Source of the DNA: a virus
Strand: one strand, 5' to 3'
Length of the DNA: 30,752 nt
Virus record (IMG/VR): IMGVR_UViG_3300043313_000581
Coordinates: 1-30,752 of that record
Positions 1 through 30,752 of this stretch are shown here, one piece after another (the stretch's first letter is position 1; each line of letters opens with the position of its first letter). A program made the position numbers and the translations under genes. Under the pieces are notes generated by a model, which saw nothing but the letters and a program-made list of their open reading frames with translations, was not told where the DNA came from and did no database searches.

Positions 1-432
1 CGCGAGCGCAACGCCAAACGGGCCGCGACATTCCGCGAGCGTCACGCCGGTAGTAACGCCGGTAGTAACGCCGGTAGTAACGGCGTGAGTCCGGACGCCC
101 CGTACCCGGTCCCGGTCCCGGTTAATAACCCGGTCCCGGCCGCTACCACTACCCCCCAACCCCCTCCGCCAGCGGAGGGGGCGATTGCCCCGCCGACGGC
201 GGACGACGTGAAGCTCTGGGCGACGGCTCGCGAGCAGGTCGCCGACGGCATGCACCCGGCCAACCGCGAGCGCATCGAGGCGCTGGAGCTGCTCGGTCGC
301 GAAGCCGACGGCAGGCTCCGGCTCAGAGCGCCGCCGTGGGTCGACGCATCCAGGTTCGTCGGGACCGTGCGCGCTGCGCTGGTCAACGCTGGCGACGCGG
401 CCGGCGCCAAGGCTGTGATTGTGACGGGGTGA
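1..432 (+). CDS. Replication initiator-like protein, C-terminal part (5' truncated by window)
   Basis: The reading frame is open from the first base, so the gene begins upstream of the window; 143 residues are visible. It starts with a basic stretch (RERNAKRAATFRERHA), then three AGSN repeats, then a Pro-rich linker at about residues 34-63. The last ~75 residues (from DDVKLWATAREQV to RAALVNAG) resemble the DnaA N-terminal domain-like module found at the C-terminus of many phage replisome-organiser proteins: a W followed by helices, then a short strand pair ending in APPWVDASRF. The inferred role is origin binding and helicase loading. The linker-coding DNA contains iteron-like repeats and a strong dyad, as expected for an origin inside an initiator gene. 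A GTG at 85 is an internal codon, not a convincing start. The N-terminal DNA-binding domain is not visible, so the assignment rests on the C-terminus and context. Confidence 0.6.
   Translation, partial: RERNAKRAATFRERHAGSNAGSNAGSNGVSPDAPYPVPVPVNNPVPAATTTPQPPPPAEGAIAPPTADDVKLWATAREQVADGMHPANRERIEALELLGREADGRLRLRAPPWVDASRFVGTVRAALVNAGDAAGAKAVIVTG
46..81 (+). repeat. Three tandem 12-bp iteron-like repeats
   Basis: Three perfect head-to-tail copies of GCCGGTAGTAAC lie at 46-57, 58-69 and 70-81. They encode (A-G-S-N)x3 in the putative replication initiator. Perfect conservation at third positions as well as at the protein level suggests either recent duplication or a cis function as initiator-binding iterons. 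Confidence 0.8.
120..130. other. AT-rich palindrome GGTTAATAACC in the candidate origin
   Basis: An 11-bp near-palindrome (arms GGTTA/TAACC around a central A) forms a small AT-rich island in very GC-rich DNA. It lies 38 bp after the iteron-like repeats and is flanked by repeated CCCGGT units (from about 105 and again from 130). It is a possible melting or binding site; the function is inferred from position only. Confidence 0.4.
160..181. other. Perfect 10-bp inverted repeat (hairpin)
   Basis: CCCCCTCCGC at 160-169 is exactly complementary to GCGGAGGGGG at 172-181 with a 2-base centre. The hairpin lies within the Pro-rich linker of the initiator gene, so it is not a terminator in the usual place and has no T-run. 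With the iterons and the AT-rich island it makes up a candidate origin. Confidence 0.6.
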
Positions 433-449
433 CAGGGAGGGGATGTCCA

Positions 450-1343
450 ATGCCGAAGGACCGAGGGGCGGGCTACAGCACGGTGACGCCGGTCAAGCAT
501 CACGATCTCGGCTACATCATCGGCACCTGGATAGACCTCACTGCCGGACCGAAATTCCGAGGTGCACCGTGGGCACATCCCGAGTTCCTGTACTGGGACT
601 TGAATGCCGGTCCCGGCATGGTCAACGGCGAGATGGGGAGCCCGCTCATTAGCCTCCGAGAGGCTCGCGTGTCCGGTGAGCCGTTTCGTGCGTGGTTCCA
701 CGAGAAGAACCTGATGTCCTGCGACGCGTTGCGCCTGACCATCGCGCCGGACTGGGGCGACCGTGTGACGGTCGTCCCCGGAGATCATGCCGTGACGGTC
801 CCGGATCTGATCCGCACCGGCGTGAGGGGCATCACCCGACAAGCATACGGCCTCGCATTCTCCGATCCCAACGGCCGCGACGATCTGGCCCTCGACGCGC
901 TGCGTGCCATCGCGAAACGGTTCCCGAAGGTGGACTTCCTCCTGAATCTCGGCGCGATGAACTGGAAGCGGATACGGAGCGTCGGCAAGCCGGGACGGTT
1001 CCTGCACGAAGACCTCGCCCAGATCCCGAAGCGGTACATCTTCGTGCGGCGGCCGGTCGGCCCGAATCAGTGGACCATGTTCCTGTTCACGGACTACAAG
1101 GACGCCCCGCGACTGAAGAAGCTCGGATTCTTCGACATCGCATCGCCCGAGGGGGAGGCGATCCTACGGAAGCTCGACCTGCTGCCGGCCGAGTATTACC
1201 AGTCCCCCCTTTTCGATCTGGCGCCCCTGCGCCGTACCAGACCTATCGTGAATATCTCCGACATCCGCGCTACCGAGCAGTCAGGGCCGATGCCGTCGCC
1301 CGATGCCACGGCATCTGCGAGCGATGCGGCGTCGAGCGGGTGA
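450..1343 (+). CDS. tcmP: Three-Cys-motif partner protein TcmP
   Basis: The ATG at 450 follows GGGAGG with good spacing and gives 297 residues. The N-terminus matches the TcmP family: a KHHDLGYIIGTWI helix, then YWDLNAGPG at about residues 48-56, which resembles the glycine-rich loop of a Rossmann-type methyltransferase, then GSPLISLREA. TcmP proteins are typically encoded beside a Gp37/Gp68 (DUF5131) three-Cys protein, as here, but their biochemical role is not established. After about residue 255 (EYYQSPLF) the frame becomes Pro/Ala/Ser-rich, while the -1 frame encodes a clear HNH domain. The authentic product may therefore be a TcmP-HNH fusion made by slippage at the C6T4 run at 1204-1213, or the run may hide an assembly indel. 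Family assignment is good; the C-terminus is uncertain. Confidence 0.75.
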   Translation: MPKDRGAGYSTVTPVKHHDLGYIIGTWIDLTAGPKFRGAPWAHPEFLYWDLNAGPGMVNGEMGSPLISLREARVSGEPFRAWFHEKNLMSCDALRLTIAPDWGDRVTVVPGDHAVTVPDLIRTGVRGITRQAYGLAFSDPNGRDDLALDALRAIAKRFPKVDFLLNLGAMNWKRIRSVGKPGRFLHEDLAQIPKRYIFVRRPVGPNQWTMFLFTDYKDAPRLKKLGFFDIASPEGEAILRKLDLLPAEYYQSPLFDLAPLRRTRPIVNISDIRATEQSGPMPSPDATASASDAASSG

Positions 1344-1453
1344 CCCAGGTGCACCACGTCAGCTACCCGCCGTGGGGCACCTTCGACATCGAGGAGAACC
1401 TGTTGGCGGTCTGCCGACCGTGCCACGCCGCGATTCATGGGGAGGACGTTTGA
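1208..1453 (+). CDS. HNH endonuclease domain in the -1 frame relative to tcmP
   Basis: The frame encodes YREYLRHPRYRAVRAD, then CxxC (Cys codons at 1316 and 1325), a His-His pair (codons 1352 and 1355), a conserved Asn in EENL, and a closing CxxCHxxxH. This is a complete HNH domain of the size usual in phages (~75 residues). No ATG or GTG lies in this frame just upstream; the first in-frame GTG (1340) falls inside the domain. The given start is the point where the frame could be entered from tcmP at the C6T4 run. The stop TGA at 1451-1453 overlaps the next ATG (TGATG), as expected for a translated, coupled gene. It is probably the C-terminal domain of a TcmP-HNH product. Independent initiation at an unusual start codon cannot be excluded. 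Confidence 0.7.
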   Translation, partial: PFRSGAPAPYQTYREYLRHPRYRAVRADAVARCHGICERCGVERVTQVHHVSYPPWGTFDIEENLLAVCRPCHAAIHGEDV

Positions 1454-2712
1454 TGGCCGTGCCCATTACAGCTCTGATGAGTGCGAGCGATGTGCTCGCG
1501 GAGCACGAACGGATCATCGAGGAGAACCAGAAGAGCTTCACGGTAAGCGGTGCCGAGCTCCGCTCGATTCGCGACGACAAGAGCTACCAGGACGACTACG
1601 GCACGTGGGACGTCTATCTGAAAGAGCGTTGGTCCGGCATCGGCGGCCGCGCCCATTGCTATCGTCTCATCGCTGCAACAGAGGTGATGGAAGCGCTGTC
1701 TCCGATCGGAGACATTCTGCCGCTAACGGAGACCCAGGCCCGCCCGCTGACGAAACTGACGGCCGAGCATCAGCCCGTCGCTTGGAGCCGCGTGCTCGAT
1801 GCGGTCGGAACGGCGATCGACAAGATCACCGAGCGGCTCGTCAGCGATATCGTCGAGGCGTATCTGCGCGAGCTCCGCCCGGAGTCGGATAACGACGGCG
1901 TCGAGACGACGGGCCTGTACTACACGGTCGCTGCGTGGGAGCGACTCCCGGAGCCTGAGCGGGCGCGGATCATCGCCGACGAGCCGCTCGGGAGCACTAC
2001 GAAGTTCAACCGGACCAACGACAACGTCGAGTGGGCCTACTGGACGTGGAACCCGGTCACGGGCTGCGACCACGGCTGCAACTACTGCTACGCGCGTGAT
2101 CTGGCGCAGCGGTACTACACCGATCTCCCCGAGGGCGAGCGGTTCGCGCCGGTCCTGCGCCCGCGACGACTGCACGCGCCGCGTCTGATGTCGGTGCCCG
2201 ACGCCTACGACCCCGACGATCCGGAGACGATCGGCGAGAAGAACGTCTTCGTCTGCTCGATGGCGGACCTGTTCGGGAAGTGGGTGCCGCAAGACTGGAT
2301 CGACGCCGTCTTCACCGAGGTCGTCAATTCGCCCGAGTGGAACTACCTGTTCCTGACGAAGTTTCCGCAACGGCTTGCTGAGCAGCGGTGGCCCGAGAAC
2401 GCCTGGTGCGGCACGACCGTCGATCGTCAGACCAGGGTCGGGACGGCCGAGCGGTCCTTCCGTGGCGTGACGGCTGGTGTGAAGTGGCTCTCGTGTGAGC
2501 CGATGCTGGAGCGGCTAACGTTCACGTCGCTGGAGATGTTCGACTGGGTCGTCATTGGCGGATCGAGCCGATCCAGCCAGACACCGGAGTTTCAGCCACC
2601 GTGGGAATGGATCGAGCACCTGACGAATCAGGCGAGGGCGGCCGGCTGCAAGGTCTACTGGAAGCCGAACCTGAAGAACCGTCCGCGCGAGTACCCGGGT
2701 GTCGCACAGTGA
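1453..2712 (+). CDS. Phage Gp37/Gp68 family (DUF5131) three-Cys protein
   Basis: 419 residues from the ATG at 1453, which overlaps the HNH stop codon. Residues 1 to about 180 resemble a DUF3102-like phage domain (LAEHERIIEENQKSF, then IRDDKSYQDDYGTWDVYLKERW, a Tyr/Trp-rich helical region often preceding DNA-related functions). From about 195 the DUF5131 domain begins with WNPVTGCDHGCNYCYA. C205, C209 and C212 form a CxxxCxxC motif like that of radical-SAM enzymes, so a 4Fe-4S cluster is plausible. The tail has NVFVCSMADLFGKWVP and WLSCEPMLERL, typical of the family. Its partner TcmP is encoded just upstream. The reaction catalysed is unknown; a role in modification or defence is speculation. 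Confidence 0.88.
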   Translation: MAVPITALMSASDVLAEHERIIEENQKSFTVSGAELRSIRDDKSYQDDYGTWDVYLKERWSGIGGRAHCYRLIAATEVMEALSPIGDILPLTETQARPLTKLTAEHQPVAWSRVLDAVGTAIDKITERLVSDIVEAYLRELRPESDNDGVETTGLYYTVAAWERLPEPERARIIADEPLGSTTKFNRTNDNVEWAYWTWNPVTGCDHGCNYCYARDLAQRYYTDLPEGERFAPVLRPRRLHAPRLMSVPDAYDPDDPETIGEKNVFVCSMADLFGKWVPQDWIDAVFTEVVNSPEWNYLFLTKFPQRLAEQRWPENAWCGTTVDRQTRVGTAERSFRGVTAGVKWLSCEPMLERLTFTSLEMFDWVVIGGSSRSSQTPEFQPPWEWIEHLTNQARAAGCKVYWKPNLKNRPREYPGVAQ

Positions 2713-2927
2713 CCCTGCCACGCCCCCTGGCGCTCCGCACGCTCGCAGCGCTCAGCGCCACGCTGACGCGCTCGGGGCACCTGGCGCAGCGGGTCACGCA
2801 CGAGCACCTGGGCTACTGCGCGTGGAACGCCGAGAGCGAGCGGTGCGCCGAGCAGCGGGCGCTGATCGCGGAGCTCAGCTCGGCGCTGGAGGAGCCGTGC
2901 GATACGTCTACCTCGGCGACAGGCTGA
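2709..2927 (+). CDS. Small hypothetical protein, 72 aa
   Basis: A GTG at 2709 overlaps the previous stop as GTGA, the coupling used repeatedly here. The protein is helical in character (LALRTLAALSATLTRSGHL) with HLGYCAWNAESERC and a final LIAELSSALEE helix. No family is recognised. The 3' end overlaps the next gene by 31 bases. Confidence 0.6.
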   Translation: MTLPRPLALRTLAALSATLTRSGHLAQRVTHEHLGYCAWNAESERCAEQRALIAELSSALEEPCDTSTSATG

Positions 2928-3133
2928 CCGATCCGCGCTGGGTCGGCCAGCCGTGTGACCCCGTCCTGCGGGCGAGCGGCGAGCGGATGACCGTGATCCG
3001 TGGCAACCGACCGCGCAACCAGCTCGTGCGGTTCGCCGACGGGTCCCTGGTCGTCGTGCTCGGCCGACGGCTGCGCGTCACGTCGGCCACGCTGATCGCG
3101 GATCTTGAGCAGGCGCTGGAGGAGGACTCGTGA
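2897..3133 (+). CDS. Small hypothetical protein, 78 aa
   Basis: GTG at 2897 preceded by GGAGGAG. The predicted protein begins RYVYLGDRLTDPRWVGQPCDPV and continues as alternating strands (NQLVRFADGSLVVVLGRRLRV), suggesting a small beta-barrel, with a C-terminal helix. No family is recognised. It starts inside the preceding gene and ends with GTGA overlap into the next. Confidence 0.65.
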   Translation: MRYVYLGDRLTDPRWVGQPCDPVLRASGERMTVIRGNRPRNQLVRFADGSLVVVLGRRLRVTSATLIADLEQALEEDS

Positions 3134-3354
3134 ATCTGCGAGACGTGTCCCGAGAGACGGACTCGATGCGACGGGCGACACGCTGGTTGGACGAGCTGCG
3201 GGCGGATGCCGGCGTGTCTGGTCGTACGCTCACCGGGCCGACCGTGCGCCTGTTCGAGCACATGACGACCTGCGCGGACTGCGAGCTCCGCGAACACAAC
3301 GACCCCGAGCTGTGTGATGACGCCGAGGACATCCTGGACGGCGAGCCATCATGA
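3130..3354 (+). CDS. Small Cys-containing hypothetical protein, 74 aa
   Basis: GTG at 3130 overlaps the previous stop, with GGAGGAG as ribosome binding site. The C-terminal half carries CADCELREHNDPELC, where two or three cysteines could bind a metal. The N-terminus is a basic helix (RDVSRETDSMRRATRWLDEL). No family is recognised. Confidence 0.65.
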   Translation: MNLRDVSRETDSMRRATRWLDELRADAGVSGRTLTGPTVRLFEHMTTCADCELREHNDPELCDDAEDILDGEPS

Positions 3355-3695
3355 CGGCGCTGCTGCTCGCTGGCGCTCTGGCGCTGCTCAGCCCGGCCGA
3401 GGTGCCGTGGTGCGGGCAGGCGAAAATCACTGGGTATTCCAGATATGAGTACGGGCCATTCACGGCTGACGGAACATCAATTTTCACGGCCGAGCCGATC
3501 GCCGCGGCCTCCTGGGACGTGGCGCTCGGCAGCCTGGCGTCGATTGAGGGGCTCGGGGTGTACCGTGTTGCTGATCGCGGGATGCTTGGCCGTGGCGAGC
3601 CGATGCCGTGGGTGGACGTCGCGGTCTGGGACCGAGCGACGGCGTTTTCGCTGACGTCCGTGCGGCGCGTGTGCTTCAGGAGGCCAGCGCTGTGA
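3351..3695 (+). CDS. Secreted 3D/RlpA-like (double-psi beta-barrel) protein
   Basis: 114 residues. The N-terminus is a short hydrophobic export-type segment (LLLAGALALLSPAEV). The rest reads as a 3D-domain-like fold: ITGYSRYEYGPFTADGT, then EPIAAASWDVALGS, GVYRVADRGM and VDVAVWDRATAF. The D-R-G and final D-V-x-V-W pattern is typical of 3D/YorM and RlpA-type proteins associated with murein cleavage. It probably acts outside the cytoplasmic membrane on cell wall. It is unusual to find it among small early-type genes rather than beside the endolysin. Start ATG 3351 overlaps the upstream stop as ATGA. Confidence 0.65.
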   Translation: MTALLLAGALALLSPAEVPWCGQAKITGYSRYEYGPFTADGTSIFTAEPIAAASWDVALGSLASIEGLGVYRVADRGMLGRGEPMPWVDVAVWDRATAFSLTSVRRVCFRRPAL

Positions 3696-4030
3696 GCATC
3701 CAGGACGAGCGCATCGAAACCGCGTTCGAGGATGAGCTGCTCCGCATGCGGCATGAGGGCGTCGGTAAGCTGCTCCAGATGCCGCTCGACGCGATGTTGT
3801 GGCAGGTCTACCGTCGCGGCTACATCCGAGGCCACTCGGCCAGGTCTAGAGAGGTCCAGCAAGACGAGGAGCAGGCCATCCGCGAGGGACGGCTCCCGAT
3901 GAACGTGAAGGTCTCCTACCAGGGCGACAAGCTGCTGATCGAGGGCAGGGACCGCACGCCAGCCAGGGACAGAGCTACGGCCTGGCCGCCGCTGCCCAGC
4001 GAGGAGACAGGAGAGCAGGGGGAGCCGTGA
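3692..4030 (+). CDS. Hypothetical protein, 112 aa
   Basis: GTG at 3692 overlaps the preceding stop (GTGA) and follows AGGAGG. The first 75 residues are rich in charged helices (DERIETAFEDELLRMRHEG, then VYRRGYIRGHSARSREVQQDEEQAI); a short beta segment and a Pro/Glu-rich tail follow. No family is recognised. A reading from 3608 would run through the upstream gene without support. Confidence 0.6.
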   Translation: MSIQDERIETAFEDELLRMRHEGVGKLLQMPLDAMLWQVYRRGYIRGHSARSREVQQDEEQAIREGRLPMNVKVSYQGDKLLIEGRDRTPARDRATAWPPLPSEETGEQGEP

Positions 4031-4350
4031 CGTTTCTGGATGCGCTGCCACGGCAAACCGAGCGCTCCTGGCAAACGCAGGTCATCAAGCTGGCCGAGCT
4101 GCTCGGCTACCGCGTTTACCACACCTGGAATAGCAAGCACTCGGCGGCTGGGTTCCCGGACCTCGTGCTCGTGCGCCGTCCGCGCTGCATCTTCGCGGAG
4201 CTCAAGTCCGATCGCACCAGGCTGACCGATGACCAGCTTGCGTGGCTCGTGGCGCTGCGCGAGTGCGGCCTGGAGGTCTACGTCTGGCGACCGTCTGAGT
4301 GGAAGCTCGTCGAGCGCATCTTGAAGGGGCGCCCCGATGGTGGAGCCTGA
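4027..4350 (+). CDS. VRR-NUC domain nuclease
   Basis: 107 residues, close to the usual length for stand-alone phage VRR-NUC proteins. The core PD-(D/E)xK signature is present: GFPD (residues 42-45), then E58 and K60 in CIFAELKSD, followed by LTDDQLAWL with Q70. The N-terminal helix TERSWQTQVIKLAELLGYRVYHTWNS is characteristic. These enzymes cleave structured DNA, in some cases Holliday-like or branched substrates, and in phages sit in replication or recombination modules. GTG start with GTGA overlap; the next gene starts inside its 3' end. Confidence 0.9.
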   Translation: MTFLDALPRQTERSWQTQVIKLAELLGYRVYHTWNSKHSAAGFPDLVLVRRPRCIFAELKSDRTRLTDDQLAWLVALRECGLEVYVWRPSEWKLVERILKGRPDGGA

Positions 4351-4570
4351 CGCCATCTACCTCGATCCCGACGGACTGCACTACGTCGCCTGCTTCGGTG
4401 ATGACGAGCCCGCGTGGCTGCGCTGGCCCGCCATCGAGAACGGCTGGGCGACACGCCGCGAGTGCTCGGCGGCGCTGGCTGACGACTGCGAGGAGCTTGA
4501 CGTACGGCATGCACGGCTCGCGCTCAGGCTCTCGGGGGTGACCGTCGATGACGACGCTGCCGTGCGCTAG
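4337..4570 (+). CDS. Hypothetical protein, 77 aa
   Basis: ATG at 4337 within the end of the nuclease gene. The sequence is acidic with three Trp (DEPAWLRWPAIENGW) and a C-terminal helix. No family is recognised. It is retained because it fits the continuous overlapping operon and shows typical high-GC third positions. Confidence 0.55.
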   Translation: MVEPDAIYLDPDGLHYVACFGDDEPAWLRWPAIENGWATRRECSAALADDCEELDVRHARLALRLSGVTVDDDAAVR

Positions 4571-5018
4571 CCTGGGCTGCGCCTGCGCCTGCCATCGTGC
4601 CGTGAAGCGGCGGCCGCCGATCGTCTGGACGCACGGCATGGATCGGCGCCTCCGCGCTGCCATCGAGCGCGGGGAGCATCCCGAGGTCATCGCCGACGGG
4701 ATGGCGCTGAGCCTGGAGGCGATCCGCTGGCGGGTCAAGACGCTGGGGCTCTCGCTCCGCGACGGCTGGCGCTCGCGGCAGGAGGTGCAAGCCGCGCTCG
4801 GTGCGCCGCGCCGCGCCGTCGACCGCTGGATGCGAGACGGACACCTGCGCGTGACGCGGCACGGCACGCGCTGGACCCGCGTCACGGACGATGATCTCAG
4901 GGCATTCGTCGGGACACACGCGGGCGTCCTGTTCGACCCTGGCTGCGTGGAGGACCCACAGCTCCGGTCGCTCGCCGAGACGGCCGCCATGGCCAACCGC
5001 CGGCGGGCCGCGTCGTGA
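4548..5018 (+). CDS. Helix-turn-helix DNA-binding protein
   Basis: 156 residues. After a Cys-rich start (CASLGCACACH) come two DNA-binding-type segments. The first, AIERGEHPEVIADGMALSLEAIRWRVKTLGL (about residues 38-68), looks like a sigma/resolvase-type HTH. The second, SRQEVQAALGAPRRAVDRWMRDGHLRVTRHGTRWTRVTDDDL (about 77-118), has the MerR/excisionase-like arrangement of helix, wing and 'DDL' end. The role is inferred to be regulatory, perhaps with the XRE protein encoded next (GTGA overlap). Confidence 0.7.
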   Translation: MTTLPCASLGCACACHRAVKRRPPIVWTHGMDRRLRAAIERGEHPEVIADGMALSLEAIRWRVKTLGLSLRDGWRSRQEVQAALGAPRRAVDRWMRDGHLRVTRHGTRWTRVTDDDLRAFVGTHAGVLFDPGCVEDPQLRSLAETAAMANRRRAAS

Positions 5019-5428
5019 CCGAGTCCTTCGGCGCCCTGCTCCGACGGATGCGGTTGGCGACGACGTGGTCGCCGCGTGTGCAGCGCCATCTGCTCGGCAC
5101 GCGCTGGGATCCTGCCGGGCACCTCTCGACGACGGGGCTGGCTCGGCTGGCGCGGATCGACGCGGGCTATGTGCATCACCTCGAAACGGGTCGCAAACAC
5201 CCGTCCCGAGACGTCACGGAGCGGATTGCCCGGGCGCTCGACTGCGACGCTCTGGGGCGGGCGCGGCTGCTGGTCGCCGCCGGCTACTGGCCGTGGCCCG
5301 ACACCGACGACGCCCGCACCGAGGTGCTCATCGGCCTCTGCCTGGCCGTGCTCGACGGCGACTACAGGCCGCTCCAAGCGACCGAAAGTGGTCCCAGGAA
5401 AACGAGTGCTATGATGGGTCCACTATGA
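5015..5428 (+). CDS. XRE/Cro-CI family transcriptional regulator
   Basis: 137 residues. Residues ~4-80 form an HTH_XRE domain: FGALLRRMRLATTW, then LARLARIDAGYVHHLETGRKHPS as the recognition region, then RIARALDCDALGRARLLVAAGY. A short C-terminal segment with no known domain follows. The gene ends inside an inverted repeat and a -10-like element at 5387-5424, so it may control its own downstream transcription. GTG start with GTGA overlap; the stop overlaps the next ATG. It is likely a phage repressor or early/late switch, inferred from family and position. Confidence 0.88.
   Translation: MTESFGALLRRMRLATTWSPRVQRHLLGTRWDPAGHLSTTGLARLARIDAGYVHHLETGRKHPSRDVTERIARALDCDALGRARLLVAAGYWPWPDTDDARTEVLIGLCLAVLDGDYRPLQATESGPRKTSAMMGPL
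5387..5424 (+). promoter_or_regulatory. Operator-like inverted repeat around an extended -10 box
   Basis: AGTGGTCCC (5387-5395) and GGGTCCACT (5416-5424) are inverted repeats matching at 8 of 9 positions. Between them lies TGCTATGAT, an extended -10 (TATGAT at 5410-5415). The site ends directly at the ATG of the next reading frame (5425). No good -35 is seen. It is positioned at the end of the XRE regulator gene, as expected for a regulator-bound promoter, but binding is inferred. Confidence 0.5.
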
Positions 5429-6004
5429 CCGCTTCGGGCGCTCTTCCTGGCTGGCGTAACCGCATCGTCCGCTCGGGCGACGCTGCGCTCTCGGAGATCA
5501 CGCCGAACCCCGCGAACTGGCGGCAGCCCCCGAAGCTCCAGGCGGACGCGCTCGGCGCCGTGCTCGCGGACATCGGCGTCGTCCAGCAGGTCATCATCAA
5601 CGAGCGCAGCGGCCGAGCAGCACGGCGAGACGTCCGTGCCGGCGCTCTGGGTCGACCGGTCGGACGACGAGGAACGCCTGGTCTTAGCGACGCTCGACCC
5701 GCTCGGGGCGCTCGCCGAGACGAACCGCGACGCGCTCTCAAGCCTGCTCGGCGACCTGGCCGAGCGCGGCGATGCGCTCGGCGCGATGCTCGACGGGCTC
5801 CAGGTCCGTCGCTACCATCGGTTCAAGGCGGAGAACGGCTACACGAGCGACGAGATCGACCGGAAGCGGCTCGCGCTCGAAGGCATCCAGGTCCCGATTA
5901 CGGCGGCCTGGAACGAGGACCTGCTCCGCGGCGCCGGCTTCCGTGACGTGGACTGCTTCTGGCGCTGGGAGAATTTCGGCGCCTGGGTCGCGGTGAAGGG
6001 CTAG
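5425..6004 (+). pseudogene. Broken ParB-like nuclease / CmoA-like methyltransferase chimera
   Basis: From ATG 5425 frame 1 encodes a ParB-like N-terminus (IVRSGDAALSEITPNPANW, then DALGAVLADIGVVQQVIINERSGR). The homology jumps at about 5611-5617 to frame 2 (AEQHGETSVPALWVDRSDDEERLVLATLDPL). Family members carry a VDGHLR-type catalytic motif between these two parts; about 13 residues, including that motif, are absent. Frame 2 continues through the ParB tail to about 5810, then without a break into a segment (YHRFKAENGYTSDEIDRKR, ending in FWRWENFGAWVAVKG) that matches the C-terminus of CmoA-like SAM-dependent methyltransferases, with no catalytic Rossmann core. The locus looks like a deletion remnant of one or two genes. 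A GTG at 5636 could still give a 122-residue product. Confidence 0.75.
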
Positions 6005-6010
6005 CCGGGC

Positions 6011-6421
6011 ATGGCACCTCGAGGTCGGCCGTCGAAGTACACGCCGGAGCGCGTCAAGCGGATTACCGACGCCTTAGCGGCCGGCAACTCGCGGCGCGCG
6101 GCGGCGGCGTACGGCGGGATCTCGGACGACGCGCTCGGCGCCTGGGTGCGGAATTTCGCGGATTTCGCGGAGGCCGTAAAAAGCGCCGAGGCGCAGGCCG
6201 AGGTCTCGCACGTCGCGAACATCGCCCAGGCCGCGCGCGGCGGCTCGTGGCAGGCGTCGGCCTGGTGGCTGGAGCGCCGTCGGCATCAGGAGTGGGGCAA
6301 GGTCGACCGGCTGGAGATCGAGATCCGTCGCACGGCCGAGCGGGTGGCGGCAGCGACGGGCGCCGATCCGGACTGGCTCGTCAAGCGCGCCGCCGAGATC
6401 GTCGCGGGCGAGGCCGGCTGA
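6011..6421 (+). CDS. terS: Terminase small subunit-like protein
   Basis: 136 residues. It begins GRPSKYTPERVKRITDALAAGNSRRAAAAYGGISDDALGAWV, an HTH typical of small-terminase and related phage proteins. The central helical region contains FAEAVKSAEAQAEV and AARGGSWQASAWWLERRRHQEWG, and a final helix pair follows. Small terminases recognise the packaging site and hand DNA to the large subunit, whose gene follows with a TGATG overlap. Start ATG 6011 has only a weak Shine-Dalgarno. Confidence 0.85.
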   Translation: MAPRGRPSKYTPERVKRITDALAAGNSRRAAAAYGGISDDALGAWVRNFADFAEAVKSAEAQAEVSHVANIAQAARGGSWQASAWWLERRRHQEWGKVDRLEIEIRRTAERVAAATGADPDWLVKRAAEIVAGEAG

Positions 6422-7746
6422 TGCCGCGCTACTCGTCCGCCGTGCTCGACGCGCTGCCGCTCGCCGGCGCCGAGTGGGAGGCGATGCAGGTCGCCGAGCG
6501 CGCTGCGGTAGCTCTGGGCGCTCAGGGCGAGCCGTGGGCGCCGCTCGCGCACCAGCAGCCGCCGTCGGGCGACTGGGACACCTGGCTGCTCCTCGCTGGC
6601 CGTGGTGCTGGCAAGACGGCAGCAGCGGCGTACTACACCGACCAGCATGTGCGCGGTCCGGCGTGCCTGCCGGGCCTACCGGGCGGGCATCGGATCGCGA
6701 TCATCGCACCGACGTTCGGCGACGCCCTTGAGGCGTGCGTGAACGGCCCGTCCGGCATCCGAGCGCACAACCCTAGAGTCCGCTCCGTCCAGACCGCCGG
6801 CGGGACGTTCGTCCGCTGGCCGTCTGGCGCTGAGGCGAAGCTGTTCGGCGCGTCAACACCCGAGGATGTCGAGCGGCTACGGGCGGGCGGCAACCGCTGC
6901 CTGGCCTACGCTGAGGAGCTGGCGGCCTGGCGCTTCCTCGACCCGTGTTGGGACCACCTGCAGTTCGGCTTACGGCTGGGGCCGCACCCGAGAGTTGTCG
7001 CCGCCACCACGCCGAAGCCGAAGCGGCTCATCAAGGCGCTGCTCTCCGACCCGTCCTGCGCCGTGACCCGCGCGACCACGCACGACAATCCTCACCTGGC
7101 CGAATTGGTGCGTGCGCGCTTGCAGGCCCGATACGGCGGGACCAGGCTCGGCGAGCAGGAGCTACGCGGGCTGATCCTCGACGAGGTGCTCGGCGCGCTC
7201 TGGACGTGGGAGATGCTCCAGGACCGTCGTCCGGCGCCGGCGACGCTCACGCGCTGCGTCGTCGCCGTCGACCCGTCTGGCGGGTCGGACGCCGAGAACG
7301 ACGAGCAGGGCATCGTGGCTGCCGGCCTGGGCCCAGACGGACGGGGCTACGTCCTGGCCGATCGTACCTGCAAGCTCTCGCCCGACGGCTGGGGCCGCCG
7401 CGCCGTGCAGGCGTACGTCGACTTCAAGGCAGACGCCATCGTCGGCGAGGCGAACTACGGCGGCGACATGGTCGAGGCCGTCGTCAGGAACGCCGCTCGC
7501 GACATCGGCGTCTCGGTCGTCTACAAGGCCGTCCACGCATCCAGAGGCAAAGCCGTCAGAGCTGCACCCGTGGCGCAGCTCTACGAGCAGGGCAAGGTGT
7601 CGCACTGCGAGGTCCTCGCCGAGCTTGAGGAAGAACTGACGTCCTGGACGCCCGAGAGCGGGCGCTCGCCAAACCGTCTCGACGCCCTGGTCTGGGCACT
7701 GACTGACCTGATGGTCCGCGACCAGCGGGCCGTCTACGTCTACTAG
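6421..7746 (+). CDS. terL: Terminase large subunit
   Basis: 441 residues from the ATG at 6421 that overlaps the terS stop. ATPase domain: Walker A AGRGAGKT (residues 59-66), then a coupling region; the Walker B segment is CLAYAEE (160-166) with acidic E165/E166, and AATTPKP at about 194-200 resembles motif III. RNase H-like nuclease domain: VAVDPSGG (D284), GEANYGGDM (E343) and SPNRLDALVWAL (D421), giving the three metal-binding acidic residues. It is the motor that packages phage DNA into proheads and cuts the concatemer. An in-frame extension upstream to 6247 overlaps terS and is not needed. Confidence 0.95.
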   Translation: MPRYSSAVLDALPLAGAEWEAMQVAERAAVALGAQGEPWAPLAHQQPPSGDWDTWLLLAGRGAGKTAAAAYYTDQHVRGPACLPGLPGGHRIAIIAPTFGDALEACVNGPSGIRAHNPRVRSVQTAGGTFVRWPSGAEAKLFGASTPEDVERLRAGGNRCLAYAEELAAWRFLDPCWDHLQFGLRLGPHPRVVAATTPKPKRLIKALLSDPSCAVTRATTHDNPHLAELVRARLQARYGGTRLGEQELRGLILDEVLGALWTWEMLQDRRPAPATLTRCVVAVDPSGGSDAENDEQGIVAAGLGPDGRGYVLADRTCKLSPDGWGRRAVQAYVDFKADAIVGEANYGGDMVEAVVRNAARDIGVSVVYKAVHASRGKAVRAAPVAQLYEQGKVSHCEVLAELEEELTSWTPESGRSPNRLDALVWALTDLMVRDQRAVYVY

Positions 7747-7760
7747 CGGGAGGTCGCCTG

Positions 7761-9734
7761 ATGGGCGTGTTCGACTGGCTGGGCCCGACATCCTGGACGA
7801 AGCGTCGCGGCTGGGATGCGCTGCCGGCGTCGGCTACCGAGACGAAGGCGGCGCCGTCCGCTCCCGTCCAGATCACGACGCTTACCTATACGCCGCCGGG
7901 CTGGCAGTTCAGTTACGACGGCCGGGGCCAGGAGGCCACGAACAGCGCCGTGTTTGCTTGCTTGCAAGCGATCGCCACGGCGATCTCGGAGCCCGAGCTG
8001 CGCGTCTACCGCGCCGACGGTAGCGAGCGCGTCGAGGCCGACCCCGGCGACCTGGGGGCGCTCCTGGAGCGGCCGAACCCGTATATGAGCCTGGATACCC
8101 TGCTCGGCTACGTCTCGACCTGCCTGCACGTCGACGGCAACGCCTACTGGCGCAAGCTCAGGGCTGGCGACCCGGAGACCGGCCCCGTTGTCGAGCTCTG
8201 GCCGATCTCACCGTCCAGGCTGACCGTCGAGACGGGCGGCTCGTCGGACTTCATCTCGCGCTACCGCTACGCACCCGGGAGCAAGTCCAACGAGGAGATC
8301 AGCCCGGGCAATATCGTCCACTTCCGCTACGGGCTTGACGACCGCGACCACCGCATCGGCCTCTCGCCGCTCAAGCGGCTGTTCCGCGAGATCAGCTCCG
8401 ACGACCAGGCGACGCGCTACGCCGACCGACTGCTTGCCAACCTCGCGATCAACGGCCTGACGCTCTCGTTCGACAAGGAAGCGGCACCGATCGACCAGGC
8501 GACGGCCGACCAGCTCAAGGCGCGGATTCAGGCGGCGTACGGCGGCGACAACGCGGGAGCCGCGGCCGTGCTCTCGCCGGGCGCGAAGCTCGACGCGCTG
8601 GGATTCTCGCCCGAACAGATGAACATGGAGATCCTGCACCGCGTGCCCGAGGAGCGGATCTCGGCGGTGCTCGGCGTCCCGGCGATCGTCGCGGGGCTGG
8701 GCGCCGGGCTTCAGCGGGCGACGTACAGCAACGTCCGCGAAGCGAGAGAGATGTTCACGGAGCAGAAGCTGATCCCGCTCTGGCGGGCGCTCGCGTCCGA
8801 GGTCACGCTCCAGCTGGTGCCGGACTTCGATAGCTCCGGGCGGACGGTCGTCGAGTTCGACATTTCGAAGGTCCGGGCGCTCGGCGACGACCAGAACGCG
8901 GCGGCGATCCGACTGAAGACGCTGGTCGAGGCCGGCATCCTCTCGGCCGACGAGGCGCGAGCGGAGATCGGCTACGAGCCGGCGGTGTCGTTGCCCGCCC
9001 CAACGGCACTGCCGGCCGCGGCATCCAGGCGCAGCGTGCGCGCGGTCTCCCGCAAGGCGGCCGAGGACCTGCCGGGGCTGTATGACGATCTCCGCGTCTC
9101 ATCGCTCCCGACCTGGGAGTCGGAGCTGATCGCGTTCCTCGCCTCGCAGGAGGCCCGGGTCATCCGTCGCTTGCAAGCGGGCGCCGACACCGCCGAGGCA
9201 CTGGTGACCGAGGGCGAGGCGATCCTGCTCGGCGAGACGCTGACGCCGCTCCAGCTCCGCGTGCTCGGCGAGGTCCAGCGCCTGGTCGTCTCCGAGCTCG
9301 GGATAGCCTTCGAGCTTGACGACCCGGCGACGCGGCGCTACCTGATCGACTCCGGCGCCAACATCGTCGGCATCACCGACACCACGCGCGGTGCCGTGCA
9401 GAGCGCGCTGGTCGAGGGCCAGATGAACGGCGAGGGCATCGAGCAGCTTGCACGGCGGCTGCGTGGCCTGCCGGCGTTCGACCAGGCCCGGGGCCGCGTC
9501 GTCGCGCGGACGGAGCTTGGTACGAGCCAGAATCAGGCGGCGCTCGCGAGCTACAGGGCGTCGGGCGTCGTGGTCGGCGTGCGCGTGCTTGACGGCGACT
9601 ATGACGCGGCCTGCGCCGCTATGAACGGGCTCGTGTTCCCGCTCGGCGGGGAGCCCGCCATGCTCCAGCACCCGAACTGTGTCCGGGCGTTCGCCCCGAT
9701 CACCGACGCCGCCGAGTTGACGAGGTCTGCATGA
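7761..9734 (+). CDS. Portal protein fused to MuF-like head morphogenesis domain
   Basis: 657 residues, against roughly 400-500 for stand-alone HK97-type portals. Residues 1 to ~415 are portal-like: an N-terminal MGVFDWLG, NSAVFACLQAIATAISEPELRVYR, LLERPNPYMS, then IVHFRYGLDDRDHRIGLSPL and VPEERISAVLGVPAIVAGLGAG. From ~440 the C-terminal part resembles SPP1 gp7/Mu gpF head proteins, ending with ARTELGTSQNQAA, VLDGDYDAACAAMNGLVFPL and HPNCVRAFAPI. The portal is the DNA entry ring of the prohead; MuF-like proteins are minor head components. SD GGGAGGT precedes ATG 7761. No frame break is seen at the junction, so this looks like a natural fusion. Confidence 0.92.
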   Translation: MGVFDWLGPTSWTKRRGWDALPASATETKAAPSAPVQITTLTYTPPGWQFSYDGRGQEATNSAVFACLQAIATAISEPELRVYRADGSERVEADPGDLGALLERPNPYMSLDTLLGYVSTCLHVDGNAYWRKLRAGDPETGPVVELWPISPSRLTVETGGSSDFISRYRYAPGSKSNEEISPGNIVHFRYGLDDRDHRIGLSPLKRLFREISSDDQATRYADRLLANLAINGLTLSFDKEAAPIDQATADQLKARIQAAYGGDNAGAAAVLSPGAKLDALGFSPEQMNMEILHRVPEERISAVLGVPAIVAGLGAGLQRATYSNVREAREMFTEQKLIPLWRALASEVTLQLVPDFDSSGRTVVEFDISKVRALGDDQNAAAIRLKTLVEAGILSADEARAEIGYEPAVSLPAPTALPAAASRRSVRAVSRKAAEDLPGLYDDLRVSSLPTWESELIAFLASQEARVIRRLQAGADTAEALVTEGEAILLGETLTPLQLRVLGEVQRLVVSELGIAFELDDPATRRYLIDSGANIVGITDTTRGAVQSALVEGQMNGEGIEQLARRLRGLPAFDQARGRVVARTELGTSQNQAALASYRASGVVVGVRVLDGDYDAACAAMNGLVFPLGGEPAMLQHPNCVRAFAPITDAAELTRSA

Positions 9735-9991
9735 GTGTGTTTGAGCGCGTCTGCGCGCAGGATGGCTGTATCCAATGCTGGGCCGAGGTCGTCATCGCCA
9801 CCAACGGCGCCGACATCGAGGCCGAGATCGAGCGGCAGCTCCGCGCCGAGCCAGCGCTGGTCATGACCGGGCTCCCGCCGGCCGACGAGCTGGCGACGCT
9901 CCGTCGATCCGGGCGGCGAGAGGCGCGCCTCGTCGCGAGACTGGTGCTCCACGAGCCGCATGAGTGCGGACGGCCTGGCGGTGGCGTGTGA
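9731..9991 (+). CDS. Hypothetical protein, 86 aa
   Basis: ATG at 9731 overlaps the portal stop (ATGA). It contains CAQDGCIQCWAEVVIATNG, then an acidic helix and an Arg-rich C-terminal helix. Three N-terminal cysteines could bind metal, but no family is recognised. Confidence 0.65.
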   Translation: MSVFERVCAQDGCIQCWAEVVIATNGADIEAEIERQLRAEPALVMTGLPPADELATLRRSGRREARLVARLVLHEPHECGRPGGGV

Positions 9992-10034
9992 TGCGGCCGC
10001 TGGTTTCGGTCAGCACGCTTTCAGGGAGGTACGC

Positions 10035-10289
10035 ATGCACGCACCCAACACCGCCGCTGCGCCGATCACGCGCTACGAGCAGTCCCACGAGCGCTCGCAC
10101 AAGCAGCTCGCCATTGCCGCCCTGCTGCTCGGCGCCGCAGCGCTGATCTTCGCGCTCAGCGTCCTGCTCTACGTCTTCTGGCTGCTGCTCGCGCCGCTGA
10201 CGGCGACGCCGTTCGACGCCGACGGGGTGCGCTGCTATCACCGCGCCGTGCAGGTCGCCTGCCTGAAGACGGCCGAGCCACCGCGATGA
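10035..10289 (+). CDS. Small single-TM membrane protein
   Basis: The ATG at 10035 follows AGGGAGGT and gives 84 residues; a longer reading from 9960 overlaps the previous gene and lacks such a site. An N-terminal hydrophilic region (YEQSHERSHKQ) precedes one long hydrophobic segment (about residues 26-53, LAIAALLLGAAALIFALSVL and on) and a short tail with two cysteines. It could be a holin-like or membrane accessory protein; nothing specific identifies it. It ends with ATGA overlap into the GT2 gene. Confidence 0.65.
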   Translation: MHAPNTAAAPITRYEQSHERSHKQLAIAALLLGAAALIFALSVLLYVFWLLLAPLTATPFDADGVRCYHRAVQVACLKTAEPPR

Positions 10290-10939
10290 CCAAGCGTCCG
10301 CTGGTCTCGGTCCTGACGGGCACCTATCGGCGGCCTCACCTCCTGGCGGGCTGCATAGAGAACGTCCGCGCGCAGACCTATCGACCGCTGGAGCACGTGG
10401 TGGTCTGGGATGAACGCGACTGGGACGCCCGGGAGCGGGTGCTCGCCGACCAGGCCGCCTATCTGGAGTCGAACCGCTTCGACGATGTCGTCGACCTGCG
10501 CGTCGTCGAGCTTGGGCGGAACTGGACGACGTTCTTGACGAACAGCCGCAATGCCGTCCCGTTCCAGGTCGCCAACTGGATCGCCGCCGGCGACTATCAG
10601 GTCTGGCTCGCCGACGACGAGCGCATGCTGGTGCCCGACTATATCGAGCGCATGGTCCGAGTCATCGAGGAGACCGGCGTCGACTTCGTCTATCCGAACG
10701 TCGAAGCCTATTTCGCCTGGGACGAGGCGCGGCGCTTCGTTATCGGGACGGACCCGCCGCAGAACGGCCAGGTGACGCATGCGCTGCACCGTACCGCGCT
10801 CCTCGACGTCGACGGCGGCGGCTTCCGTATTCACGTCGGATCGGGGAGCGACTGGGACCAGTTCGAGCGATGGATGAAGGCGGGCAAGACATGGACCCAC
10901 GTCCCCGAGACGCTGGTCTCGCACCGGATCGACGGGTGA
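10286..10939 (+). CDS. Family 2-type (GT-A) glycosyltransferase
   Basis: 217 residues. N-terminal PLVSVLTGTYRRPHLLAGCIENVRAQTYRPLEHVVVWD is the nucleotide-sugar-binding start of GT-A glycosyltransferases. WLADDERM (residues 108-114) supplies the DxD-type metal-binding acidic cluster, and a later HALHRTALLDVDGGGF and GSDWDQFERWM follow the usual acceptor-side pattern. It would transfer a sugar from an NDP-sugar to an unknown acceptor. It is encoded with a GT4 enzyme inside the head module, so a virion protein, phage DNA or the host envelope are possible acceptors. Start ATG 10286 overlaps the previous stop. Confidence 0.9.
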   Translation: MTKRPLVSVLTGTYRRPHLLAGCIENVRAQTYRPLEHVVVWDERDWDARERVLADQAAYLESNRFDDVVDLRVVELGRNWTTFLTNSRNAVPFQVANWIAAGDYQVWLADDERMLVPDYIERMVRVIEETGVDFVYPNVEAYFAWDEARRFVIGTDPPQNGQVTHALHRTALLDVDGGGFRIHVGSGSDWDQFERWMKAGKTWTHVPETLVSHRIDG

Positions 10940-11100
10940 CGGACCGGGCCGAGGCGGCGACGACGTTCGCAGGCGGGGTCTGCGTCGGCTGCGGGGCCAC
11001 CAGCCATACGCTCGCCGAGGGCGGCGAATACTGCGACGGCTGCGGGCGGCGGGTCCAGCGGTGGCTCGCGCTCGCGCTTCAGGGCGCCTACGATGGCTGA
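10936..11100 (+). CDS. Zinc-ribbon protein, 54 aa
   Basis: GTG at 10936 overlaps the GT2 stop (GTGA). The protein has CVGCG and CDGCG separated by about 16 residues, a CxxC...CxxC zinc ribbon, then a short helix. It lies between the two glycosyltransferase genes and its last bases overlap the start of the second. Function unknown. Confidence 0.7.
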   Translation: MTDRAEAATTFAGGVCVGCGATSHTLAEGGEYCDGCGRRVQRWLALALQGAYDG

Positions 11101-12196
11101 GCGACTGTCGGGCCCGAGTGTTTTGGCGTTAGTTGGGGATATGTCGGGCCCCACATTGTGGCGCGTGCTCTCTCCGTTCACGGCGCTGCACACGGCGGGC
11201 TACCCCGCCGACTGGTGCCCGAAGGACGCGGCCGGCATCGGCGAGCTCGCGCCGCTCTACGACGGCTACGTCCTGCCGCGCATGGCCTGGCCGCCGGGTC
11301 GGCGCCGACTGGCCGAAGCGTGGTTCGGGATGATCCGACAGGCCGGGCGCTTCACCGTGTATGACGCCGACGACGACATCTTCACGTCGGACCTGTCGCG
11401 CCGCGCCGTTGAGCTTGGCTGGACCGAGGGCAAGTCGTACGCCGAGCTGGAGGCCGAGCGGTTCGAGCGGATCTGGACCATGCAGCAGTGTGACGGGGTG
11501 ACCGTCTCGACGCAGCGCCTAGCGACGGTCGTGCGGAGCTTTACGCCACGGCCCGTCGTCGTCGTGCCGAACGCAATAGACCTGCCGTGGTTCCGGCGCG
11601 TCCTACGTGGCGCCCAGCGCCGTACAGACGGCATCACGATCGGCTGGGCCGGCGGCCGTCGCCCTAACCGCGACCTGGCCCCGATGGCCGAGGCCTGGGC
11701 GCGGATCGCTCGGAGCTACCCAGCGGTGACGTTCGTCGTGCAGGGCCATGTTCCAGCCGTCGTCACGGAGGCCGTGCCGTCCGAGCGGCTGGTCATCCTG
11801 CCGTGGATGCCGCTGGAGCGGTACCCGGCCGGGCTCGTCGAGGTCGACATCGCCTGCGCCAGTGTCGCTGACGAGCGGTTCAACCGCTGTAAGACGCCGA
11901 TCAAGGCGTACGAGGCCGCCGTCGCCGGCGCCGCTGTCGTGGCGACGCCGACCGTCTACGGCCACCTGATCGAGCACGAGAAACACGGGTATCTCGCTGA
12001 GACGGCCGACGAGTGGGAGTCGGCGCTCTCGGCGCTGGTCGCTCGGCCGGCGCTGCGCGCGATCATGGCGACGCGCCTGCTCAAGGTCGTCGAGCGCAAG
12101 CACGGCCTGCGCGGCAACCTTCACCGCTGGCCCGAGGCGTGGAGCGCGATCGCGCAGTCGGCGAGGGAGCGACATGGCCGCCTCGTCCTGGCGTGA
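11093..12196 (+). CDS. Family 4-type (GT-B) glycosyltransferase
   Basis: 367 residues. The C-terminal half is a GT-B donor domain: VVVVPNAIDLPWF, then ITIGWAGGRRPNRDLAPMAEAW, FVVQGHVP, ERLVILPWMPLERYPAGLVEVDIA and the conserved KTPIKAYEAAVAGAAVVATPTVYGHLIEHEKHGYL, where the family's E-x7-E region is replaced by KAYEAAVAG. The N-terminal half (PFTALHTAGYPADWC, YVLPRMAW, YDADDDIF) is acceptor-side. It likely works with the GT2 enzyme encoded just before. The substrate is not predictable from sequence. Confidence 0.9.
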   Translation: MAERLSGPSVLALVGDMSGPTLWRVLSPFTALHTAGYPADWCPKDAAGIGELAPLYDGYVLPRMAWPPGRRRLAEAWFGMIRQAGRFTVYDADDDIFTSDLSRRAVELGWTEGKSYAELEAERFERIWTMQQCDGVTVSTQRLATVVRSFTPRPVVVVPNAIDLPWFRRVLRGAQRRTDGITIGWAGGRRPNRDLAPMAEAWARIARSYPAVTFVVQGHVPAVVTEAVPSERLVILPWMPLERYPAGLVEVDIACASVADERFNRCKTPIKAYEAAVAGAAVVATPTVYGHLIEHEKHGYLAETADEWESALSALVARPALRAIMATRLLKVVERKHGLRGNLHRWPEAWSAIAQSARERHGRLVLA

Positions 12197-12332
12197 GCCG
12201 CTGCCGACGCTGGAGCTCAAGGCCGTGCGCTGCAAGGCGTGCCGGCGCCGTCTCGGCGACTTCGACGGGCGCGGAGCCGCGCAGATCGTCTGCCCCAAGT
12301 GCGGAATCATGAACGTCATCAAGCCGCGCTAG
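12174..12332 (+). CDS. Com-like zinc-finger protein, 52 aa
   Basis: ATG at 12174 lies inside the end of the GT4 gene, preceded by GAGGGAG. The product has LKAVRCKACRRRLGDF and VCPKCGIMNVIKP, a CxxC pair followed by CPxCGxxN. This resembles the Mu Com family of small zinc fingers, in which Com binds mRNA to activate mom translation. The regulatory role here is inferred from family only; no mom gene is visible. A promoter-like box and a leader hairpin begin directly after its stop. Confidence 0.75.
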   Translation: MAASSWREPLPTLELKAVRCKACRRRLGDFDGRGAAQIVCPKCGIMNVIKPR

Positions 12333-12340
12333 CGTAGAAT
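12333..12340 (+). promoter_or_regulatory. -10-like CGTAGAAT box before the secreted-protein gene
   Basis: CGTAGAAT contains a TANNNT -10 (TAGAAT, 12335-12340) immediately after the TAG of the Com-like gene. The identical octamer occurs at 30351-30358 in the same setting: just after a stop codon and just before a leader hairpin. No convincing -35 is seen at either. Confidence 0.45.
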
Positions 12341-12344
12341 CAAA

Positions 12345-12375
12345 GCGCCCCGGGCGTTGTTGCCACCCGAGGCGC
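12345..12375 (+). promoter_or_regulatory. Leader hairpin with C.A mismatch (copy 1)
   Basis: GCGCC-C-CGGG pairs with CCCG-A-GGCGC: ten base-pair positions around a single C50.A70-type mismatch (12350 and 12370), with an 11-base loop. It would form at the very 5' end of a transcript from the 12335 box and precedes the TTGGAGG and ATG of the secreted-protein gene. No T-run follows, so it is not a typical terminator. Confidence 0.6.
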
Positions 12376-12401
12376 ATGCACACCGGACGTTGGAGGTCAC
12401 G

Positions 12402-12881
12402 ATGTACACCCGCTATCGTATCAGCCTGGTCTCGCTCGCGCTCCTGGCGCTGAGCATCGCCCCGCCGGCATCGGCCGCGCAGGCCGCCGAGCCCGCGCCC
12501 CTCACGCTCCAGGACTTCGCCGGCACCTGGGCGAACCACAACAACTACCTCCGTATTGCGCAGGACGGGACAGCCGCGATGGGCTGGCGCAGAGGTGGGG
12601 CTGGCGTCGAGCCGGGGAGCGCAGCGGTGACGATTGACCGCGTCGAGGGCCGCACGCTCTACGGCACCGCCCTGACGACGAACTACCCCGACGGAATCGT
12701 CGCCGGGCCATTCACGCTCACCGAATACGAGTACGGGGTCGGCTATCTGATGGACGGAGACGCGGTCGGCATGGTGGTGCCCGGCGCGCCGTATGATCCG
12801 CACTACGGAAGAACCCTCTGCGGCCCGCGCTTTGCCGCCGCGCCTGACTGGTTCAAGGCCACGTCCCCGTGCGGCGCCTGA
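12402..12881 (+). CDS. Secreted protein with signal peptide (moron-like)
   Basis: ATG at 12402 follows TTGGAGG. A typical Sec signal peptide (RYRISLVSLALLALSIAPPASAAQA, split here as basic n-region, Leu/Ala core, then ASA-type cleavage site near residue 25-28) leads a ~130-residue domain. That domain starts DFAGTWANHNNYLRIAQDG and ends with two cysteines in LCGP and SPCGA, a pattern seen in secreted actinobacterial proteins. It does not belong to the morphogenesis pathway. It has its own promoter-like box upstream and a hairpin followed by TTTCTT downstream, the usual placement of a phage moron gene expressed from the prophage. An upstream ATG at 12357-frame would sit inside the leader hairpin and is rejected. 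Function unknown. Confidence 0.75.
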   Translation: MYTRYRISLVSLALLALSIAPPASAAQAAEPAPLTLQDFAGTWANHNNYLRIAQDGTAAMGWRRGGAGVEPGSAAVTIDRVEGRTLYGTALTTNYPDGIVAGPFTLTEYEYGVGYLMDGDAVGMVVPGAPYDPHYGRTLCGPRFAAAPDWFKATSPCGA

Positions 12882-12910
12882 GCATGACAGCTGATGCTGA
12901 CTGCCCATCA

Positions 12911-12939
12911 TTGCAGGATATGAGCGGCTGATGTAACCT
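12911..12939 (+). promoter_or_regulatory. Weak sigma-70-like promoter candidate
   Basis: TTGCAG (12911-12916) and TAACCT (12934-12939) with 17-bp spacing lie in the 139-bp non-coding gap between the secreted-protein gene and the prohead protease. Each box matches the consensus only partly. If real, it would start the head-gene transcript carrying the hairpin at 12970-13015. Confidence 0.3.
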
Positions 12940-12969
12940 AGCAGCAACGATCACGCCAAGAGGGCCATC

Positions 12970-13015
12970 AGAGCCCCGATTCCGACGCCCGTAGAGGCGC
13001 AAGGATCGAGGCTCT
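12970..13015 (+). promoter_or_regulatory. Hairpin with C.A mismatch upstream of protease (copy 2; terminator or leader)
   Basis: AGAGCC-C-CGAT pairs with ATCG-A-GGCTCT (10 of 11 positions; mismatch at 12976/13009), enclosing a second stem CGCC/GGCG (12986-12989, 12996-12999). TTTCTT follows, so it could terminate transcription of the secreted-protein gene. However, the protease ATG lies only 5 bases further, and the sole GAGG that could act as its ribosome binding site is inside the 3' arm (13008-13011). It could therefore gate protease translation. Confidence 0.6.
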
Positions 13016-13020
13016 TTCTT

Positions 13021-13584
13021 ATGGCCCTGGAGTACAAAAGCATCCCGTTCGCGGTCAAGGCGGCCGAGCGCAACGCCGACGACACCGGCTGGGAGATCGC
13101 AGGCTTAGCCTCGACGTGGTGGGGCGAGCCCGACGCCTACGGCGACGTCGTGCAGCCAGGCGCGTTCGCCGCGTCGATTGAAGCTCGGCCGACGAAGTTT
13201 CTGTACGAGCACCACACGCCGATCGGCAAGCAGCTTGAGATCCGCGAGACCGACGAGGGCCTCTATGGCCGCTGGTCGGTCGTCGACACCACGGTCGGCA
13301 CCGACGCCTACAAGCTCGCGAAGGCTGGCGTCCTCGACTCGCTCTCGATCGGCTACATCCCGATGGAGTGGGAGATCCGTGGCGACGGCGCCCGCGTGCT
13401 CCAGGCCGTCGAGCTGTACGAGGTCTCGGCCGTCGCGATCCCGGCCAACACGAACGCCGTCATCACCGCCGTCAAGGCGGCTTCCGCGCCGCCGCCCGAC
13501 CCGGGCCCGCGCCTGAGGCTGGGCCTGGAGATCCGTCGCCGGCGCATGGCGCGCCACGGCGTCACGCTAGGAGAACTCAGATGA
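13021..13584 (+). CDS. HK97-family prohead protease (peptidase U35/S78)
   Basis: 187 residues. MALEYKSIPFAVKA is the usual N-terminal strand; then GLASTWWGEPDAYGDVVQPGAF, LYEHHTPIGK (candidate catalytic His 64/65), and KAGVLDSLSIGYIP (candidate nucleophile Ser 107 or 109), followed by LYEVSAVAIPANTNAVI. The C-terminal ~40 residues are Pro/Arg-rich. The enzyme cleaves scaffold or the capsid N-terminal delta region during prohead maturation. The start at 13021 has no exposed Shine-Dalgarno; see the hairpin directly upstream. The stop overlaps the ATG of the next small gene. Confidence 0.94.
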   Translation: MALEYKSIPFAVKAAERNADDTGWEIAGLASTWWGEPDAYGDVVQPGAFAASIEARPTKFLYEHHTPIGKQLEIRETDEGLYGRWSVVDTTVGTDAYKLAKAGVLDSLSIGYIPMEWEIRGDGARVLQAVELYEVSAVAIPANTNAVITAVKAASAPPPDPGPRLRLGLEIRRRRMARHGVTLGELR

Positions 13585-13757
13585 CCAGCAGCAGCCCGAG
13601 CACGCCGCCGATCAAGCCCGAGCGCGAGCCCCGCGACCCGAAGCTGCCGCGTGACCCGTCCGCCCCGGTCGACCCGAACGCGCCGGTCGACCCGAGCACG
13701 CCAACGCCGCCGCCGACCGACCCCAACGCGCCGCCGGCAGAGGAGTCCCAGCCGTGA
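13581..13757 (+). CDS. Small Pro/Asp-rich protein, 58 aa
   Basis: ATG at 13581 follows AGGAG. The sequence is almost entirely Pro, Asp, Ala, Ser and Thr with DPxAPVDP repeats, so it is intrinsically disordered. It sits between protease and capsid genes, overlapping both, where scaffold-like or capsid-associated small proteins are sometimes found. No family is recognised. Confidence 0.6.
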   Translation: MTSSSPSTPPIKPEREPRDPKLPRDPSAPVDPNAPVDPSTPTPPPTDPNAPPAEESQP

Positions 13758-15058
13758 GCATGACGATTCCCGAGGCGCACGCCGAGATCCGTCGGCTCTA
13801 TGACGCGGCGGCCGCGATCGAGAATAAGTACCCGTCAGGGCTGACCCAGGCCGACAACGCCGAGGACTACGCCGAGGCGAAGCGACTGCTCGGCGAGATC
13901 GACGGTCTCGAAGACAAGCTCTCAGGGCTCGAAGACGCCGCCGCTCGGAAGCAGCGCATCCTCGACAACCAGAAGCGGCTCCGCCAGCCGGTCAACGGCC
14001 ACACCCAGCCGGACCAGGGCGACGAGCACAACGCTCACGGCGACGGCGGGACCAAGATGTTCGGTCGTCAGTTCGTCGAGAGCGGCGAGTACAAGCGGAT
14101 CATCGAGAGCGGCGTGCTCAACAACCCGTCGAGCCGGGTCGAGCTCGGCGTCAAGCTCGACGGCTCGCTGCTGCACGAGCTGCTCAGCAAGGCGCTGGTC
14201 CACTCCGGGACCGGCGTCGGCGGGGCGACGATCCGTCCGGACCGGGTCTCGGGGCTCGACTTCCTCTGGCGCCAGACCACGCTGCTCGACTTGATCCCGA
14301 CGTCGTCGACGACGTCGAACATGATCGAGTACTACGAGATGACCACGTCGACGAACGCGGCTGCGCCCGTCGCCGAGGCGACCGTCTCGACTGGTGCGAC
14401 CGGGCTCAAGCCCGAAGGCGCGATCGGCTGGACGCTGCGACAGACGCCGGTCTCGACCGTCGCCGAGTGGGTGCCAGTCACGAACCAGATGCTTGCCGAC
14501 TCGCCAGCCGTACAGTCGCTGATCGAGAACCAGCTGATGACGCACCTGGCGCTGGCGCTGGAGACCCAGCTGATCAGCGGCAACGGCACCGCGCCCAACC
14601 TGCTCGGCATCCTGTCGAACCCGAACATCCTGACGACCGGGCTGGGGGCTGGATCCGGGTCCGCGGCCGACGCCGTCTACCATGCTATGACCGCCGTCAT
14701 GGTGACCGGGCTCTCGAACCCGACCGCGAGCGTGTGGAACCCCGTCGACTTCGAGGCCGTCCGCCTCTCCCGAGAGACCGGAGCCTCCGGCGGCGCCTAC
14801 CTGATGGGTCCGCCGAGCGTGGCCGGTCCGACGACCCTCTGGGGCCGCCCGGTCGTGCTCTCGATCGGCACCCCGGTCGACACGGTGGTCGTCGCCGACT
14901 TCACGCAGATGACGCTCTACGATCGCGAGCAGAGCGCCATCCGTACGGGGACGATCAACGACCAGTTTATCCGTAACATGCAGACGCTGCTGGCGGAGCT
15001 TCGCGCCGCGTTCGCGCTGTTCCGACCGACCGCCGTCTGTCGCGTGACGGGCGCGTAG
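13754..15058 (+). CDS. Major capsid protein (HK97 fold)
   Basis: 434 residues from GTG 13754 (an ATG two codons later is an alternative). Residues ~1-75 form a charged coiled-coil delta domain (AEIRRLYDAAAAIENK, LLGEIDGLEDKLSGLEDAAARKQ). The HK97 fold begins at about 100: LLHELLSKALVHS, LDFLWRQTTLLDLIPTSST, TVAEWVPVTNQMLADSP, LETQLISGNGTAPNLLGIL, SVWNPVDFEAVRLSRET, then the C-terminal DRE and FIRNMQTLLAELRAAFALFRPTAVCRVTGA. It is expected to be cleaved by the protease encoded upstream at the end of the delta domain. Confidence 0.96.
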   Translation: MSMTIPEAHAEIRRLYDAAAAIENKYPSGLTQADNAEDYAEAKRLLGEIDGLEDKLSGLEDAAARKQRILDNQKRLRQPVNGHTQPDQGDEHNAHGDGGTKMFGRQFVESGEYKRIIESGVLNNPSSRVELGVKLDGSLLHELLSKALVHSGTGVGGATIRPDRVSGLDFLWRQTTLLDLIPTSSTTSNMIEYYEMTTSTNAAAPVAEATVSTGATGLKPEGAIGWTLRQTPVSTVAEWVPVTNQMLADSPAVQSLIENQLMTHLALALETQLISGNGTAPNLLGILSNPNILTTGLGAGSGSAADAVYHAMTAVMVTGLSNPTASVWNPVDFEAVRLSRETGASGGAYLMGPPSVAGPTTLWGRPVVLSIGTPVDTVVVADFTQMTLYDREQSAIRTGTINDQFIRNMQTLLAELRAAFALFRPTAVCRVTGA

Positions 15059-15078
15059 GTGGTGAGCGCAGTCGAACC

Positions 15079-15282
15079 ATGACCATCTACCGCGTCGGCG
15101 AGCAGGGGGCGACCGTCTTCAACGAGGACGGGAGCCCCGTCGTCAAGCTCCGTCCTGGGCAGGTCGTCGTGCCCGGGACGGCCGACGCGGCAGCCTCAGC
15201 CTACGAGCGGGCGACGAAGCGCGTCCGCACCTATGACGACAAGGCGATCCGTCCGACCGACCGCGAGGACAAGGGGCTCTGA
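15079..15282 (+). CDS. Hypothetical protein, 67 aa
   Basis: ATG at 15079 with a distant AGGTGGTGAG. The protein begins TIYRVGEQGATVFNEDGSPVVKLRPGQVVVPG, a short beta-rich region, and ends in a basic helix. Its place after the capsid suggests a small head or connector accessory protein. Its stop overlaps the next ATG. Confidence 0.7.
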   Translation: MTIYRVGEQGATVFNEDGSPVVKLRPGQVVVPGTADAAASAYERATKRVRTYDDKAIRPTDREDKGL

Positions 15283-15869
15283 TGGCGGCGTACACCGACC
15301 CGGCCAGGATCGCGGCGCATCTCGGCACAACGTTCTCCGCCGAGCAGGCAGCTCAAGCGGCCGTCGTCGCCGACGCTGTCACGGCGTGGATCGACCAGCG
15401 GACCGGGCGATCCTGGCAGGGCGGGGGAGCGATCGCTGACGAGCTCCATCTGATCGTGACCGACCGCGTGTATCTGAACGCAGCGCCCGTCTCCGCGGTC
15501 TCGTCGGTCGCCGTCCATCCGGGCACGACGCACGCCTCCTGGACGCCGCTTGGGGCCGACGACGCGCTGCTGTTCGACCCGATCCGCGGCGTGGTGCTGC
15601 TGCCGATCGGCTACGGCGGGTACTACGCGCAGGTCTCGTATACCAGCGTCGGCGACGGGCCGCCCGACGACATCGCCCAGGCGGCCGACGTCCTGGCGGC
15701 AGATCTCATGCAGACGACGCTCAATCCCGAGTCGGCCGGCGCCGAGTCGGTCTCCGTCGGCCAGAACGACATCACGGTCCGCTACGCCGGCGCCGGTGGG
15801 CAGCAGAGCGCCAGCGTCAAAGCCGCTGTGATGGCCGTCGACATGCACCGACTTCCGGTCGTCGCCTGA
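15282..15869 (+). CDS. Head-tail connector (gp6/gp15-like)
   Basis: 195 residues. The N-terminal YTDPARIAAHLGTTFSAEQAAQAAVVADAVTAWIDQRTGRSW is the helical bundle typical of HK97 gp6-like adaptors; a beta region (VYLNAAPVSAVSSVAVHPG, LLPIGYGGYYAQVSYTSVG) and a further helix (DDIAQAADVLAADLM) follow. It would form the ring docked under the portal. TGATG start overlap and a following ATGA-type junction place it in the head-completion operon. Confidence 0.8.
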   Translation: MAAYTDPARIAAHLGTTFSAEQAAQAAVVADAVTAWIDQRTGRSWQGGGAIADELHLIVTDRVYLNAAPVSAVSSVAVHPGTTHASWTPLGADDALLFDPIRGVVLLPIGYGGYYAQVSYTSVGDGPPDDIAQAADVLAADLMQTTLNPESAGAESVSVGQNDITVRYAGAGGQQSASVKAAVMAVDMHRLPVVA

Positions 15870-16225
15870 TGCCGCCGAGCCTGACAGGCATCCGAGCGCG
15901 CAGGGCCGCGTTCCTGGTCGGCCGCTGCTCGGTCTCGCGCTACACCGAGACCTCGACGTCCGACGGAATAGCGCATACCTGGGCCGACGTAGCGACGGAC
16001 GTGCCGTGCGAGATCTGGCCGTCTGGAGCGTCCGCGGCCGAGGGGCTGGGAGCTGGCGCCGGGCTGCGCGCGCTCTCCGCCTGGACCGTGGCGCTGCCGT
16101 ACGGGCAGGACGTCACGGTCAGAGACCGCATCGTCTCGTCGGACGGACGGACGTTCGAGGTGCAACGGGCCGATATCAGGACGTACGAGGCGTCGAGAGA
16201 CTGTATTTGCGAGCTGGTGAGCTGA
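15869..16225 (+). CDS. Head-closure/head-tail adaptor protein
   Basis: 118 residues. It is beta-rich: CSVSRYTETSTSDGIAHTWADVATDVPCEIWPSGA, then WTVALPYGQDVTVRDRIVSSDGRTFEVQRAD. This pattern of a described property, an amphipathic strand pair and a 'DG RTFEV' hairpin fits head-closure (stopper)-type proteins, and the gene position agrees. No specific motif allows a finer call. Confidence 0.65.
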   Translation: MPPSLTGIRARRAAFLVGRCSVSRYTETSTSDGIAHTWADVATDVPCEIWPSGASAAEGLGAGAGLRALSAWTVALPYGQDVTVRDRIVSSDGRTFEVQRADIRTYEASRDCICELVS

Positions 16226-16226
16226 C

Positions 16227-16394
16227 GTGGACCTGCTGACGGTCGTCCTGGTCGTCGTGATCCTGCTGCTCGTCTTCGGCGGGACGGCCTGGCCGCGCCC
16301 GGCCGAGGGCGCGGCCGGGCTGAACCTCGTGCTCTATGTCCTGGCGGCGATCGTCCTGATCGTCGTCGTCGTCCGCTTGGTGGGGGCGCTCTGA
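16227..16394 (+). CDS. Two-TM small membrane protein, DUF3309-like
   Basis: GTG at 16227 gives 55 residues: a hydrophobic helix (LLTVVLVVVILLLVFGG), a short TAWPRPAEGAAG loop and a second hydrophobic helix (LVLYVLAAIVLIVVVVRLV). The WP-containing loop followed by a Gly-containing entry to the second helix resembles the DUF3309 family of tiny membrane proteins. It is out of place within the head-tail joining genes. The Shine-Dalgarno is weak. It could serve as a holin or have a membrane role unrelated to virion assembly. Confidence 0.6.
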   Translation: MDLLTVVLVVVILLLVFGGTAWPRPAEGAAGLNLVLYVLAAIVLIVVVVRLVGAL

Positions 16395-16395
16395 C

Positions 16396-16746
16396 GTGGC
16401 CGGGCAGACGAGCGTGACGATCAAGGTCATCAGTAACAAGATCCCGCAGCTTCCGGCCGCGTTGAAGGCGCAGGTCGTCGAGCAGGTCAAGAAGTCGACG
16501 CTCGACGTCCAGGCCAGAGCGCAGCAGGTCGTTCCTGTCCGCACGGGGACGCTCCGTCGCTCCATTCACTCGATCTTCGAGCAGGACGGCTTGCGCGGGA
16601 TCTGTGGGCCGTCGGTCGACTACGGCCTGCCCGTCGAGATGGGCACGCGCCACATGGGCGCTCGGCCGTACATGCGGCCAGCGGCGGAGTACGTGCTGCC
16701 GAAGTTTGCCGACGAGCTGAAACGCATCCTGGGCGGGCTGAAGTAG
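16396..16746 (+). CDS. HK97 gp10-like tail/neck protein
   Basis: 116 residues from GTG 16396. It contains VEQVKKSTLDVQARAQQVVPVRTGTLRRSIHSIF, then YGLPVEMGTRHMGARPYMRPAAEY. The VPVRTGTLRRS and EMGTRHMxARPYMRPA motifs are diagnostic for the HK97 gp10 family (head-tail joining or tail-completion protein). A C-terminal helix follows. The stop TAG directly abuts the next ATG. Confidence 0.9.
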   Translation: MAGQTSVTIKVISNKIPQLPAALKAQVVEQVKKSTLDVQARAQQVVPVRTGTLRRSIHSIFEQDGLRGICGPSVDYGLPVEMGTRHMGARPYMRPAAEYVLPKFADELKRILGGLK

Positions 16747-17172
16747 ATGGCCGGCGTCGAGGCGCAGAAGGTCGCCGCGTTCGTGTTCGACACGCTCAAG
16801 GCCGACGCGCAGTTGACCACCATGCTCGGCGGGCGGATCTACCGCGACCGCGTGCCGGCCGCGGCTGCTCTACCGGCCGCGACCGTCGGCGTCGTCTCGG
16901 CGACCGACTTCGGGACGCTCGGGGCTGTCCGCGTCGTGAACATGGTGCTGGTCGACGTCCGCGTCGTCACGAGCGGATCAAGCTACGGGCCGATCAACGG
17001 CGCTGCCGACCGCGTCGACGCCGTGCTCCAGAACCGTCGCGGCACCTCGGGTGGCGTCGAGGTCGTCGAGCTCCGCCGCGATCAGGCTCAGCTCTACCAG
17101 GAGGACGAGGCCGGCGCCACGTTCTGCCACATCGTGCAGACCTACCGCACCGAGGCGTACGCGAGCAACTGA
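16747..17172 (+). CDS. Tail completion/terminator protein (DUF3168-like)
   Basis: 141 residues. An N-terminal helix (AQKVAAFVFDTLKADAQLTTML) leads GGRIYRDRVPAAAALPAATVGVVS, then strands and NGAADRVDAVLQNRR. The order helix, GxRIYxxxxPxxAxxP, strand and D-x-V-x-x-V helix is typical of DUF3168-type tail terminators, which cap the tail tube. Its position just before the tube gene agrees. Confidence 0.78.
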   Translation: MAGVEAQKVAAFVFDTLKADAQLTTMLGGRIYRDRVPAAAALPAATVGVVSATDFGTLGAVRVVNMVLVDVRVVTSGSSYGPINGAADRVDAVLQNRRGTSGGVEVVELRRDQAQLYQEDEAGATFCHIVQTYRTEAYASN

Positions 17173-17183
17173 GAGGAACCGTC

Positions 17184-18176
17184 ATGCCGGATCGCCCGCT
17201 GGTACAGGAGATCGTCGAGCTGGGAGTCGAGACGGTGGTCGGAACGGCCGTGCCGTCGACGATCAAGCTCGCCGGGTTGCAGGTCGACCTGGGGACAAGC
17301 ATCGAGTTCGACCGCATCGCCCCGATGGGCTCGCTCTGGGATACGATCGCCGCGCCGCGCCAGGAGTACGGCGTCGGCTCGATCGCAGGTTTTCCCACAT
17401 ACCCCGAGATGGCGTATGTGTTCTCGAACGTTTTTGGAGCGGCCACGGTGACCACGCCGTCGGGCGCGACGCTCGCCCGGCTCCATTCATGGGCGCCGTC
17501 GTCGTCTGTGCCGTGGACGCCGCGCACCTGGACGATCAGGCGCGGCATGGTCGGCAACACGGCCGAGTCCGCGACGTACGGGCTGATGTCCGGGGTCGGC
17601 ATGTCGTTCAGCAGGACCGCTCCCCCGGAGATCAGCGGCGACCTGTTCGCGCGTGCGCTCGACTACACCGGGACGGTGGGCGCTACCGGCCTGACGTCGC
17701 TCGCTGTCGTCCCGATCCTGCCGGGCGACGTCTGCGTCTACCTGGACCCGACGGCCGCCGCGATCGGCACGACCCAGCTTTTGAGAGACTTCGCGGCGTC
17801 GTTCGACATCAGCGGCCTGTTCGGGCCGTTCTGGCCGCTCGACTGCACCACGTCGTCGTTCGGCGGGCACGTCCCGCTCAAGTCGGACGCCGGCGCCACG
17901 CTCCAGCTCGGCAACGACACGGCGGGACGTGCGCTCATCGCGAACATGCGCGCGGGGTCGACCGTCTACGTCCGGATCGAATGCACCGGGCCGATCATCG
18001 AGGCGGCGATCCGCCATCGGCTCCGTATCGACATGGCGCTGAAGGTCGTCTCGGCGCCGACCCGTGGCGACTCGGACGGGTTGTCCACGCTCGAATGGGG
18101 CTTCGGCCTGGTCGACGATGCGTCGTTCGGCGGAGCGATCAAGGTCGCGCTGACCACGAACGTCGTCGCCATCTAG
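17184..18176 (+). CDS. Major tail tube protein
   Basis: 330 residues; GAGAGGAA precedes ATG 17184. The sequence is largely beta-rich with Ser/Thr and Gly (GTAVPSTIKLAGLQVDLGTSI, NVFGAATVTTPSGATLARLHSW, TWTIRRGMVGNT, GVGMSFSRTAPPEISGDLFA). The combination of 'WTIRRG' and 'ISGDLFA' repeats, together with the place between tail terminator and frameshifted chaperones, supports the tail tube protein. It is longer than many tube proteins; the extra C-terminal part may be an Ig-like or other decoration domain. No specific family was checked. Confidence 0.75.
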   Translation: MPDRPLVQEIVELGVETVVGTAVPSTIKLAGLQVDLGTSIEFDRIAPMGSLWDTIAAPRQEYGVGSIAGFPTYPEMAYVFSNVFGAATVTTPSGATLARLHSWAPSSSVPWTPRTWTIRRGMVGNTAESATYGLMSGVGMSFSRTAPPEISGDLFARALDYTGTVGATGLTSLAVVPILPGDVCVYLDPTAAAIGTTQLLRDFAASFDISGLFGPFWPLDCTTSSFGGHVPLKSDAGATLQLGNDTAGRALIANMRAGSTVYVRIECTGPIIEAAIRHRLRIDMALKVVSAPTRGDSDGLSTLEWGFGLVDDASFGGAIKVALTTNVVAI

Positions 18177-18207
18177 CCGAAGCGAATCGTCACACGCTGG
18201 AGGGCCC

Positions 18208-18630
18208 ATGCCGAAGCTCCGCAACATGCTCGGCGACACTGGCACCGTCGAGATCGAGTGCCCTGGCGACGAGCCGCTGGTCGTCGAGTACCGCCGTGGC
18301 GCCGTGACGCCACGGTTACAGGGCAAGCTCGCCGAGATCCAGCGGGTGATTGCGGCATCGGGCGAGGACGCCGTGCCGTCCGCTGACGCGCTGCTCACGC
18401 TCTGCGAGCTGTACGCCCAGACGATCGTCTCCTGGAACCTGACCGACGACGCCGGCGAGACGATCCCGACCGACGCCGACCACCTGGCCGACGTCGACTT
18501 CGGGACGCTGAACCTCGTCATGCAGGAGATCGGGAGGCAGGCCAGACCCGACCCTTTGAGCGTAAACGGCTCCAGCAATGGCTCGTCACCGGCGGCCGTC
18601 TCGGAGCCGCTCCCGATTACTACGGGGTGA
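18208..18630 (+). CDS. Tail assembly chaperone G (0-frame product)
   Basis: 140 residues from ATG 18208 (SD GGAGGG). The fold is expected to be small and helical: PRLQGKLAEIQRVIAASGE, ALLTLCELYAQTIVSWNLTDDAGETIPTDADHL and NLVMQEIGRQ. Position between tube and tape measure, length and a slippery site near the end are the classic features of a tail assembly chaperone. After the slip site at 18552-18558 the 0-frame runs only 24 more codons. Confidence 0.85.
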   Translation: MPKLRNMLGDTGTVEIECPGDEPLVVEYRRGAVTPRLQGKLAEIQRVIAASGEDAVPSADALLTLCELYAQTIVSWNLTDDAGETIPTDADHLADVDFGTLNLVMQEIGRQARPDPLSVNGSSNGSSPAAVSEPLPITTG

Positions 18631-18800
18631 TGCAAGTGGCGAAGGAGTACGGCCAGTCGCCGATGGACGTCGCAGCCTGGCCGCAGGAGTGGATCGCGGC
18701 CGCCGTGACGGTCATGGACGCCGAGCACGGCGCCGAGCACGAGCGGCAGGTCCGCGAGCAGCGGCAGGCCCGCATGCGCGGCGCCGGCGGGCGGCGCTAG
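18208..18800 (+). CDS. Tail assembly chaperone GT (programmed -1 frameshift fusion)
   Basis: join(18208..18558, 18558..18800), about 197 residues. The -1 frame continues after the slip as ERKRLQQWLVTGGRLG, then YYGVMQVAKEYGQSPMDVAAW, a helical T-type extension ending in QARMRGAGGRR, with stop TAG at 18798. The extension has no start codon at its beginning and is in the place and size expected for the T domain that links G to the tape measure protein. Frameshift efficiency is unknown. Confidence 0.82.
18552..18558 (+). other. Slippery heptamer CCCTTTG (-1 frameshift)
   Basis: In the 0-frame the reading is C CCT TTG, a perfect X XXY YYZ heptamer; slipping back one base gives CCC TTT G and enters the T frame at GAG (18558). 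It lies 24 codons before the 0-frame stop. Confidence 0.82.
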
Positions 18801-18803
18801 GCC

Positions 18804-21800
18804 ATGCCGTCCGCGTCGGCCGTCGCCGAGCTTCAGGTCGTCGTCGGGGCAGACGTAAGCGCCGCCGAGCGCGAGCTCGCATCGCTCGGGACGAAGGTCG
18901 GCTCGGTCGGCTCGACGATCGCGACCGCGTTCGGCGGCGCCGCCATCGCTGGCATTGCCGGCCTGGCCGCTGGGCTCGGCGCCTCCGTGGCTGCGGCGTC
19001 CGACTTCGAGAAGTCCATGTCGGGCATCAAGGCCGTCTCGGGCGCGACGGCAGCGCAGATGGAGGACATGTCGAAGCTGGCGCTCCAGCTGGGAGCGGAC
19101 ACGTCGTTCTCCGCAAAGGAGGCCGCCGACGGGATCGGCGAGCTGGTCAAGGCCGGCGTCTCGATGTCCGACATCATGGGCGGCGCCGGCAAGGCGTCGC
19201 TCGACCTGGCGGCGGCCGGCGGGATCGCCGTGGCTGACGCCGCGACGTTAGCAGCTCAGGCCATGAATATCTTCGCCATCAAGGGCGCCGACATGGGCAA
19301 GGTGGCCGACACGATCGCGGGCGCGGCCAACGCCTCGGCCATCGACGTCAACCAGTTCAAGTTTTCCCTGTCGGCGGCTGGCACGGTCGCGGCGACGGTC
19401 GGGTTCTCGTTCGACGACCTGGCGCAGGCGATCGCCGTCATGGGCCAGAACGGGCTCGTCGGGTCGGACGCTGGGACGTCGCTCAAGACGATGATGACGG
19501 CGTTGCAGCCGTCGACGAAGGCGGCGACCGAGAAGTTCAAAGAGCTGGGCCTGATCACCAAGTCGGGCGCGAATGCGTTCTTCGACGCGACCGGCAAGGT
19601 CAAGTCCATGTCGGAGGTCGCCGGCATCCTCCAGAAGTCGCTCGCCGGGCAGACCGAGCAGCAGCGATTGGCGACGCTCCAGACGTTGTTTGGATCCGAT
19701 GCCATCAGAGCGGCGGCGATCCTGGCGAAGACCGGCGCCGAAGGCTTCAACGACATGGCCGACGCGATGGGCAAGGTCTCGGCGGCCGACGTCGCGTCGA
19801 CCAGGCTCGACAACCTCTCGGGCTCGCTCGAAAAGCTCGAAGGCTCGCTCTCGACGGTCGCGATCACGGTCGGGCTGGCCCTGACGCCGCTCCTGAAGGA
19901 CCTCGTCGACTACGGGACGGAGATTGTCAACGCCTGGGGGCCGACGATCGCGCTCTGGGCCAATCAGCTCCCGGGCGCCATCCAGGCGACAATCGCGGTC
20001 CTCAAGGCGCAGTTACAGCCGCTCGTCGAGTGGTTCACGACGACTGGCCTGCCGGCGCTACGCGGCGCGCTCGGGACGATCGGCACCGCGGTCGCCACGC
20101 TGACGACGACCGCCTGGCCGCTGCTCCAGGCCGCCATGCAGGCCGTGGCCGACTGGTGGGCGACCGTCTGGCTCCCGACCGTCGCGACGGTCGTCTCGTG
20201 GCTGGTCGACCACGTCGGCGCCGCGCTGACCTGGCTGACGACGACCGGCTGGCCGCTCCTGCAAGCCGCGATGGTGGTCGTCGGGGCCTGGATCACGACG
20301 ACGCTGGTCCCGACGCTGACGGCGGCCTGGTCGTGGCTCACGGAGAAGCTCGGCGCTGCGCTGACGTGGCTCTCTGAGACCGGCTGGCCGAAGCTCGGCG
20401 AGGCCGCGAACGCCGTCCAGAACTGGATCAAGGGCACCCTGATCCCGACCCTGACCGATTGGTACACCTGGCTCGACCAGAAGCTCCAGCCGATCTATAC
20501 GTGGTTCACCGAGCAGGGCTGGCCGCTGCTGCAAGCGGCCGGTGCGACCGTCTGGACGTGGCTGACCGGGACGCTGTTCCCGGCGTTATCCGAGTGGTAC
20601 GACTGGCTCCAGGCGCGGCTGTCGCCGATCTTCCAGTGGTTCGTGACCGACGGCTGGCCGAAACTCCAGGCGGCCGGCGCCGTCGTCGTGACCTGGGTCA
20701 CGGGGCCGCTCGCGGCGGCGCTCAAGGAGTGGTACGAGTGGCTCCAGGATCGGCTCTCGCCGGTCTTCCAATGGTTCACGACCGAAGGCTGGCCGGCGTT
20801 CCAGACGGCCGGCGGCTTCGTCTGGAACTGGCTCGTCACCAACCTGATCCCTGCGCTTCAGGACTGGTATCACTGGCTGGGCGAGGAGGCGAAAAGCGCC
20901 GCCGACTGGTGGATAGCGCAGGGCTTCCCGAAGCTGGAGATCGGCTTCAAGGAGCTCAACCCGCAGGTCGCGCAGGGGGCGAAGGACTGGAATGCCTTCG
21001 CCGACGCGCTCTCGCGGACCGACGCTGGCGAGAACTGGGTCGCGATCCTCGCGAACCTGAGCGCGTTCGGGAAGTACCTGATCGAGAACATCAACCTCGG
21101 CGACTGGTTCAACGACATCACGAACGGCGCCGCCGCAGCAAGCGGCTGGGCCGACTACATCGCCGAAGCGGTCGCCTGGATAACGCGAACGATCAAGAAG
21201 TGGTCGGACGCGCTCCCCGGCCAGCGCAACCTGCCGGACGTCGAGGAGCCGCCGAAGCCGCCGTCTGGCAATTCGGGCGGCGGCGGGGGTGGCGGGAGCG
21301 GCGCGGTCCCGGCGCCCCCCAACTTCGTGGCGCCCCCGGATCCGAGCCCGACGCCGTCTCCCGCGCCATCCCCGAGCCCGACGCCATCCCCGAGCCCGTC
21401 CCCGAGTCCGAGCCCGAGCCCGTCGCCCGGCGGCGACATGCCGACGACGACCGCCGGCTGGATCGCGCTGACGCGCCAGTTGGGCGGCGAGTACGGGCTC
21501 GGCGACTGGTTCGTGAACCAGATCAGGCAAGAGTCCGGGTTCAACCCGAACGCCCAGTCTCCGGCGGGAGCGCGCGGCATCGGCCAGTTCATGCCCGGGA
21601 CCGGCGCTGCGATGGCCGCGCAGCTCGGGGTGTCAACGGCCGCGTTCTGGGCGGACCCACGGCTCCAGCTTCGGGGAGCCGCGCTCCATATGCACGACCT
21701 GGTCGGACGATACCAGGGCGACGTCCTCGCCGGACTGGTCGGCTACAACGCGGGCACCGGCAACGCCGACTATCTGCGGCCGTTCCTGCACGACATCCCG

Positions 21801-22121
21801 GCCGAGATCTGGCAGCTTGAGAACACCTGGAAGGACAAGCAGCCGCGCGAGTACGTCCGCGCGATCCTGGGCTATCAAGAGGGCGGCTGGGCCGGGCTGC
21901 ACGGCCCTGAGCTGGCCTGGCTCGGCGAGCGAGGCCCCGAATATGTCGTCCCGAACGCGGCGCTGCGCGGGGGATCTGCGGGGGCCATGCAGTCGGTCTC
22001 GATGCCGATCGTGATCGGCGACCGCGTGATCGAGGAGCTGTGGATCACCGGCCGCGACCTGGCGATCAGGCGTGGCCGCGTGCCGGGCGCCGGCGCAAGC
22101 TCGATGGGGTCGCTCGCATGA
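18804..22121 (+). CDS. Tail tape measure protein with lytic transglycosylase domain
   Basis: 1105 residues. N-terminal ~360 residues match the TP901 tape-measure core: VVVGADVSAAERELASLG, SDFEKSMSGIKAVSGATAAQMEDMSKLALQLG, FSAKEAADGIGELVKAG, then ALTPLLKDLVDYG. Residues ~415-715 are seven Trp-rich units of 45 residues. A Gly-rich run (~827-835) and a Pro-Ser-Pro linker (~845-875) lead to a transglycosylase/lysozyme-fold domain: NQIRQESGFNPNAQ with candidate catalytic Glu 910, then GARGIGQFMPGTG and LVGYNAGTGNADYLRPF. The C-terminal ~90 residues (ERGPEYVVPNAAL) resemble tape-measure tails. It measures tail length and probably opens cell wall at infection. Start ATG 18804 has a weak Shine-Dalgarno; it ends in ATGA overlap. 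Confidence 0.95.
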   Translation: MPSASAVAELQVVVGADVSAAERELASLGTKVGSVGSTIATAFGGAAIAGIAGLAAGLGASVAAASDFEKSMSGIKAVSGATAAQMEDMSKLALQLGADTSFSAKEAADGIGELVKAGVSMSDIMGGAGKASLDLAAAGGIAVADAATLAAQAMNIFAIKGADMGKVADTIAGAANASAIDVNQFKFSLSAAGTVAATVGFSFDDLAQAIAVMGQNGLVGSDAGTSLKTMMTALQPSTKAATEKFKELGLITKSGANAFFDATGKVKSMSEVAGILQKSLAGQTEQQRLATLQTLFGSDAIRAAAILAKTGAEGFNDMADAMGKVSAADVASTRLDNLSGSLEKLEGSLSTVAITVGLALTPLLKDLVDYGTEIVNAWGPTIALWANQLPGAIQATIAVLKAQLQPLVEWFTTTGLPALRGALGTIGTAVATLTTTAWPLLQAAMQAVADWWATVWLPTVATVVSWLVDHVGAALTWLTTTGWPLLQAAMVVVGAWITTTLVPTLTAAWSWLTEKLGAALTWLSETGWPKLGEAANAVQNWIKGTLIPTLTDWYTWLDQKLQPIYTWFTEQGWPLLQAAGATVWTWLTGTLFPALSEWYDWLQARLSPIFQWFVTDGWPKLQAAGAVVVTWVTGPLAAALKEWYEWLQDRLSPVFQWFTTEGWPAFQTAGGFVWNWLVTNLIPALQDWYHWLGEEAKSAADWWIAQGFPKLEIGFKELNPQVAQGAKDWNAFADALSRTDAGENWVAILANLSAFGKYLIENINLGDWFNDITNGAAAASGWADYIAEAVAWITRTIKKWSDALPGQRNLPDVEEPPKPPSGNSGGGGGGGSGAVPAPPNFVAPPDPSPTPSPAPSPSPTPSPSPSPSPSPSPSPGGDMPTTTAGWIALTRQLGGEYGLGDWFVNQIRQESGFNPNAQSPAGARGIGQFMPGTGAAMAAQLGVSTAAFWADPRLQLRGAALHMHDLVGRYQGDVLAGLVGYNAGTGNADYLRPFLHDIPAEIWQLENTWKDKQPREYVRAILGYQEGGWAGLHGPELAWLGERGPEYVVPNAALRGGSAGAMQSVSMPIVIGDRVIEELWITGRDLAIRRGRVPGAGASSMGSLA
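20112..20924 (+). repeat. 135-bp (45-codon) repeats in the tape measure gene
   Basis: The GWP-type anchor (A/G-W/F-P, as in GWPLLQAA, GWPKLGEA, GFPKLEIG) recurs at 20112, 20247, 20382, 20517, 20652, 20787 and 20922, exactly 135 bases apart each time. Each unit also carries W..TLxPxL..W..WL. An earlier LP anchor at 20046 is 66 bases before the first, about half a unit. Confidence 0.9.
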
Positions 22122-23749
22122 GCGTCTCGACGGGCGTCCTGCCGCTCTGCGCGACGGTCATGGTCGACTGGGTCGGCGACGGCGCCTTCGCGTCGCCGGT
22201 CTCCGACGTCACCGCCGACGTGCCGGGCGACCCGGGGCTGGTCATCGACACCGGCCGCGACGGCGCTCGGGCGCTGTCGCCGCCGAAGGTGCCGTCGGCG
22301 TCGTTCGAGCTGCGGAACGACCATGGCCGCTACAGCAACGAGCGCGGGGCGAGCCCGGTCTACCAGCTCGTCCGTCCGGGGACGCCGGTCGTCATGTCCG
22401 CAAGCTATGGGACGCCGCGCCTGTACCGCTCGGCCGCGCTGTACCGCTCGGCCGTCGCGTATCGCGGCGTGGCGGCGTGGACGTTAGCCCGGACCCGGAT
22501 CGACGCGGCCAACCAGTCGGCCGAGCTCGGATCGCAGCGGGTCCGGGTATCCACGCTGGGGGCGACGTCGACCCTGGTCGGCACCGCCGTGACGGTGCCG
22601 CTCCAGACGGCGATCCGGACCGACCAGGCCGTCACGATGATCCTCGACGCGGCTGGCTGGCCCGCCGCCAGGCGCGCTATCTCGCTCGGCGACACGACGC
22701 TCGCCTACTGGTGGGCCGACGGCAGGAGTGCCTGGGACGCGCTCGTGGAGATCACGACGTCGGAAGGCCCTGGCTGTATGTACGAGGACGCCGACGGTGT
22801 CTTGCACTGGGAGGGGAGGAACTACCGCGCCGTGACGCCGCGCAGCACGACGCCGCAGGCCGCGTTCTTCGACCAGCGCGTCGGCGGCGGCGTGGCGTAC
22901 CGCGGTGATCGGCCGTACCGCGCCAATCGGCTCTACCGCGGCAACGTCGCCGCGCTCTACTTCACGGCGCTCACGTATGAGCCCGGCTGGAAGACGCTCT
23001 ATGCCCGCGCGACGTACGCGACGAAGCGGCGGGCGCTCGGCGCGCTCGGCGCGGTCTGGCGCTACGGCGCCGACATCACGCTCTCGGCCGGCCAGTCGCG
23101 GACGTTCTTTGCTCGGCCGGCCGACCCGTTCCAGAACGCCGTTGCGCCGGTCGTCACGACCGACTACGTCATAGCTGCGGGCTCGGCGACGGTGGCGCTC
23201 ACGTACACGAGCGGCATTCTGGCGGTCATCACCGTGACCGCCGGCGGCGGCGGCTGCACCATCGTCGGCCCGGCAGGCTCGCCGACCGGCGGGCTCCAGC
23301 TCCGCGCGCAACCGCTCGCGGTCGTCTCCGAGACGGTCGTCCAGTCGTCGCTGCCGACGACCGGCCCTGCGGCGGCGTACGGCGGCGTCCAGACGCTCGA
23401 CGTCGCCGGCTGGCCGGAGGTCGACCCAGCGATGGCCGAGGGCGTCTGCAACGCCTGGGTCGTGCGGTACAACGTGCCGCGCCCGCAGGTGACGATCTCG
23501 GTCGTCGCGGTCGACGGCGCGCACTTCGGGGAGATCGTCCAGCGCGGCGTCAGCGACCGCATCTCGCTCCGATCCGAGGCGACCGGGATCGCGGCCGACG
23601 TCTGGATCGAAAGCCGCGAGATCATCGTCTCGGGCGCCGGCGGCCGCCACGTCGAGGCGATCTGGAAGTGCGAGAAGGTCGACACCATCAGCGGCTTCGT
23701 CTGGGACGGCTCGACGAGCCTGTGGGACTCGGCAATCTGGGGGAGCTGA
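22118..23749 (+). CDS. Minor tail / distal tail protein
   Basis: 543 residues; ATG 22118 overlaps the tape measure stop. It starts CATVMVDWVGDGAF, then DVTADVPGDPGLVID, SPPKVPSASFELRNDHGRYSNE and YQLVRPGTPVVM, a pattern typical of siphovirus minor tail proteins next to the tape measure. Repeated YR units occur twice (LYRSAALYRSAVAYRG near residue 105 and VAYRGDRPYRANRLYRGN near 263). The C-terminal part (ISVVAVDGAHFGEIVQRGVSDRI) is beta-rich. It likely belongs to the tail tip. An in-frame upstream extension to 22040 is rejected as overlapping. Confidence 0.75.
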   Translation: MSVSTGVLPLCATVMVDWVGDGAFASPVSDVTADVPGDPGLVIDTGRDGARALSPPKVPSASFELRNDHGRYSNERGASPVYQLVRPGTPVVMSASYGTPRLYRSAALYRSAVAYRGVAAWTLARTRIDAANQSAELGSQRVRVSTLGATSTLVGTAVTVPLQTAIRTDQAVTMILDAAGWPAARRAISLGDTTLAYWWADGRSAWDALVEITTSEGPGCMYEDADGVLHWEGRNYRAVTPRSTTPQAAFFDQRVGGGVAYRGDRPYRANRLYRGNVAALYFTALTYEPGWKTLYARATYATKRRALGALGAVWRYGADITLSAGQSRTFFARPADPFQNAVAPVVTTDYVIAAGSATVALTYTSGILAVITVTAGGGGCTIVGPAGSPTGGLQLRAQPLAVVSETVVQSSLPTTGPAAAYGGVQTLDVAGWPEVDPAMAEGVCNAWVVRYNVPRPQVTISVVAVDGAHFGEIVQRGVSDRISLRSEATGIAADVWIESREIIVSGAGGRHVEAIWKCEKVDTISGFVWDGSTSLWDSAIWGS

Positions 23750-23753
23750 TCCG

Positions 23754-24521
23754 ATGACATCACCGAGCTTTCCGGCCGCCTTGGACGCCCTGGCGAACCC
23801 TGGCCCGACGACCGAGACCGACGACGCCGGGTACGAGCTCGATATCGTCATAGCGAGACTTCAGAACTGCATCATGGCGATCGAGCAGAAGCTCGGCATC
23901 GGCGTCGGCGGGCCGCCGGGCTCGGCCGCCGTGCTGCGGCAAACCGCGAGCGGCGCCTCGGGCTGGGGGACCATCACAGCGGCGACGATCGCGCCGGGGT
24001 CGTTCCCGCAGCTCATCCAGACGAGCGGCGTGCTGGGGGCCCCGTCGACCCTCATCACGCTGCCGACCATCGACCAGTCGTACAAGCACCTGGAGCTGCG
24101 GGTCTTCGGGCGGTCGACCGCGGCGGCGGCGGTCGACAGCGTGACGATGCGGATGAACGGCGACGCCACCGGGGTCTACTTCGGCCAGGGCGGGCAGTTC
24201 AACGGGTCGACCACGACGGCGTACCCGCTCGGCCCCAGCGCCACCTCGATTTCGGTCGGCACCATCCCCGCCGCATCGGCCGTCGCTGGCGGCTTCGGGG
24301 GGCTCGCGATCGCGGCCCCCGGCTACAGCGGCACCGGCAGCTTCAAGTCGGTCATCGCGACCAATTTCCTCGCGAGCAACAACACGGCCGGGCAGGCGTA
24401 CGTCCAGTTCGTCGGCGGCGCGTATTTCGGCGGGACGGCCGGGATCACGAACATCCAGCTCGGGCTCGCGACCGGGCAGTGGGCCGCCGGCAGCATCGTC
24501 AGCCTGTACGGCTGGAACTAG
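23754..24521 (+). CDS. Tail fibre/minor tail protein
   Basis: 255 residues. An N-terminal helical segment (DDAGYELDIVIARLQNCIMAIEQKLGIGVGG) is followed by a Gly/Ser/Thr-rich beta region (SYKHLELRVFGRSTAAAAV, TMRMNGDATGVYFGQGGQFNGSTTT, GSIVSLYGWN). The pattern 'LELRVFGRS...RMNGD...YFGQ' and a C-terminal 'SIVSLYG' is common to virion surface proteins. It sits in the fibre cluster; the exact position in the tail is inferred. Confidence 0.7.
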   Translation: MTSPSFPAALDALANPGPTTETDDAGYELDIVIARLQNCIMAIEQKLGIGVGGPPGSAAVLRQTASGASGWGTITAATIAPGSFPQLIQTSGVLGAPSTLITLPTIDQSYKHLELRVFGRSTAAAAVDSVTMRMNGDATGVYFGQGGQFNGSTTTAYPLGPSATSISVGTIPAASAVAGGFGGLAIAAPGYSGTGSFKSVIATNFLASNNTAGQAYVQFVGGAYFGGTAGITNIQLGLATGQWAAGSIVSLYGWN

Positions 24522-24532
24522 GGGGTGGACGC

Positions 24533-25036
24533 GTGGCTGATACCATCCTGATCGTCGATCCCGAGGGCGGGGAGCCGACGAGCCGCCCGCTGACACCGGA
24601 GGAGCAGGCCCAGCTCGACGCCGACCGCGAGCAGGCGGCGATAGCGGCGATCCGCTACGGCGGCGTCCGCCCGCTCGACGCCAGGCTCCGGACGACCGAC
24701 GACCAGCCGCACGAGGTGCTGCGCCTGCCGACCGAGCAGAAGCACGTCTACCGCACGACCGTCCGCGTCTGCGGGATCGACGCCGGCAACGGGACGACCA
24801 GAGACTCTGAGGTCCGCATGGTCTTCAAGCGCGCGACCGCCGGACCGACGCAGGTTGGGGCGACGACCGTGATGTCCAACGCGCAGGACACGGCGGCCGC
24901 TGCCTGGCGGATACAGGCGTTGGTCGACGGGACGGACCTCGTGATCTCGGTCACCGGGGCGCTCGGGAGGACCGTCGACTGGCAGGTCACCGGCGAGATC
25001 GGCGCGTTTGCGCCCGAGGGCGTGGCACCATCGTAA
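24533..25036 (+). CDS. Hypothetical tail-cluster protein, 167 aa
   Basis: GTG at 24533 follows AGGGGGTGG; an in-frame extension to 24479 overlaps the preceding gene. The N-terminus (DTILIVDPEGGEPTSRPLTPEEQAQLDADREQAAIAAI) is charged and helical; the remainder is beta-rich (YRTTVRVCGIDAGNGTTRDSEVRMVFKR, VISVTGALGRTVDWQVTGEIG). It may be a small tail-tip or chaperone protein. No family is recognised. Confidence 0.65.
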   Translation: MADTILIVDPEGGEPTSRPLTPEEQAQLDADREQAAIAAIRYGGVRPLDARLRTTDDQPHEVLRLPTEQKHVYRTTVRVCGIDAGNGTTRDSEVRMVFKRATAGPTQVGATTVMSNAQDTAAAAWRIQALVDGTDLVISVTGALGRTVDWQVTGEIGAFAPEGVAPS

Positions 25037-25050
25037 TGGGAGCGTAGCCG

Positions 25051-26226
25051 ATGCCCTGGACACCGCCGAGTGATCCGGTCACCAGTACCGTTATCACGGT
25101 CGCGTATGCCGTCGCGAACCTCCTGACGCAGATTCGCTGGCTGCGCCTGATGACCGGGAATGCCGACCCGCCGGGGTCGAACTACGTCGTCGTCGCCGAC
25201 ACGACGTCCGCGACGACCTGGCGCAAGGTCCCGTCCGACGCGATCGCCGACGGCGCGATCACCGACGCGAAGCTCCAGACCCCGAAGGTCAGCCGGAGTG
25301 GCGACGTGATGACCGGCGACCTGAACATCAACCGCGGCGGCGGAGCGGACGGCTACCTGACGCTGGGCGCGGGCACGGCGCACTATCTCGGCTGGGACGG
25401 CGGCAAGTTCGTGTTCTCGCCCCACCCGGTGCAGGTGCCCGGGCCCCTGACGGCCGCGGTCGGGCTGACGTCGATCGGCGACATCATGGCCTATCGCGGC
25501 GCCGGGACCACGGGCTTCGTGGTGCTCGGCAACAACCCGGCCTTCTACATCGGCTGGGACGGCACGAACATCGTCACGCACACCGGCAAGGTCTGGACCG
25601 CCGGCAACGACGGCCCCGGCTCCGGGCTCGACGCCGACACGGTCGCCGGGAAGACGCCGACCGCGACGCCGACCGCGAACGCACTGCCGCTCGCGAACGC
25701 CAGCGGCAAGCTCGACGCCTGGGTAACGTCAGGGTCGACCGACGCTGTCTCGGTCGGCGGGCGGGTGCCGACCGCGACGCCGACCGCGAACGCCATCCCG
25801 ATCGCGGACGCGGGCGGCAAGCTCGACGCCTGGGTCACGGGCGGGGCCGGGGCGTTTGTGCCGAGCGGACTGATCGCGCTCTGGGTCGCGTCCGATACAC
25901 CGCCGACCGGCTGGGTCTTCGAGACCACCTTCACCCAGAAGTTTGTCGTGGGGGCCAATAACGGTGTAACCGGCTTCCATCGCAACGACACCGGCGGAGC
26001 GGCGACGCACGACCACGGGTTCGGCACGTCGCACACCGGCGGCAGCGTCGCCGCCGACGCGAGCACGCCGATCCGCGTCCAGGTGAGCGGCACCGGGACC
26101 GACCCGCAGGCGCCGCAGAGCGGCCACGGGCACGGCTTCACGAACCCCGGTGCCCACACGGTGACCAGTGCGAGCCTGAACCACCTGCCGCCGTACATCG
26201 CGGCGCACTACATTCGGAAAACCTGA
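25051..26226 (+). CDS. Tail fibre protein with internal repeat and collar-like C-terminus
   Basis: 391 residues; GGGAGC precedes ATG 25051. The N-terminus has IADGAITDAKLQ and SGDVMTGDLNINRGG, a pair of motifs common in phage fibres. Two 37-residue units follow (25648-25758 and 25759-25869; each has PTATPTANA then GKLDAWVT). The C-terminus resembles a tail-collar fibre: VPSGLIALWVASDTPPTGWV, FVVGANNGVTG, then THDHGFGTSHTGG and GHGHGF with a final NHLPPYIAAHYIRKT. It probably binds host surface. Confidence 0.88.
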   Translation: MPWTPPSDPVTSTVITVAYAVANLLTQIRWLRLMTGNADPPGSNYVVVADTTSATTWRKVPSDAIADGAITDAKLQTPKVSRSGDVMTGDLNINRGGGADGYLTLGAGTAHYLGWDGGKFVFSPHPVQVPGPLTAAVGLTSIGDIMAYRGAGTTGFVVLGNNPAFYIGWDGTNIVTHTGKVWTAGNDGPGSGLDADTVAGKTPTATPTANALPLANASGKLDAWVTSGSTDAVSVGGRVPTATPTANAIPIADAGGKLDAWVTGGAGAFVPSGLIALWVASDTPPTGWVFETTFTQKFVVGANNGVTGFHRNDTGGAATHDHGFGTSHTGGSVAADASTPIRVQVSGTGTDPQAPQSGHGHGFTNPGAHTVTSASLNHLPPYIAAHYIRKT

Positions 26227-26498
26227 TGACGGAGCAGACGGCGACGATGTGGGACGCCGACCTCGGCGAGGCCGGGCGCAAGCTGACGGCGGACGAGCTG
26301 GTCGCGCTGGAGGCGATGCACCAGTGCGCCCTGCTCGGGCGGATCGCGGTGGCGCTGGAGGACGCGCTCGTCCATCTCCGATCGCTGGAGGGCCGCTTTG
26401 ACCGTCTGGAGCAGTTCCTGACGCTGGCCGACGTCCGCTACCCGCGCGGACGGGCGCCGCTGCCGGCGCTGCCGGCCGTGGACGAGGCGGCCGTATGA
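26226..26498 (+). CDS. Small helical protein, 90 aa
   Basis: ATG at 26226 overlaps the fibre stop (TGATG). It is strongly helical with heptad-like spacing (VALEDALVHLRSLEGRFDRLEQFLTLA), a likely coiled coil. No transmembrane segment is present, so it is not an obvious holin although it directly precedes the endolysin. Function unknown. Confidence 0.65.
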   Translation: MTEQTATMWDADLGEAGRKLTADELVALEAMHQCALLGRIAVALEDALVHLRSLEGRFDRLEQFLTLADVRYPRGRAPLPALPAVDEAAV

Positions 26499-27655
26499 CC
26501 GAGATCGAGCAGTTCATCCGCGAGGCGGCGGCAACTCGGGGCATCAATCCCGACATCGCCATCCGAGTCTGCCTGACCGAGGGCGGGGTGACGGAGCCTG
26601 CGCGGTTGGGGGATTTCAGCGGGCCGCCGTGGTACAGCGGCAAGTCCTGGTGGGCGCTCCAGCTCCACTACGGCGGCATCGGCACGCCCTGGGCGGGCTT
26701 TGGCCACACGGCTGGCATGGGCAACGGCTTTACGGCCCTGACGGGCTGGGCGGCTGGCGATCCAGCGGCCTGGCGCGACGCGGCCAGGTACGGCCTGAAC
26801 AGAGCCCGCACGGGCGGCTGGGGGGCGTGGTACGGCGCGGCCTCGGTCGGCATCACCGAGTTTATGGGCATCGACCGCCAGGTCGCCTGGGACGCCAATG
26901 CCGAGGTCTGGGACTACGAGACGGGCCAGTCGCCCGCGCTGCCGAAGGTCGTCTACTCGCCGAGCGAGCCGCCGCACCCGCAGGACAGCGATTTTGACTG
27001 TTCACAGGACTCGACCGAGTGGGCGCTCTGGAGCGTTGGGCGCCGGCCGAAGGATCAGTGGCTGACCCAGACCATGATCGCCGAGGGCGTTTTAAGTTAT
27101 CAGCTCGGGCTCATGGACGCGAGCGGCGCGGGACTGGCCGCGTTCATCACCAGGCACTACGGCGAGGACGGTTTCGAGGCGTCAAACCAGGACCCGGTCT
27201 CGTTCGACGAGTTGGCCGAGGACTGCGGGCGCTACCCGATGCTGATCGGCGGCCGCCGCTGGGGCGCGGGTGGGCACTGGTCCGGGCTGCGGGCGTACGA
27301 CGTCAGCCGCGATGTGCTGCTCCTGGCGAACCCGGCCGCGAATTACTTCGGAATAAATCAGACCATGACCCGCGAGCAGTTCGCGAGGCTGGGCCCGTTC
27401 AGTTGCGTGCACCTCACGCACGACGACCTCACGGAGCCGATCGCGGACCCGACGCCCGTGCCGCCGCCCGTGCCAGTCTACCCGCCGCCCGAGGAGCTGG
27501 TCGCCCAGATCGCCGCGCAGCAGCGGTACATCGCTGAGCTGGAGACCCGGCTGGGGGTAGCGTCCGTCGACTACGCCAACGACCTCGACGGCCTGGCTCG
27601 CGGCGTGGCGAACGTCGCTAGCGCACTGCGGGCGCTGCATCCACGGCCCTCCTGA
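26495..27655 (+). CDS. Endolysin: lysozyme-like domain plus C39-like peptidase
   Basis: 386 residues. Residues ~1-135 look like a lysozyme/transglycosylase-like domain: INPDIAIRVCLTEGGVT with candidate Glu 29, then SWWALQLHYGGIGTPWAGFGHTAGMGNGF. Residues ~160-310 read as a C39-like cysteine peptidase: FDCSQDSTEWALWSVG (C169), GAGGHWSGLRAYDVSRDVLLLANPA (H261, N279). A Pro-rich linker (about 320-330) and a short helical tail (LVAQIAAQQRYIAELETRLG) complete it. It would cut host peptidoglycan at the end of infection. No signal peptide or transmembrane segment is seen, so a holin is expected elsewhere. ATGA overlap with the upstream gene. Confidence 0.85.
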   Translation: MTEIEQFIREAAATRGINPDIAIRVCLTEGGVTEPARLGDFSGPPWYSGKSWWALQLHYGGIGTPWAGFGHTAGMGNGFTALTGWAAGDPAAWRDAARYGLNRARTGGWGAWYGAASVGITEFMGIDRQVAWDANAEVWDYETGQSPALPKVVYSPSEPPHPQDSDFDCSQDSTEWALWSVGRRPKDQWLTQTMIAEGVLSYQLGLMDASGAGLAAFITRHYGEDGFEASNQDPVSFDELAEDCGRYPMLIGGRRWGAGGHWSGLRAYDVSRDVLLLANPAANYFGINQTMTREQFARLGPFSCVHLTHDDLTEPIADPTPVPPPVPVYPPPEELVAQIAAQQRYIAELETRLGVASVDYANDLDGLARGVANVASALRALHPRPS

Positions 27656-27683
27656 GTGGGTCAGGAAATCCCAGATAGGTCGG

Positions 27684-28019
27684 TCACTCAGTCCGGGCCG
27701 CTCGGCGTTCGGTACTCCCTCGCTGAATGCGCTCCAGCCGCTCTCTGCGCTGCTCGGGAGTCATCGCCGCCTCGGCCTGCCGGCGGTCCCATTCACCCGG
27801 CTCCCAGACGGGGCAGCCCCCGTTCTCGCACGTCTCGGGCTCCAGGCCGGACCCGATACGACGGAGCCCCTCCATGATGTCGTCGGCGGTCATCTCCGCT
27901 TCGAGCTTGTCCCACCATCCGGGGTTCAACGCCTCGGAGTGGCCGTGGCAAACCTCATGCGGGGTGCGGCGCCCGCAGTACAGGCACCGTGAGTAGCAGA
28001 GGATGACGGCGGTTTCCAT
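27684..28019 (-). CDS. Cys-rich hypothetical protein, 111 aa
   Basis: Minus strand. The ATG at 28019 is preceded by GAGAGAG; a further in-frame ATG four codons upstream (28031) lacks a better site. The N-terminus has two CxxC-like pairs (CYSRCLYCGRRTPHEVCHGH), a later CENGGC, and a long Arg/Glu helix at the C-terminus (QRRERLERIQRGS). Probably metal-binding; function unknown. It is the last gene of the minus-strand cluster and converges on the endolysin with a 28-base gap. Confidence 0.65.
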   Translation of the reverse strand: METAVILCYSRCLYCGRRTPHEVCHGHSEALNPGWWDKLEAEMTADDIMEGLRRIGSGLEPETCENGGCPVWEPGEWDRRQAEAAMTPEQRRERLERIQRGSTERRAARTE

Positions 28020-28048
28020 TGCTCTCTCCATGCTTCAGGTATGGGGCT

Positions 28049-28324
28049 TTATGACGGTCGCTCTTCGAGTACGGCCCGTGCCTCCTCGCTCCACTCCAGC
28101 GCCCCCTTCGCATTGCTGGGCTTGTTGCTGAGGCTCAGGACGGTCGAGAGGTGGCCGAGCCGGCCGGCGGCCTTCTCCAGCGCCAGCCGCAACCGTTCGA
28201 CCTCGATCTCATGAGGGCAGGGCAAGTGAGCCGGGATATCGGCGTGGCAACCGCACGGGCACCCGCGCCCCTTGCAGTGGTCTCGCGGGTAGTTGAAGCA
28301 GCAGTCCTCGGTGTGCTCCGCCAC
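28049..28324 (-). CDS. Cys-rich hypothetical protein, 91 aa
   Basis: GTG start at 28324 on the minus strand with GGAGG upstream. The first 37 residues hold many Cys and His (CCFNYPRDHCKGRGCPCGCH, then a further CPH), a likely metal-binding knuckle. A charged helix (EVERLRLALEKAAGRLGHL) follows. The 5' part overlaps the 3' end of a small membrane-protein gene in another frame. Confidence 0.65.
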   Translation of the reverse strand: MAEHTEDCCFNYPRDHCKGRGCPCGCHADIPAHLPCPHEIEVERLRLALEKAAGRLGHLSTVLSLSNKPSNAKGALEWSEEARAVLEERPS

Positions 28325-28448
28325 CGCTGAACCTCCGCACCAGCCAGATGATCCCCGCCGCGCCGGCTGCCCCGGCGATGACGCCCCCGACCACCAACGC
28401 GTACATCATGCGCTCGACATCGCGCCCAAGGTTGTCCACAGAAATCAC
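28209..28448 (-). CDS. Small single-TM protein overlapping its neighbour
   Basis: Minus strand; GTG at 28448 directly after the stop of the upstream gene (GTGA), or the GTG at 28439 with better spacing from GGAGGA. A transmembrane helix (MMYALVVGGVIAGAAGAAGIIW) follows a short basic start, then RRFSGGG. The remaining ~35 residues are read in a frame overlapping the next gene by 116 bases and look like a shadow, so only the N-terminal half is well supported. Confidence 0.5.
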   Translation of the reverse strand: MISVDNLGRDVERMMYALVVGGVIAGAAGAAGIIWLVRRFSGGGAHRGLLLQLPARPLQGARVPVRLPRRYPGSLALPS

Positions 28449-28720
28449 TCCTCCGAGTCGGCATGGGGGATTACGGCGGCCTCTCTCCTGATCGTTTGGC
28501 TGGCGCCACGATCCTGAGCGGGGGCCTCCAGCAGATCAGCCAGCGCGTCGGCCAGGGTGTGCCACTGGTCACACTCGGCCATCAGCCGCTCGATCTCCTG
28601 CTCGGCGCCGTCAAGCGCCTGCTGAAGCCTGACCATCTCGTCAGGCTGCGGGCCGGCATCCTCGGCCAGTTGCTGCTGGTACTCCTCTTCCGTGCGTGGC
28701 ATCCACGGTGGGTCGATCAT
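28445..28720 (-). CDS. Hypothetical coiled-coil protein, 91 aa
   Basis: Minus strand, ATG at 28720 preceded by AGGAGGAG. It is acidic with a long helix (DEMVRLQQALDGAEQEIERLMAECDQWHTLADALADLLE) typical of a coiled coil. Its stop overlaps the start of the next minus-strand gene. No family is recognised. Confidence 0.7.
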   Translation of the reverse strand: MIDPPWMPRTEEEYQQQLAEDAGPQPDEMVRLQQALDGAEQEIERLMAECDQWHTLADALADLLEAPAQDRGASQTIRREAAVIPHADSEE

Positions 28721-28755
28721 CGCATCTCCTCCTGACGAACCTATTGCGTCTTTCT

Positions 28756-29058
28756 TTACTCACGCTCCTGGTCGTGACTCTGGCGGTGCAGCACGGCTGC
28801 GACCATATCGGCGGGCTCGGGCCAGCCGTAGGCCATCGTCAGCGAGTAGGTGACCGCCCCATCGGCACGGTCGGGGGTGTCGTTCCCCATGTCGAGCACG
28901 ACCTCCTCGAAGTGCTCGACAAACGCCGACTGGTCCATCTCACCCCAGTCGGCCATCCGTCGCCCATAGAGGAAGGCGTACGCCTTCCCGACCTCGGGGT
29001 TCGTTCGAAAGAAGTGCCCGCAGTCGTGGCACATCGGGGCATCTATTCCAGTTGCCAT
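28756..29058 (-). CDS. Hypothetical protein, 100 aa
   Basis: Minus strand, ATG at 29058 with GGAGG upstream. It has a CxxC pair with a His (CHDCGHFFRTNPEVG), then an acidic helical region (SAFVEHFEEVVLDMGND) and SLTMAYGWPEPADMVAAVL. No family is recognised. A sigma-70-like promoter lies just upstream. Confidence 0.7.
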   Translation of the reverse strand: MATGIDAPMCHDCGHFFRTNPEVGKAYAFLYGRRMADWGEMDQSAFVEHFEEVVLDMGNDTPDRADGAVTYSLTMAYGWPEPADMVAAVLHRQSHDQERE

Positions 29059-29082
29059 AAGTCCTCCACTCGAAGGGTGGGT

Positions 29083-29110
29083 AAAGTAATCACGATACTG
29101 TTCGGCTCAA
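29083..29110 (-). promoter_or_regulatory. Sigma-70-like promoter for the 28756-29058 gene
   Basis: Read on the minus strand: TTGAGC (29110-29105), 16-base spacer, TACTTT (29088-29083), followed 24 bases later by the ATG at 29058. TTGAGC matches four of six -35 positions. Confidence 0.4.
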
Positions 29111-29247
29111 CGCCGCGTGGCGCAGCGCTCGCAGCGGAAGGCGTACTCGACGCCGGCTTCGTCCAGGTGGACCATCGCCCAGCCCGGCGGCAGATCCCCC
29201 GTGGTCACTGCCTCGGCGCCGCAGTCGCAGCGGTACGTGTAGCTCAC
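29107..29247 (-). CDS. Zinc-ribbon protein, 46 aa
   Basis: Minus strand, GTG at 29247 preceded by GGGAGAAA. It reads SYTYRCDCGAEAVTTGDLPP, then a short middle and YAFRCERCATRR. The CxC and CxxC pairs ~30 residues apart suggest a small zinc ribbon. It sits between the OB-fold protein gene and the 100-residue gene. A longer reading of this stretch in another frame (29090-29311) is Arg-rich and looks like a shadow. Confidence 0.65.
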   Translation of the reverse strand: MSYTYRCDCGAEAVTTGDLPPGWAMVHLDEAGVEYAFRCERCATRR

Positions 29248-29276
29248 CGTTTCTCCCAGCTTGAGCTGTGGACGCC

Positions 29277-29699
29277 TCAGAAGGCGTCCACGTTGTCGGT
29301 CTCGGTCTCATCGTCTCGCAGCACCCAGCGCTCGAACGACTCTGCGATCTTCAAGACGTCGCCGCTCTTGAGCGATGGCCGAGCGGCCGCGAACTCGGCC
29401 GCGGCCTTGAGGATAGCGAGGCGGGTGATGGTCCGATCCTTCTGACTGGGAGCTGCCGGCGCATCAGAGCCGCCGCGCACGGGCGAGGGCGCTACGCCAT
29501 CAGACGGGGCCACGGCACGAAGAAAGCCGGCCTTGTCGAGCGTGCAGGTGACCGAGGCGCCGCGCTCCGGGAGCATGACGCCGACGGCGAACCGCGAGAC
29601 GTTGAACCAGGACTCGTGGCCTTCGAGCTTCAGCCCCTTCTCGTTGACCGAGCGGACGATGCCCGTCACCAGCTGGTCGGCGCTGCCGTTGACTGCCAT
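29277..29699 (-). CDS. OB-fold-like, putative ssDNA-binding protein
   Basis: 140 residues, minus strand; ATG at 29699 overlaps the preceding stop (TGATG). The N-terminal ~65 residues form a compact beta region (LVTGIVRSVNEKGLKLEGHESWFNVSRFA, then VTCTLDKAGFLRAV), resembling the OB-like domain of a phage/mobile-element family linked to replication or single-stranded DNA. The C-terminal helices (ITRLAILKAAAEFAAARPSL, DVLKIAESFERWVLRD) match the second conserved block of that family. A Pro/Ser-rich linker joins the two. ssDNA binding is inferred, not shown. Confidence 0.75.
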   Translation of the reverse strand: MAVNGSADQLVTGIVRSVNEKGLKLEGHESWFNVSRFAVGVMLPERGASVTCTLDKAGFLRAVAPSDGVAPSPVRGGSDAPAAPSQKDRTITRLAILKAAAEFAAARPSLKSGDVLKIAESFERWVLRDDETETDNVDAF

Positions 29700-29860
29700 C
29701 ACGCGGCCACCTTCACGGGCTGTGCGGCGACGACGCGCTCAGCGCGCTCGATCAGCTCCGAACAGGTGCCGCAGCAGAGGCCCTGCTTACGGTAGCGGCA
29801 CGATGCCAGGTGGATGTCGCGGTACGCAATCGGGTCGGGTGCTACGATGCGGTGTGCCAT
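29699..29860 (-). CDS. Small Cys-rich protein, 53 aa
   Basis: Minus strand, ATG at 29860, preceded by GAGGAG at good spacing. It begins AHRIVAPDPIAYRDIHLASC and has four Cys in the segment CRYRKQGLCCGTCSELIERA, followed by a helix. It is the first gene of the minus-strand operon behind the divergent promoter. No family is recognised. Confidence 0.7.
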   Translation of the reverse strand: MAHRIVAPDPIAYRDIHLASCRYRKQGLCCGTCSELIERAERVVAAQPVKVAA

Positions 29861-29889
29861 GTCGAGATCACTCCTCGGTGTGGTGCTGG

Positions 29890-29918
29890 CGCGGTCGGGG
29901 GTAACAGCCCCGGCCGCG
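29890..29918 (-). promoter_or_regulatory. Leader hairpin with C.A mismatch (copy 3)
   Basis: Read on the minus strand: CGCGG-C-CGGGG pairs with CCCCG-A-CCGCG, ten pairs around one C.A mismatch with a 7-base loop (CTGTTAC). It lies about nine bases from the expected transcript start and ahead of the GAGGAG and ATG at 29860. The outer stem is CGG/CCG where copies 1 and 2 have GCC/GGC, which is compensatory change around the same C.A. Confidence 0.6.
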
Positions 29919-29933
29919 TCGCTTCATGTGGTG

Positions 29934-29942
29934 ATTGTACCA
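29934..29942 (-). promoter_or_regulatory. Extended -10 for the minus-strand operon
   Basis: TGGTACAAT on the minus strand (TACAAT at 29939-29934) is a good extended -10 in the divergent region between 29860 and 30003. No convincing -35 is seen upstream. Transcription would start near 29927. Confidence 0.55.
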
Positions 29943-29966
29943 GATAGCAGACCATACCCGCCATGC

Positions 29967-29996
29967 TTGCGCAGCCCATACCAAGCCGCGTATCAT
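29967..29996 (+). promoter_or_regulatory. Promoter for a leaderless mRNA (TTGCGC-18-TATCAT)
   Basis: TTGCGC at 29967-29972, 18-base spacer, TATCAT at 29991-29996. The ATG of the next gene begins at 30003, six bases beyond the -10, so transcription would start at or next to the A of the start codon. No Shine-Dalgarno precedes that ATG. Confidence 0.6.
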
Positions 29997-30002
29997 TTGG
30001 GC

Positions 30003-30350
30003 ATGGACACTGAAGCGGCGGCCCTAGCTTACAAGCGCTGGGCGAAGGCGAAACGGACCACTAAAACCTGCCCGTTCTGCGGGCAGGCATATCGCGGCGT
30101 CAAGGAGCAGGTGTACTGCACACCAGCTCACCAGCAAGGGGCGGCCAACCGCAGGCACAGGGAGAAACGTCGAGCTGGAGCGCTACCAGGCAAGCCCGAT
30201 CCGCTGCCGGTCGTCCCCATCGACGAGCGCCGTGCCGTCCTGGTCGCCAACGCGCTCGACCAGGCCGAGCGCGCCCGAGCCAGGGGCGACGATGCGGGCG
30301 CAGCGATATTCGAGCGGGTCGCGGCCGAGGCAGCACGTGCCGAGGCGTAA
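30003..30350 (+). CDS. Zinc-binding hypothetical protein, 115 aa (leaderless start)
   Basis: ATG at 30003, directly downstream of a -10 box. The N-terminal part has a zinc-knuckle-like segment (TCPFCGQAYRGVKEQVYC, then TPAHQQGAANRRHREKRR). It matches the small phage/mobile-element zinc proteins of the CxxC...YCSxxC type, but the last Cys is replaced by His (CTPAH). The C-terminal half is an Ala/Arg/Glu helix (VLVANALDQAERARARGDD). It may bind nucleic acid through the zinc and basic segment. It opens a rightward operon. Confidence 0.7.
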   Translation: MDTEAAALAYKRWAKAKRTTKTCPFCGQAYRGVKEQVYCTPAHQQGAANRRHREKRRAGALPGKPDPLPVVPIDERRAVLVANALDQAERARARGDDAGAAIFERVAAEAARAEA

Positions 30351-30358
30351 CGTAGAAT
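30351..30358 (+). promoter_or_regulatory. -10-like CGTAGAAT box (second copy)
   Basis: The same octamer as at 12333-12340, here directly after the TAA at 30348-30350. TAGAAT is at 30353-30358. No -35 is visible. Expected start of transcription is about 30365, just before a leader hairpin. Confidence 0.45.
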
Positions 30359-30370
30359 AGCCACAGAGAT

Positions 30371-30401
30371 GCCCCCGCGCAGCCTGGACGCTGCCGAGGG
30401 C
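30371..30401 (+). promoter_or_regulatory. Leader hairpin with C.A mismatch (copy 4)
   Basis: GCCC-C-CG, a bulged C, and GCAGC pair with GCTGC-CG-A-GGGC, with a 6-base loop. The C.A mismatch is at 30375/30397. An AGGAG and the GTG at 30429 follow 16-28 bases downstream. The arrangement box, hairpin, SD, start is the same as for the secreted-protein gene at 12402. Confidence 0.6.
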
Positions 30402-30428
30402 GTGGCCGAACTGGATAGGAGTCCGACA

Positions 30429-30650
30429 GTGAGCAGTCTACCCGAGCAGTCGATGCCGCCGACCGCGCCCGTGAGACAGGGCCGCCGCCCGCTAGTCTCC
30501 GACTATCTCACAGAGGCCGAGATGGACCGACTGGCGGCGACTCTCTACAGCCTTCTGGTCGGGCGCGTGGACAAACTGCGCAAGCAGGGCCTGAACGACG
30601 AGGAGATCACGTCCCTCTTCGCGGCGGAAGCCGCCGAGGCCGAGTCGTGA
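30429..30650 (+). CDS. Hypothetical protein, 73 aa
   Basis: GTG at 30429 with AGGAG nine bases upstream; an in-frame ATG at 30369 would lie at the base of the leader hairpin with no ribosome binding site. The protein has a Pro-rich start then VSDYLTEAEMDRLAATLYSLLVGRVDKLRKQG and NDEEITSLFAAEA, two amphipathic helices. No family is recognised. The stop overlaps the next GTG. Confidence 0.65.
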   Translation: MSSLPEQSMPPTAPVRQGRRPLVSDYLTEAEMDRLAATLYSLLVGRVDKLRKQGLNDEEITSLFAAEAAEAES

Positions 30651-30752
30651 GCGCGCAGCGCCCCGAGTTGAGCCAGGAGGCGCGGATGGCGATGTGGCGC
30701 GACCTCTGGCGCTATCTGCTGAAGCTGCCCGACGGCGACGTGCCCATGCGCG
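30647..30752 (+). CDS. Start of an unidentified gene, truncated by window end
   Basis: An open frame begins at GTG 30647 (GTGA overlap) or at ATG 30686, which is preceded by AGGAGG at close spacing. The visible residues (EARMAMWRDLWRYLLKLPDGDVPMR from the shared frame, split by the end of the window) are too few to name a family. The gene continues beyond the right edge. Confidence 0.5.
   Translation, partial: MSAQRPELSQEARMAMWRDLWRYLLKLPDGDVPMR

Follow-up and report, generated by a model that had tools for sequence, protein, structure and literature searches.

A putative phage replication origin in the linker of its own initiator gene, and a layout that recurs in divergent homologues

Can a replication origin be recognized, from its letters, inside the gene for the protein that would act on it? 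The question is raised by the first few hundred bases of a linear virus record, 30,752 bases long (hereafter the window), a fragment that starts inside a gene. An earlier note on this DNA had proposed a candidate origin within an initiator gene there, at 46-181. The features discussed below are as follows, with the evidence for each in brackets.

1-432, plus strand: 5′-truncated replication initiator gene, comprising the end of the head domain, a linker, and the C-terminal part (open frame, homology to L002, L003, and L004)
42-88, plus strand: four 11-bp dyad iterons with a 12-bp period, proposed initiator binding sites (sequence, shuffles, GTNAC density, foreign matrix)
42-52, plus strand: iteron unit TCACGCCGGTA (sequence)
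54-64 and 66-76, plus strand: iteron units TAACGCCGGTA (sequence)
78-88, plus strand: iteron unit TAACGGCGTGA (sequence)
99-119, plus strand: C3N3 tract CCCGTACCCGGTCCCGGTCCC, the hexamer form of the family's C3N2 tract (sequence, family comparison)
120-130, plus strand: GGTTAATAACC, a short AT-rich spot that adjoins the tract on its 3′ side and is a candidate opening site (sequence, AT peak in 66 initiator genes)
129-137, plus strand: two further CCC runs, CCCGGTCCC (sequence)
160-181, no strand assigned: perfect 10-bp hairpin CCCCCTCCGC-CA-GCGGAGGGGG, recombination joint of a head-plus-iteron module with a C-terminal module (sequence, identity switch)

A truncated initiator gene and the repeats in its linker

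The translation of frame 1-432 begins RERNAKRAATFRERHAGSNAGSNAGSNGVSPDAPYPVPVPVNNPVP, and a search of viral contigs with this frame returned three relatives, L002, L003, and L004. L002 and L003, in which the head is present, match phrog_9474 and phrog_2447, "replication initiation protein" (E 9e-36 and 3e-35). All full-length relatives match PHROG replication initiation proteins (phrog_2447, 3926, and 9474), and phrog_2447 is matched by all 38–39 sequences among the relatives picked for alignment. The matched part is absent from the window fragment, which explains why the fragment itself matched no PHROG profile and why a protein search with it against named phages came back empty. From the homology of its full-length relatives, we infer that the window gene is a replication initiator. 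The family extends to 431 named phage records at E 0.01, with Mycobacterium and Gordonia predominating.

In a structure model of L003, with 38 relatives in the alignment, residues 1-110 form a confidently modeled N-terminal domain, followed by a low-confidence, disordered linker (approximately 125-175) and then by C-terminal helices. The head matches winged-helix structures including 4pql, 5kbj, 4pt7, and 4pta (Z 6.8–7.4) amid many other winged helices; some of these matches, at middling Z, are entries whose titles name an initiator, either bound to DNA or free. A PDB sequence search with the initiator gave nothing meaningful, Foldseek with its model gave nothing at E 0.001 or better, and the RepA_N Pfam domain is absent from L002, L003, and the 38 relatives. 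The protein is best described as a probable RepA-like, phrog_2447-type initiator, for which homology to lambda O is not established. Elsewhere in the window, a frame at 1453-2709 matches phrog_2045 (function unknown, E 1.4e-50) and carries a CDHGCNYC cysteine motif, and a long frame at 18804-22121 looks by eye like a tape measure, with an end resembling a lytic transglycosylase (QESGFNPNAQSPAGARGIGQFMP).

The linker DNA is repetitive. The three perfect 12-bp direct repeats described in the earlier note are there without a mismatch (GCCGGTAGTAAC at 46-57, 58-69, and 70-81). Shifted to the register of the relatives (TNACGNCGNNA), however, they become four units rather than three (42-52, 54-64, 66-76, and 78-88), that is, four dyad iterons of type TNACGNCGTNA spanning 42-88; the range 46-181 thus contained the features described but cut the first 4 bp from the first unit. 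Tested against 5,000 synonymous-codon shuffles that leave the peptide unchanged, the 12-mer repeats reach P = 0.0002; the codons that spell them are rare in this genome (GGT is 8% of Gly, AGT 4% of Ser). Region 42-88 is also the densest GTNAC cluster of the window. With a matrix built from 31 GTNAC-type sites of other phages only, the four iterons rank 1, 4, 5, and 6 of 30,742 window positions scanned, in a test that is not fully blind since the consensus used to collect the training sites was chosen after both the window and its relatives had been seen.

Downstream of the iterons, the C-rich tract at 99-119 presents four G3 runs on the complementary strand. Four C3 runs with 2–3-nt spacers are the textbook quadruplex pattern on the opposite strand, so the opposite strand of the tract could form a quadruplex. 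Copies of ACCCGGTCCCGG at 104-115 and 128-139 flank the palindrome GGTTA-A-TAACC (120-130). The earlier note had read this as an AT-rich palindrome between CCCGGT repeats, and the arrangement is present, but its arms are only 5 bp, not significant by themselves, and the AT-rich stretch spans only about 9 bp (GTTAATAAC, 121-129) in GC-rich surroundings. GC skew reaches its minimum within the first 2 kb; the minimum is tiny and the record is a fragment, so it counts as weak support.

Exact 12-mer tandems can also come from recent slippage, and the window and its closest relative, L004, differ by exactly one 12-bp unit, L004 having one fewer. A neutral account is to be weighed, in which slippage expands short repeats wherever the protein tolerates any sequence and the DNA has no function. 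The disorder of the linker in the L003 model and the copy-number difference both agree with it; the comparison across phages, given below, does not.

The hairpin and a mosaic joint

The perfect 10-bp hairpin of the earlier note was found at 160-181, where it is the longest perfect hairpin of the 30.7-kb window (shuffle P = 0.002, peptide kept). Its palindrome also lies in the linkers of L002, L004, L005, L008, L009, and L012. However, CCCCCTCCGC-NN-GCGGAGGGGG turned out to be a palindrome dispersed at high copy number in Ramlibacter monticola, other Comamonadaceae, and the Verrucomicrobiota MAG JARKQH01. For this reason we dropped the hairpin as a conserved diagnostic element and treat it as weaker evidence, the least specific of the elements. 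Flanks of the dispersed palindrome differ between the Comamonadaceae and the Verrucomicrobiota MAG groups (L021-L122, e.g., L038, L046, and L023).

The hairpin, taken by itself, may then be a dispersed bacterial palindromic element captured in frame and no part of an origin, a reading to which we give slightly less than an even chance. Besides its many copies in Ramlibacter, Comamonadaceae, and one Verrucomicrobiota MAG, the MAG has a similar CACCCCCAA leader. Capture fits less well with the location of the exact palindrome in an initiator linker in 6/8 viral contigs that carry it, with its single copy in the window (which is a fragment), and with the retention in L003 of a hairpin with a different stem.

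Sequence identity switches at the hairpin. Between the window and L004, 146/146 aligned bases are identical up to the hairpin, apart from the one 12-bp unit, and identity then falls to near background; between the window and L002, identity is poor 5′ of the hairpin and reaches 88% (218/248) 3′ of it. The head end, iterons, and tract thus form a unit that travels together, with the C-terminal part swapped at or close to the hairpin, which marks a recombination joint in the window gene. The window itself starts inside the initiator linker region, L004 (position 1) starts about 42 bp further upstream, and the end of L008 (14853) is some 150 bp away from the hairpin. These repeats seem to be points at which assemblies break, perhaps through copy-number variants.

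Recurrence of the layout across initiator genes

We compared the best self-repeat of each gene with synonymous-codon shuffles in 25 initiator genes and 88 neighboring genes. Values of P ≤ 0.01 were obtained for 17/25 initiator genes, with every repeat in the linker or at its edge, and for 1/88 neighbors; as positive control, lambda O reached P = 0.008 with a best repeat that corresponds to annotated iterons 1 and 2. Most repeats of the initiator genes are pentamers (C3N2): CCCGA in Ali17, GMA1, DoctorFroggo, and Footloose, CCCGT in Warren, CCCAA in Cerasum, and CCCAT/CCCTT in Apricot, Wocket, and MrSmee. MosMoris (CCCAAA) and the window (CCCGTA/CCCGGT) have hexamers instead. Since 5 and 3 have no common factor, a pentamer repeat belongs to the DNA rather than to the codons. 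Across 15 named genomes and the window (749 kb), 12 period-5 repeats with a score of at least 12 lie in initiator genes, which make up 1.7% of the DNA scanned, and 2 lie elsewhere. L002, L005, and L009 are exceptions with different repeats, (CCGGA)n replacing the CCC runs, and SF3 has none.

The tract is preceded on its 5′ side by lineage-specific dyad repeats. These are of the GTNAC type in the window, Ali17, MosMoris, Cerasum, and others, and elsewhere of the types TTCGGGCGAAC, TGTCC-GGACA, GTCCC-GGGAC, and TTGCAGCGCAA. In MosMoris, Ali17, DoctorFroggo, Harrison, and the window, the GTNAC cluster with the highest density in the genome is found within the initiator gene or immediately before it; it is tied in Cerasum and a few others and lies elsewhere in several genomes. 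Among relatives the linker peptide has changed wholly, with equivalent DNA elements in the same place. This bears out the expectation, named in the earlier note as a check of its proposal, that the repeat DNA and not only the residues would be conserved; the reverse case, a peptide kept with its repeats lost, was not seen, and L004 keeps both.

MosMoris has a second GTNAC cluster, immediately upstream of its initiator gene (L235 approximately 1416-1480; record 41448-41512), which raises the possibility that the initiator also binds the region of its own promoter. This is where an operator would sit, and it invites the reading that the repeats are autoregulatory binding sites of the initiator, or a centromere, rather than an origin. 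We consider an operator or partition site improbable: the conserved cluster sits in the middle of the gene, well away from its start, and leads into a tract and an AT peak, the arrangement seen in origins.

The rise in AT is a local one. Averaged over 66 initiator genes, AT excess is highest 0–20 nt 3′ of the tract (+0.24 and +0.14 in the first two 10-nt bins), and the AT-richest 40-nt stretch of the gene falls at the tract in only 11/66, above the expected 5%. A hairpin with a stem of at least 8 follows the tract in 27/67 genes, with differing stem sequences and the loops TAAC, TGAC, TAC, or TTC. A second class has a G-run with GTNAC after the tract in place of the hairpin. In initiators with a CPKH-type, zinc-ribbon-like tail (L356, L294, L411, L345, Ali17, and Cerasum), the tract leads into TTGGTTAC or TGGTCAAG, after which comes a run of five to seven G, often plus GTNAC, with no hairpin.

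A repeat with a hairpin after it looks like a frameshift signal, and the C-rich tract and hairpin could in principle act in the mRNA, as such a signal, as a transcription terminator or Rho site, or as a ribosome pause. The hairpins themselves, in about 27/67 genes, speak for this, but the other two frames close after the tract at medians of 13 and 3 codons (vs. 19.5 and 47), indicating that there is no overlapping product, and we ruled out programmed frameshifting since no alternative frame is open past the tract. Action in the mRNA would also leave the iterons 5′ of the tract unexplained and would not account for the class without a hairpin; of the alternatives for the whole segment, we regard it as the least probable.

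The pentamer DNA also finds initiators on its own. A reverse scan of viral contigs with it gave at least 119 distinct sites, and 60/119 of those listed fall in a frame that matches the model of the initiator head, compared with 4/67 for a control in which the letters of the pentamer were rearranged (P = 9e-11, Fisher's exact test). Among the matches listed, the C-rich strand is the coding strand at 55/60 initiator tract sites, and the tract lies at residues 114-221. The other 59/119 sites listed have no match to the initiator model. A few of these are in other replication genes and others in HNH endonuclease genes; about seven of the ORFs match the HNH families phrog_15463 and phrog_26098 (some of L358, L363, L353, L364, L368, L379, and L400), and several of the sites outside initiators share CCCGACCCG followed by GCAGATCCAGA or similar. 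The GTNAC pattern was weakly specific as a search tool when used alone, with only 6/116 sites in initiators; CCC/GGG runs lie beside GTNAC in at least three of those six (L526, L465, and L469).

These comparisons bear directly on neutral slippage. Pentamers that are out of codon register, nearly unique per genome, and always in the same gene are not what slippage in a permissive linker predicts. Nor are C residues mostly on the coding strand (55/60 among the matches listed), an AT peak that comes after the tract, a dyad iteron common to distant phages, and the rarity of such repeats in neighboring genes (1/88). We therefore hold a neutral low-complexity linker to be unlikely. In the window, four dyads spaced by 12 bp come first, then a C3N3 tract, then a short AT-rich spot, and this order recurs in the initiator genes of dozens of other phages, divergent homologues with differing linker peptides. 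With the ranking of the iterons by a foreign matrix and the evidence of the relatives, this lends support to the candidate origin of the earlier note: segment 42-181 (approximate bounds) is very probably the phage replication origin, or its core, within the linker of its own initiator gene.

Comparison with known intragenic origins and a possible mechanism

An origin within an initiator gene is an arrangement already known from lambda O, SPP1 gene 38, and pSK41 rep. As in the window, the lambda origin places iterons inside the initiator gene; on their 3′ side lambda has an AT-rich region (PMC7466680), for which the window offers a candidate spot of about 9 bp, and iteron number varies between relatives among lambda and Stx phages, lengthening the O protein (PMC7466680). 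Both lambda O and the window gene are flagged by the comparison of repeats with shuffles, and the AT peak just 3′ of the tract in family initiators matches the location of the lambda unwinding region. The two differ in that lambda has 18-bp iterons 20–24 bp apart and a long AT-rich tract, whereas the window has 12-bp dyads and a short AT spot, and in that the C3N2-3 tract of the window family is absent from lambda. SPP1 oriL in gene 38, likened here by description, has direct repeats and a DUE as well, both within the gene whose product binds the origin (PMC6316719), although SPP1 has a second origin as well.

In pSK41 rep (RepA_N), a winged-helix head of about 120 residues binds four boxes central in rep, the DNA of the origin codes for a linker that is dispensable, and the C-terminal part resembles DnaD (PMC5703833). 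The four boxes in rep parallel the four iterons in the window linker, where the mosaic joint lies 3′ of the iterons. In pPR9, a phage-like head and origin replaced those of pSK41 as one unit (PMC5703833), the same logic as in the mosaic of the window, L004, and L002. In contrast to pSK41, relatives of the window have no RepA_N Pfam match and show a GC-rich phage origin with a C3N2 tract. For the RepA phages Miko, Rachaly, and Jeeves, an origin upstream of or within repA has been proposed, as in lambda, and the authors found no repeated motifs (PMC7157519). We found no description of the iteron, C3N2 tract, and AT layout in this clade in the literature, in which subscription journals were sparsely covered.

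By analogy with lambda, SPP1, and pSK41, the winged-helix head would bind the dyad iterons, the initiator complex would open the DNA at the AT-rich spot just past the tract, and the C-terminal part would recruit the helicase or its loader. The linker protein is free to vary, and origin DNA can therefore sit there; head and iterons would move as one by recombination. The C3N2-3 tract might serve as a second contact site, as an opening element specific to one strand, or as a G-quadruplex/i-motif. More tentatively, and with somewhat less confidence than an even chance would warrant, we propose that a large, mostly actinophage clade of winged-helix initiators shares an undescribed linker origin, in which lineage-specific dyad iterons are followed by the C3N2-3 tract as a distinct functional origin element (a strand-specific opening site like DnaA-trios, or a G-quadruplex) and then by an AT-rich or hairpin segment.

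Almost no actinobacteriophage has, to our knowledge, a mapped origin; if the proposal is true, sequence alone could reveal the origins of many phages. Should the layout hold, the origin and the initiator gene would be marked together by one short DNA signature, many families called only "replication initiation protein" would gain testable binding sites, and the odd PDPTR, PTQPN, PSHPI, and PVPVPV linkers would be DNA repeats read as protein. Such a layout would also offer compact origins for vectors. The tract raises the further question of what reads CCCNN between the iterons and the opening site.

Follow-up and report, generated by a model that had tools for sequence, protein, structure and literature searches.

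Short hairpins placed just after early promoters in uncultured soil phages form a covarying class of element (class A) that is unlisted in Rfam. Judged by its pairing, the conserved C.A mismatch by which this element was first noticed is a stable G.U pair viewed from the wrong DNA strand, and the strand under selection appears, from the sequences compared, to be the one antisense to the adjacent gene. We put at about even the chance that the three copies h1, h3 and h4 are promoter-proximal, one-way terminator-like hairpins, selected in the antisense direction, that would stop opposing transcription. The window, meaning the whole stretch of DNA analysed, is an IMG/VR virus record of 30,752 bases with a G+C content of 69% and belongs to a tailed phage. 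Its features are listed in Table 1. A DUF5131 protein (Pfam PF07505, E 2.7e-42) is encoded close to the left end of the contig, at 1303-2712.

Table 1. Hairpins, promoter boxes and genes of the window
Feature	Position	Strand	Basis or remark
Terminase	6247-7746		
Portal	7761-9734		
-10 promoter box of h1	12333-12340	+	CGTAGAAT (hexamer TAGAAT, 12335-12340); from sequence; same box in L002, L007, L012 and at h3
h1, class A hairpin	12345-12375	-	Two C.A mismatches on plus strand; stem continuous on minus strand, where both are U.G, then TTTGATTC
Signal-peptide protein gene downstream of h1, 159 aa	12402-12881	+	
h2, class B, terminator-like hairpin before capsid-protease start	12970-13015	+	Outer arms AGGGCCAT/ATGGCCCT cover the ATG
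Capsid maturation protease, downstream of h2	13021-13584	+	PHROG 80, E 1e-42
Capsid	13754-15058		
Tape measure	18804-22121		
Early gene, 141 aa, query for h4 relatives	29277-29702	-	
First gene of leftward early operon, 53 aa	29699-29860	-	
h4, class A hairpin	29890-29918	+	C.A on minus (promoter) strand; U.G and a continuous stem on plus strand, where the tail is TCGCTTCATG
-10 box of leftward early operon	29934-29939	-	TACAAT (extended, TGGTACAAT); expected transcription start about 29927; from sequence, relatives with same layout
-10 box of h3 operon	30351-30358	+	CGTAGAAT
h3, weakest class A candidate	30371-30401	-	GCCC-C.A-CG with a bulged C on plus strand; L022 copy identical
Gene after h3, 73 aa	30429-30650	+	GTG start

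An earlier, sequence-only reading had described h1 to h4 as four copies of one element with an invariant C.A mismatch. All four hairpins are present where it placed them, with one C.A on the strand it gave; the second C.A of h1 adjoins the loop. The grouping holds for h1, h3 and h4, which are conserved class A hairpins, and fails for h2, which has a different structure. The arms CGGCCG...CGACCG, attributed at that stage to h3, are those of h4 on the minus strand. The bare plan of a stem of 4 or more bp, a C.A, a C-G and a G-C pair is by itself not above chance, as it matches 29 times on both strands of the window against a mean of 20.8 in shuffled sequence, and 8 of 100 shuffles reached 29 or more. 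Chance does not account for the length of the stem, for its placement behind a -10 box or for the way relatives conserve it.

Relatives of h4 were gathered with the 141-aa early gene as the query, giving 12 loci at first and 73 later. About 30 lineages of related viral contigs have a hairpin 10-20 nt past the -10 box, with stems that are very different between groups and yet paired. The element is a single hairpin of 27-33 nt with a spacer of 6-8. A scan for one-mismatch hairpins after promoters, which treated A.C and G.U alike, returned 8 with C.A, 2 with G.T and 2 with A.A. When 20 distinct copies, window h4 not included, were aligned without gaps, both sides had changed in 10 of 13 pairs; the covariation score was reached in none of 500 shuffles, and sliding the pairing partner destroyed the signal. 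With E below 1e-4 as the limit, the covariance model R1 matched the promoter strand of 27 loci, and it also recovered h4 of the window (28 bits, E 0.0015). The expectation of further copies in related phages is borne out, with strongly covarying stems. Eight of the additional model matches, at E 0.0003-0.1 in full contigs, were examined, and all were set aside as chance hits resembling coding DNA. The comparison with Rfam suggested at the outset gave no counterpart: at the gathering score there were no matches in the window, and seven loci gave sub-threshold matches at chance level only. A description of the class A element was not found in the open-access literature. Isolate phages gave neither a nucleotide match to the window nor a relative of the 141-aa early gene. 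A relative of that gene with 57% identity was found on a contig of 3.7 kb from a metagenome-assembled genome of the Chloroflexota, which is a hint at a Chloroflexota host for these phages and not an assignment.

The pairing differs sharply between the two strands. On the promoter strand, 35 distinct hairpins contain 371 Watson-Crick pairs, 59 A.C or C.A, no G.U and 2 other combinations, whereas the antisense strand of the same hairpins has 59 G.U and no A.C, with 430 of 432 cells paired. Mean folding energies are -17.0 kcal/mol (sense) and -24.3 kcal/mol (antisense), the antisense fold being the stronger in 34 of the 35. Within the window every C.A is a G.U on the complementary strand, and the folds there are stronger by 5-9 kcal/mol in all four hairpins. 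The bias is uniform in at least 15 lineages with differing stems (sign test, 6e-5), a figure that uses our own grouping of lineages and not a formal phylogenetic count. It does not stem from the search, since one scan was equal for A.C and G.U, and folding of the promoter strand, as done in the other, gives G.U the advantage on that strand. Because the evolution of a structure tolerates G.U and not A.C, the 59 to 0 ratio indicates that the selected pairing would lie on the opposite strand, and a leader RNA of the adjacent gene, whether a 5' stabiliser, a protein-binding leader or a translation switch as once suggested, is for the same reason not the simplest reading. As a control, T-tailed palindromes collected from the same loci by a strand-blind scan show 11 G.U against 2 A.C on the strand of the T-run; 4 of these 11 are class A hairpins in antisense orientation, among them h1 with TTTGATTC, and the remainder stands at 7 against 2. 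In this element the G.U/A.C balance indicates cleanly which strand of a promoter-proximal hairpin is selected.

The mismatch itself is not invariant. Its site holds U-A in L047 and L054 and C-G in L069 and in relatives of h2, and other copies have the mismatch at shifted positions or as A.C; Watson-Crick replacement, which the first description had named as counting against it, is therefore seen in some relatives. Sporadic A.C occurs at further stem positions and in either order (L082, L104, L053, L099, L100 and h1). Such scatter is expected if G.U drifts neutrally on the antisense strand, and not if C.A is specifically recognised. These exceptions, together with the reversed A.C at position 10, the lack of G.U on the promoter strand and an h1-family stem that begins at or before the expected +1, make it rather unlikely that the hairpin acts as a sense leader with a functional C.A (an A+.C wobble), that is, as a 5' hairpin of the early mRNA which is bound by a protein or the ribosome or which protects the 5' end. 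That explanation would nevertheless account for the C.A being retained in most lineages despite completely changed surrounding stems, for the 3' arm reading CGA in most of them, and for a hairpin that precedes the ribosome site, at +10 or +13 relative to the expected start. That phage leader RNAs of this kind make up a family, with a C.A conserved amid changing pairs as a wobble-shaped mark for a phage or host factor controlling the early genes, seems to us unlikely. Of the proposed conserved cis-acting phage RNA, the recurring, covarying, promoter-proximal hairpin in related phages is upheld and the leader role for the adjacent gene is not.

On the antisense strand the class A hairpins have an unbroken stem of Watson-Crick and one or two G.U pairs, with a U-rich stretch behind it, much like an intrinsic terminator. 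On the strand of the gene, C.A or A.C mismatches occupy the same positions and the stem lacks a following U-run. As one-way terminators, their most likely role, they would act on RNA polymerase arriving from the opposite side, chiefly on read-through from the late operon, which would cross the early operon antisense, meet the hairpin and stop just short of the early promoter and the control region. Early transcription and translation would pass the weakened sense hairpin. We infer that transcription may terminate at the class A element and that the mismatches may have been favoured for weakening the sense hairpin, and not simply tolerated. If this holds, phages would use stops that act in one direction, placed where an operon begins, to shield the lytic control region from opposing transcription, with the mismatches keeping the sense hairpin harmless.

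The gene order is consistent with such a role. In all five mapped genomes (the window, G001, G008, G029 and G035) the short early operon bearing the hairpin converges on the long structural (late) operon, operon direction being taken from reading-frame maps; a tape-measure HMM gave too few matches. The h4-type copies in these five genomes would lie at the end of the opposing transcription unit, a position that is not evident for h1 and h3 of the window. Between 27655 and 29890 of the window no other convincing late-direction terminator was found. In L052, L057-L059 and L086-L092 another, better late-direction terminator lies closer to the late genes, and there the class A element would be at most a backstop. 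A hairpin GCCCCCGGCTG...CAGCGCGGGGGC with a T-tail, in the late direction, recurs 1-4 kb from the early promoter in L057, L058, L059, L086, L087 and L092 and is perhaps the main late terminator.

The stable GC-rich hairpin of intrinsic terminators is found when the 35 hairpins are read antisense; the U-tails are imperfect. Antisense tails average 5.0 T per 10 positions (range 3-6, often interrupted) against 0.94 in sense, and that of h4 has 4 T in 10 (TCGCTTCATG). The T-run reported as absent is indeed absent from the promoter strand, but the opposite strand of h1 ends in TTTGATTC. At the matching place 74 control promoters have 2.9 A, so the antisense T-richness partly reflects ordinary A-rich transcript starts; these and the frequent ATG or GTG at +1 could account for part of it. 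The antisense pairing and the tails would also fit an antisense small RNA made inside the early operon, its 3' end formed by the hairpin, that silences the early genes; OOP of lambda and sar of P22 have a similar layout. By-eye inspection of the aligned group showed no conserved antisense promoter in the first gene, and we regard such an RNA as quite improbable.

A DNA operator was also considered, namely a palindrome that overlaps the early transcription start and binds the phage repressor, with arms that differ along with the repressors. The overlap with that start, the Xre-type repressor gene adjoining in L022 and the ability of palindromes to imitate covariation speak for it; the arms, however, differ among three copies in one genome, the spacer length varies (6-8), and an operator would not lead one to expect that all changes are transitions or that the strand bias is fixed (59 to 0). 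An operator is on balance very unlikely. The expected start of the early leaders (L060-L104, and 29927 on the minus strand of the window) is mostly ATG or GTG, precedes the hairpin by 9 or 12 nt and is often in frame with the downstream gene, and leaderless translation from this codon is possible. That the hairpin is a coding effect, lying inside a short leaderless reading frame from the ATG or GTG at +1 of h4-type leaders, is highly improbable: RTG stands at +1 in most leaders, and in most of the GAGCAGG group the frame matches the downstream gene, but the start codon is absent in L047, L050, L059, L087 and L089, the reading frame is a different one or runs into a stop in the window, L046, L051, L052, L075, L088 and L099, and paired stem changes are non-synonymous (L092, L104, L087).

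Several known systems resemble the proposed one-way terminators in part. Unidirectional terminators are a recognised class (PMC4731013), and the class A hairpins are like intrinsic terminators in having a GC-rich hairpin with a U-rich tail in one direction only, at the place where opposing transcription would enter a promoter. They differ in that they lie antisense inside the leader of the gene they would protect, in their conserved sense A.C mismatches and in a weak U-tail. The putL and putR RNAs of HK022 are likewise structures shortly after phage early promoters; they comprise about 70 nt with two stem-loops, and the copies are alike in sequence (PMC9378689), whereas class A is one hairpin of about 30 nt, free in stem sequence and stable on the other strand, and does not qualify as a put RNA. 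Inverted repeats in leaders before start codons also occur as the cluster K ESAS of mycobacteriophage TM4, which have sequence-conserved arms and are tied to many copies of the 13-bp SAS GGGATAGGAGCCC (PMC3203893). Class A arms vary freely, the window has one SAS-like site, and assignment to the ESAS is not warranted. That site is the ribosome site of the h3 gene, TGGATAGGAGTCC (30412-30424), which matches the SAS at 11 of 13 positions in a single copy and is probably merely a strong ribosome site.

On the plus strand h3 reads GCCCCCG...CGAGGGC. Near it, L022 and the window differ by single-base indels only, all outside the stem, which argues that h3 is not constrained as coding sequence. In the neighbouring gene (30003-30350) the repressor-like C-terminal half (IDERRAVLVANMLDQAERARARGDD...) is kept relative to L022 and the N-terminus is zinc-finger-like in place of the Xre domain, suggestive of a domain swap at the immunity position.

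The h1 locus is the weakest point of the one-way terminator proposal, and h1 and h3 fit it less well than h4. The 3' end of h1 on the minus strand is ...GGGGCGC-TTTGATTC. Its relatives L002 and L007-L009, together with L012-L014, which have an altered lower stem, retain the C.A after a CGTAGAAT box; in a mismatch-tolerant pattern scan of viral contigs the close relatives of h1 had C.A, and the unrelated L023, L026 and L027 had C-G. The placement of h1, h3 and h4 near a transcript start is correct insofar as all lie just after -10 boxes. In the h1 family, however, the hairpin begins 4-6 nt past the box, at or before the expected +1, so that the sense transcript may lack part of the stem. In the window h1 is co-oriented with the late genes and no obvious opposing transcript reaches it; in L012-L014 the moron cassette is inverted, an orientation that fits a one-way terminator.

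Morons are extra phage genes with their own promoter and terminator, and the 159-aa signal-peptide gene after h1 is a probable moron. It has its own promoter and is flanked by h1 and h2, but h2 differs from a moron terminator in being part of the protease leader even in relatives without the signal-peptide gene. The signal peptide (M[HY]TRYRI...) and the leader are common to the window (12402-12881), L002 (2280-2861) and L007 (1881-2351), with a different mature domain in L007, and the two seem to travel together as a module. Immediately upstream of the h1 promoter, 12174-12332 encodes a Com-like zinc ribbon of 52 aa (Pfam PF10122, 23.7 bits against a cut-off of 22.9). Com of phage Mu is a translational activator that targets an mRNA hairpin. 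As a hairpin-binding protein the zinc ribbon was dropped from consideration, L007-L009 and L012 having different sequence upstream of the leader.

The remaining hairpin, h2, was rejected as a fourth class A copy on account of its other location, its T-run and its C.A, which is not conserved and is replaced by C-G in L002, L004 and L011. Its promoter is located about 30 nt upstream, and with its T-run h2 directly adjoins the capsid-protease ATG; no Rfam match to this leader was found within the window. Judged by sequence, h2 looks like an attenuator or terminator ahead of the capsid module, its outer arm also lying over the start codon. Among relatives of the protease a hairpin is present at this site in 18 of 19 loci, L015 looking different. 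These leaders consist of a promoter of the TTGCGN-17-TAGACT type, about 50 nt, a GCCCC...GGGGC hairpin and a T-run, then directly the ATG, usually without a ribosome site. In h2-type hairpins T-run and G.U are both on the strand of the gene (34 G.U against 3 A.C, a count from the sense fold that is biased towards G.U), which served as a further control for reading the selected strand from the pairs. The protease leader, with its strong promoter and an outer arm complementary to the start-codon region, is conserved between the window (12950-13032), L003-L012 and L016.
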